Virus record (IMG/VR): IMGVR_UViG_3300043409_002307
Location: 1-40,338 of that record
DNA: 40,338 nucleotides
From: a virus
Reading direction: 5' to 3' (one strand)
The notes below the pieces were generated by a model. The model was given only the letters and a program-made list of their open reading frames with translations, was not told the DNA's origin and did not search any database. Positions 1 through 40,338 of this stretch are shown one piece after another. Position numbers and translations under genes: made by a program. Positions within the stretch are counted from its first letter, which is position 1. Every line of letters begins with the position of its first letter.

Positions 1-942
1 TCTGAGGTAGCGATAATTGGCTTGAGATCCATTAGACGTTAAAGTGTGAAAAGAATTTGTATTAGATGCATTGAAAAAAGTGTCATTATTGCGCGTGTCG
101 ATTGGTATCCAAGATCCTGCATCAATGCCAGTTAAATCAAAAGCACTCAACGTGTTAGATCCTTCCAAAACCCAATTACGCATATAATAGCCCCCGCTAT
201 CATTACGATTTCGTAAAGTATATTTTTGAATCGAAATTTGTTTTGTCTTGAAGTCCCACGCGATCCAACTATTTACAACATTATTTGTGTAAAAATCACT
301 AATTGATCGGTCTGTTAAAGTGCTAGGAGTCCCACTACCAATACTACTAACCTGTACATCCACAGCTCCAATTGTTACAGGATTTGCGAACGCTGTAGTC
401 AGCATCGCAGTGCCTAAATAATAAAACGCTCCATTGGTATCGCCATCACTAACGTAAGTGAGAGCGATACCGCCACCGGGTGGCGGCGGTGATGATTGAT
501 ATGTTAGTCTGCCATGTTGATTAAGCCATCCGATTGTTGAGTTAATATAGCTAACTCGATCGATTAATCCAATTCCAGGTGGTCCGAATACTCCATCTTC
601 GCTAGCCTGTCCATTGAATTTATTGATACCACTACGCAACAATACTTTATTCGGACTCAAATCCAATCTTTGAATCCAAATATCAGAATCTAGCGAATCT
701 GGCAATAGTGGCAACGTAATTACCACATCTCCTGCAGTTGCATCTATACTGAGTCGATCGCCAGCAATTGCCATATAGTCACTAGTTTTAAGTTGCCATG
801 CGGATAATCCACCCCCACTGCTAGGTAAATTTTTGACAGCACCAGCATCGAGCCGATTTACCCCATTGAGCGTCTGAAGTGCGTCTCTGACTTGAGTAGG
901 GGTTTGACTAGTCAATTGCACTGGTACACTACCAAATCCCAT
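1..942 (-). CDS. Tail/fibre protein with discoidin-like C-terminal domain (3' end cut by window edge)
   Basis: An open frame of 314 codons runs from the ATG at 942 down to base 1 without a stop, so the C-terminus lies outside the linear window. Residues 1-50 are a short head with a Gly-rich turn (SSGGG at 41-45). A Pro/Gly hinge (SPPPPGGG, 151-158) separates this from a C-terminal domain (about 162-314) with the pattern of discoidin/F5-8 type C carbohydrate-binding folds: WIAWDF, then NWVLEGSN, then a final YRYLR. Such domains in phage fibres usually bind host sugars, so a receptor-binding role is inferred. It starts 1 nt after the upstream gene's stop, as the next gene of the minus-strand tail block. 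If base 1 is joined to base 40338 the frame adds one Arg codon and then TGA, which is where a discoidin domain should end. The fold is assigned by eye only. Confidence 0.75.
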   Translation of the reverse strand, partial: MGFGSVPVQLTSQTPTQVRDALQTLNGVNRLDAGAVKNLPSSGGGLSAWQLKTSDYMAIAGDRLSIDATAGDVVITLPLLPDSLDSDIWIQRLDLSPNKVLLRSGINKFNGQASEDGVFGPPGIGLIDRVSYINSTIGWLNQHGRLTYQSSPPPPGGGIALTYVSDGDTNGAFYYLGTAMLTTAFANPVTIGAVDVQVSSIGSGTPSTLTDRSISDFYTNNVVNSWIAWDFKTKQISIQKYTLRNRNDSGGYYMRNWVLEGSNTLSAFDLTGIDAGSWIPIDTRNNDTFFNASNTNSFHTLTSNGSQANYRYLR

Positions 943-943
943 C

Positions 944-1684
944 CTAAACGCCCTCCGCTACTGCTAAAATTGCCGTATTGCCGCCGTTAGTAATCGCCAT
1001 CACCAATCCAGTGTATAGATTGGTGCTATTAATCTCGTAGGACTGTCCTGGTGCCAATGGCAATCCTAATCCGTAAGTTCCCACAGCCCCAAAAAATAGA
1101 TCAGCCGAATTAGTTGACGATCGATTGACGATCACCGCGCCTTTGCGATTGATATTAGCCGCTAGTACTGTCGCGCCTGTATCGGTTATCGATGGATCTG
1201 AGTGAGCATATGTACTAATCGGAGTACTCACAGATCCGCCGCCACTATTAGCGGTGTTGGTGACAATGCTGGTTAGTCTAGCAATAATCGTATCAATATC
1301 CGCCGCGCTCTGAATTGCGCCCTCGATATTGGATTGGGTCAGTTTACCAGTATCGATCGATGTTAGTCGCGTGATGATGGTGTCAATATCAGCAGCGGAT
1401 TGGATTGCGGCTGTGATATCTGACTGGGTGGGAGGATTGGGCTTTGCAACCAAATCGACTAACCGCGCCACAATCGTATTGATGTCAGCACTGCCATCAA
1501 TCCCGTCCGATACTGTGGCTATAGTAGTCCCACTCCCCGATCCACTCCCACCACTAAAGGCGGCATCGACTAGTTGGCAGATGGCAAGTTTAAATACAGC
1601 GAGTTCGATCGCCGACTTGTCTGGACCATTGACGATTTGATCGTATTTGGTAATTAATCCTGATATAACCTGAGATCGCGTCAT
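944..1684 (-). CDS. Modular tail protein with N-terminal adaptor and three helical repeats
   Basis: 246 aa. Residues 1-50 (starting MTRSQVISGL, then a KLAICQLVDAAF helix and a GGSGSGSG linker) are closely similar to the first 50 residues of the gene at 2608-3045, so this looks like a shared adaptor that docks onto a common virion part. Three repeats follow with the core ADI(D/N)TI(I/V)xRL at residues 66-75, 98-107 and 128-137, probably short helices or a coiled-coil stalk. The last ~85 residues are a beta-rich domain ending AILAVAEGV. It lies in the minus-strand structural block, 1 nt before the fibre gene. No enzyme motif is visible. A tail spike or decoration role is inferred from context. 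The gene is surely coding; its role is uncertain. Confidence 0.75.
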   Translation of the reverse strand: MTRSQVISGLITKYDQIVNGPDKSAIELAVFKLAICQLVDAAFSGGSGSGSGTTIATVSDGIDGSADINTIVARLVDLVAKPNPPTQSDITAAIQSAADIDTIITRLTSIDTGKLTQSNIEGAIQSAADIDTIIARLTSIVTNTANSGGGSVSTPISTYAHSDPSITDTGATVLAANINRKGAVIVNRSSTNSADLFFGAVGTYGLGLPLAPGQSYEINSTNLYTGLVMAITNGGNTAILAVAEGV

Positions 1685-1708
1685 TGAATAACCAAATTAT
1701 TTAAGATT

Positions 1709-1746
1709 TAATCTCAGGTATGACAAATAAATTACTCCTGAGATTA
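1709..1746 (-). promoter_or_regulatory. Intergenic stem-loop between two tail genes
   Basis: TAATCTCAGG (1709-1718) pairs with CCTGAGATTA (1737-1746), a 10-bp stem with an 18-nt loop. It fills the 68-nt gap between the stop of the 1753-2295 gene and the start of the 944-1684 gene. No strong U-tract follows on the minus strand, so it is more likely a processing, stabilising or attenuating element than a strong terminator. Confidence 0.4.
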
Positions 1747-1752
1747 TTAAAG

Positions 1753-2295
1753 TTAAGCCAGTGGGAAAATGTAGAAAGTGGTAGGAGTTGTAACCGCTAG
1801 CACGGTATTAACTACAAAAGCATTAGCTGTATCTGAAGCGGTGACTCGTCGCAATGAAATATCTTGCCCAACGTTGTTTCTAGCAGTAAAATCAATACTT
1901 GAGAACGATCCGGTTGGTAAGTTTAGGTTGTGAGTGACCGTATTATTGCCTGCTGTCATAGTAGCTAGAGTTACTACGATACCTGAGTTTCTACCAAGAT
2001 TGGAGTCGGTAGTCCACGCGGTACCATTCCAAGTAAATTTGTTTGTACTATTAACTGGTACTGATACACCATTAATCGTAAACGATACAGTTCCAACGTT
2101 ACTGATTAAGACAATTAAGCCAGCGTTAGCAATAGTTGGAACTGGTAGCGTCAGTGATTGCGCGGCTGTAGTTTGGTTAACAGCGAAAGCACTGGCAACA
2201 TCTACAGTAGCTGCCGCGGTACCAATCGCGCCGCCAGTCGCAAGGTTGGCAATCGGGATAGTCGCCAATCGAACATTATCTTGAAATAAAGGCAT
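1753..2295 (-). CDS. Putative tail/virion protein (beta-rich)
   Basis: 180 aa, start ATG at 2295. The sequence is rich in Ala, Thr, Val and Asn with alternating hydrophobic residues, typical of beta-structured phage fibre or decoration proteins. The N-terminal half contains AAQSLTLP, VLISNVG and FTWNGTAWTTDS, a pattern seen in phage tail-fibre domains. The C-terminal half (GNNTVTHNLNL and then a strand-rich stretch ending TFYIFPLA) resembles the whole product of the next gene at 2353-2607 (GDNLITHNLGL), so the two probably share one domain. No catalytic motif is visible. A virion role is inferred from composition and from its place in the minus-strand block. Confidence 0.7.
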   Translation of the reverse strand: MPLFQDNVRLATIPIANLATGGAIGTAAATVDVASAFAVNQTTAAQSLTLPVPTIANAGLIVLISNVGTVSFTINGVSVPVNSTNKFTWNGTAWTTDSNLGRNSGIVVTLATMTAGNNTVTHNLNLPTGSFSSIDFTARNNVGQDISLRRVTASDTANAFVVNTVLAVTTPTTFYIFPLA

Positions 2296-2352
2296 AAAAT
2301 CAAGTGTAGGTAGTGTGATGTTTCGGAAGCTTTACGGTTTACCAACCACTAT

Positions 2353-2607
2353 TTATAAGAGCTTCATATTTACATTATTGATGTTTGTAGCTGTTGTTAT
2401 TATACAAGTATTGGCGGTATTGTTTTTCACTGCTAGTAAAATACGACTGCCAGTGACAGCATCTCTAATATCAACAATTAAGAAAAAAGGCGATGCTAAT
2501 CCTAAATTATGCGTGATTAAATTATCACCAGCGACTAGGTTTAAATTTGCCGAATAAGTTTTAGTATTAGCATTACCATTAGCATTACCATTAACAATAG
2601 TAGTCAT
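2353..2607 (-). CDS. Small single-domain tail protein
   Basis: 84 aa, starting at the ATG directly after the TAA stop of the 2608-3045 gene, with no gap. The N-terminus contains a short Asn-Gly/Asn-Ala repeat coded by near-identical triplets (GGTAATGCTAAT units). The rest (NLVAGDNLITHNLGL, then strand-rich sequence with VDIRDAVTGSRIL and TCIITTATNINNVNMKLL) matches the C-terminal half of the 1753-2295 product, so it is probably a stand-alone copy of that domain. It is likely a minor tail or fibre component. The 57-nt gap down to the next start has no clear signal. Confidence 0.65.
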   Translation of the reverse strand: MTTIVNGNANGNANTKTYSANLNLVAGDNLITHNLGLASPFFLIVDIRDAVTGSRILLAVKNNTANTCIITTATNINNVNMKLL

Positions 2608-3045
2608 TTAATACCTCACTACTAATACTAATTTGTTGGTTGCTGGAGACAAAAACTTAATGGTAGTTCCCGCCGGAATATTGTTATCCCAAGTTTCTTT
2701 CCCGAATGCGAAAAACCAAGCATTGTCGATAGTGGGATTCGATCCATCGGTAGTGTAATAAACTAGATCGCTACCATTAGTACAGAAAGTCATCAACCTC
2801 ACATCGTTAGCAACTACGAACGATCTCGCAATACCAGCCGCCAAATTCATATTTATTTGGGTTTCGGTTGATACGATTGACTGGACTGAGTTGGTCGAGT
2901 CCCCACTGCCGCTAAATACGGCATCAGCTAACTGAGCAATGGCTAATTTGGCAATCGCTGACTCAATTACTGCATTTTGATTGCCTGTAATTTGATCGTC
3001 GTACTGTTTGATTTTAGATGCGATTACTTGCGACCGAGTAGGCAT
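2608..3045 (-). CDS. Modular tail protein sharing the adaptor domain
   Basis: 145 aa. Residues 1-50 (MPTRSQVIASKIKQYDDQI, then a KLAIAQLADAVFSGSG helix and linker) duplicate the N-terminal adaptor of the gene at 944-1684. The rest is a beta-rich domain ending TNKLVLVVRY. The two proteins have the same head with different bodies, which suggests competing or stacked parts mounted on one site of the virion. It sits 1 nt below the 3047-3514 gene and abuts the 2353-2607 gene, so it is probably cotranscribed with both. Function is inferred from context. Confidence 0.7.
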   Translation of the reverse strand: MPTRSQVIASKIKQYDDQITGNQNAVIESAIAKLAIAQLADAVFSGSGDSTNSVQSIVSTETQINMNLAAGIARSFVVANDVRLMTFCTNGSDLVYYTTDGSNPTIDNAWFFAFGKETWDNNIPAGTTIKFLSPATNKLVLVVRY

Positions 3046-3046
3046 T

Positions 3047-3514
3047 TTAGATATAGTTATTTGCTAGATAGATTCGATCTCCCACACAGGTATCCGGTAC
3101 TCCAATCCCTGATGATAGTACTGATACGTCCCCGTACCGGACAAACCGCCCATACCCTTGAGCTGGATCGGCGTAGTTAGGTACATTAAGCAGATAAGCT
3201 AGATGGTCCGTCTCTGCGAGATAATTTCGCCAACTTTGAATAAAATCTTTGTTGGTACTGGTAATAGTCGATCGATTGATGTCCCCAACGACTAACTGTC
3301 TCTGACTAAACGTCCCTTCACCAGTCTCCGACCGATCGAATGCCTCATCGCACCGATCTAAATGCTTTTGTAATCGCTGGACAGTATAGTCATCTACTAT
3401 ACTCTGCATCTGCAACTCTAATCGTGCTGCGTCGCCAGCGGGGATACTGTTAGGGGCGCAGTATCTCAAGTGATACCTTACCCTGGATTTGTCGATCGCG
3501 GCTAATGCTGGCAT
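3047..3514 (-). CDS. Putative neck/tail structural protein of unknown fold
   Basis: 155 aa, start ATG at 3514. The N-terminal ~60 residues are charged and helical (DKSRVRYHLRYC, then QMQSIVDDYTVQRLQKHLDRCDEAF). The C-terminal third is aromatic and Gly-rich (YLLNVPNYADPAQGYGRFVRYG). The pattern suggests a helical connector or adaptor with a beta tail. I do not recognise the family firmly. It is placed 3 nt after the stop of the 3518-3952 gene and 1 nt before the 2608-3045 gene, so it belongs to the same operon. A connector or tail-completion role is only a guess from position. Confidence 0.65.
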   Translation of the reverse strand: MPALAAIDKSRVRYHLRYCAPNSIPAGDAARLELQMQSIVDDYTVQRLQKHLDRCDEAFDRSETGEGTFSQRQLVVGDINRSTITSTNKDFIQSWRNYLAETDHLAYLLNVPNYADPAQGYGRFVRYGDVSVLSSGIGVPDTCVGDRIYLANNYI

Positions 3515-3517
3515 TGT

Positions 3518-3952
3518 CTATACAGCGATAGTAGGTAGTTTATCAAAGCGTAGCCTGTGACTGATAGACTCCCAGTCACACTTAGGAGCCACTTCGATCA
3601 TCCGATTGATAAAGTTAATCTCATCATCAAACATGCTTTCGTTCCGCGCCTGAATAATCTTCCGCGCTAGTACGCCTTTACCCCCTGGCAAACTAGGGAA
3701 TGCGGCTAGAACCTCGGAAATACTGCATTGATTAATCAGCACGTTATCTGTGTTGACATCGAGATTGAGATTAGGGGCATCCCCTAAGTCACACATCGCC
3801 GCTACACCGGTCGCCCCTTTGTCTGTGGTATACCCGTACTGAGGCTGTCGCTGAGGAGTGAGAGTAATATTGTTGATAGTCACAGTTTGGGCGATAGTAT
3901 GATTATACGCTTTGTCACCCCTCATATAATCAACTCTGATATTATCTGCCAT
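3518..3952 (-). CDS. Helix-hairpin-helix-like protein in the tail block
   Basis: 144 aa from the ATG at 3952. An in-frame start at 4015 is possible but would overlap the plus-strand gene at 3951-4151, and the MADNIRVDYMRGDKAYN start reads as a natural N-terminus. The first ~60 residues look beta-rich. Residues about 80-140 contain FPSLPGGKGVLARKIIQAR, close to the helix-hairpin-helix pattern hPGhGxxhAxxIhxxR seen in ComEA/GspK-type proteins, followed by a long acidic/amphipathic helix. HhH motifs bind DNA in many proteins but are also used for protein contacts. Its place among tail genes suggests a structural or DNA-exit role. The gene is confident, the motif call moderate. Confidence 0.6.
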   Translation of the reverse strand: MADNIRVDYMRGDKAYNHTIAQTVTINNITLTPQRQPQYGYTTDKGATGVAAMCDLGDAPNLNLDVNTDNVLINQCSISEVLAAFPSLPGGKGVLARKIIQARNESMFDDEINFINRMIEVAPKCDWESISHRLRFDKLPTIAV

Positions 3953-4151
3953 GTCTACATCTATACCTAATAACGTCAAAATTATCTGTAATTGCCCATA
4001 TTGCCTACAGCGCAATATCCCTATTTTAACATCTAATCTATCGACTAGCGGTGCTTATGCCCAAGGGCAGTCATGGGCTGTGGGGAGTCCCACGATTAGG
4101 GGATGCAAGCATATATTTGCGGTGCTGAGATACCTTGATATCCCGTTTTAA
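3951..4151 (+). CDS. Small SWIM-like zinc-binding protein
   Basis: 66 aa on the strand opposite to its neighbours. It fills the gap between two minus genes exactly: its ATG overlaps the start codon of the 3518-3952 gene by 2 nt and its TAA ends 1 nt from the stop of the 4153-4425 gene. The protein has CNC at residues 13-15, a further Cys at 18, and CKH at 53-55, which fits the CxC...CxH pattern of SWIM zinc fingers. Short phage proteins with this spacing are found in structural regions. The close fit into the gap and the motif argue for a real gene, but it would be transcribed antisense to the tail operon and no clear promoter is seen. A spurious frame cannot be excluded. Confidence 0.5.
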   Translation: MSTSIPNNVKIICNCPYCLQRNIPILTSNLSTSGAYAQGQSWAVGSPTIRGCKHIFAVLRYLDIPF

Positions 4152-4152
4152 T

Positions 4153-4425
4153 CTACTCAACTGGTGGTAGCGGATCGTCACCTGGTAGATACTTGGGCGT
4201 GTAAGTACCTCCAGCTTGATACCTACCAATCAATGTAGCAATTGCCCCAACAGTACCAGTAGCAATCGCTACTACATCAGCAATATTAGCCTTTTGGGTG
4301 GCATCCTTACCCCTACTGGCTAATGCCTCAATATTCGGAGCAATTGCCAGAATCAACCCCATCAGCGACACATAGACCCCGATAGCTGTATTAGTTAAAA
4401 ATAAATTACGTTTGACCTGTGGCAT
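4153..4425 (-). CDS. Holin-like membrane protein
   Basis: 90 aa. There are two predicted membrane segments: about residues 11-30 (NTAIGVYVSLMGLILAIAP) and about 48-66 (IADVVAIATGTVGAIATLIG), joined by a charged loop (ASRGKDATQKAN). The tail TYTPKYLPGDDPLPPVE is soluble and Pro-rich. A short basic N-terminus, two hydrophobic helices and a polar tail fit a class II-type holin. It is the first gene of the minus-strand block, with a candidate promoter just upstream, and lies close to other lysis-type genes at 4574 and 6207. Membrane location is well supported; holin activity is inferred. Confidence 0.6.
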   Translation of the reverse strand: MPQVKRNLFLTNTAIGVYVSLMGLILAIAPNIEALASRGKDATQKANIADVVAIATGTVGAIATLIGRYQAGGTYTPKYLPGDDPLPPVE

Positions 4426-4456
4426 GGCTGATTAGATCTACGATAGTGATATCCCA

Positions 4457-4462
4457 ATTGTA
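4457..4462 (-). promoter_or_regulatory. Candidate -10 box for the minus-strand tail block
   Basis: On the minus strand this reads TACAAT, 32 nt upstream of the ATG at 4425. The same hexamer, in the context GGTACAAT, lies upstream of the regulator genes at 5710 and 39869. No good -35 hexamer is seen. It sits in the short divergent gap between the holin-like gene and the small plus-strand frame at 4471. Confidence 0.4.
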
Positions 4463-4470
4463 CCAAAATT

Positions 4471-4617
4471 ATGCAAACCGATAAATTAACTATCAGTCAG
4501 CAGGTAGCGGTAAAATGTGATGAGGTTATTGATACAATAGATAAAATCATTGCAACACTCAGACAGCTTCATAATGACAGCAGAAGAACAACTAGCGGTA
4601 AGATTAGAGTCGATTAA
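4471..4617 (+). CDS. Possible small helical protein
   Basis: A 48-codon frame starting MQTDKLTISQQVAVKC and ending GKIRVD. The middle (CDEVIDTIDKIIATLRQLHND) has heptad-like spacing and could form an amphipathic helix. It overlaps the next gene (ATG at 4574) by 44 nt in another frame and begins 46 nt from the divergent holin-like gene. No Shine-Dalgarno sequence is obvious. It may be a small antiholin-type or regulatory peptide, or only the transcribed leader of the following gene. Confidence 0.35.
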   Translation: MQTDKLTISQQVAVKCDEVIDTIDKIIATLRQLHNDSRRTTSGKIRVD

Positions 4618-4918
4618 AGACTCGATCGTTGGCTTTAAATTTGCCATTGAAGCGATGGAAAAACGCGCTGATAAATTTGAAAGGGAACTGGCTGAATGTC
4701 GCAATAAAGTAGTGGATCTCAGCGATAGCGATATCAGATCAGGGGCACAATTGGCAGTAATTGAGACATCCATGAGTACGATGTCTAGCGACATCAGGAG
4801 CGTCCGCAATAGCGTACTAAGTGCAATATTCACGGCTTTGATTATATGGGTTAGTGGGACTGCTTTCTCGACTGTTTATCGCGTGCCCGTCCCACATATC
4901 AAGACTGGCGGTAAGTGA
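4574..4918 (+). CDS. Coiled-coil protein with C-terminal membrane anchor (XhlA/holin-like)
   Basis: 114 aa from the ATG at 4574; an in-frame TTG at 4550 is a weaker start. Residues 1-80 are a charged coiled coil (for example IEAMEKRADKFERELAECRNK). Residues about 84-103 are hydrophobic (VLSAIFTALIIWVSGTAFS), followed by a short basic tail ending KTGGK. A long soluble coiled coil followed by one membrane helix is the layout of XhlA/BhlA-type accessory holins and of some spanin-like proteins. Its stop directly abuts the stop of the convergent gene at 4919. The lysis role is inferred from layout and neighbours. Confidence 0.6.
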   Translation: MTAEEQLAVRLESIKDSIVGFKFAIEAMEKRADKFERELAECRNKVVDLSDSDIRSGAQLAVIETSMSTMSSDIRSVRNSVLSAIFTALIIWVSGTAFSTVYRVPVPHIKTGGK

Positions 4919-5710
4919 TTAGATTAATTGTTGCTGGCGATTACTAACCAATAGCTTGCAGGCTTCAGATAGGTTTTGCTTGCTCACAAACGGCTGCAAA
5001 GTCTTTCGTGGCACAGTGTCAACCAGATCGGCGCGTCCTAACTTATTGAGTTCCCGCTCTAATTCAGCTCCAGATTTAAAACTACGTCCGCCATTCTTGT
5101 TGAGGTAGTCTGCTAGTTGCTTAGTCGTTTGACCTTCAAATTTAGCACCGCTAGCAGCATCGATTACTTCTAGGATTGGTCGATCGACCTCTACGACCGA
5201 ATCAGACTTACCCTCAAGTAACAACGTGGTCTGAATGCCATAAGCCGTGAGCCGGAAGTCCTGACGGTCGTTTTCGTGGCGACGTAACTTTAGATTCTCA
5301 TTCTCAAGTTCTAATTCCCGAATGCGATCGTTCTGAGCTGGGACGACTACCTCAGCCTCGCGAGTTTTGACCGCAAAATAATGTTTGGCTGACTTGACGT
5401 TTGGCTTGCCACGACTATCGCAAGCAAGTGCGACATGATAGCAAGCTGATCGAGAGAACTTGTAGTCTTTTGCTTTCTGATGTTTCAGGGTTACTTCTAG
5501 AAGGAGGGCATGGCTTGATATGTCTCCCACTGCCGATTCTAGGTTTTCTAGTCCTTGTTCGATAGCATTCTCGAACATCTGCCACTTGGTATAACCAAGC
5601 ATTTTTTGAAGATCGCGTGCAGACCACCACTCGATCCCGCGACTATCGAACTGGCGAATTGCATCGAATGGGCTTGTCGGTTGCTGAGATGTTAAACTTA
5701 ATGCATTCAT
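4919..5710 (-). CDS. DinD/Bro-like phage regulator (copy 1)
   Basis: 263 aa. The N-terminal ~120 residues follow the DinD/antirepressor pattern: SPFDAIRQFD, EWWSARDLQKMLGYTKW, then FSRSACYHVALACDSRGKP and AKHYFAVKTREAEV. A conserved coiled coil (PAQNDRIRELELENENLKL) comes next, and the C-terminal ~110 residues form a separate helical domain. The product at 39057-39869 is a paralog with the same order of parts. Such proteins are known as phage antirepressors or DNA-damage-linked regulators, so a DNA-binding regulatory role is likely, but the target is unknown. Its own promoter and a hairpin leader (5729-5784) closely match those of the Bro-N gene at 31054-31794. Confidence 0.75.
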   Translation of the reverse strand: MNALSLTSQQPTSPFDAIRQFDSRGIEWWSARDLQKMLGYTKWQMFENAIEQGLENLESAVGDISSHALLLEVTLKHQKAKDYKFSRSACYHVALACDSRGKPNVKSAKHYFAVKTREAEVVVPAQNDRIRELELENENLKLRRHENDRQDFRLTAYGIQTTLLLEGKSDSVVEVDRPILEVIDAASGAKFEGQTTKQLADYLNKNGGRSFKSGAELERELNKLGRADLVDTVPRKTLQPFVSKQNLSEACKLLVSNRQQQLI

Positions 5711-5728
5711 GTCTATGTTTCTGATAGA

Positions 5729-5784
5729 TTTGATTAGCGATCGACTGATAACCGATCGCGTCCCGTTGGGGATAACCTATTGTA
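5729..5784 (-). promoter_or_regulatory. Promoter and hairpin leader, type A (copy 1)
   Basis: Read on the minus strand: a -10 box TACAAT (5779-5784), then CCC-aac-GGG (5762-5770), then a 7-bp stem GCGATCG/CGATCGC (5737-5743 with 5753-5759), then CTAATCAAATC, and the ATG at 5710. The same parts occur in the same order before the gene at 31054-31794. The stems are palindromic and could act as operators or as RNA hairpins in the 5' leader. Upstream, CTGATAGA about 17 bp before the -10 box is shared with the type B leader at 39870-39955. Confidence 0.65.
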
Positions 5785-5809
5785 CCCGATCCGACAATTA
5801 ATCTATCAG

Positions 5810-6187
5810 ATGCTCCCAATTAAGCTAGATATCATCCCCGTCCCTAAACCTAGGATGACCCAATCGGATCGATGGAAGCGCAGACCTTGCACCGAACGCT
5901 ACTGGGCATACAAAGACCGATTAGTCGAACTTTGGGGCGATCGAGAGTTGCCCGATACTTTTCACGTAATATTCACAATGCCGATGCCAGTGGGCTGGAC
6001 TGAAAAGCGGAAAGCAATGTTCGATGGAAAACCTCATCAACAAAAGCCAGACACATCGAATCTTCTCAAGTCTTTTGAAGATTGTTTAATGGATGAAGAT
6101 TCTATTTTATGGGATATTCGATCGACAAAATTATGGGGACGAAGTGGCTCTATAGATGTGCGAAAATTAGAATCATTTAAACCGTAA
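5810..6187 (+). CDS. rusA: RusA-like Holliday junction resolvase
   Basis: 125 aa from the ATG at 5810; an upstream in-frame TTG at 5780 lies inside the divergent promoter and is less likely. The start IIPVPKPRMTQSDRWKRRP and the block KPDTSNLLKSFEDCLMDEDSILWDI match the RusA family, in which acidic residues in the second block bind the metal. RusA cuts four-way junctions and could help resolve recombining or replicating phage DNA before packaging; it fits with the ERF annealing protein at 7936. The length is normal for the family (~120 aa). The basic N-terminus and the Asp-rich block are the strongest evidence. Confidence 0.85.
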   Translation: MLPIKLDIIPVPKPRMTQSDRWKRRPCTERYWAYKDRLVELWGDRELPDTFHVIFTMPMPVGWTEKRKAMFDGKPHQQKPDTSNLLKSFEDCLMDEDSILWDIRSTKLWGRSGSIDVRKLESFKP

Positions 6188-6206
6188 ACATCAAACAACT
6201 AGTAAT

Positions 6207-6680
6207 ATGACATCGAATTACAAACTCAAGTTTGCGCTTGACGCTCAATCCTCTAATGAGCTTGTGGTAGGACTGCTGACACTCTACAAAGATGGATCGG
6301 CAATTAACAGCTACAGGGCAACTAGCAGCCGCGCTGGACATCAAAATATAGGCTCTTGGAATTACACTGGCGGATTGTTGCCACCTACTATTGAGATTGT
6401 TGAACATACTGGCAAAGGGCTATCAGTTGCTACTACCCCACTAATTTTGGATATCAAGGGCGTTAACGGAGAGTTTTACCCTATCTACCCATACAACACC
6501 AATACTGATGGTGATAATAGGGGTGATTGGGGAATCCATATCGACCTAGATCCTAGACCAGGAACTATGGGCTGCATTGGTTTAAAGACTAGAGTAGGAA
6601 TGAAAGCCCTGATTCGAGATATGGGGAAAATCGCAAGCTTAGGTATTAAGGTAATAGAATTGGAGGTAGTCTACTACTGA
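6207..6680 (+). CDS. L,D-transpeptidase/YkuD-like cell-wall enzyme (candidate endolysin)
   Basis: 157 aa. Near the middle it has GSWNYTGGLLPPTIE, and near the C-terminus GDWGIHIDLDPRPGTMGCIGL. A His followed 12 residues later by a Gly-Cys-Ile is the active-site layout of L,D-transpeptidase (YkuD) and DUF2778-type proteins, whose catalytic Cys acts on peptidoglycan stem peptides. The usual [S/T]xGC is here TMGC. There is no signal peptide or membrane segment, so it would need a holin. It follows RusA by 19 nt and ends at a perfect palindrome at 6705. No other wall-degrading enzyme is visible in the window, which makes this the best lysin candidate. Moderately sure of the fold. Confidence 0.6.
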   Translation: MTSNYKLKFALDAQSSNELVVGLLTLYKDGSAINSYRATSSRAGHQNIGSWNYTGGLLPPTIEIVEHTGKGLSVATTPLILDIKGVNGEFYPIYPYNTNTDGDNRGDWGIHIDLDPRPGTMGCIGLKTRVGMKALIRDMGKIASLGIKVIELEVVYY

Positions 6681-6689
6681 TATCAGTAG
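6674..6689. repeat. 16-bp perfect palindrome at the end of the lysin-like gene
   Basis: CTACTGATATCAGTAG spans the TGA stop of the gene at 6207-6680 and is followed by CTTTTGATAAAAG, another small inverted repeat. It lies just before the stronger palindrome at 6705 and may be part of the same 3' end structure. Confidence 0.4.
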
Positions 6690-6704
6690 CTTTTGATAAA
6701 AGAC

Positions 6705-6748
6705 AAAAAATAAAGGGTGTTATCGATCGATAACACCCTTTATTTTTT
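6705..6748. terminator. Bidirectional terminator, perfect 44-bp palindrome
   Basis: Two 22-nt arms are perfect reverse complements: an A-tract, TAAAGGGTGTTATCGA, its mirror, and a T-tract. It lies between the convergent genes ending at 6680 (plus) and 6756 (minus). A-tract, GC-containing stem and T-tract are present on both strands, so it can stop transcription from both sides. Confidence 0.9.
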
Positions 6749-6755
6749 GGATAGA

Positions 6756-7121
6756 TTAGTCGTAATCTGGTGCCATTGCACGCTCAATTTCAATTTGATA
6801 CTTAGCGTCTTGAACTACAGACTGGTCGAGTAAATCTAATGCAGCACATTCGGCTTGTTTGTGATTGTTCCAGTGACTACCAGAAGCGTAGTAGATGCCA
6901 TTTTCGCAATAGATGTAGCCAACGATATTGTGGGAATTGTTGATAGATGGGTAGTGCAGTTCGTGAGTGATATCCCCTTGTGGGAGTATGACATCGCCAT
7001 ATTCGAGTGAGAGATCGCGGAGAGTATAACCGAGTCGATCGAGGATGGATTGTGCTAGTTTGAAATCGATTGGATTGGATTGAAGTGAAGCGGCGCGAGC
7101 GGGGATAAGTTTAGTAGTCAT
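6756..7121 (-). CDS. Hypothetical protein, last gene of a minus-strand cluster
   Basis: 121 aa. It begins MTTKLIPARAASL and contains IYYASGSHWNNHKQAECAALDLLDQ, so it has an aromatic/Gly strand followed by an amphipathic helix. There are no membrane segments or known catalytic motifs. I do not recognise the family. It is the third gene of a minus-strand run (7723-7529, 7529-7191, 7121-6756) that ends at the palindrome at 6705. The position beside the replication genes suggests a small early protein, but no function can be given. Confidence 0.6.
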   Translation of the reverse strand: MTTKLIPARAASLQSNPIDFKLAQSILDRLGYTLRDLSLEYGDVILPQGDITHELHYPSINNSHNIVGYIYCENGIYYASGSHWNNHKQAECAALDLLDQSVVQDAKYQIEIERAMAPDYD

Positions 7122-7190
7122 TGTGCTTAACTGGTTGGCTTGGTATATCTACATTATGGCTGAGTGGCTGGTAGATGCATGTGAGCTAGA

Positions 7191-7529
7191 TCACCCTAAA
7201 CAATTTAGATTATCGAGCATTGACCAATCGGTAGGATTGTCGATCTCGTCCAACCAGCTAAAATCATCAAGGGCGTACCACTGCACTTCTGGCAATTCCC
7301 AGTTATCGGAATTGAGACGGCACTGAATCCATCGATAAAAGCTGTCCAGGGACGATCCATTGTCTTCCAGCCAGATATCAAGATGACGCTGACAATCCGC
7401 GTCAGGGGACAATCTAGCATAGTTTCGGGCAATTTCTGGACACTGAGAAAAGTTCATGTTAGCCGATACTTTCGGATACTCAAATTCTGGATACGGGGGG
7501 ATAGGGGTGGGATGGAAAGCTTCAGGCAT
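7191..7529 (-). CDS. Hypothetical acidic protein
   Basis: 112 aa with a Pro-rich N-terminus (MPEAFHPTPIPPYPEFEYP) and a Trp- and Asp-rich C-terminal half (YALDDFSWLDEIDNPTDWSM), giving a strongly acidic protein. Its ATG overlaps the TAA of the upstream gene in the sequence TAATG, so the two are likely translationally coupled. Small acidic early phage proteins often act as inhibitors or DNA mimics, but nothing here proves that. I do not recognise the family. Confidence 0.6.
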   Translation of the reverse strand: MPEAFHPTPIPPYPEFEYPKVSANMNFSQCPEIARNYARLSPDADCQRHLDIWLEDNGSSLDSFYRWIQCRLNSDNWELPEVQWYALDDFSWLDEIDNPTDWSMLDNLNCLG

Positions 7530-7723
7530 TAGTAAAACTCCGAACTAGCGTAAATTTGAATACCCATCTCGATTAACTGCATATCCACTTTAGTACTGAC
7601 ATCCTCGCAGTTGTAACCTATAGCGACGGCTAGAATCACGCCAGTAACGCGATGAGATGCGGTGATGACGTATTCGCCATCTACTGACTGATCAAGGGTA
7701 ATAGCGGGGAGTTGGTGAGACAT
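7529..7723 (-). CDS. Hypothetical small protein
   Basis: 64 aa from the ATG at 7723 (MSHQLPAITLDQSVDGEYV). An in-frame TTG at 7768 would add 15 residues but lies in the palindromic CCAATTAATTGG of the divergent control region, so the ATG is preferred. The product has alternating hydrophobic residues (EYVITASHRVTGVILAVAIG) and looks like a small beta sheet with one helix. It overlaps the next gene by 1 nt (TAATG). First gene of the minus-strand cluster. Family not recognised. Confidence 0.55.
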   Translation of the reverse strand: MSHQLPAITLDQSVDGEYVITASHRVTGVILAVAIGYNCEDVSTKVDMQLIEMGIQIYASSEFY

Positions 7724-7777
7724 AGCGGTTAATCGTTCGAGGTTATTACCACTATCGCCCGATTCCAATTAATTGGA

Positions 7778-7793
7778 TGTGATTTAAATCACC
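7778..7793 (+). promoter_or_regulatory. CRP-like operator TGTGA-N3-AAATCAC (site 1)
   Basis: TGTGATTTAAATCACC lies in the divergent gap between the minus-strand gene starting at 7723 and the plus-strand genes at 7850 and 7936. It fits the dyad TGTGA-N6-TCACA of CRP-family regulators, such as cyanobacterial SyCRP1, and the plus-strand consensus shared by five other intergenic sites in this window. A separate 12-bp palindrome CCAATTAATTGG (7765-7776) directly precedes it. Confidence 0.6.
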
Positions 7794-7849
7794 GCAATGA
7801 AGAATTATTCGGGATAAATTAAGAGAGTAGTTTGCACCGCAGTCCGCAG

Positions 7850-7936
7850 ATGTCTAGACGACGCGCCAATGGCGTACTATCCTCAATCTTTGTCTTGTTT
7901 GTGATCCTATTTCTATTCGCTAAGGCTTTTAAATAA
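7850..7936 (+). CDS. 28-aa single-pass membrane peptide
   Basis: The frame starts with a basic MSRRRANG, followed by one hydrophobic helix (VLSSIFVLFVILFLFA) and ends KAFK. Its TAA overlaps the ATG of the ERF gene in TAATG, so translation is probably coupled. The positive-inside N-terminus and a clean membrane helix in so short a frame, plus the coupled stop/start, make it likely to be real. Function is unknown; small phage membrane peptides can alter host membrane proteins or exclude other phages. A similar 28-aa membrane peptide lies at 33582. Confidence 0.6.
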   Translation: MSRRRANGVLSSIFVLFVILFLFAKAFK

Positions 7937-8565
7937 TGAAAGAATTGCTAACCGCGCTGGTTGCCGCAAAGGCAACGTTTAAGCCTATCCCTAAAGACAA
8001 GGTTAATCCATTTCATAAATCTCGATACGCCAGTCTAGACGCTGTTCTAGGGGCAGTAGAGCCGTCATTGCTAACTAACGGGTTAACGCTATCTCATACC
8101 GTGGATTCTGGCAGATTAATCACCAGGCTCTACCATACCAGTGGGGACTTCTTGGAAAGTAGTTTTAATCTCCCAGATCTATCAGATCCGCAAAAGTTAG
8201 GATCTGTCATCAGCTACTATCGCCGTTACGCTGTATGCGGATTGCTCTCGGTCACTGCCGATGAGGATGACGATGGCAACGCTGCCAAACCTAGTGATAA
8301 ACCTGCGGCAACTAAGCAAACTGCTTACACTCCACCCGCTAAACCTGCGGCGGTCAATCCCGACCTAAGAGATATCGAGACTCAACAGCAAGCACTTCGG
8401 GAATGTATGGAGATCCTCGAATACGACCAAAACCAAAAATCAGAATTTGCTAAAACCATCAATCCCAAGCCATTCCCAACTTGGAGCCTAGCAAATTGGG
8501 AGTTAGCAGTTGTTAAAGCACTTGCAGCAATCGACCAAATGAATGAATCCCCCATCCACTATTAA
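7936..8565 (+). CDS. erf: ERF-family single-strand annealing recombinase
   Basis: 209 aa. The N-terminal ~110 residues match the ERF superfamily: NPFHKSRYASLDAVLGAVEP, LTNGLTLSH, LITRLYHTSGDFLESSF, then QKLGSVISYYRRYAVCGLLSV followed by the acidic ADEDDDGNA. ERF proteins form rings on single-stranded DNA and anneal complementary strands, as in P22 genome circularisation. A Pro/Ala-rich linker (about 118-140) leads to a helical C-terminal domain (about 142-205), probably for partner binding. It is first of the plus-strand replication block and is coupled to the membrane peptide before it and the small gene after it (3-nt gap). Confidence 0.9.
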   Translation: MKELLTALVAAKATFKPIPKDKVNPFHKSRYASLDAVLGAVEPSLLTNGLTLSHTVDSGRLITRLYHTSGDFLESSFNLPDLSDPQKLGSVISYYRRYAVCGLLSVTADEDDDGNAAKPSDKPAATKQTAYTPPAKPAAVNPDLRDIETQQQALRECMEILEYDQNQKSEFAKTINPKPFPTWSLANWELAVVKALAAIDQMNESPIHY

Positions 8566-8568
8566 CTA

Positions 8569-8871
8569 ATGCAATATTATCAATCACCATCCGACCTCGG
8601 ACTTCCCATTATTAAGTTATTTATCACCAATCCCAGCGGGGAGTGTCGCCAAACTATCTACCTAATGGAGCGTCGATCGCCTCATTGGAGGTTTAACTTA
8701 TCAAGCGCACTTAAGTACCTTTGGAGGCTGGGAGTTAAAACTGAGAACACCGAATCAGACCTCCGTAAAGCCATTCAGTACCTGACATGGGAGCTGGAAT
8801 CATGCGCCGCTTTTGACACTCGCAACACTATTGAGACAGCCATTAAAATGTGCGAGGAGCTGCTAGAATAG
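8569..8871 (+). CDS. DUF3310-like small protein
   Basis: 100 aa. The middle block WRFNLSSALKYLWRLGVKTENTESDLRKAIQYLTWELE follows the DUF3310 pattern (F..GNA.KYLWR.G.K....DL.KA..YL), a small helical family frequent next to phage replication genes and sometimes annotated as nucleotide-kinase-like. Biochemical function is not established. It follows ERF by 3 nt, so is part of the same transcript, and ends before a strong hairpin at 8890. Confidence 0.65.
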   Translation: MQYYQSPSDLGLPIIKLFITNPSGECRQTIYLMERRSPHWRFNLSSALKYLWRLGVKTENTESDLRKAIQYLTWELESCAAFDTRNTIETAIKMCEELLE

Positions 8872-8889
8872 TACCAACTACGCCACAGT

Positions 8890-8931
8890 GACACGAAACC
8901 CGCCATCATCTCGATCGGCGGGTTTCGTGTC
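8890..8931. terminator. Strong hairpin after the ERF operon
   Basis: GACACGAAACCCGCC (8890-8904) pairs perfectly with GGCGGGTTTCGTGTC (8917-8931), a 15-bp stem with a 12-nt loop. No U-tract follows on either strand, so it may be a Rho-type, pausing or RNA-stabilising element rather than a canonical intrinsic terminator. A new promoter follows at 8945. Confidence 0.6.
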
Positions 8932-8944
8932 TTCAGAGTAAGTG

Positions 8945-8953
8945 TGATATAAT
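8945..8953 (+). promoter_or_regulatory. Extended -10 promoter for the primase operon
   Basis: TGATATAAT is an extended -10 element (TG-N-TATAAT), 27 nt upstream of the ATG at 8981 and after the hairpin at 8890-8931. The -35 region is poor, as is usual with an extended -10. The same TGATATAAT occurs before the Bro-N gene at 25074, and TGATACAAT before 26844. Confidence 0.65.
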
Positions 8954-8980
8954 AAAAACAGTTGAACTTATTTATGTGAT

Positions 8981-9361
8981 ATGGACAAAATCTATAGGTA
9001 CGCTATCAGCAATGCATCTGGCAAAATAGTTTTTGTGGATGAGCGGTTTTATGACTTGTGGCGAGAACGATGGGGGTATGTGCTATGTATGCCTGAATAT
9101 GAAGACGTGAATCGTGAAATAAACGAGGGTAGGCTAGATGAAATTCATTTTGGTGACTATCAAGTGCATCGATTTTTAGACACTCACAAAGATCCTCCCA
9201 ATCGTTGTGATGAATGCTTTTGCGAGTTAAGAGCTGGAAATAAAACAGGATTTTGCTCTAAACACCGATATCTAAACCCAACAGTTAAAATCCAAAGACG
9301 CGAGTACCAACGAGTTTATGTTGGTACTCGCAATTTCCGCAAAAAAGCCGAGGATGTGTAG
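8981..9361 (+). CDS. Hypothetical protein with a Cys/His zinc-binding site
   Basis: 126 aa. The N-terminal ~70 residues are mixed and aromatic (YDLWRERWGYVLCMPEYEDV). Residues about 75-95 read RCDECFCELRAGNKTGFCSKH, giving CxxC...CxxH, a likely zinc ribbon or finger. The C-terminus is basic (QRREYQRVYVGTRNFRKK). A zinc finger followed by a basic tail suggests nucleic-acid binding. Its TAG is followed at once by the ATG of the primase-helicase gene, so the two are coupled. Family not recognised. Confidence 0.65.
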   Translation: MDKIYRYAISNASGKIVFVDERFYDLWRERWGYVLCMPEYEDVNREINEGRLDEIHFGDYQVHRFLDTHKDPPNRCDECFCELRAGNKTGFCSKHRYLNPTVKIQRREYQRVYVGTRNFRKKAEDV

Positions 9362-11971
9362 ATGTCAAACTTAGACACAAATCATTTACAGCATTTAACC
9401 GAAAGTGCTATCTCGATTGACATTGCCGCTCTGAATTTTTACTCATGGGATGCCAACGACGAGAATGGCGGAGACAACGTATTCGATTTACTAGTCGATA
9501 ATCCCAAGTACCGTAATAATGGCACTCTATCAGGCGGATCTAACAATGCCCTAGCTAACGTCATTCGTGCGGGTGGGTGGGTGTTTGAAGGGCGTTTGGG
9601 CGTGAGTGTAAAGCCAGACTGCCCCCGCATAGTTGATGGTAAAATTATCAAGTATGAATCAGTCCGTGGGTGTCAGCAGTTGTTCGTCCCTCGTGTCTCG
9701 ATTCGGGCGGCGATGGCGATTGCTGCTAAGTTGGGTATTGATCGAGAGTTCGACATTACCACAAATACCAACTCCGAGGATCTGGGGTTTTGGGATTGGT
9801 TTCTATCTACTGGATTACCGCTAATCATCACTGAGGGATGTAAAAAAGCTTGTGCCGTGGTATCGGCTGGTTATCCGGCAATTGCCCTTAACGGGGTTTA
9901 TGGATGGGGTAGCAACGATCGGGATATGTTTGGGAATATCGAGGTTGATGACAGCGGCGATCGGATTAAAACGATCGTTCCCGAACTGATGCCATTTATT
10001 GTCGATCGCGAGATCGTGATGGCATTCGATCTCGATGATAAACCCAAAACTATCGCATACGTCCGTCGCGCTTTACATAGATTTGCGACTAGTATTGTTG
10101 ATATATCGAGTAGAGTGTCTCAATTGAAATGGGCTGGTAGCAAAGGGATTGACGATCTAATTGTTGTCAAGGGTGTTAAGAATTTAGATCGGATTTACAA
10201 CAAGAGAATGCCAGTTAAATCAGTTGAAGAGAAATCAGACAAGAAGCCTACAGCATGGCAACTATCGCCTAAAATCGCTCTTGATGTATTTGGCGGGACG
10301 ATGCGATATGATGTCGAGTTTAAGCAGTACTGGGAATATAAAGACGGTTTATGGAAGCAGTGCGCGGATGAATATATCTTTGCACTTGTTAAAACCTACT
10401 TAGATACCATAACCGAAGATTACCCGACTCGATTAGTTACCGAAACTATAACTTTCGCCAGAGGATCGATCCTAGTTCCCGAATGGATTGAGTCGGACAA
10501 TACTAGATTTATCCCATTTAAAAATGGAGTGCTGGAAGTTGAAACTATGCAACTGCTCCCACACTCCCCATCTTACGGATTTCGATGGCAGATGCCGCGC
10601 GATTATTCGATTGTCAGTACAGGATGGAATAGCATTGATAAGTTTTTGAAAGATTTTTCCAATCAAAATCATGAGCTTAAATGCGTGTTACTTGCCTTTT
10701 GCAATGCGGTTTTATTAGGTCGATCGGATCTTAATAAATTTCTTTACCTATCAGGGAGTGGCGGAAATGGTAAAGGGGTATTCATGAATCTAGTGAAGGC
10801 TTTAGTCGGATTTCAAAACACCCATACAACATCATTGGCTAGCTTGTGTGAAAATCGATTTGAACCTGCAAATATTAAAAATAAGCGGCTAGTCCTTTGT
10901 GATGATGAAGATAAAAAGCCTGACAGCCTAACAGTATTCAAGTCGGCAACTGGAAGCGGCGATATTACGTGCGAGTACAAAGGCAAGCAGTCAGCTAATT
11001 TTAAATTTGGCGGCATATTTATAGTAGCGGCGAATCAGCCGATATTCAGAGGGGAAAATCACGAAGCGATGAAACGACGTAAAGTTGATTTCCCATGCCG
11101 CCATCGCCCTTCCAAGGATGAAATACGCGATCTTATGCCCGAACTATTGCCCGAACTATCGGCATTTACTAGTTACATACTTGCATTAGATCCCGATTGG
11201 GTTGAGAAGACGATTAGATTTGCATCAGATGTCGAACCCATTGCAGAATTGGCGCGAGAGATGTCTATCAGGGAAGATTCGATCGCCGCATACTTTGACG
11301 ATCGACTAATAGCCGATCCGAAAGAATCGATCGGGTCTGAGCAGCTATATAAAGACTATCAAGCTTTTTGTGAGGCGAACGGACTCAAGCCTATGAGTTC
11401 AGTTCAATTTAGTCCTAAATTAGTTGAATTATGTCGAGATAGCATGGGTCTTGATGTAAGCAAGAAAAAGCGAAGCTCTGGTCAAAAAATACTAGGGCTT
11501 CGATTTCGTACCGTCATAGATGAATTTGAAGAAAAAAGTGCAGGGGTGCATAGTGAGTGCATGGACTATGCACCGATAGACCCGTTACTGCGTAAGGAGT
11601 GTGCAGGGGTGCATAGTAAAACCCCTTATTCTTATACAGGAGAAGAGAAAGAAATAAATAATAATATAGATCTAAATACAAAGGGTATGATAGGCGACTT
11701 ACCCGTCACCCATGCACTTTCTGACTTAAAACCCATACCATCAAACGATTCCAGTAGAGTGCAGGGTAATGACACCCATGCACTTTTGCACCCAGGCGAT
11801 CGAGTCTGGATTGCCAAGTACAACGAAAATGGCACCGTAGAGGCAATTTACCGCAATGACCCACCCATGCCACACGGGGCGCGAGTCGTCCGAGACAGTG
11901 GTAAACCATGCCTAGTAGACATATTGCCCGACCATTACAAACTAATCACGGAGCCGAACAATGACAAATAA
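9362..11971 (+). CDS. Primase-helicase (DUF3854 TOPRIM-like plus SF3/D5-type helicase)
   Basis: 869 aa. Residues about 140-240 are DUF3854/TOPRIM-like (LIITEGCKKACAVVSAGYPAIALNGVYGW, then IVMAFDLDDKPKT), the nucleotidyl-transfer core of plasmid and phage primases. Residues about 300-640 form a D5-type superfamily 3 helicase: Walker A SGSGGNGKGVF near 463-472, acidic motif LVLCDDED near 512-519, then IFIVAANQP with a sensor-like Asn. This is the main replication initiator and helicase candidate. The C-terminal ~170 residues are less conserved, with repeated peptides (AGVHS twice, THAL twice) coded by GTGCAT-rich DNA repeats, and end in an SH3/KOW-like segment (HPGDRVWIAKYNENGTVEAIY) that resembles the start of the next gene. 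It overlaps the next start by 11 nt. Confidence 0.85.
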   Translation: MSNLDTNHLQHLTESAISIDIAALNFYSWDANDENGGDNVFDLLVDNPKYRNNGTLSGGSNNALANVIRAGGWVFEGRLGVSVKPDCPRIVDGKIIKYESVRGCQQLFVPRVSIRAAMAIAAKLGIDREFDITTNTNSEDLGFWDWFLSTGLPLIITEGCKKACAVVSAGYPAIALNGVYGWGSNDRDMFGNIEVDDSGDRIKTIVPELMPFIVDREIVMAFDLDDKPKTIAYVRRALHRFATSIVDISSRVSQLKWAGSKGIDDLIVVKGVKNLDRIYNKRMPVKSVEEKSDKKPTAWQLSPKIALDVFGGTMRYDVEFKQYWEYKDGLWKQCADEYIFALVKTYLDTITEDYPTRLVTETITFARGSILVPEWIESDNTRFIPFKNGVLEVETMQLLPHSPSYGFRWQMPRDYSIVSTGWNSIDKFLKDFSNQNHELKCVLLAFCNAVLLGRSDLNKFLYLSGSGGNGKGVFMNLVKALVGFQNTHTTSLASLCENRFEPANIKNKRLVLCDDEDKKPDSLTVFKSATGSGDITCEYKGKQSANFKFGGIFIVAANQPIFRGENHEAMKRRKVDFPCRHRPSKDEIRDLMPELLPELSAFTSYILALDPDWVEKTIRFASDVEPIAELAREMSIREDSIAAYFDDRLIADPKESIGSEQLYKDYQAFCEANGLKPMSSVQFSPKLVELCRDSMGLDVSKKKRSSGQKILGLRFRTVIDEFEEKSAGVHSECMDYAPIDPLLRKECAGVHSKTPYSYTGEEKEINNNIDLNTKGMIGDLPVTHALSDLKPIPSNDSSRVQGNDTHALLHPGDRVWIAKYNENGTVEAIYRNDPPMPHGARVVRDSGKPCLVDILPDHYKLITEPNNDK
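11538..11786 (+). repeat. Iteron-like GTGCAT repeats inside the primase gene
   Basis: GTGCAGGGGTGCATAGT occurs at 11538-11554 and again, identical, at 11601-11617. CACCCATGCACTTT, which has the same GTGCATGG core in the other direction, occurs at 11707-11720 and 11773-11786. GTGCAGGG recurs at 11759. The first direct copy also forms an inverted repeat GGTGCATAGT/ACTATGCACC (11545-11554 with 11565-11574). Clusters of short direct and inverted repeats within or next to an initiator gene are typical of replication origins. Confidence 0.6.
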
Positions 11972-12296
11972 ACTCACCATCGGCGATCGCGTCATCACCA
12001 CTCGCTCGGACGGGGAAATCGGCACAGTGTGCGGCTTCAGGACTTGGCGCGGCATAGATCAAGCGAATATTGTATTTGAGATTGGCGATGAGAAGTGGAT
12101 CGGCGTGGATTATCTCATGCTGTGCCAATCCACAGAATTAGAAAACATCTTAGATGATGTGACTCAAGTCACATCATCTCTTGAAAACGACTGCCATACT
12201 GTAGAAACAGATGCGAAAACGAGAAACAAGAGGGCGGTCGAAGACTTAAACCCCGATACGGTATTTTTCAAAACTGAGGCATCGACTGAGCTATGA
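11961..12296 (+). CDS. Hypothetical protein with SH3/KOW-like N-terminus
   Basis: 111 aa. Residues 1-60 (TIGDRVITTRSDGEIGTVCGFRTWRG, then IVFEIGDEKWIGVDYLML) look like a small five-stranded barrel of the KOW/SH3 type and resemble the tail of the primase-helicase just before it. This suggests a duplicated domain that also exists as a free protein. The rest is acidic and probably disordered. It overlaps the primase gene by 11 nt and contains a perfect 11-bp-arm palindrome at 12153-12178. No function can be given. Confidence 0.6.
   Translation: MTNKLTIGDRVITTRSDGEIGTVCGFRTWRGIDQANIVFEIGDEKWIGVDYLMLCQSTELENILDDVTQVTSSLENDCHTVETDAKTRNKRAVEDLNPDTVFFKTEASTEL
12153..12178. promoter_or_regulatory. 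26-bp palindrome with a perfect TGTGA-N6-TCACA core
   Basis: GATGATGTGAC (12153-12163) is the exact mirror of GTCACATCATC (12168-12178) around TCAA. The core (12158-12173) is a perfect CRP-type dyad. Unlike the intergenic sites it lies inside a coding frame, about 175 nt before the SF2 helicase gene, and lacks the AAA half-spacer. Confidence 0.45.
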
Positions 12297-12348
12297 TTAG
12301 CCTTCACCGCCGATATCAGCAGTTCAAATGTAAAATCATTTAATCCTC

Positions 12349-13758
12349 ATGACTTACCAACTCCGACATTACCAGACCGACCTCATCAGCCGCATCGCCC
12401 AATCCTGGTTTGAGCAGGGCAATCGCCGCGTCATGGCACAGCTCCCAACGGGCGGCGGTAAGACGATCGTCATATCCAGCATTGTCAAAGATTTCAGCAA
12501 TCGCGGATTGAAGGTCTTAGTACTAGCCCACCGTCAAGAGCTAGTTAATCAGTTAGTCGAAAAACTGGAATCTATCACCGATGAACCAGTAGGCGTAATC
12601 ATGGCAGGCGTTACTCCCAACTACGATCGCGACATCCAAGTCGGTAGCGTTCAAAGCATGGCGCGGCGGATGGAATCATGCCCCCATCTTGATTTGATAG
12701 TCATTGATGAATCGCATCATTCCAGTTCGGCATCCTATACCAAAATCACAGACAAGTACCCTACCGCAAAGGTTTTAGGTGTAACCGCCACTCCAGTCAG
12801 ACTAGATGGTAAGGGCTTCAACGGCGTGTTTGATGACCTGATTTGCGGCGTTAGCGTTGCCGACTTGATTGAGATGGGCAGTTTGTCCCAGTACACTTAC
12901 TACGGATGCGAAAAGCCGATGGATGTTTCAGGCTTGAGCAAGAGAGGCGGCGATTTCAAGGCTGAGGACATCGAAAGCCGCAACCCTGTTGAAGTAGTCG
13001 CAAATCAGGTTTATGAGTCTTACAGCCGCCATATTGGCGGCAAGCAGGCGGTAATATTTGCTACCACTGTCGCTCAATCTGTCGCCATTACCGAACATCT
13101 CCGCAACTCCGGCATCCGTGCCCATCACCTCGATGGACTGACCGCTAACGATGAGCGTAAATCGGTCATGGACTTATTCCGCAATCGGGAAATTCAAATC
13201 CTCAGTAATTGCGCCCTATTTGATGAGGGATTAGATATACCTTCAATTGACGCTGTAATCCTCGCCAGACCCACCGCAAGCCTTTCAAGGTACTTACAGA
13301 TGGTTGGACGATCTTTACGCCCTTGCGAGGGCAAAGAGCGGGCAGTAGTGATCGACCTAGCAGGCAACTACGAAAGACACGGGATGCCAGATGACGATCG
13401 GGAGTGGACACTCGACGGCATCCCTAAAAAACAAAAAGAGCGCAAAGCTACCAAATCCGTCCGCAATTCCATCACCAGCGAGATTGAGCAAGTGCCATTT
13501 TTCAATACTGGCACCGAGTATATCCAAATCATGGGCAAGACTGTGGTACTAACTCCAGAGTTGATAAAATGGCTGAGATTTGCGGATGAGATTATCGTCG
13601 ATGGTATTGATCGAGGGCATAGACCAGGAGCGGCGGCGTACAGATTGATGAGTAGCGATATTCAACCACCCCTCGAAGTTTGGAAGTACTTGGGTAAAAA
13701 GTTGGGTTATCATCACCAGTGGGCAAAATACAAGCATGAAGAATGGGCATCAAAATAA
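12349..13758 (+). CDS. SF2 DEAD/DEAH-type helicase (SSL2/RadD-like)
   Basis: 469 aa. Motif I PTGGGKT (33-39), motif Ia LAHRQEL (59-65), motif II DESH (120-123), motif III TATPVR (near 147), and in domain 2 the motif VI QMVGRSLRP (near 319-327) are all intact. The domain order matches RadD/SSL2-like superfamily 2 helicases, which remodel DNA branches or protein-DNA complexes. The C-terminal ~100 residues carry a Lys-rich stretch and a small basic domain. It probably helps phage replication or recombination. Preceded by 52 nt without a gene; followed by a 76-nt gap with an operator-like site. Confidence 0.9.
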   Translation: MTYQLRHYQTDLISRIAQSWFEQGNRRVMAQLPTGGGKTIVISSIVKDFSNRGLKVLVLAHRQELVNQLVEKLESITDEPVGVIMAGVTPNYDRDIQVGSVQSMARRMESCPHLDLIVIDESHHSSSASYTKITDKYPTAKVLGVTATPVRLDGKGFNGVFDDLICGVSVADLIEMGSLSQYTYYGCEKPMDVSGLSKRGGDFKAEDIESRNPVEVVANQVYESYSRHIGGKQAVIFATTVAQSVAITEHLRNSGIRAHHLDGLTANDERKSVMDLFRNREIQILSNCALFDEGLDIPSIDAVILARPTASLSRYLQMVGRSLRPCEGKERAVVIDLAGNYERHGMPDDDREWTLDGIPKKQKERKATKSVRNSITSEIEQVPFFNTGTEYIQIMGKTVVLTPELIKWLRFADEIIVDGIDRGHRPGAAAYRLMSSDIQPPLEVWKYLGKKLGYHHQWAKYKHEEWASK

Positions 13759-13767
13759 AATACTAGA

Positions 13768-13783
13768 TGTGATTCAAATCACT
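13768..13783 (+). promoter_or_regulatory. CRP-like operator (site 2)
   Basis: TGTGATTCAAATCACT lies 52 nt before the ATG at 13835 and matches TGTGA-N3-AAATCAC. TGATAAAGTAA follows at 13802; the same string occurs before the HU gene at 18458 and may be a -10 region. Confidence 0.55.
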
Positions 13784-13834
13784 GATATTGTGACCAGAGG
13801 CTGATAAAGTAAATTAACTGAATCAATCACAGCC

Positions 13835-14050
13835 ATGAATGACAATCAAATCCACCTAAATCTAATCACTGATATCTTAACTAACGCTGGATTTATCGCT
13901 GAAGTTATGGGCAATCAAATATTAGTATCGCTTCAAAATCAGTCAGTCAGCACCATCGATATTCAAAAAGTTTTGATGCGTGATGAAATAGACGAACTAG
14001 TTAAAATTCAGTATTCATACGAACTTCAGTGCGTTTCAGTATCAATCTAA
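13835..14050 (+). CDS. Hypothetical small protein
   Basis: 71 aa, starting MNDNQIHLNLITDILTNAGF. It looks like a helix followed by strands (EVMGNQILVSLQNQSV) and a second helix and strand. No cysteines cluster and no membrane helix. Its TAA overlaps the ATG of the SNF2-type helicase gene in TAATG, so the two are coupled and may work together. Family not recognised. Confidence 0.6.
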   Translation: MNDNQIHLNLITDILTNAGFIAEVMGNQILVSLQNQSVSTIDIQKVLMRDEIDELVKIQYSYELQCVSVSI

Positions 14051-15429
14051 TGCAATATCAACAATTTCTAGATTCTAAGAGATCGACCATCACCGCATCA
14101 GGCTTTAAACCCGATCGCCTCAATCCCAATCTATTTCTATTTCAGCGCGATATTGTCGAATGGGCTTTGCAGTTGGGCAAGGCGGCTATATTTGCTTCGT
14201 GCGGTTTAGGGAAGTCAGCCATGATGCTGTCATGGGCTGATGCTATTGTCGATCGAACTGGTGCCAAGGTTTTAATAGTCGCTCCATTATCAGTAACTAG
14301 TCAAACTCATCAAGAGGGAATTAAATTTGGGATCGAGACGCGAGTCACCAAAACAGGCGAACTGCTGGATACCGATCGGATTGTCATCACTAACTACCAA
14401 AGCTTGCATAAATTTAGCGCGGCTGACTTTATCGGCGTAGTACTAGATGAGGCGAGTATCCTCAAGTCGATCGCAGGATCGACTAAAGAGCAAATTATCG
14501 AAATGTTTGCTCACACTCATTACAAGCTTGCTTGTACCGCCACGCCAAGCCCTAACGATTATGTGGAATTGGGCAATCAGGCATCATTTTTAGGAGTGTG
14601 CAGATCTACCGAAATGCTGGCAACCTATTTTACTCATGATGGTGGGGATACCTCAAAATGGCGATTAAAAGGGCACGCTAGACAAGAGTTTTGGAAATGG
14701 GTAAGTCAGTGGGCAGTGACCATTGAGAAGCCCTCGAATATCGGCTATAGCGATGATGGGTACGACTTGCCACCGATCGAGTATCACGAGCATGTGGTAG
14801 ACGTTGTGATGGCTCCTGATGATGGGCAGCTATTTAAACTTGAGGCTACCGACCTCATGGATCGCCGCCGGAGCCGTCGCAATTCGATCGATGACAGAGT
14901 GGCTAAATGTGCGGAGTTGGTCAATGCCAGCGATGAGCAATGGTTGGTGTGGTGCGATTTAAATGATGAGGGTGACGCGCTAGAGAGTGCGATCGATGGT
15001 GCTATTCAAATTGCTGGCAAGCATTCGGACGACCAAAAAGAATCGCGGATGGCTGGATTTATCGATAACACTCACAAAGTACTGGTGTCCAAGGCATCCA
15101 TCACCGGGTTTGGGGTTAATATGCAAAACTGCCATAACATCGCTTTTGTCGGGATGAGCGATAGTTACGAGCAGCTATATCAGGCTATCCGCCGATGCTG
15201 GCGATTTGGGCAGACTGAGCAGGTGCATGTACATTTTATCACCGCATCGTCTGACGGGGCTGTAGTCCGCAATATCAAGCGTAAGGAAAAGGATATGGAA
15301 GTAATGATTAAAGCAATGATTCAAGAGGTTAGTATTGGTCAAGATTTAAAACCAACTGCGAATGAGTCGATCGAGCACTTGGCAACATTGGACATGGTAA
15401 TCCCTGACTGGATTGTAAGCTTAAAATAA
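14050..15429 (+). CDS. SNF2-like SF2 helicase/translocase
   Basis: 459 aa from the ATG at 14050, which overlaps the stop of the preceding gene; an in-frame start at 14029 lies inside that gene. Motif I CGLGKSA (51-57), IVAPLSV (motif Ia), motif II DEAS (133-136), TATPSPNDY (motif III), and the C-terminal QAIRRCWRFGQ (motif VI, with paired Arg) are clear. This is the compact phage form of the SNF2 group and often lies next to a DNA methyltransferase, as here. It could move along double-stranded DNA to strip proteins or assist modification or antirestriction. The pairing with the methyltransferase at 15558 and the PP-loop gene at 16492 suggests one cassette. Confidence 0.85.
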   Translation: MQYQQFLDSKRSTITASGFKPDRLNPNLFLFQRDIVEWALQLGKAAIFASCGLGKSAMMLSWADAIVDRTGAKVLIVAPLSVTSQTHQEGIKFGIETRVTKTGELLDTDRIVITNYQSLHKFSAADFIGVVLDEASILKSIAGSTKEQIIEMFAHTHYKLACTATPSPNDYVELGNQASFLGVCRSTEMLATYFTHDGGDTSKWRLKGHARQEFWKWVSQWAVTIEKPSNIGYSDDGYDLPPIEYHEHVVDVVMAPDDGQLFKLEATDLMDRRRSRRNSIDDRVAKCAELVNASDEQWLVWCDLNDEGDALESAIDGAIQIAGKHSDDQKESRMAGFIDNTHKVLVSKASITGFGVNMQNCHNIAFVGMSDSYEQLYQAIRRCWRFGQTEQVHVHFITASSDGAVVRNIKRKEKDMEVMIKAMIQEVSIGQDLKPTANESIEHLATLDMVIPDWIVSLK

Positions 15430-15481
15430 TATCATTTTTGAAGTTGCAGAATTAAGAACTGAAGTATCTAATCTCATACTC

Positions 15482-15571
15482 ATGTGCGAACCGCGCCATT
15501 ATTGGGCGCACACCAAAAAGAACCAGCCGAATCAATTTATAAAGGAATTAGAATTAAGTGAAAGTAATTGA
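15482..15571 (+). CDS. Possible 29-aa peptide between helicase and methyltransferase
   Basis: From the ATG at 15482 the frame reads MCEPRHYWAHTKKNQPNQF and ends ELSESN. The same frame is open further upstream to about 15430 (VAELRTEVSNLILMC), which looks coiled-coil-like, but that part has no ATG, GTG or TTG start. The stop overlaps the GTG start of the methyltransferase gene by 14 nt. It could be a short coupled gene, the remnant of a longer one, or chance. Confidence 0.3.
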   Translation: MCEPRHYWAHTKKNQPNQFIKELELSESN

Positions 15572-16499
15572 CCAAACAATAACAGATAGTTACGCTCTTT
15601 ATCATGCTGACTGTGTAGACGTTGCATCAGCACTTCCAAGCAACTCGATAGATTTTTCAATTTATAGCCCTCCTTTTAGTTCATTATATGTTTATTCCAA
15701 CTCCACTCGTGACATGGGTAATTCCAAGTCAGACACTCAATTTTACGAGCATTATCAATTTTTAATGAGCGAAATGTATCGCGTCATTAAACCAGGTCGG
15801 TTGATGAGTTTTCACTGCATGAATTTACCAACAAGTAAGCAAAATGATGGGTATATTGGCATCAAAGATTTTCGGGGCGATCTAATCAGAATGTGTCAAT
15901 CTGTTGGATTTATTTATCATTCTGAAGTCGTTATCTTCAAAGATCCCGTAGTCGCAATGCAACGCACAAAAGCTCTCGGATTACTTCATAAGCAAGTTAA
16001 AAAAGACTCAGCAATGTCTCGGCAAGGTATCCCAGATTATCTAGTTACAATGCGTAAACCAGGGACTAACGAGTCACCAATCGCCGGAAAGTTTGACCAT
16101 TTTGCGGGTGAAGAGGGGCACGGATTATCAACTGAAATTATCGAAGACCCAACCGATCGCGACTCGATTAATATCTGGCAACGTTATGCCTCGCCGATTT
16201 GGATGGATGTAAACCCAAGTCGTACACTTCAAAAAAACAGTGCGAGAGCCGATGAAGATGAACGCCACATTTGCCCTCTCCAATTGGATGTAATTGAACG
16301 CGCCTTGCAACTTTGGAGTAATCCAAACGACTTAATCCTTTCACCTTTTTGTGGTATTGGATCTGAAGGTTATGTCGCTCTAGAAATGGGACGGCGGTTC
16401 GTTGGGGCTGAGTTAAAACTATCCTATTATGAGCAAGCAAAGCTCAATCTAGAGATAGCTGCAAGCAAAAAGAATCAGTTAAGTTTATTCAATGTCTAA
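15558..16499 (+). CDS. DNA methyltransferase (N4-cytosine/N6-adenine type, SPPF motif)
   Basis: 313 aa, GTG start at 15558 with AAGGA about 12 nt upstream. Motif IV SPPF is at 37-40 and the S-adenosylmethionine motif comes later (SPFCGIGSEGYVALEMGRRFVGAEL, near 268-292), which is the beta-class order. SPPF/SPPY proteins methylate an exocyclic amino group of C or A. The middle (about 100-250) is the likely target-recognition region. No matching endonuclease is nearby, so it is probably a solitary phage methyltransferase that protects phage DNA from host restriction or marks it. It overlaps the next gene by 8 nt. Confidence 0.9.
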   Translation: MKVIDQTITDSYALYHADCVDVASALPSNSIDFSIYSPPFSSLYVYSNSTRDMGNSKSDTQFYEHYQFLMSEMYRVIKPGRLMSFHCMNLPTSKQNDGYIGIKDFRGDLIRMCQSVGFIYHSEVVIFKDPVVAMQRTKALGLLHKQVKKDSAMSRQGIPDYLVTMRKPGTNESPIAGKFDHFAGEEGHGLSTEIIEDPTDRDSINIWQRYASPIWMDVNPSRTLQKNSARADEDERHICPLQLDVIERALQLWSNPNDLILSPFCGIGSEGYVALEMGRRFVGAELKLSYYEQAKLNLEIAASKKNQLSLFNV

Positions 16500-17346
16500 A
16501 TTATTAGTGTCTTTCAGCGGCGGCGAGACGAGTGCCTATATGATAGATTTTATCAAACGAAATCTATCATACGATCGAGTCGAATACGTGTTTGCAAATA
16601 CCGGATTGGAGCATGAAAAAACTCTAGAGTTTGTACAGAAAGTTGCCGAATACCATCAAATTAAAGTGCATTGGATTGAAGCTGTAATTAATCAGGGGCG
16701 TAAGTCAGCAGGGTATAAACTGGTTGATTTTGAAACAGCTTCTATGAAAGGTGAACCGTTTGAAGCTGCAATCCAAAAGTACGGGATTCCTAATCGCGAT
16801 TTTCCCCACTGCACTAGAGTACTCAAAGGCGATGCAATGCGGAGTTTTGCCAGATATTATCTAAATTGGACAGACCACGATATCGCGATCGGCATCCGCG
16901 CCGACGAGTGGGATCGAGCGTCGGCAACGGCTAAAAAGCAGCGATTAATCTACCCATTGATCGATACAATCACCAAGCCAATGATTAATCAATATTGGGA
17001 TAAAATGCCGTTCAGACTGGAGATTCCAGGCTATATTGGCAACTGTACCGCCTGTTGGAAAAAGAGCGATCGGAAGCTTGTTCAGGTGGGAATTGAAGAG
17101 CCATCGGCGTTCGATTTCTTTCGAGAGATGGAGAAGAAGTATGAAAACTTTATCCCACCATCTCAAGAGAACGGTCGGACAATTCCAATCAGATTTTACC
17201 GCCATCATCGCACGGCTGACGACTTTATTAACGGCGATAAATCTACCCATAAAGTACCGCCAGATGAACGATTAAAAGGACTTGAACGATTGCCATTAAT
17301 CGACCTAATCAACTCATGCGGCGAAAGTTGCGAAGCGTTTAACTAA
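16492..17346 (+). CDS. PP-loop ATPase of the PAPS-reductase/DndC type
   Basis: 284 aa. The P-loop SFSGGETS is at 7-14, followed by VEYVFANTGLEHEKTLEFV, as in PAPS reductases and adenine-nucleotide alpha hydrolases. Extra cysteines are at 107 (FPHC), 185 and 188 (NCTAC), and 276 and 280 (CGESC), enough for an Fe-S cluster as in DndC and TtcA-like sulfur transferases. The usual CysH C-terminal ECGLH motif is not present, so sulfate assimilation is unlikely. It overlaps the methyltransferase gene by 8 nt and follows the SNF2-like helicase, so a role in phage DNA or RNA modification is attractive but unproven. Confidence 0.8.
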   Translation: MSKLLVSFSGGETSAYMIDFIKRNLSYDRVEYVFANTGLEHEKTLEFVQKVAEYHQIKVHWIEAVINQGRKSAGYKLVDFETASMKGEPFEAAIQKYGIPNRDFPHCTRVLKGDAMRSFARYYLNWTDHDIAIGIRADEWDRASATAKKQRLIYPLIDTITKPMINQYWDKMPFRLEIPGYIGNCTACWKKSDRKLVQVGIEEPSAFDFFREMEKKYENFIPPSQENGRTIPIRFYRHHRTADDFINGDKSTHKVPPDERLKGLERLPLIDLINSCGESCEAFN

Positions 17347-17356
17347 TACTAAAACT

Positions 17357-18439
17357 ATGAAATTCACCATCAACTCATCCGAACTGTCCAAATCATTAGA
17401 ACGCGCGGCTAAATTTGTATCAGCCAAACCATTGATGCCGATTCTCAGCGCTATTAAACTAGTGGCAACTGAAGAGCGATTAGAAATCACTGCATTTAAC
17501 CTAGCTCATGGCATTGAGATTAAAATTATCGATATTGAAGTGATTGGATCTGGTAGTGTTTGTATCCCCACTCCAGCAATTGGCATCATCAAATTAATGG
17601 CGGGGCAATTGATTGTTGAGACGGATGAAAACCATCTAGTTACTATCTATAACCTATCCGGCAAAGTTGAGATTCAGGGGCAATCGATCGAGGATTATCC
17701 AGAGCTAGATTCGATCGATAAAGTTCCGAGCGCAATTGAATCAAAATCATTCATCCATGCGGTCAAATACTGCATCCAAGCATGTTCGATCGACGAATCT
17801 AAGCAAGTGCTAACTGGGGTTAATATCGCAGCTACAGGTGGCAATTTGCGGCTGATGGCTACAGATGGGCATCGGCTAGTAGTCTGTAATTTGCCAGTTA
17901 GTGAAATTATAGAGATTGAGTCGGTAACTATCCCAGCCAAATCACTCGCGCTAATCCCCACCGATGGCGGTCAATTTATGCAGTGTGCGTTTGACAAGTC
18001 GCAAGTCTCGATCGATAGCGGTAGTCGATCGATTATGCGGACATTAGATGGTAATTATCCTGACGCGATGATGTTGGTGCCCAAATCATTCACACGGAAG
18101 TTGACGATTGATCGGCGCGAATTAATTAATGCTCTCAATATGATGAGTTCGATTAGCGACCAAAATAATCTAGTTAAGTTTGAGATTGCCGATACTCGGA
18201 CTACAATATCGTCGTCATCTGATGGTAAAAGCGGTAAAGTCGATATTGATTGCCAAACTACTGGCGACGAGATCAATATCGCATTCAATCTCAAGTACCT
18301 ACTCGATGGCTTGAAAATGTTTGAATCAAAAGAGATTTTAATCTCAATGAATGAACCATTGCATCCAGTAATTATTACCGCGATCAACGGTGATCTAGAT
18401 CTGTTATATCTCGTAATGCCAGTTCAATGGAGAAGTTAG
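17357..18439 (+). CDS. dnaN: DNA polymerase III beta sliding clamp
   Basis: 360 aa, full length for the three-domain clamp. The start MKFTINSSELSKSLERAAKFV, the block LMPILSAIKLVA, the middle SIDESKQVLTGVNIAATGGNLRLMATDGHRL and the C-terminal LYLVMPVQ match bacterial DnaN. The protein forms a ring on DNA and tethers polymerase. No DNA polymerase gene is visible in the window, so it probably recruits a host polymerase or competes with the host clamp. It begins 10 nt after the PP-loop gene. Confidence 0.95.
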   Translation: MKFTINSSELSKSLERAAKFVSAKPLMPILSAIKLVATEERLEITAFNLAHGIEIKIIDIEVIGSGSVCIPTPAIGIIKLMAGQLIVETDENHLVTIYNLSGKVEIQGQSIEDYPELDSIDKVPSAIESKSFIHAVKYCIQACSIDESKQVLTGVNIAATGGNLRLMATDGHRLVVCNLPVSEIIEIESVTIPAKSLALIPTDGGQFMQCAFDKSQVSIDSGSRSIMRTLDGNYPDAMMLVPKSFTRKLTIDRRELINALNMMSSISDQNNLVKFEIADTRTTISSSSDGKSGKVDIDCQTTGDEINIAFNLKYLLDGLKMFESKEILISMNEPLHPVIITAINGDLDLLYLVMPVQWRS

Positions 18440-18481
18440 TTTGTGGTGATGATTGATGTGATAAAGTAATTTCTTACTCTG

Positions 18482-18511
18482 TTGATAATATTGACTTTGT
18501 TGAGGTATAAT
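18482..18511 (+). promoter_or_regulatory. Sigma-70-type promoter for the HU-dcd genes
   Basis: TTGATA (18482-18487), an 18-bp spacer and TATAAT (18506-18511) form a good promoter, 25 nt before the HU start. The 97-nt gap between dnaN and HU also holds TGATAAAGTAA (18458), shared with the gap before 13835. Confidence 0.7.
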
Positions 18512-18536
18512 CAGACTATCACATCAAACACTCTCG

Positions 18537-18812
18537 ATGAATAAAGCTGAACTGATAGACAAGATAGCGAAAGATACCGATGTCCCCAAGCAATATATAA
18601 CTATTGTCGTGGATAGTTTATTTGACTCAATATCACGATCTATTGCAATTGGCGAAAGTGTCAAAGTTCGCAATTTTGGTACTTTCGCAACATCCGTAAG
18701 ATCTTCACGAACTGGTGTAAATCCTCGCACCAAAGAACCGATTCAAATTCCATCTCATACCGCCATTAGATTCGTCGCAGGGAAGGAATTGAAGGCAGAG
18801 GTGAACAAATGA
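18537..18812 (+). CDS. hup: HU/IHF-family DNA-bending protein
   Basis: 91 aa, full length. It starts MNKAELIDKIAKDTDV and has VRNFGTFATSVRSSRTGVNPRTKEPIQIPSH, the HU beta-arm with its conserved Arg-rich GxNPxT tip, and ends AVRF-like (AIRFVAGKELKAEVN). HU dimers bend DNA and help replication initiation and packaging. It overlaps dcd by 4 nt (ATGA), so the two are coupled. A phage copy may replace or modify host nucleoid proteins. Confidence 0.95.
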   Translation: MNKAELIDKIAKDTDVPKQYITIVVDSLFDSISRSIAIGESVKVRNFGTFATSVRSSRTGVNPRTKEPIQIPSHTAIRFVAGKELKAEVNK

Positions 18813-19390
18813 TCTTGTCAGATCGCGACATTATCGCAAATATCAAATCAGGTAATATAGTCTGTACTCCACTCGATCAATCTAACATATCTAACTCGTC
18901 GATCGATCTACGGTTAGGGCAATATATCGCCAAACAGCCACGTAAATGGCTTAGTTGGTTTAGACCTGTGAAATTCGACATTGATAAGTCTGGACGGCTG
19001 ACAGTGCTTGATCCTGTTAAGCCCAAAATCTACAACTTACTCGATCCTAAAGTTAGGGATAGTAATAAATTTGTCATTAAACCAGGTGAGTTTGTTCTAG
19101 CTCAGACGCTTGAATTAGTTGGGTCAATGTCCGATTCGATCGAGTGCAAGATATCGGACAAAAGTACGAATGCTCGACTTGGGTTGTCGGCTTGCTTTTC
19201 TGCTGGGAAAATCGAGAGCGGCAACATTTTACGAGTGACGTTAGAACTTAAGAACAATGGCGCTAATCCGATTGAATTGCAATTTGGGCAGCAAATCGCG
19301 CAAATCCAGTTTGAAAAACTTACTAGCTCAGTGCTGCGAAAGTACGACGGCAAGTATAAAAATTCACTTAATCTAGAACTAGCAAAATAA
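18809..19390 (+). CDS. dcd: dCTP deaminase
   Basis: 193 aa. SSIDLRLG, KPGEFVLAQTLE, then KSTNARLGLS and RVTLELKNNG and GKYKN match the dCTP deaminase/dUTPase superfamily. The catalytic Ser and Arg (S...R in KSTNAR) and the Glu in TLEL are kept. The enzyme turns dCTP into dUTP. No separate dUTPase is seen; some family members also cleave dUTP to dUMP, which ThyX needs. The start ATG overlaps the HU stop. The usual G in GRSS is D here (SDKST), a mild variation. Confidence 0.9.
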   Translation: MILSDRDIIANIKSGNIVCTPLDQSNISNSSIDLRLGQYIAKQPRKWLSWFRPVKFDIDKSGRLTVLDPVKPKIYNLLDPKVRDSNKFVIKPGEFVLAQTLELVGSMSDSIECKISDKSTNARLGLSACFSAGKIESGNILRVTLELKNNGANPIELQFGQQIAQIQFEKLTSSVLRKYDGKYKNSLNLELAK

Positions 19391-19753
19391 ATGACGTATA
19401 CAGCCGAAAAGGAAGCTTCATCAATACAAAGTTTGGGCACATTTGACATCCCGAAAACCACCATTAAACTTGATGAAGACAAACTTCGTGAACTCTGGTG
19501 CAAAGGGATAATTAATGACCTCAGCTACATCACATTCGCACTAGAACTCGAATCAAAAGCTGCTTTTAACATCGATTCGTTTGCCCGAAAATGGGAGAAC
19601 GTCGATCTATCAGAAGAGCAACAGGATGATGGTTGGAAGCCCAAGAAACTGAAGCTTAGAACCGTCTTGAATGTCATCGGAATTTTAGACGAGAAAGGAA
19701 TCGGATGCTGCGATTTCAATGTCAAAGTATCTCAATTATCAATATTTGATTAA
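19391..19753 (+). CDS. Hypothetical protein
   Basis: 120 aa, ATG directly after the TAA of dcd. It has an N-terminal disordered part, a helical region (LDEDKLRELWCKGIINDLSYI), a DLSEEQQDD acidic stretch and a C-terminal block (LKLRTVLNVIGILDEKGIGCCDF) that looks like a winged-helix half or a small helix-strand unit. A short DNA- or protein-binding role is possible. I do not recognise the family. It is in the middle of a plus-strand operon that leads to the ribonucleotide reductase. Confidence 0.6.
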   Translation: MTYTAEKEASSIQSLGTFDIPKTTIKLDEDKLRELWCKGIINDLSYITFALELESKAAFNIDSFARKWENVDLSEEQQDDGWKPKKLKLRTVLNVIGILDEKGIGCCDFNVKVSQLSIFD

Positions 19754-19755
19754 TC

Positions 19756-19947
19756 ATGGCAACACCCAAAAAGAAAAACGCATATCAGTTAGAGCGCAAG
19801 AAATCACCTGAAGAGTGCGCGGCTGAATCACTTAAAAAGAAGCGGGAGAAGATCGGGTATATCGAAGCCGATCCGACGTATGAGTGCAAATTCAAAACTC
19901 TCAACAAGCTATTCCCAATCGATCGAAATCGATACCACCACCATTAA
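19756..19947 (+). CDS. Hypothetical basic protein
   Basis: 63 aa: a Lys-rich N-terminus (MATPKKKNAYQLERKK), an Ala/Lys helix (ECAAESLKKKREKIGY) and a C-terminus ending RYHHH. The charge suggests nucleic-acid contact. Two nt separate it from the gene before; its TAA overlaps the next ATG (TAATG). Not recognised as any family. Confidence 0.55.
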   Translation: MATPKKKNAYQLERKKSPEECAAESLKKKREKIGYIEADPTYECKFKTLNKLFPIDRNRYHHH

Positions 19948-20204
19948 TGAGATACGAACCGATTAGTTATGACGCTCATTTAGCGAGAGGCTATTGCTGT
20001 TACGACTCACGAAATCAGCACTCTCGATGCGTGTTCTGTCCTTGGGCACCTATCAAACCCATCCCACAAATGACGATCGATCCGAGAATCTTGGAAGCAA
20101 TGCGATCGGGTGAAGTGACTACAATTCAGAGTGAAAGAATGTCATTAGTGCCGCAATTGACGATTGGAAGCCTCACTATAATTTACAAGGAATATCAGCA
20201 CTAG
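19947..20204 (+). CDS. Hypothetical protein with a Cys-rich motif
   Basis: 85 aa from the ATG at 19947, which overlaps the previous stop (TAATG); an upstream in-frame start at 19884 lies inside the previous gene. Residues about 15-35 read ARGYCCYDSRNQHSRCVFCPW, giving CC...CxxC, a likely zinc- or metal-binding site. The C-terminal half has strand-forming sequence (LVPQLTIGSLTIIY). It lies directly before the ribonucleotide reductase (20 nt) and might supply electrons or metal, but that is speculation. Confidence 0.55.
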   Translation: MRYEPISYDAHLARGYCCYDSRNQHSRCVFCPWAPIKPIPQMTIDPRILEAMRSGEVTTIQSERMSLVPQLTIGSLTIIYKEYQH

Positions 20205-20224
20205 TACTAGCTAACTAACTAACA

Positions 20225-23200
20225 ATGAAACACTTTAAATCAACTCCCACAGCCGCATTTATTTTCTATCGCAGCTACTCCAGATTTATCGACGGGGTGC
20301 GTGAGACATGGCAATCGATGGCTCTCCGATGCGTCCTAGGACTAGCGAATCTCGGTAAATTTACTGAGGATGAAGTTAAGCTAATCTATTCCCAAATCGA
20401 CAATTGCACAGCACTCCCATCAGGGCGGTATATGTGGTGTGGTGGTACTGAGTGGAGCGACAAGCAAGCCAACTATCCAGGGATGTACAATTGCAGTTCA
20501 ACAGTGGTAGACAACATTGAGACATTTGGCTATCTGATGGATTTAGCAATGACAGGATGTGGGACTGGCGCGGTGTTGGAATTGGACGCGATCGCTAAGT
20601 TACCGTCAATTAAAACTAAACTCAATATCGAGATTGTGGGGGATATTGGCACAAAATTAAAATCAGATCGTCAGGTAGAAACTTTAGCACAAGAGGTTTT
20701 GGGCGAAGTTTGGATCGAAGTTGGTGATTCTCGTCGTGGATGGGTAGACAGCTACATGGAATTGATTCGACGCGCTACATGCGATGGATTGGGAGAGTCA
20801 ATCGATATCAAGGTCGATTTGTCTAGCGTCAGATCTGCAGGGGAGCGTTTACAAGGCTTTGGCGGCAGTGCTAATCCATTTAAATTGCCCGAACTCTATA
20901 GCAAGGTATCGGCGATTCTCAATGGCGCGATCAATCGTCAACTCAACTCGATCGAATGTTGCAAGCTAATCGATGAGGCGGCTTGCGTAGTTGTGGCGGG
21001 GAATATTCGGAGGTGCATCGCTTACGGGGAGCGGGTTTCAGCCTTCGGAGGTATGAAGCCTATACAGAATATCTTGGTTGGCGATAGAGTATTGGCATCT
21101 GATGGTGAGTACCACTCAGTGACAAATACCTTCGATCAAGGCATTCAGAAGACTATCAAGATTCAGACACAACTATCAAGTCTGTCAGTGACCGCAAATC
21201 ACCGTCTAGCCGTGATGGATAAATTTAATGAATACAAGTGGGTTGAAGCTAAGTATCTATCTGTTGGGGACATCCTAGTATCAACTCCGCACACCAAAGG
21301 AATCGATATCATAACAACTGATGAAGCATGGTTAATTGGCACTTATATCGCTGATGGGCATACCGACATTGAAAACAAGGCAAAACGAAGTGGCGGCGGC
21401 GGAGAGACTATCTTTGCAATGTCTACCACAAGTCTAGATACAGTTGGAGCCAAAATAGCCAAATGTTTGTTCGATAAAGGCTATACACCAACTATCCGAT
21501 CGAAAGGCAACTCTTCTAGCCTCTCTGTCTACCGCAAAGATCTAGCTGAATACTTCCGGCAATTTAAAGCCCCGTGGGGTACCCCGACTATTCCTGATGT
21601 TGTCTGGCATGGATCGCCGCAAGTTCGAGGCGCATTCTTAGCTGGATTGTGGGATGGAGACGGAGACGATCGCGCTGTACTTAATAGCACGAAGCCTGAT
21701 TTCCTGGCAGAAGTTCAAAAACTTTACCTGTCTTTAGGAATCGCAGTTAACCTCAATATCCGCAAAGATAAAGTAGTCAAAGGCAATACATACGAAGGCT
21801 GTCATAACCTCACAGTAGTAGGTCAGCAGTCAAAGTTAGCACTAAAAGCTTTAGTAGCTCCATTCCTAGTGCGAATTGATTACGTTCCATCAGCTATGAA
21901 CCGATCAAACTTACGACTACCTAAATTCTTCTCTACCAAACACATGCACGGGAAAGCTGGGCACAATTGGGATGGATTTGTGGCTGATGGAATAGCGGAC
22001 GCTAGTTTGATTCCGTGCCCGATCGTCTCAATATCCGAAGGTGAGGCGGTACATACTTACGACATTGAAGTTGCAGACGTGCATGAGTTTATCGTGAATG
22101 GTTTGCTTTCCCATAACAGTGCGGGCATCAGACAATTCTCAGCTAATGATACATTTGCACTCACCGCCAAGGATAATCTATGGCAACAGCGCGATGACGG
22201 CAAATGGGGGATCGATCCCGATCGCGATGCTTTGCGGATGGCTAACCACACTCGCGTATTCCACACTAAGCCTACGTTAACCGAGTGCATTGATTCAGTA
22301 CGCAAACAGTACTATTCAGGGGAGGGTGCGATTCAGTGGGCTGGTGAGGCTGTGGCACGGGCTAATGCCGATTTATTGGATACTCCAGAGAAAAAGCATA
22401 ACTTTCTGCATTTATACAATCTTGATAAATTGAACGCAAAAGTTTACCTGTCGAATATGATGGGACTCTGTGAAGATATCGAAAATATCGGCAGTAGTTC
22501 AAACTTTGAACTCAATCACCGGATGGCTCGCTACGGGCTGAATCCATGCGGGGAGATCCAAATGACAGACAATTTTTGTAACCTTGCAGAGGTTCATCTC
22601 AACACGATCGACCCATTCGATTTCGATGCTCAAGTATCCGCTTTCAAAGCCGCATCTCTCAATGTGGTGGCATTGCTCCATCATCAATTTGAAGTGCCAC
22701 GATACCAAAAATCGCGGGAACTCGATCCGATTGTCGGCGTGTCATTCACGGGGTTGTTCGACTTTTTCGTACAGTTGTTTGGTGTAGAGTGGTTGCATTG
22801 GTGGCAAGCTGGCAGACCTGCCAATTGGGGTCATCCGGTGGACATTGACGATAATTGTCGGATGCTACCACTATTAGAGTGTGATTTTATTCGTGTCCAC
22901 CACTTTGATAGTACGTCCGATCTATTTCTCGCGATCGAGGAAGAGTACCTCTGTAGTTGGAAAACAATCGTATTCGACACCGTAACCGAATATTGCGAAC
23001 GTCACGGATTGAAGGTTCCGAATCGTGCGACAACTTGTCAGCCAGCAGGATCGAAGTCTCTACTCACGGGCGCGTCCCCAGGTTGGCATCCACCAAAAGC
23101 TAGTCGCTACATCCGCCGCATGACGTTTGGTAAAGATGAACCGATTGCCCTCGCTGCGATCGATATGGGTTACAACGTCATCCCGTCACAATCCGACAAG

Positions 23201-23701
23201 GATGAGAACGGGAATCTACTCGATGATATCCACGATCCGCGCGTCACCGAGTGGCTGGTAGAGATACCATGTGCCACCAGTTGGGCAGATCTGCCAGGTG
23301 CGGATGAGATTGAGATTGGCAAGTTCTCAGCTTTGGCACAATTCAACTTTTACATGCAGGTACAACGGTACTATTCGACTCACACAACATCGGCAACGAT
23401 CGAGATGAGAGAGGATGAGATTACCGAGCTAGCCACTGCCATCTATGAGGATATCCAAGCGGATGGTGGTTATATGAGCGCGGCTCTATTAGCAAGGTTT
23501 GACAGCCTAGAGACGTTCCCACGGATGCCATTTGAGCCGATCAGCAAGGATGGGTATAACGATGCTATGGTAGCTATTCGGATGCGGCGGACTATTGACA
23601 ACTTCGATGAAGCACTGGCACTGTACGATCAGGGTCAAACTAATGAGAGCGGTCCTAGTGGTTGCGATAGCGATAAGTGTTTGATACCAGAACCGAAGTA
23701 G
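20225..23701 (+). CDS. nrdJ: Adenosylcobalamin-dependent (class II) ribonucleotide reductase with intein
   Basis: 1158-aa precursor; after removal of a 368-aa intein (residues 264-631) about 790 aa remain, near the size of the Lactobacillus leichmannii RTPR. Active-site parts are intact: YNCSS with Cys90, NPCGEI with Cys775 and Glu777, NFCNL with Cys785, and the C-terminal redox pair Cys1147-x4-Cys1152 (CDSDKC). QPAGSKSLLTG is the conserved substrate loop. The enzyme makes deoxynucleotides from ribonucleotides with vitamin B12, which cyanobacteria make as pseudocobalamin. It starts 20 nt after the previous gene and probably acts with dcd and ThyX. In the same frame the sequence stays open for 55 codons after its TAG (see findings). 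Confidence 0.95.
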   Translation: MKHFKSTPTAAFIFYRSYSRFIDGVRETWQSMALRCVLGLANLGKFTEDEVKLIYSQIDNCTALPSGRYMWCGGTEWSDKQANYPGMYNCSSTVVDNIETFGYLMDLAMTGCGTGAVLELDAIAKLPSIKTKLNIEIVGDIGTKLKSDRQVETLAQEVLGEVWIEVGDSRRGWVDSYMELIRRATCDGLGESIDIKVDLSSVRSAGERLQGFGGSANPFKLPELYSKVSAILNGAINRQLNSIECCKLIDEAACVVVAGNIRRCIAYGERVSAFGGMKPIQNILVGDRVLASDGEYHSVTNTFDQGIQKTIKIQTQLSSLSVTANHRLAVMDKFNEYKWVEAKYLSVGDILVSTPHTKGIDIITTDEAWLIGTYIADGHTDIENKAKRSGGGGETIFAMSTTSLDTVGAKIAKCLFDKGYTPTIRSKGNSSSLSVYRKDLAEYFRQFKAPWGTPTIPDVVWHGSPQVRGAFLAGLWDGDGDDRAVLNSTKPDFLAEVQKLYLSLGIAVNLNIRKDKVVKGNTYEGCHNLTVVGQQSKLALKALVAPFLVRIDYVPSAMNRSNLRLPKFFSTKHMHGKAGHNWDGFVADGIADASLIPCPIVSISEGEAVHTYDIEVADVHEFIVNGLLSHNSAGIRQFSANDTFALTAKDNLWQQRDDGKWGIDPDRDALRMANHTRVFHTKPTLTECIDSVRKQYYSGEGAIQWAGEAVARANADLLDTPEKKHNFLHLYNLDKLNAKVYLSNMMGLCEDIENIGSSSNFELNHRMARYGLNPCGEIQMTDNFCNLAEVHLNTIDPFDFDAQVSAFKAASLNVVALLHHQFEVPRYQKSRELDPIVGVSFTGLFDFFVQLFGVEWLHWWQAGRPANWGHPVDIDDNCRMLPLLECDFIRVHHFDSTSDLFLAIEEEYLCSWKTIVFDTVTEYCERHGLKVPNRATTCQPAGSKSLLTGASPGWHPPKASRYIRRMTFGKDEPIALAAIDMGYNVIPSQSDKDENGNLLDDIHDPRVTEWLVEIPCATSWADLPGADEIEIGKFSALAQFNFYMQVQRYYSTHTTSATIEMREDEITELATAIYEDIQADGGYMSAALLARFDSLETFPRMPFEPISKDGYNDAMVAIRMRRTIDNFDEALALYDQGQTNESGPSGCDSDKCLIPEPK
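21014..22117 (+). mobile_element. Intein with LAGLIDADG homing endonuclease in nrdJ
   Basis: The intein starts at Cys264 (CIAYGERVSAFGG), right after AGNIRR of the host protein, and ends VNGLLSHN, followed by Ser632 (SAGIRQFSAND). Splicing would restore GNIRRSAGI, the RNR reading expected. Block B has TANH; the endonuclease core has two LAGLIDADG motifs, LIGTYIADGH and FLAGLWDGDGD; blocks F and G are VHTYDIEVADVHEFIVNGLLSHN. All splicing residues (Cys1, TxxH, His-Asn, Ser+1) are present, so it is probably active. It targets the conserved active-site stretch of RNR, a common site for inteins. Confidence 0.95.
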
Positions 23702-23858
23702 ACAAGAGAAAGCCGATCTAATGATTGGAATGACGAAATTATTTCTTTTGCAACAGCTTGTGAGAGACTCGGTGTTACAAGCTGTTATATGTCTGGGATA
23801 GAAATCCGAGAAGCTTATCATTTATTACCATCTTTTGTAAAAATAATCCCTCGTTCTT

Positions 23859-24554
23859 ATGGCAGTTAAACTAATTATTGACCCACTATTTAAAGTCTCG
23901 ATCGATCCAAATTCTAGACAGCAAGATCCCTCGATGAGTATTTGGAACGCGATGCACCGATGCGTGTCTCCAAGGACTGAGCTAGTCACTACATTTAAGC
24001 ACGGATTCGATCCGGTACGATCGGTTATTGATAACGCACTTAAATTTGGGCACTGGGACGTATTGCACCACGCAAGCATCAAGCTAAATTTCGATGGCTT
24101 CCCGCACTCTACAGCGATGCAGTTCCGCACACATCGCCAGATGTCGGTACTTGTCCAATCACTGAGGTATTCAGATGAGCAGTTCTCAGCCTGTGCCGAT
24201 GGGGATGTCGATCCGATGGATATCTTCTATTTCCGCCCGATCGCAGACAAGCGTAAAGAAGTTCTTAATTATGGACGGGCGCGGCGGAGTTGCCGGGACT
24301 ATGCCAACGCGATCGAGAATGGCGAGGATAAGGAAACCGCACGGGATAATCTATTGTGTAACTACCGCCAAGGATTCACGATGTCGGGTACTTTCTGCCA
24401 ATGGATGCACGTTCTCGATCGCAGATTGCTAGCAGATACCCAACTAGAGTCGCGGACTGCGGCGACGATGGCTCTAGACCAATTGCGGGGGTACTCTGGA
24501 TTCTTTGAGTGGTATGCGAGTTCTAGGGCTGGAAAGAATTTATTGTCACCATAA
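23859..24554 (+). CDS. thyX: Flavin-dependent thymidylate synthase
   Basis: 231 aa. The ThyX signature is RTHRQMSVLVQSLRYS (residues 90-105), with the RHRxxS and SxR positions kept. The N-terminal half contains the region FGHWDVLHHASIKLNFDG that lines the FAD and substrate pocket. It makes dTMP from dUMP with methylene-tetrahydrofolate, FAD and NADPH, the last step of the route from dCTP through dcd. A gap of 157 nt separates it from nrdJ; its TAA lies inside the palindromic terminator at 24549. Confidence 0.95.
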   Translation: MAVKLIIDPLFKVSIDPNSRQQDPSMSIWNAMHRCVSPRTELVTTFKHGFDPVRSVIDNALKFGHWDVLHHASIKLNFDGFPHSTAMQFRTHRQMSVLVQSLRYSDEQFSACADGDVDPMDIFYFRPIADKRKEVLNYGRARRSCRDYANAIENGEDKETARDNLLCNYRQGFTMSGTFCQWMHVLDRRLLADTQLESRTAATMALDQLRGYSGFFEWYASSRAGKNLLSP

Positions 24555-24596
24555 CCACAAAGCCGATCCAATGTTGGATCGGCTTTGTGGTTATGG
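24549..24596. terminator. Bidirectional terminator holding both genes' stop codons
   Basis: A 48-nt palindrome with two perfect 23-nt arms around TG. The TAA of thyX and the TAA of the minus-strand gene at 24591 both lie in the arms, each in the sequence CCATAA. TCTTTTTC follows on the plus strand. Confidence 0.9.
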
Positions 24597-24875
24597 TCTT
24601 TTTCGTAAATCAGCATACTGCATTAAGTGAGTGCCAGAATCTAAGCTTAAACCAATCTTTTTAGCATCGGCTAAACTAATACACCATCCGCCGCGATCGT
24701 AATGGCATGATGCACCTCTATTTTCAAAAAATACTTGTAAGTAATTACTCCATGAATCACCAATAACGATAACTCGATCGCAGTAGACATCGACCATAAA
24801 TTTTTTAGTTGATTTAGATTGTCCGTTATCATTGTAAGCTGCGATTGTTTTCTGTAGTTCTTTTAGGATAGTCAT
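24591..24875 (-). CDS. Hypothetical protein
   Basis: 94 aa, ATG at 24875. Amphipathic N-terminal helix (ILKELQKTIAAYND), then strands with VDVYCDRVIVIGDSW and a C-terminal helix in LADAKKIGLSLDSG. It looks like a small alpha/beta protein with no signature motif. It is a single minus-strand gene between the thyX operon and the Bro-N gene and shares the terminator at 24549 with thyX. No function can be given. Confidence 0.55.
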   Translation of the reverse strand: MTILKELQKTIAAYNDNGQSKSTKKFMVDVYCDRVIVIGDSWSNYLQVFFENRGASCHYDRGGWCISLADAKKIGLSLDSGTHLMQYADLRKRP

Positions 24876-24920
24876 CGGGTTTCTATCTGCTGTTTGATAT
24901 CTCTATTTTCGCAAGCTTTT

Positions 24921-24968
24921 AGGGTATCGACTGTGACTTAAATCACTAGGTGAAAAGAATATTTTAGG
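24921..24968 (+). repeat. 48-bp direct repeat, copy 1 (with CRP-like operator site 3)
   Basis: 45 of 48 bases match the copy at 25875-25922. It includes AGGGTATCGAC, TGTGACTTAAATCACT (24932-24947) and AAAGAATATTTTAGG. It lies upstream of the Bro-N gene at 25074, and the second copy lies upstream of the gene at 26001, so both genes are probably under the same control. The AATATTTT stretch ~20 nt from the dyad centre could be a -10 region. Confidence 0.75.
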
Positions 24969-24995
24969 GACGATATAGACGATATAGACGATCTA
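24969..24995 (+). repeat. Three 9-bp tandem repeats at a promoter
   Basis: GACGATATA occurs twice, followed by GACGATCTA. The last unit overlaps ATAGACGATCTAT, itself a small inverted repeat, and covers the -35 position of the promoter with -10 at 25007. The same ATAGACGATCTAT lies at the same distance from the -10 box before the gene at 39869, so it may be an operator. Confidence 0.6.
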
Positions 24996-25003
24996 TTATT
25001 GGC

Positions 25004-25073
25004 TGATATAATAGAAAGAGCGGGAATCTAAAACATTCCCGCTCTTTCAACATTCACTAGTATAAGTAGCAAG
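25004..25073 (+). promoter_or_regulatory. Promoter and hairpin leader, type B (copy 1)
   Basis: An extended -10 TGATATAAT (25004-25012) is followed by AGAAAG, a 14-bp stem GAAAGAGCGGGAAT/ATTCCCGCTCTTTC (25014-25027 with 25035-25048), then TCAACATTCACTAGT and AAGTAGCAAGATG, up to the start codon. The leader of the gene at 39869 has the same order of parts and nearly identical last 30 nt, but a different stem sequence. The kept pairing with changed bases points to selection on an RNA hairpin. Confidence 0.75.
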
Positions 25074-25814
25074 ATGTCTAATATCATTCTATTTCAATTT
25101 GAATCCAATGAGATCCGATTTGTGGGCACTGCCGAAAATCCTGAGTGGATTGCGGCTGATATCTGCAAAGTATTGGGAATTGCGAATGTGTCGGACGCAC
25201 TAGAGTCCCTAGATTCGGATGAAAAGGGTATCGCTAATACCGATGATGGCTCCCTGACTGGATCTCGGATGCTCACTGTAACCGAATCAGGACTTTATCG
25301 ACTCATATTTAAGTCTCGCAAACCCGCAGCCAAACGGATGAAGAAATGGGTGTTTTCCGTGGTACTACCTAGCATCCGCAAAACTGGTAGTTATTCGATC
25401 ACGCCTGAACCTATCCCACAATTACCATCTCGCGAATTAGCGCTAGAGACTGCTGTAGCGATTGATCGCATTCAAGATATACTGAGCAAGTCCAACCCTC
25501 GACTCGCTCAGATTCTAATTGATTGTGCGATGAATGACATTGTTGATTTTAATCGATCGCTACTATCATCCAATGAATTCCCAGAAGACAAGTGGTATGG
25601 ATTAGTTCAGATCGCGTCAAAGATGGGCATCAAAACTAATCTATCTACTCGCGTTAAGCTAGGGCAATCGATCGGCAAGCGCGTTAAAGAGCTGAACCTA
25701 GAGCGAGTACGTGAAGAGCGGCTGTGTAATAATCAGTATGAAGAAATCTGGTGCTATCGAGATAACGATGTAGTTCGGAATGCTATTCAAGAATGGGCTG
25801 ATTCCCAAAGTTAA
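25074..25814 (+). CDS. Bro-N phage antirepressor-like regulator (copy 1)
   Basis: 246 aa. The N-terminal ~105 residues are a Bro-N domain: RFVGTAENPEWIAADICKVLGI, then TESGLYRLIFKSRKPAAKRMKKWVFSVVLPSIRKTG, a fold used by phage and baculovirus regulators to bind DNA. The C-terminal ~130 residues contain NPRLAQILIDCAMND and KWYGLVQIASKMGIKTNLSTR and end in a Trp/Tyr-rich part (EIWCYRDNDVVRNAIQEW). The gene at 31054-31794 codes for a paralog of the same length. It is headed by the 48-bp repeat, tandem repeats and a type B leader, so it is heavily regulated. Confidence 0.85.
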   Translation: MSNIILFQFESNEIRFVGTAENPEWIAADICKVLGIANVSDALESLDSDEKGIANTDDGSLTGSRMLTVTESGLYRLIFKSRKPAAKRMKKWVFSVVLPSIRKTGSYSITPEPIPQLPSRELALETAVAIDRIQDILSKSNPRLAQILIDCAMNDIVDFNRSLLSSNEFPEDKWYGLVQIASKMGIKTNLSTRVKLGQSIGKRVKELNLERVREERLCNNQYEEIWCYRDNDVVRNAIQEWADSQS

Positions 25815-25874
25815 GCATTACACTGGATATTGTTAATACATTCGATGTATTAACTACATTAAAGCCGAGTGAGA

Positions 25875-25922
25875 AGGGTATCGACTGTGAGCTAAATCAC
25901 TAGGTGGAAAGAATATTTTAGG
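25875..25922 (+). repeat. 48-bp direct repeat, copy 2 (with CRP-like operator site 4)
   Basis: It matches the copy at 24921-24968 in 45 of 48 bases. The operator-like core is TGTGAGCTAAATCACT (25886-25901). It lies about 80 nt before the gene at 26001. Confidence 0.75.
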
Positions 25923-25924
25923 CA

Positions 25925-25997
25925 CACAAAAGCCGCTCGCGATCGATAAGACCAGAGCGGCTTTGTGCTATTGTAGGGATACCAACCAACACAATAG
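25925..25997 (+). promoter_or_regulatory. Two-hairpin 5' leader before the 26001 gene
   Basis: Hairpin 1 pairs AAAGCCGCTC with GAGCGGCTTT (about 25929-25938 with 25955-25964), extended by CACA/TGTG with one bulge. Hairpin 2 pairs CTATTGT (25968-25974) with ACAATAG (25991-25997) and ends 3 nt before the ATG at 26001, so it would cover the ribosome-binding area. No Shine-Dalgarno sequence is seen. Hairpin leaders also head the four DinD/Bro-N genes. Confidence 0.55.
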
Positions 25998-26000
25998 AAT

Positions 26001-26636
26001 ATGAGCTTAACACCAAAAGCAGTAATCGCGCAAGTATTTATCGGTAACTTGAGTATCGAAGGGTTGATGAGAGAGGATGACGGTACGTTTGGTATCGCAA
26101 TACCTCAGTTAGTGTCACACAATCTAGTCGGTCAAAATAACTCTAATCGTGATGTCAAAACATACATGGGAGAGGGTTCTAAGTTAGTCAAATGGCGTAC
26201 TACATTAAACCCCAGGGCTGTTAACGTAATACTACTTTCTGACTTTGAGCGTCTGCTATTTGAACTTGCATTGAACGGAAATAAACCAGCCCAGACAATG
26301 GCGCGGGATCTAGCTGGTTTGGCACTCACCCAACTATTCTCGGATGCGTTCGGGATCGAGTTTGAGAAAAAAGAGCGACAAGCGTGGTTAATTGACCGCC
26401 AATCACATCGCGAGGACTTTCACCCTAAGTTCACTGCATGGCTGAAACAGGATGGTTGTGAGGGCAAGTATTACGCGATCGAGGTGAATAACTTTAAGCG
26501 GGCATTGGGACTACCGATCGCACCAGTCGATAAATATGATTCCAAGCAATTGAGAATATTGGATGTTGCTTTCATTAAGTATGACGTGTTGAGAACTACG
26601 GGAATGAAACACAGTGAGGTGATGTCATTGGTCTAA
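26001..26636 (+). CDS. Cyanobacterial-type regulator-like hypothetical protein
   Basis: 211 aa. LSIEGLMREDDGTFGIAIPQL at the N-terminus and ILLSDFERLLFELALNGNKPAQTMARDLAGLALTQLFSDAFGIEF resemble a group of cyanobacterial hypothetical proteins related to KilA/Bro-like regulators; I recall the pattern but cannot name a family. The C-terminal half is charged. Its control region copies that of the Bro-N gene before it (48-bp repeat and hairpin leader), which supports a regulatory role in the same circuit. A 207-nt gap with an operator-like site and a promoter follows. Confidence 0.6.
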   Translation: MSLTPKAVIAQVFIGNLSIEGLMREDDGTFGIAIPQLVSHNLVGQNNSNRDVKTYMGEGSKLVKWRTTLNPRAVNVILLSDFERLLFELALNGNKPAQTMARDLAGLALTQLFSDAFGIEFEKKERQAWLIDRQSHREDFHPKFTAWLKQDGCEGKYYAIEVNNFKRALGLPIAPVDKYDSKQLRILDVAFIKYDVLRTTGMKHSEVMSLV

Positions 26637-26727
26637 GTGTTGATGCTGTCAGTGCGATCGCGTAAGTAATTGCACCGACAGTGGATGTACGTAGGTGGAT
26701 GTACGGATAAGGTTTTTTTGTTCTGGG

Positions 26728-26743
26728 TGTGACGGAAATCACA
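26728..26743 (+). promoter_or_regulatory. CRP-like operator (site 5), perfect dyad
   Basis: TGTGACGGAAATCACA is a perfect TGTGA-N6-TCACA dyad, about 50 nt upstream of the -10 at 26795. The same gap (26637-26843) also holds an inverted repeat CTGTCaGTGC/GCACcGACAG near 26648-26682 and two direct copies of GTGGATGTACG near 26681-26705. Confidence 0.6.
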
Positions 26744-26791
26744 GACACGTTCAGCCTCAAAAATGCCTAGACTTTTTTTACCTTCAAAATC

Positions 26792-26800
26792 TGATACAAT
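26792..26800 (+). promoter_or_regulatory. Extended -10 promoter of the morphogenesis genes
   Basis: TGATACAAT (TG-N-TACAAT), 43 nt before the ATG at 26844. It resembles the TGATATAAT promoters at 8945 and 25004. A T-run fills the -35 area. It probably drives 26844-28696. Confidence 0.55.
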
Positions 26801-26843
26801 TACATTGACGCAATATTAATCAGGTTGCATCTACTAATGGTTT

Positions 26844-27509
26844 ATGAGTAGCTATACAGACAAAAATTACGGGGGGCAAACTCAGTGGACTACTCCCACT
26901 TATGCAAATAGTCAAACATTTGGCTCGAATTATGATCACGATCGCCTTAATAAAAGAGCGTCTGATAGTCAAGCTAGGGCGGCGGCATCGGCAGAAGAAT
27001 CGAGAAATGCACAAGTAGTAAGAGATTATAAATCAGGCGAAAACTCGCTAAGTTTGGCAGGGAGAAGAGATGATCAAAATGCCAAGTCAGAAGAGAGATC
27101 CCGCAGACTAATCGAAAGCATTGATCGCAGTAAAGTAGATGTTGATAATAAATTTAGATCGAGAGAATCAGCACTCGATCGCAATAAGTCATCCGATGAA
27201 TTTAGCCAATCTCGATATCAATTAAAGCACAATCAAGCCCAGGATCGGGCTAATTTAGAGTACAGCACCGCCCAAGGACTAGCTAAGGATAAACAGAGCC
27301 AAGATGCTGAATTAGCGCGTTTAAGAGCGTCTGGGGGTATTGCTAGCGCATTAGCTGACAAAACCAACGCGGCAAATACAATGCTAGCCAATATATCGCA
27401 AGCGACTGAACTAGCGGGGCAATCGAGCGCAATTGAACGCGCTCGATTAGCAGCTAATGCGCAAGTTAAAGCCGCTTTATTCACGCCTAGACAATATTCG
27501 GGGTATTAA
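26844..27509 (+). CDS. Coiled-coil protein, candidate internal virion or ejection protein
   Basis: 221 aa, rich in Ser, Ala, Arg, Asp and Gln, with long helical stretches (QARAAASAEESRNAQVV, SEERSRRLIESIDRSKVD) and few hydrophobics. No enzyme motif. It resembles the next gene and the C-terminal half of the 36274 gene in composition, such as repeated QA/NQ/DNQ-type segments. Such helical, polar, low-complexity proteins in head regions are often core or DNA-ejection proteins, or scaffolds. The role is inferred only. First gene after the promoter at 26792. Confidence 0.6.
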   Translation: MSSYTDKNYGGQTQWTTPTYANSQTFGSNYDHDRLNKRASDSQARAAASAEESRNAQVVRDYKSGENSLSLAGRRDDQNAKSEERSRRLIESIDRSKVDVDNKFRSRESALDRNKSSDEFSQSRYQLKHNQAQDRANLEYSTAQGLAKDKQSQDAELARLRASGGIASALADKTNAANTMLANISQATELAGQSSAIERARLAANAQVKAALFTPRQYSGY

Positions 27510-27512
27510 AAC

Positions 27513-28121
27513 ATGAGTTTTAGCTGGGGACGCAGTGCTGGTGAGTCTGATAATGACTACAATACTCGATATCAAAACCAAAGATCTAAGGTTCAGCAAG
27601 ATGAATCAAATCAGCAATCCGAAATAGATAGACAACAAAGAGATATTGCTAATATTAACAATGAAACTATTAGTTTGGCAAATCAGAAAGCGTTGGATGC
27701 TCTCAATAAGCAAAAAGCAGATCGAGCGGCTGGCATTACATCTGTCGCCGACAAAACTAGAGAATTAAATGATCTCACTGCACAATATAACGCGCAAAAA
27801 TCATTAGATAGAGTCAACAGGGATATCGCAAATCAAAAAAATGGGATTGTTTCGGCTAAAGACGCTGAGTCTGAGATGTCTGATTATCAACAATATGAGC
27901 AAAAACAAGCCCTAGATATTGCCAATCAAGACAAAGCATGGGCAAATGCAAGTAGATATAGACAGTCAGATGCTGAACAGTCAAACATTGCCCAAAAGGA
28001 TCGATTAGTTGCTGGATTAGATAATCAAAAAGTATTGCAACAAAATACGATCAATCAAGCAAATAAACTCCGTCGCGATGACAATCAAAGGGCGATTGAT
28101 GGATTTAAAATGAAGTTTTAG
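27513..28121 (+). CDS. Gln/Asn-rich coiled-coil protein, candidate internal virion protein
   Basis: 202 aa, highly Gln-, Asn-, Asp- and Lys-rich throughout, with a strong heptad pattern (KVQQDESNQQSEIDRQQRDI, LNDLTAQYNAQKSLDRVNRDI). Probably one long helical rod. It starts 3 nt after the previous stop and shares its composition, so they may be a diverged pair or partners. No catalytic motif. It precedes the small terminase gene by 11 nt, so is part of a head/packaging operon. Confidence 0.6.
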   Translation: MSFSWGRSAGESDNDYNTRYQNQRSKVQQDESNQQSEIDRQQRDIANINNETISLANQKALDALNKQKADRAAGITSVADKTRELNDLTAQYNAQKSLDRVNRDIANQKNGIVSAKDAESEMSDYQQYEQKQALDIANQDKAWANASRYRQSDAEQSNIAQKDRLVAGLDNQKVLQQNTINQANKLRRDDNQRAIDGFKMKF

Positions 28122-28132
28122 TAATAGTTAAT

Positions 28133-28696
28133 ATGTCAAGAATTGCCAAAGGAACTACTTTAGTTGGGACTCAATTACATGACTGGAGTGAAGACGATCG
28201 CAACGATGCGATTGAGTTCGCTCTGCATCCAGCCAATGGTGTGACAGCCGTCACACTTTACCTTAATAGCAAAGGCGTAAAAGCATCGATAACGGCTGTA
28301 CATAAGTGGCTCAATAGTATTAGAGAGGAGTCTAGAAAAGTTGCCGCCATTAGAAAAGTATTTGATGATTATAAAGGTGTAACGCCAAATGAAATTAATG
28401 CTTATGTTGCGGCTTTAATGGTGGAAACAATTGTAAAACTTAACGAAAAGATCGAGCAAGACGGCTTAGATTCAAGGATAATTCAATCACTTACATCTCT
28501 TGCTAAAGAAGCTAGATCGTCAGCCGTTGCCATGAATACGCCCCAATCTACCGCATCCATGAAAGAATTAGAGTTAGGACATGCACTAAGTTTTACCCAA
28601 CGGTTAGAGGGCGTTTTCGATGGGGACGATGTGATTCTAGAACGGGTGCGATCGGCTTGCAAGGGAATTATGATTGAGATCGAAGGACAGTATTAA
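28133..28696 (+). CDS. Terminase small subunit (DUF3486-like)
   Basis: 187 aa. Residues about 15-65 hold a helix-turn-helix-like region (AIEFALHPANGVTAVTLYLNSKGVKASITAVHKWL), as in Mu gp27-like small terminases (DUF3486), followed by helices for oligomer formation (VAALMVETIVKLNEKIEQDGLD, SLTSLAKEARSSAVAM). It should recognise phage DNA and start packaging with the large subunit at 32050. Unusually, two minus-strand genes lie between the two subunits. Its stop overlaps the stop of the minus-strand gene at 28693 by 4 nt. A perfect TGTGA-N6-TCACA dyad sits inside the frame at 28240. Confidence 0.65.
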   Translation: MSRIAKGTTLVGTQLHDWSEDDRNDAIEFALHPANGVTAVTLYLNSKGVKASITAVHKWLNSIREESRKVAAIRKVFDDYKGVTPNEINAYVAALMVETIVKLNEKIEQDGLDSRIIQSLTSLAKEARSSAVAMNTPQSTASMKELELGHALSFTQRLEGVFDGDDVILERVRSACKGIMIEIEGQY

Positions 28697-30798
28697 TTTT
28701 CGATGTAATTCTCAAAAATTGTGTTGATTGATGTCGATTGATATGTAGCCGTGATAGTGCCAGGATTTATATAACCTCTCAGCGCTAGATTGTCTATCAT
28801 TTGCTGATATGTTGGCGGTGATAAATTACTGACTATAGTCACACTGGCTGATGTGGATGCAATGAAATCACTGGCAGCAAATAAACCAGGTATAAGACCG
28901 TAGCCACTGCTAAATATCGAATAAAAATCAGTATAGCCAGCATACCCAAATTTAAGGATGTAGTTTGGGCGAGTGGGTTGAATAAATGTGACTTGTTGCG
29001 ATCCTCCAGAAAAAGTACCCCCACTTCTCACTGAACTACTATACTCAAACTTTTGTCGCTCTAATACTATGACATCAAATATTGTATCCAGCCCCGCATC
29101 GTATGATGCGGTCGAGATCAACGATCCCGATGCCGATTGATCGGATTGATATCTAAATTCATTAGCCCCAACTTGGAAAAAATAATCGATCGATAATTGA
29201 TTGGCTGGGATTACTAGTTGAACCACTCCCGATATTATCGGGAGTGGTCCGATTGCGATTGAGTCAAAAAAAACAATGTGATTTACTGGGATAGATGCAG
29301 TTAAGCCTACAGATGCAGTTAAGTCTACAAACACAGTCAACGGCGATGATGTTGCGAAACTTCGAGAAACTCTGAGTGTGTAAGAGTCTTCATTTTGCTT
29401 AATCGACGATCGAACATTTGTGTATACAGTTTCTATTGTGATCGGAATCCCATCGAGATCTAAATCGGTTGGATCTGGTATCGTAAAAATACTATAAGTT
29501 GTTACTGGAATCCGAATATTAACCACTGGCAACAATTGAACAGGATTAACAATCATATTAACCTCTTGAAATAATGCGTTAATTGAATAATCAGGTGTAG
29601 AATCTGGGGTATTACTCCCGATAATTTCAATCCTTAAAGGAACTGGATCTGTGCGACTAGGATCTGATAACGGCTCAATCGTGATATCGATGTATTCAGC
29701 CAATGACGGGATTATTGCCGATATTTGCCCGATCGCAACGTTATTGATGTTGGTGGTTGCATACAGCGCATGATCTAACTGTTGCGTCAAAAATAACAAT
29801 TCTGGACTAGTTATCTTGATATCAACTTCCAAGCTATTCGCTAATTCTGATATAGTTGCGTCTCTGGCAACTCTAATTACAAATAATCCACCAGACCCTC
29901 GAATAATCTCATTTAGTGTACTTGGGATAAGTTTGATTGATACCACTTGCAGATGATTAATATCAAGGCATAACGGCAGTATTTCACCAGGATAAGTTAC
30001 TACCCATGTGGGATTTGCGGCAACAGACGGAGCAAAATTAAATACTTGATTGATTGCATTTAAACAGATCTGATCTGGCTGGATTCCTTCGGCATAAAAT
30101 AATCCATAAGTGAAACTATTCGAGACAAATTGAGTACTCGGTAATTGAGCAACGTTACTTATAATACCAATCCCAGACAATACCGAATCCGCGCCAGTAG
30201 CGTCGTTGTTAGTAGCGATGGATATTTTGGTTCTAAGCCAATTGTAGAGGCTGTAAATAGGATTTTGAGCTGAATTAGATACGCTAATCAAATTAACTGT
30301 CGCAGCAGTATTACCGCCTATCGATATCGGGTTCGATGATTTTATTACCAATGCAAAATCATATCGCGAGTCGTTTAGTCCTTGCCTAGCGGCGTAAGCT
30401 TGACCAGATGATATCCTCAGGACTAATGAACCAAATTTAACAACTAATTCATACTCGTTAATTACACTAGTTGGGAGTAAATTCAGACTACTATTTACTG
30501 GATCTACGTGTGGAATTGGAAGAGTTGCAACCCGAATACTAGGAACTTGCGGATCTTTTGGTGTTAGGTCGATTATTGGACTTGCATCATCAATTACTTC
30601 ATAAGTCCATATTTCATCTCCAAAAGTGCCTAATTTTGGCTTTGGCTTTGGTGGAACTTTGTAGTTAAAACTGGTAGAATTAGATTCTTTTAAGTCCTCA
30701 AATTGAGGAATATTAAACTGTTCTTTTGGTTTTTTATATTTACCACTGAAAGCGTCAAAATTGCTACCGCCTTGATTATTCCACTTTCTACCAGCCAT
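28693..30798 (-). CDS. Large virion protein of unknown fold, beta-rich
   Basis: 701 aa from the ATG at 30798; a TTG 24 nt upstream is a weaker start. The N-terminus is polar (AGRKWNNQGGSNFDAFSGK) with a Pro/Lys linker (PPKPKPKLG). The rest is rich in Ile, Ser, Thr, Val and Asn with little charge, as in beta-rich fibres or appendages. A short tandem DNA repeat (AGATGCAGTTAAG twice, near 29293-29320) codes for LTAS repeated. No enzyme motif is seen. It lies alone on the minus strand inside the head genes, with its own near-leaderless promoter. A surface or adhesin-like virion role is likely, but not shown. Confidence 0.65.
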   Translation of the reverse strand: MAGRKWNNQGGSNFDAFSGKYKKPKEQFNIPQFEDLKESNSTSFNYKVPPKPKPKLGTFGDEIWTYEVIDDASPIIDLTPKDPQVPSIRVATLPIPHVDPVNSSLNLLPTSVINEYELVVKFGSLVLRISSGQAYAARQGLNDSRYDFALVIKSSNPISIGGNTAATVNLISVSNSAQNPIYSLYNWLRTKISIATNNDATGADSVLSGIGIISNVAQLPSTQFVSNSFTYGLFYAEGIQPDQICLNAINQVFNFAPSVAANPTWVVTYPGEILPLCLDINHLQVVSIKLIPSTLNEIIRGSGGLFVIRVARDATISELANSLEVDIKITSPELLFLTQQLDHALYATTNINNVAIGQISAIIPSLAEYIDITIEPLSDPSRTDPVPLRIEIIGSNTPDSTPDYSINALFQEVNMIVNPVQLLPVVNIRIPVTTYSIFTIPDPTDLDLDGIPITIETVYTNVRSSIKQNEDSYTLRVSRSFATSSPLTVFVDLTASVGLTASIPVNHIVFFDSIAIGPLPIISGVVQLVIPANQLSIDYFFQVGANEFRYQSDQSASGSLISTASYDAGLDTIFDVIVLERQKFEYSSSVRSGGTFSGGSQQVTFIQPTRPNYILKFGYAGYTDFYSIFSSGYGLIPGLFAASDFIASTSASVTIVSNLSPPTYQQMIDNLALRGYINPGTITATYQSTSINTIFENYIEN

Positions 30799-30807
30799 GT
30801 TAAAATG

Positions 30808-30813
30808 ATTATA
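30808..30813 (-). promoter_or_regulatory. -10 box with a near-leaderless start
   Basis: TATAAT on the minus strand lies only 9 nt upstream of the ATG at 30798, so transcription would start within a few bases of the start codon. A second TATAAT lies at about 30821-30826. The divergent small gene begins at 30830. Confidence 0.5.
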
Positions 30814-30829
30814 GTACCTCAATTATACA

Positions 30830-31009
30830 GTGGAAACAGTACTAAAGATTGAAGATATCAATACACTCACTCCAGCATTTAACGGGGTAATGGGATGGAT
30901 GTCAATGCCTGAATTAAACGCGATCGATCCCGATGCCTTGCGGTTTGAAATAGTCGATGAAGTGCTATTTGAAAGTGGCGATGTGTTTGTGGATGTGATT
31001 TTATGCTGA
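30830..31009 (+). CDS. Small acidic protein
   Basis: 59 aa from the GTG at 30830 (in-frame stop TAG just upstream). The sequence VETVLKIEDINTLTPAFNGV is followed by MGWMSMPELN and an acidic strand-rich end (RFEIVDEVLFESGDVFVDVILC). It fills most of the divergent gap, and its TGA stop touches the perfect palindromic terminator at 31008-31041, which is strong evidence for a real transcript end here. No family is recognised. Confidence 0.6.
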   Translation: METVLKIEDINTLTPAFNGVMGWMSMPELNAIDPDALRFEIVDEVLFESGDVFVDVILC

Positions 31010-31041
31010 AAAAGCAGGTTAGAATTCTAACCTGCTTTTTC
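31008..31041. terminator. Bidirectional terminator, perfect 34-bp palindrome
   Basis: GAAAAAGCAGGTTAGAA is followed directly by its exact reverse complement. A- and T-tracts flank a GC-containing stem, so it works in both directions: for the small plus-strand gene ending at 31009 and the minus-strand Bro-N gene ending at 31054. Confidence 0.9.
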
Positions 31042-31053
31042 CATGAACAGTGA

Positions 31054-31794
31054 TTAAACTTCAGCTAACGAATCAACCCATTCGTTGATCGCTTGACGAG
31101 TTTGGGGATTATCGCGATAGCACCAAATCGGACGCATTTCACCATTACATAGACGATCTTCTCGCACTCGTTCTAAACCCTTCTTTCCAACTGACAGACC
31201 CATAGATGTTCGCGTCGATGAGTTGGTCTTGATGCCCATTTTCTCGGCAATTGAGACTAGACTATACCAACGATCTTCGGGGAATTCGACAGCGGAAGCA
31301 GCCAACTTTGGTTGATTTGACTCAACAAAATCGTTAACGCCGATGTCGATAAGTAGTTGAGCGAGTCGAGGATTGGATTGTGATAGCAATCCTTGAATAT
31401 TACAAATAGATTGGGCAACTTTCTCAGACTGCTCAATAAGCAATTGCTTCGGTACTGGGACTTCAGGTACAACCGAGTATTTTCCAGTTTTGCGGATAGA
31501 TGGCAGAACTTCAGAGAATACCCATTTCTTCATCCGTTTAGCTGCAGGTTTGCGAGACTTGAAAATGAGCCGATACAGTCCAGGTTCATTAACGGTAAGC
31601 ATTTCTTGATCTCCACCAAGGGTATAACCTTTAGTAATACCCTTTTCTTCCGGTTCCAGTGTTTCTAAAGATTTCGATGTATTTTCTAATCCTAATGCTT
31701 TGCAAATATCGTCAGCAACCCACTCAGGATTCTCAGCAGTCCCCACGAATCGAATGTTATGGTTCTCGAAATCGAATAGAATAGTGTTAGTCAT
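31054..31794 (-). CDS. Bro-N phage antirepressor-like regulator (copy 2)
   Basis: 246 aa, a paralog of the 25074-25814 product with the same length and order. The Bro-N domain (FVGTAENPEWVADDICKALGL, then LYRLIFKSRKPAAKRMKKWVFSEVLPSIRKTG) is almost unchanged; the middle has diverged more; the C-terminus keeps GIKTNSSTRTSMG and IWCYRDNPQTRQAINEW. The very similar N-terminal half suggests binding to related DNA targets, with the C-terminal half setting partners. It has a type A leader, unlike copy 1. It lies inside the head-gene region between the small and large terminase genes. Confidence 0.85.
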   Translation of the reverse strand: MTNTILFDFENHNIRFVGTAENPEWVADDICKALGLENTSKSLETLEPEEKGITKGYTLGGDQEMLTVNEPGLYRLIFKSRKPAAKRMKKWVFSEVLPSIRKTGKYSVVPEVPVPKQLLIEQSEKVAQSICNIQGLLSQSNPRLAQLLIDIGVNDFVESNQPKLAASAVEFPEDRWYSLVSIAEKMGIKTNSSTRTSMGLSVGKKGLERVREDRLCNGEMRPIWCYRDNPQTRQAINEWVDSLAEV

Positions 31795-31810
31795 CTTAAT
31801 TCTAGGTAAA

Positions 31811-31872
31811 TTGATTTGATTAGCGATCGGTTGTCAATCGATCGCGCCCCATTGGGGGATGAATCAATTATA
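31811..31872 (-). promoter_or_regulatory. Promoter and hairpin leader, type A (copy 2)
   Basis: Minus strand: -10 TATAAT (31867-31872), then CCCC-aat-GGGG (31847-31857), then GCGATCG/CGATCGC (31823-31829 with 31839-31845), then CTAATCAAATC, and the ATG at 31794. It has the same parts in the same order as the leader at 5729-5784, but the loops and some stem bases differ. The rest of the gap to 32049 holds only a weak 31-codon frame near 31910 that I do not accept. Confidence 0.65.
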
Positions 31873-32049
31873 CTCTCATCGGGATGCACTTAACCAAATA
31901 ACCGCCAAAATGGCTGAGAGCCGTCTCCAAGAATATAGCTTTTACTTATGCCCTAATCGTCTGAGATCCAGTCAGTCGTCCATTATCATCTTTAGTGATA
32001 CACCCTAAGACATAACTAAAAGTTGGGATACTCTATTATCCCCTAGTAA

Positions 32050-33579
32050 ATGAGTAGGTCAAGCAAGCAACGAGCAAACTATCACAAGCATCATGCGAAA
32101 CAAGTTGATGCGGCGGAATTGAGCGCGATTTCATTGCAATGTCGAACTGATTTCATTGCATTTAGGAAATACGTTTGTGAGCATGAAAGTTTTGATCATC
32201 ACATCCAATGGGAGAAGATATTAAACACTGGTAATGATAACCCCAACCTCAAAGGGATCGCGGGTGATGATACGCTTATACTAGCTCCACGCGGCTCAAG
32301 CAAGTCTACATTTTTACTAGAGTGGGCATCGTGGGTAATCGGTACTCACACCATCCAAAATATTGGGTTAAAAATCCTCTACGTGAGCTATGAAATAACC
32401 ACAGCTCAGAACAAGTCAGAACAGGTTCAATCGATCGTTTCAAGCGCTAAGTATCGCGAGGTATTCCCTGAAGTAAAGCCAGGCGATAAATGGGCTACTA
32501 AGCAATGGGTAATTGATCGATCTCATGCCAATCTATCTACAATTGATGAGCCTTATACCCTCGCTTGTACGGGGCTGAGAGGTACCGCAACAGGTAAGCG
32601 AAGTCACTTGATACTATTGGATGATTTAATCAAGTCACCCGAAGATATAGCAGCCATTGAGGTAAGGGATAAGATGAGAAAGAACTGGAACTCATCAATC
32701 AGTAAGACGCGATTTAGGGACGGTGGTAGAGCAATTTGCTTGGGAACATTGATGAGGGCAGACGATATTTATTCCACTGAATTCACAACCGCTAAAAAGT
32801 GGAAGCGCATCATCCAAAAAGGGATAATTAATGTTGCAGGATTAGAACGATCATTTTGCGAGCCGATGGCACCATTGAAGGAATTGCAGCGGGAACGGGA
32901 GTTAGATTTAGAATCATTTGAGTTTCAGATTCAGAATAATATTGTGCGAATATCCACTCAATCGATCGATCCGGCGTGGATTATCAAGCGGAATCTACCC
33001 GATCGAATGGACAAAATTACTGTCGGTATTGACCTGTCATCTGGCACCAAAGAGAGGAATGATTTTACTGCAATGGTAGTAATGGGATCGGCGAAGGATG
33101 AGAATGGGGTTAACCGCTACTATGTGATTGACTATTGGCGGGGAAAAATCATGGGAAACATCGAAAAGTTGGATGAACTAATCAAGTTGCATGATGAATG
33201 GAACTACCTAAATCCAGTCTGGGAAATTTGGATAGAAGCCCACAACTATCAGCGGTCAATGGCTGGAGACTTTACTACTTATGTCAAAGGCACAAAGGGG
33301 ATAGAAGACATGGTAATAGTCCCATTGAGTAATCTAGGCGGGGACAAATTAACGAGGCTGAGAGGTCAAACTGGAGTTATGCAAAACGGACTTGTGAGTT
33401 GGAATCAATGGATAGACTTTGGCATTGTCACCGATGAATTGATTAACTTTGGTAGCAGCTCACACGATGATTGTGTTGATGGATTTGTCTATGCACTCAA
33501 AGGGCTGAGAGAGCGACTACCCATTGATACAGCAACAACCGAATCGAGTATAATTAGGGATAGATTAACTATGGCGTGA
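32050..33579 (+). CDS. terL: Terminase large subunit
   Basis: 509 aa. Walker A is LAPRGSSKST (78-87), Walker B LILLDD (187-192), and the coupling region follows. The RNase H-like nuclease domain begins near VGIDLSSG (Asp328), with further acidic residues expected near EAHNY and the C-terminal HDDCVDG (a typical nuclease Asp pair). The TGLRGTATGKRSHLILLDD block is typical of phage packaging ATPases. It drives DNA into the prohead through the portal at 33676. It starts after a 255-nt gap that holds the leader of the divergent gene. Confidence 0.9.
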   Translation: MSRSSKQRANYHKHHAKQVDAAELSAISLQCRTDFIAFRKYVCEHESFDHHIQWEKILNTGNDNPNLKGIAGDDTLILAPRGSSKSTFLLEWASWVIGTHTIQNIGLKILYVSYEITTAQNKSEQVQSIVSSAKYREVFPEVKPGDKWATKQWVIDRSHANLSTIDEPYTLACTGLRGTATGKRSHLILLDDLIKSPEDIAAIEVRDKMRKNWNSSISKTRFRDGGRAICLGTLMRADDIYSTEFTTAKKWKRIIQKGIINVAGLERSFCEPMAPLKELQRERELDLESFEFQIQNNIVRISTQSIDPAWIIKRNLPDRMDKITVGIDLSSGTKERNDFTAMVVMGSAKDENGVNRYYVIDYWRGKIMGNIEKLDELIKLHDEWNYLNPVWEIWIEAHNYQRSMAGDFTTYVKGTKGIEDMVIVPLSNLGGDKLTRLRGQTGVMQNGLVSWNQWIDFGIVTDELINFGSSSHDDCVDGFVYALKGLRERLPIDTATTESSIIRDRLTMA

Positions 33580-33581
33580 TT

Positions 33582-33668
33582 ATGTTTATAGCTGGATTAT
33601 TTGTCGGGTTTGGAATTGGGTCGGGATTTGTAGCTTGGTATTTGTTACGGGATTATTTTACTTATTAG
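33582..33668 (+). CDS. 28-aa membrane peptide between terminase and portal
   Basis: MFIAGLFVGFGIGSGFVAWY is followed by LLRDYFTY and a stop. It is one glycine-rich membrane helix with GxxxG-like spacing, which favours helix packing. It starts 2 nt after the terminase stop and ends 7 nt before the portal start, so it fills the gap exactly. A similar 28-aa membrane peptide at 7850 also precedes a phage enzyme. Role unknown. Confidence 0.5.
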   Translation: MFIAGLFVGFGIGSGFVAWYLLRDYFTY

Positions 33669-33675
33669 TTAACCA

Positions 33676-35550
33676 ATGTCACAAGTAGTCAACCAATTAA
33701 TCAAAGCTCAATTATCCCGTGATGGTGCCAACGGGGGGCGCGGTACAGTCGTCCCATTGCATTGTGCCCAAATGCGGGAATATGGATCTAGGGGCGGGCA
33801 TATCCAGTTTGATTGCCCGCAGGATGATGATATCAATAGCCGTGGGAATGCCCTGCGAAAATGGTATTTAAGTAACGATTTAGGCGCAAAGATGGATTAT
33901 ATCTTTGATGTCTTTGTCTGTCATGGAGAGGTATTGTGGCTGCTATTACCACTCGATGATGGTGACTATTGGGTGGAGTTTTTCCAGGGTGGATTAAAGC
34001 ATGATAATCCCCAATTTAAGATCTACTATAAAAATGGCGGACGGGATATCGAAACGGCTGTAGTTCGGTACAGTTATGAGAAAGACAATGCTATCGGGTC
34101 GCTGTCTGTACCGACTGGGATGATGGGTGAAAACACTTCAACTACTACCCGCTGGATTAAGTTAATTATTACGGCTGAATCAATCGTTACTATTGATTGC
34201 GGATCTAAGCCAAGTCTATCGATCGATGCTCAACAATACGCGATCGGGAATAACATTAAAATCGATCCGAATCCATTTAGCCCACTACTCCCAATTGCTC
34301 TATCGGTTAACAATCCTCAGCAGACTGGCAAGCAGGGAACGGGCGATTTTCATGTGTTTTCTGAACTAATCGAGAACCATGAATCCCGATTATCTTGGGT
34401 GGATGAAAATCTAGAGACATTTGGCAACCCTACACTAGTTACCACTAGATCGGCGGCTGAAGTAACCGAGACAGCAATGAGCGATGCTCCCAACACATGG
34501 GCAGCTAATCAGGGATTTCGGGATGGTGTAGGCGATGCCTACAGCGGTAGTAGCTCTAAATCACTCGCAGGTCGGCGAGGTACTCGTGGCAAGCGAATAT
34601 CTAAAGTGATTGGGAATGTGGGACAAGAAGAGCGATTTGGATACATTCAGACTAGTCCTGTACCTGGAGATCTGACTCAATACATCCGTAATGATAGAGA
34701 ACTTATCCATTGGTGCTTAGGCGGAGTCGATCCGATCGGCGTGAGTAGTTCCCCGACTTTCGGAGAGATTAAAACTCTATTCGGTCGGGTTCAGAATACC
34801 GCCGACAAGAAATCTAATTCACTATTCGCAGCTTTGGGAAGGCTATTCTCAATCGCAATTGCGAATGAGGAACAGCGATTTAAAGCGGCGTTTATTGTGG
34901 CTATAGCCAATAATAAAGCATTATCAAAGCAAGTCCCCAATCTCGAATCATTGACTGATGAGCAGACACAATCACTCTACCAACTATCTCGAAGTGGTGG
35001 ATTAGATGCTTATCAATTTGCATTTAATCCAGTTGGATTGCCGCCAATGGGAGATCGAACTGTCGTATGGAGATACACCCGCGAGGTATATAAACCATCA
35101 ACTCGCGACCTTCTAGACTTGTCGATCGTGGGTAGAAACTTGAGAGAAGATGGACTCAATCAAGAATTTACAATGGGTAAATTGTATCCAGAATTATCAC
35201 CTAAAGAAATTCAAGCGGCAACGTCAGGATTTAGCCCCAGAGTTGTCGAAAATCAACTCACTGGACTTAATAGTCTGCTACAATTTTATCAACAGAGTAT
35301 GAGTGTTCCAGGTATCCAAGATCCGAGTATTCCGCTCGGAATTGAGTTAGGAATATCGCAATTAGTAGCCACCGGAATCGAATCACTTAAAAAAGAATTG
35401 AACTATGGTAAGCCAGTTTACAGCCCAGCATCAGCAAGCACCACCCCAAGTACACTCGCAGAATTTATCTCCAGCTCAATGGGCGCAGCTAACTCAGTTA
35501 GTCCAAAGTCAGCAGCAATCGCAATACCAGCCGCAGGCAGCACCGCCTAG
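33676..35550 (+). CDS. Portal protein
   Basis: 624 aa, immediately after the terminase, as in most tailed phages. The size (about 60-70 kDa) and content fit: an N-terminal alpha/beta part with KMDYIFDVFVCHGEVLWLLLP, a central region with LIENHESRLSWVDENLETFG, and GGVDPIGVSSSPTFGEIKTLFGRVQNTADKK, then a helical part. The C-terminal ~50 residues are Ser/Ala/Pro-rich and overlap the next gene by 146 nt in another frame. It would form the 12-fold ring for DNA entry. I assign it by position, size and character, not by a short diagnostic motif. Confidence 0.8.
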   Translation: MSQVVNQLIKAQLSRDGANGGRGTVVPLHCAQMREYGSRGGHIQFDCPQDDDINSRGNALRKWYLSNDLGAKMDYIFDVFVCHGEVLWLLLPLDDGDYWVEFFQGGLKHDNPQFKIYYKNGGRDIETAVVRYSYEKDNAIGSLSVPTGMMGENTSTTTRWIKLIITAESIVTIDCGSKPSLSIDAQQYAIGNNIKIDPNPFSPLLPIALSVNNPQQTGKQGTGDFHVFSELIENHESRLSWVDENLETFGNPTLVTTRSAAEVTETAMSDAPNTWAANQGFRDGVGDAYSGSSSKSLAGRRGTRGKRISKVIGNVGQEERFGYIQTSPVPGDLTQYIRNDRELIHWCLGGVDPIGVSSSPTFGEIKTLFGRVQNTADKKSNSLFAALGRLFSIAIANEEQRFKAAFIVAIANNKALSKQVPNLESLTDEQTQSLYQLSRSGGLDAYQFAFNPVGLPPMGDRTVVWRYTREVYKPSTRDLLDLSIVGRNLREDGLNQEFTMGKLYPELSPKEIQAATSGFSPRVVENQLTGLNSLLQFYQQSMSVPGIQDPSIPLGIELGISQLVATGIESLKKELNYGKPVYSPASASTTPSTLAEFISSSMGAANSVSPKSAAIAIPAAGSTA

Positions 35551-36238
35551 CACGAGTGCATATACCAGTGACGGGACGATGGCGGCGATCGACCCTAATC
35601 TACTCCATGCTCAATGGTTGCAGTATCAGCAATCTCAGTTGAGTCAGAGTGCGATTATTCCACAATATGCACAGGCTCAGTATGCACCGCAATATGCACC
35701 ACTTCAGTCGCAAGGTGAATTGGTTAGTAATGAGTCGATCCATGCTTTATCGCAATTTATCGAAGCATCCAATACCGCCGCAATTGCATCAGCGCAATAC
35801 ATCGATCTACTTGAGTCGATAATGGCTGAACACAAAAAATTGATTGATTTTAGTGCGGCTCAAGACGATTTGATTTGGAGATTCCTGCATGATCGTGAAT
35901 TTACACTCGACTACATCCGAGGTGCTTGGATTCGCGAAGGGATTAGCGACGAGTTTATGTCTCGATTGGCAAATGTCTATTTAGAAATTGCAGCACTTTC
36001 GCCTCGCGGGAATAATCCAGAATTTACAGGCAATAAAAATATTAAATTTGATGCTGAATTAGTCAGGACTCCTCAACAACAAAACTTTATCCCACCATTG
36101 CCTAGTAGCGGTGGTAATGGTAACAACGGCATTACGATGGAGCAATACCTCATTGCTCAAGAACAAGGGTTTGTAGGGGCAGCTAGAGCGGCGGCGATGC
36201 AAAACCCAGCTAGTCTGTATGCTAGTCTGTTTCAGTAA
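35405..36238 (+). CDS. Candidate scaffolding protein
   Basis: 277 aa from the ATG at 35405, or 219 aa from an ATG at 35579. The N-terminal ~60 residues are Gln- and Pro-rich (AQWAQLTQLVQSQQQSQY) and overlap the portal gene in the +1 frame. The middle (residues ~105-190) is strongly helical and charged (IDLLESIMAEHKKLIDFS, LIWRFLHDREFTLDYIRG). The C-terminus has a Gly/Asn-rich linker and an Ala-rich helix. The position between portal and capsid, the helical content and the lack of any enzyme motif fit a scaffold. It could also be a head-core protein. Confidence 0.6.
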   Translation: MVSQFTAQHQQAPPQVHSQNLSPAQWAQLTQLVQSQQQSQYQPQAAPPSTSAYTSDGTMAAIDPNLLHAQWLQYQQSQLSQSAIIPQYAQAQYAPQYAPLQSQGELVSNESIHALSQFIEASNTAAIASAQYIDLLESIMAEHKKLIDFSAAQDDLIWRFLHDREFTLDYIRGAWIREGISDEFMSRLANVYLEIAALSPRGNNPEFTGNKNIKFDAELVRTPQQQNFIPPLPSSGGNGNNGITMEQYLIAQEQGFVGAARAAAMQNPASLYASLFQ

Positions 36239-36273
36239 ATTTACTTAGATAAACACTTAGGAGCATTTTAATT

Positions 36274-36717
36274 ATGGCTGGAGCAATTGCAGGAATGGCG
36301 GCGCGGTATTTGGCACCGATGGCAGCACAAGCGGCGGGCACGTTTGTGCAAGGCAAAATGGGCGAAGCGATCGGTGACCACAACATCAACCAAGCCCAAC
36401 AGATTGGGCAGGCTAATTATGGACGATTTGATCAAGGTACTACCACTCAATCCGCTCGCGGTGCTGAGTCGGTAACTCAAGCGCAAGAAGGTGCAAATGC
36501 TCGATCTATGGGTCGTGAAGCATTTCTAAACCAAATGACGCAAGCTAATAAGCGTGCGGATAATGAAGATCAGCGGACTACTTATGAACAAGACAATGCC
36601 TTCAGACGTGGCGAAACACTGGCTAATAACTACGCTAATGCCGCATCAAATCAAGCTCAGTCCAATAACAATGTACTCGCAACAATGTTAGGAGTTAGCG
36701 GTCAAGCACGCCGATAA
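36274..36717 (+). CDS. Ala/Gln-rich protein, candidate ejection protein
   Basis: 147 aa. The N-terminus (MAGAIAGMAARYLAPMAAQAAG) is a hydrophobic Ala/Gly-rich helix that could insert into a membrane; the rest is Gln-, Asn- and Ala-rich (NINQAQQIGQANYGRFDQG, EGANARSMGREAFLNQMTQANKRADN). A membrane-active N-terminus with a polar helical body is typical of podovirus ejection proteins, which open a channel in the cell wall. It resembles the composition of the proteins at 26844 and 27513. It ends at a terminator hairpin just before the capsid gene. The role is inferred. Confidence 0.55.
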   Translation: MAGAIAGMAARYLAPMAAQAAGTFVQGKMGEAIGDHNINQAQQIGQANYGRFDQGTTTQSARGAESVTQAQEGANARSMGREAFLNQMTQANKRADNEDQRTTYEQDNAFRRGETLANNYANAASNQAQSNNNVLATMLGVSGQARR

Positions 36718-36726
36718 ATAGCCAAA

Positions 36727-36764
36727 AAAATACACTCGATCGAAGCCATCCGCGAGTGTATTTT
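36727..36764 (+). terminator. Hairpin terminator before the capsid gene
   Basis: AAAATACACTCG (36727-36738) pairs with CGAGTGTATTTT (36753-36764), a 12-bp stem with an A-tract before and TTTTAAAA after. It ends the transcript of the 36274 gene and isolates the capsid gene. Confidence 0.8.
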
Positions 36765-36771
36765 AAAATCA

Positions 36772-36819
36772 TTGTCATCCTGATAGATCGATTATAACCT
36801 AATCACTATCAGATAGATC
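36772..36819 (+). promoter_or_regulatory. Capsid gene promoter region
   Basis: A weak TTGTCA (36772-36777) and TATAAC (36793-36798) with 15-bp spacing lie between two direct copies of GATAGATCG (36782-36790 and 36812-36820), the second touching the ATG at 36822. GATAGA also occurs at the -35 position before the DinD genes at 5710 and 39869. Confidence 0.4.
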
Positions 36820-36821
36820 GT

Positions 36822-38024
36822 ATGGCATTTACAGCAGAGAGTTTGATCCCAATTTTAGGCATGGAGCTATTGCGTCCAAGACCTAATTACATCGCGAGAA
36901 CAGTCTTTGAACCTCAACAAGTATGGGACGCTTCAGCCCAGCCAGGTAAACAGGTTAGACTTGATCGATACGGCTTTTTTGGTGCTGATGGTTCACTAAC
37001 TAAAGATGCCCGCCGCCGCCGTCCAGACCAATTAATTGGTGCCAATAATTCCCGCCAATTAAACAAGCAAGAATTATTTATCGACATTGATGAATTCACT
37101 GGTCCAGGTGGCGGGGATATCAATGATCCTAACAAACCAGGGAATATCAGAATTAGTTTTGAGAATATTATGCTCCAACAGCGTAATCTCTACGATCCTA
37201 ATGTGTTTCAAGACCCAACCCGTCGCCATCAATTTCACCAATCGATCGGCTCCGAGTCGCTCCTAGACGATTACCAACGTTGGATGGATAGCGTCTACAT
37301 CAATGAAGCGATGCAAGTCACCCGTCGATACAACCCTGGCGACGTAGCCGATGGTGGAACCTATGCGAGCGGTCCGGCTAAATTCGATGTCAACAACGAT
37401 CTTGAGACCATCGTTGAACAACTCAAACTAGCCAATGTTCCCACGTTTAGCGATGGTCTATACCGCGCGTTGGTGCATCCGACATTTTTGAAACATCTCC
37501 GCCAGGATGACAAGTTCACTCAGGTAGCGCGTTACCCAGGATTCAGCCCGATCGCTAGCATGTGCGACCCTAATAACGCATTCGCACCGTTAAACATGCC
37601 TCATCCTAACAACGTGAACGCGATGAATAATCCTAACACGTTGGCATTTTACGGCTCTCTGGTAGGTCAGAATCCAGGAATGGGTACTCTCAATCAAGAG
37701 ATGTTCCCCACTGGATTTGTATTCGGCGGTGTGCGGTTCTTTGAATCTAACAACATTCCTACCGAGTTAGTACCTTTGAACTATACCAGTTCGACTAATC
37801 CCACTAAGCATCCAACTGGACTAGTTAACCGTGAGGGTTTCCCTGGTATATTCTTTGGTCAACAACTCATTGGCGAAGCATTAGCCACTAACGAACCCGT
37901 TCGATGTAAAGTCAATGGCAATGACGATTACGGTCGATTTGCTATTATGATCTGGCAGTGCTTTGGTGGATGGAGTCTACTTAATCCTGACTTTGGGATT
38001 GTGGCTCGTAGTTACGGCAACTAA
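36822..38024 (+). CDS. Major capsid protein
   Basis: 400 aa. Position after portal and scaffold-like genes, strong own promoter region after a terminator, and size all fit the major capsid protein. Content agrees with the HK97 fold: an N-terminal arm (AFTAESLIPILGMELL), an Arg-rich stretch (KDARRRRPDQL), a DYQRWMDSVYINEAMQVTRRYN spine-like helix, the sequence SDGLYRALVHPTFLKHLRQDDKF typical of capsid proteins of this group, and a C-terminal RFAIMIWQCFGGWSLLNPDFGI. It forms the icosahedral shell. The fold is inferred from these patterns only. Confidence 0.8.
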   Translation: MAFTAESLIPILGMELLRPRPNYIARTVFEPQQVWDASAQPGKQVRLDRYGFFGADGSLTKDARRRRPDQLIGANNSRQLNKQELFIDIDEFTGPGGGDINDPNKPGNIRISFENIMLQQRNLYDPNVFQDPTRRHQFHQSIGSESLLDDYQRWMDSVYINEAMQVTRRYNPGDVADGGTYASGPAKFDVNNDLETIVEQLKLANVPTFSDGLYRALVHPTFLKHLRQDDKFTQVARYPGFSPIASMCDPNNAFAPLNMPHPNNVNAMNNPNTLAFYGSLVGQNPGMGTLNQEMFPTGFVFGGVRFFESNNIPTELVPLNYTSSTNPTKHPTGLVNREGFPGIFFGQQLIGEALATNEPVRCKVNGNDDYGRFAIMIWQCFGGWSLLNPDFGIVARSYGN

Positions 38025-38039
38025 TCGATCAATAATTCT

Positions 38040-38061
38040 GGCTAGGTAAAATTAACTAGCC
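38040..38061. other. Small inverted repeat after the capsid gene
   Basis: GGCTAG (38040-38045) pairs with CTAGCC (38056-38061) around a 10-nt A/T loop. It is too short for a strong terminator and may allow readthrough into the next gene. Confidence 0.3.
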
Positions 38062-38084
38062 TAAACCACCCACTATTTAAACTC

Positions 38085-38798
38085 ATGAGTCTAATTAATT
38101 ACAGCGATGTCACAGGGCAGATTCTTGACGGCAAGGACAAAGATACTATCAACTTGCATAATGGTTACTACCTCAGGGAGGCTGTAGGCTATGCCAAAAT
38201 TACCAGCACCCCACAGAACAACATCCCAATCTATTTACCCTCACAAGCGCAAGCAGGTGGGGAATTGGTAACTAATCCCGATCAATTGCTAGTCCTACCA
38301 GCAGGGGCAATTATCAACCGCATTGCTCTCAGATTGCCAAAACTTGAGAATAACAAAACCGCTCAGTATGGCAACCTACCAGATAAGTCCACTCTGATTG
38401 GCACCACTGGCGAACTAGTCAAGGTTGGCGCGGCGGGAGTATTCACCACTACCGAACCAGCAATTGCGGCGGTATCTGGTGCATACGTCCCCAACGCTAG
38501 CAAAGCTGTTAACCGTGGCATTGCGAGCAGTGCTGACGTTGCGGCTAGTGGGTTGGTAACTCTTGGAGCGGCTACCCAATACAACTTGCTGGTATCAAAC
38601 GCTGGTAGCACGGCTGCGGGTACTGGTATTTCGACTAGTGCGGGTGATGCTTTCGCGATCGTGCAGATTTGTTGGTACGAAGTTCAGCCAGCCCCAACTT
38701 ATGAAATGATGGGATATCAGTCTAAGCTAAAAGGTATCTATGCATCATCAAATGGTGGTATAGCTTTTGTTGCTCCAGTGTCCTTACCGGGCAATTAG
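38085..38798 (+). CDS. Second head protein (decoration or minor capsid)
   Basis: 237 aa, 60 nt after the capsid gene. Composition is Ala-, Gly-, Ser-, Thr- and Asn-rich with beta-type alternation (IPIYLPSQAQAGGELV, TQYNLLVSNAGST), typical of head decoration or tail proteins. It starts MSLINYSDVTGQILDG and ends AFVAPVSLPGN, with no catalytic motif. Its place right after the capsid gene makes a decoration protein the best guess. Confidence 0.65.
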   Translation: MSLINYSDVTGQILDGKDKDTINLHNGYYLREAVGYAKITSTPQNNIPIYLPSQAQAGGELVTNPDQLLVLPAGAIINRIALRLPKLENNKTAQYGNLPDKSTLIGTTGELVKVGAAGVFTTTEPAIAAVSGAYVPNASKAVNRGIASSADVAASGLVTLGAATQYNLLVSNAGSTAAGTGISTSAGDAFAIVQICWYEVQPAPTYEMMGYQSKLKGIYASSNGGIAFVAPVSLPGN

Positions 38799-39002
38799 AG
38801 CGGGCAGGATTTAAGAATCGGATTGTTTTTTTGATGTGTCATAGAATTATCAGGGTTGCAGTCGTTTGCTCATCATCGGCGGTAGCTGTCCGAACGGACT
38901 AGACTGATGCCTCAAGATTGAATAATACTGTCTCTGGATGGTGGTCTTTGACCGTCGCCGTTTCCCGTATTCGCCCTTGTTCTTTAATTATGCCTGAATA
39001 AA
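38799..39002. other. Non-coding gap between head genes and the DinD-like gene
   Basis: Only short frames are seen, the longest about 22 codons (near 38836), and none looks coding. No tRNA shape is recognised. The gap ends at the palindrome at 39003. It contains GTTTTTTTGATGTGTC near 38824-38840. Confidence 0.5.
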
Positions 39003-39040
39003 ACTATCCCCACTGTGACCGAAATCACAGTGGGGATAGT
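39003..39040. terminator. Terminator containing CRP-like operator (site 6)
   Basis: ACTATCCCCACTGTGA and TCACAGTGGGGATAGT pair perfectly (16-bp arms) around CCGAAA. The core 39014-39029 is a perfect TGTGA-N6-TCACA dyad. On the minus strand the stem is followed by TTTTATT, so it can end the transcript of the gene at 39057. It may have both roles or derive from one another. Confidence 0.7.
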
Positions 39041-39056
39041 AGTTTAAAATTAGATT

Positions 39057-39869
39057 CTACTGTCCGATTAGCCTTTGACGAACATTCCCATAAACAATGC
39101 CAATAGCCTCATCTAGCCGTTCTGGAGTGACGTATTCTGACGTTGCGGCTCTTGTGACTGGTACCATTAGATCGTCTCTCCCAGCCTTGCGGAGGGCATC
39201 GGTGAACTGCTTCATTGACTTGAGTTTTTGCCCCGTCCGTTTCTGCCCCTCGGATTTTAATTGTTCGGCTGATAGAATGCGATCGGTAGTATTCTCGGAG
39301 AAATTAACCACTTCGGTGACTGGCACCTCAATCGTCACAACGGCATCAGGACGACCCTCTAGCATAAGCAAAGTCTGAAAACCGTGCAATGCTAATCGAG
39401 CGTCCTGCATCATCGTTACGTCCTTGCGTAGCTGCAATATCTGAACCTCTAGCTCTAATTCCCGAATCCGATCGTTCTGAGCTGGGATGACTACTTCAGC
39501 CTTTCGGGTCTGCATTGCAAAATACCCTTGCGCCATCGCTACCACATCCTTCTCAGGATCGGAGTTCATCGCGACAACGTAGCAAGCAAATCGGGATAAT
39601 TCGTAGTCTACAACTTCCGTTATCTTACCGCCTTGGTTTGACGGCTTATGCACTTGCATGACGTGCTCTGTAATGTCATGTCCTTGGTTTTCCATTGAGC
39701 GAATAGCGCGATTCATTGCTTTTTCGCCGTACTGCCAAGATTTGTACCCAAACCACTTCATCAATTCTCGTGCTGTCCAATATTCCGAGCCATCAGCGCG
39801 GTATCCGCGAATCGCATCAAACGGACTAGGTTGATTGAAATTAGGCGTTACAATACTATTATTAGACAT
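39057..39869 (-). CDS. DinD/Bro-like phage regulator (copy 2)
   Basis: 270 aa, a paralog of the 4919-5710 product. Shared parts: SPFDAIRGYR, EYWTARELMKWFGYKSW, YELSRFACYVVAMNSDPEK and the coiled coil PAQNDRIRELELEVQILQL, then a diverged middle and a helical C-terminal domain. The DinD-type N-terminal fold and the antirepressor-like organisation suggest DNA binding and control of phage genes. It has a type B leader, matching the Bro-N gene at 25074 and not its own paralog. It ends at the palindrome at 39003. Confidence 0.75.
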   Translation of the reverse strand: MSNNSIVTPNFNQPSPFDAIRGYRADGSEYWTARELMKWFGYKSWQYGEKAMNRAIRSMENQGHDITEHVMQVHKPSNQGGKITEVVDYELSRFACYVVAMNSDPEKDVVAMAQGYFAMQTRKAEVVIPAQNDRIRELELEVQILQLRKDVTMMQDARLALHGFQTLLMLEGRPDAVVTIEVPVTEVVNFSENTTDRILSAEQLKSEGQKRTGQKLKSMKQFTDALRKAGRDDLMVPVTRAATSEYVTPERLDEAIGIVYGNVRQRLIGQ

Positions 39870-39955
39870 CTTGCTACTTGCACTAGTGAATGTTGAGAGG
39901 CGATGGATCTGGTAGATCCATCGCCTTTCTATTGTACCCTAATCCGATAGATCGT
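39870..39955 (-). promoter_or_regulatory. Promoter and hairpin leader, type B (copy 2)
   Basis: Minus strand: ATAGACGATCTAT, 10 nt, TACAAT (39931-39936), AGAAAG, a 12-bp stem GGCGATGGATCT/AGATCCATCGCC (39899-39910 with 39914-39925), then TCAACATTCACTAGT and AAGTAGCAAGATG. Almost all parts match the leader at 25004-25073, while the stem sequence differs. Confidence 0.75.
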
Positions 39956-39962
39956 CTATCAG

Positions 39963-40338
39963 CTAGTAATAGCTACCCCCGAACGCCGTCACAATGACCG
40001 GATTGGCGATCGCTGTACTCAATGCCGCTCTCAACTCCCAGCCAGAAGGGATGCGGATCGATCGAGTACCTGACAGCGAATTAAGCGGGGAGTTGGTCAA
40101 TGGTAGCAATACTGTAATCGGCGCGTCTGTACCAATGGCGGTGATAGATGGTATATTAGTGCGAGATATTAGCCTAGATTGCCCCTGAGTACCTGTTACA
40201 CTGTATAGGTATAGATTTAGGACTGTAGCAACCATTACCCCTGTAGGCTGGATCTCGATGGTTTCTATCAACGATCCTGGGTCGCTTGCGGTTAGTAGAG
40301 TTTTGGGGACTAATGTGCTAGTGGGCAACAACTCACCT
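39963..40338 (-). CDS. Tail or virion protein (5' end at the window edge)
   Basis: The frame is open to the right edge. Starts TTG at 40331 or 40328 give 122-121 aa. The residues (TLVPKTLLTASDPGSLIETIEI, then VMVATVLNLYLYSV, ending VIVTAFGGSYY) are beta-rich and fibre-like, as in the other minus-strand tail genes. With the window closed into a circle the TTG is preceded by AGAAGG, a good Shine-Dalgarno sequence spanning the junction. If the map is not circular, the true start lies outside. Role inferred from composition. Confidence 0.65.
   Translation of the reverse strand, partial: GELLPTSTLVPKTLLTASDPGSLIETIEIQPTGVMVATVLNLYLYSVTGTQGQSRLISRTNIPSITAIGTDAPITVLLPLTNSPLNSLSGTRSIRIPSGWELRAALSTAIANPVIVTAFGGSYY

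Follow-up and report, generated by a model that had tools for sequence, protein, structure and literature searches.

Cyanophages exploit the host regulators NtcA and PhoB, or have been proposed to do so, and viruses of Synechococcus use the host PhoBR system through Pho-box sites. In marine cyanomyoviruses, NtcA sites predicted by motif number 8.9 per genome on average and lie upstream of diverse genes, and cyanophages have also been scanned for Pho-box promoters (PMC3037559). Cyanobacterial promoters that are activated by CRP carry the consensus TGTGAN6TCACA with a -10 box about 22 bp downstream, and cAMP signalling in cyanobacteria has been linked to motility and to nitrogen-related genes (PMC2633013). 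Our searches of open-access papers, which reach part of the literature, yielded no earlier description of CRP sites on a cyanophage genome. Palindromes that fit the CRP consensus recur in the viral genome described here.

The virus and its relatives

The window, meaning the whole stretch of DNA that was analysed, is the complete IMG/VR record IMGVR_UViG_3300043409_002307 (40,338 bp). It encodes an ERF recombinase, primase, helicases, a methyltransferase, a clamp, HU, a ribonucleotide reductase, terminase, portal, and capsid. S-EIV1 was the only named phage to match the capsid protein (37%) and was also the best match for TerL, while the ribonucleotide reductase region shared 66-76% nucleotide identity with many cyanobacterial genomes. 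Because of these matches and the abundance of CGATCG (104 copies), we classify the window, from its sequence, as a cyanophage. Among 386 cyanobacterial genomes, no convincing CRISPR spacer or prophage linked it to a host; the matches were either weak or derived from the ribonucleotide reductase, and host assignment by DNA match or CRISPR spacer was rejected. A TerL-based search of genome contigs for prophages returned none. The relative IMGVR_UViG_3300043447_000532 (G001) encodes TerL and capsid proteins that are 76% and 70% identical to those of the window, and its genome holds 86 copies of CGATCG. Scans with TerL, primase, capsid, and the site pattern yielded no other close relative.

Several features of these genomes were recorded alongside the main analysis. 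An intein, covering roughly residues 264-631, apparently interrupts the ribonucleotide reductase gene (20225-23701); the corresponding flanking parts are contiguous in G001, so that position has no intein there. The full GCGATCGC is rare in both genomes despite abundant CGATCG, and other 6-bp palindromes are missing, e.g., CCATGG, CAGCTG, and CTCGAG in the window. The absence of several 6-bp palindromes in the window and G001 suggests strong restriction avoidance. A perfect 46-bp palindrome (6704-6749) between the convergent genes 6207-6680 (plus) and 6756-7121 (minus) is probably a bidirectional terminator. The window also carries four BRO-N genes (4919-5710 minus, 25074-25814 plus, 31054-31794 minus, and 39057-39869 minus), and several BRO genes have related leaders. 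A fifth, BRO/antirepressor-like gene (26001-26636 plus) was identified by a weak fold match; the structure of its protein was predicted at low confidence (pLDDT 64), with weak BRO/antirepressor matches. Inverted repeats at 25007-25083 and 39860-39936 each place a hairpin just upstream of a start codon, and their stem sequences differ.

A palindrome with a fixed spacer

An earlier note on this DNA had described six copies of TGTGA-N3-AAATCAC, all intergenic and on one strand. We confirmed all six to the nucleotide, each intergenic and on the plus strand (7778, 13768, 24932, 25886, 26728, and 39014), and the shuffling control that the note had proposed reproduced them in none of 100 dinucleotide shuffles. 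However, the AAA is dispensable and the motif is almost palindromic, which makes strand nearly meaningless, and an additional site, at 7180, is oriented towards a gene on the minus strand. What the sites share is better captured by the CRP palindrome TGTGA-N6-TCAC(A). A scan for GTGA-N6-TCAC recovered nine sites, all beginning TGTGA, with 7180, 12158, and 28240 added to the original six. The sites and associated features are as follows.

7180..7195, minus: candidate CRP site GGTGATCTAGCTCACA; the ATG of gene 6756-7121 (minus) follows 58 nt later
7778..7793, plus: candidate CRP site TGTGATTTAAATCACC, located between divergent genes and preceding the ERF/replication genes
7815..7820, plus: -10-like TAAATT hexamer whose class II spacing gives site 7778 an inferred centre of -41.5
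7850..7936, plus: 28-codon ORF for a small hydrophobic peptide, its stop codon overlapping the ERF start codon (ATG 7936)
12158..12173, plus: candidate CRP site TGTGACTCAAGTCACA, part of a 26-bp palindrome close to where ORF 11961-12296 ends
13768..13783, plus: candidate CRP site TGTGATTCAAATCACT, followed by gene 13835 and by helicase and methyltransferase genes
13802..13810, plus: extended -10-like TGATAAAGT, which puts the inferred centre of 13768 at -41.5
24932..24947, plus: candidate CRP site in the first repeat copy (24921-24971), ahead of the BRO-N gene at 25074
25886..25901, plus: candidate CRP site in the second repeat copy (25875-25925), ahead of the antirepressor-like gene at 26001
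26728..26743, plus: perfect CRP palindrome TGTGACGGAAATCACA that precedes genes 26844-28696
28240..28255, plus: perfect palindrome TGTGACAGCCGTCACA inside gene 28133-28696, with no -10 nearby
39014..39029, plus: TGTGACCGAAATCACA, part of a 38-nt hairpin (39003-39040) that lies between two convergent genes

The enrichment was specific to one spacer. Across the other spacers from 0 to 20, GTGA and TCAC were paired zero to two times each in the window (mean, 0.35), compared with nine times at N6. G001 had five GTGA-N6-TCAC sites, four of them in the TGTGA form, versus about 0.2 at other spacers, and spacer 6 was the sole enriched one. All nine window sites fit TGTGA-N6-TCACA at 9 or 10 of 10 positions. 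Matches of at least 9/10 numbered 10 where about 1.4 were expected, and degenerate 8/10 matches were fewer than expected (7 observed, 18.6 expected). Seven of the nine sites fell in intergenic DNA, which makes up 8% of the window (P ~8e-7); this is the upstream location of CRP operators, apart from 39014 between its convergent genes. In a control set of 36 unrelated viral loci (556 kb) we counted five copies at N6, and in 337 kb of other cyanophages there were also five, none with TGTGA. The TGTGA form was likewise not enriched in S-EIV1 and the other cyanophages sampled. Shuffles, spacer controls, unrelated viral loci, and other cyanophages together rule out chance or base composition as the source of the sites.

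Promoter geometry and conservation

We scored TATAAT-like hexamers by offset from those sites whose gene-facing strand was clear (11 strand-assigned sites, window plus G001). The mean score was highest 21-24 nt past the 16-bp site (local-null P ~2e-4); gene-facing strands were picked after the sites had been viewed, and the tested offset was preset from the literature (~22 bp). As read from the sequence, this peak matches class II CRP geometry. Beyond the two sites centred at -41.5 (7778 and 13768), the inferred centres of 12158 and 7180 lie at or near -43.5: the 7180 site is followed 21-23 nt downstream by the -10-like CATAAT/TAATGT, and the 12158 site by TACTGT at 12197, upstream of the helicase gene at 12349. 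The first ORF after the predicted promoter start of 7778 is the 28-codon ORF. For 26728, an extended -10-like TGATACAAT (hexamer 26795-26800) gives a centre of -71.5, with -44.5 as the alternative. Four of the 11 strand-assigned sites have no class II -10 (24932, 25886, and G001 28221 and 28258). With the nearest good -10, TGATATAAT (25004-25012), the centre of 24932 would be at -79.5, and with the -10-like TGCTATTGT that of 25886 would be at -87.5; the two sites belong to a single duplicated 51-nt direct repeat with 92% identity between copies.

Comparison with relatives, which the earlier note had suggested as a check, supported the sites in G001 but showed no enrichment in distant relatives or other cyanophages. 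Three window sites have kept counterparts in G001: 26728, 7180, and 12158. The core of 26728 is identical at G001 28258, inside 80 bp of mostly noncoding DNA with 85% identity (window 26713-26792, G001 28243-28322). The counterpart of 7180 (G001 8259-8274) matches at 8/10 positions, lies 58-59 nt upstream of the orthologous gene, and is followed by TATAAC at 22 nt. The 12158 site and its counterpart at G001 5225 are each about 40 nt from a shared 69-bp block (window 12213-12281, G001 5116-5184; 78% identity), which sits elsewhere in the G001 genome and in a differing context, as if the CRP-like site and the block moved together. The more distant relatives had no sites except for one copy on a single contig (G314; CGTGACTTAAATCACC), which lies beside a terminator-like repeat and was judged probably due to chance.

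A tandem arrangement was also seen in G001, where two perfect CRP palindromes stand 37 bp apart upstream of late genes (28221-28273; L039 8221-8273). Of this pair, the window retains the second only, at 26728.

Candidate readers of the sites

The earlier note had recognized the shape of CRP-family sites and had left the choice between host cAMP and a regulator of the phage's own. For these predicted sites, the CRP-family reading draws support from a spacer of exactly N6, their position in intergenic DNA, several -10-like boxes at class II distance, and conservation in the relative. As to the reader, neither the window nor G001 has a recognizable cNMP-binding domain (PF00027) or Crp-type HTH domain (PF13545), which speaks against a phage-encoded CRP and favours a host CRP. 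Each of the two cyanobacterial genomes in which distant phage relatives were found has a SyCRP1 orthologue (60-65% identical) with the recognition helix ARETVTR.

We assign a probability of roughly 60% to the reading that these are host cyanobacterial cAMP-CRP (SyCRP1-type) sites that activate phage promoters. The virus probably times its genes by host cAMP, because near-perfect CRP sites lie mostly upstream of genes at activating spacing. Host cAMP-CRP would bind at about -41.5 at 7180 (minus), 7778 (plus), 13768 (plus), and probably 12158 (plus), and the bound protein would activate transcription from the -10 box 21-24 nt downstream in class II fashion. The 26728 site (plus) may act as a class I site (-71.5). 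The replication genes and the late/structural gene block would thereby respond to host cAMP. From these features we infer CRP binding, activation instead of repression, and cAMP dependence. Counting against a host CRP are the four sites that lack a class II -10 and the capacity of 39014 and 12158 to form hairpins, along with two observations that bear on the first alternative.

That alternative, which we consider unlikely, is that a phage regulator outside the CRP family binds the palindromes as its operators, with the BRO-N/antirepressor proteins or a small protein as candidates. A look-alike operator is conceivable because the sites are unusually near perfect; a set rich in near-perfect and poor in degenerate sites resembles a dedicated phage operator more than it does the usual host regulon. 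Furthermore, the distant relatives we examined, in CRP-bearing hosts, have no or almost no sites, and two copies lie in a duplicated element ahead of two BRO/antirepressor-like genes. However, motif and spacing are those of the cyanobacterial CRP consensus, the -10 boxes stand at the class II offset, no HTH repressor was detected among the ORFs scanned, and phages without the sites also carry distant BRO relatives.

It is quite improbable that host CRP mainly represses or blocks transcription at these sites, or that the sites are decoys titrating CRP off its own targets, such as pilus genes. The sites without a class II -10 would suit such a role, as would the intragenic positions of 12158 and 28240, but several sites have activator geometry, positions upstream of orthologous genes are kept, and nine sites per genome are few for titration.

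The palindromes could instead have been RNA hairpins. The half-sites of 39014 form opposite arms of a perfect 16-bp hairpin that is followed by TTTTATT on the minus strand, and both 39014 and 12158 fold strongly as RNA (39014 z about -8 / -7). In contrast, the predicted folds of 7778, 13768, 24932, and 26728 were no stronger than those of shuffled sequences, and an RNA stem followed by a U-run was found at 39014 only. We therefore rejected hairpins or terminators as an account of the array; it fits 39014, which is probably a terminator stem and not an operator, and possibly 12158. With chance excluded by shuffles and the spacer control, a reading as hairpins, terminators, or coincidence is largely refuted apart from 39014 and is very improbable for the array. 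The claim that all six original copies are CRP-type sites must accordingly be narrowed, since a terminator stem accounts better for 39014, and since 24932/25886, as copies of a single duplicated element, have no good class II -10. Because of this repeat pair, the terminator, the palindrome at 12158, and the intragenic site at 28240 (possibly a chance occurrence), independent candidate operators number about five to seven.

The sequence feature is thus well supported, and the mechanism of host cAMP-CRP activation is a prediction. Tentatively, replication and late genes in a small cyanophage lineage may be under host cAMP-CRP, with infection gated by cAMP and hence by light, energy, or nitrogen state. 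If so, a phage so rich in cAMP-CRP sites would extend the list of exploited host sensors to a third member and tie infection to cAMP signalling. The window sites share with the SyCRP1 and AnCRPA sites of cyanobacteria (PMC2633013) the TGTGAN6TCACA motif, an intergenic position, and, at several of the sites, a -10-like box about 22 bp downstream. They differ in that a phage genome carries them, about nine in 40 kb, and in that one half-site usually reads TGTGAC/G and the final A is frequently absent. The likeness to Pho-box promoters is that phage genes are placed under a host environmental regulator, while the regulator family and motif are different. With the NtcA sites of cyanomyoviruses, the array has in common multiple predicted sites for a host CRP-family regulator upstream of phage genes. 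However, NtcA, the second major CRP-family regulator of cyanobacteria, reads 2-oxoglutarate/nitrogen and binds GTA-N8-TAC, a motif that we rejected for the window because it is not enriched there (11 copies versus about 9 at other spacers), and the window phage is smaller than the marine cyanomyoviruses and unrelated to them. The array would resemble the NtcA sites proposed for cyanomyoviruses, but with a cAMP-CRP motif and in a small phage related to S-EIV1.
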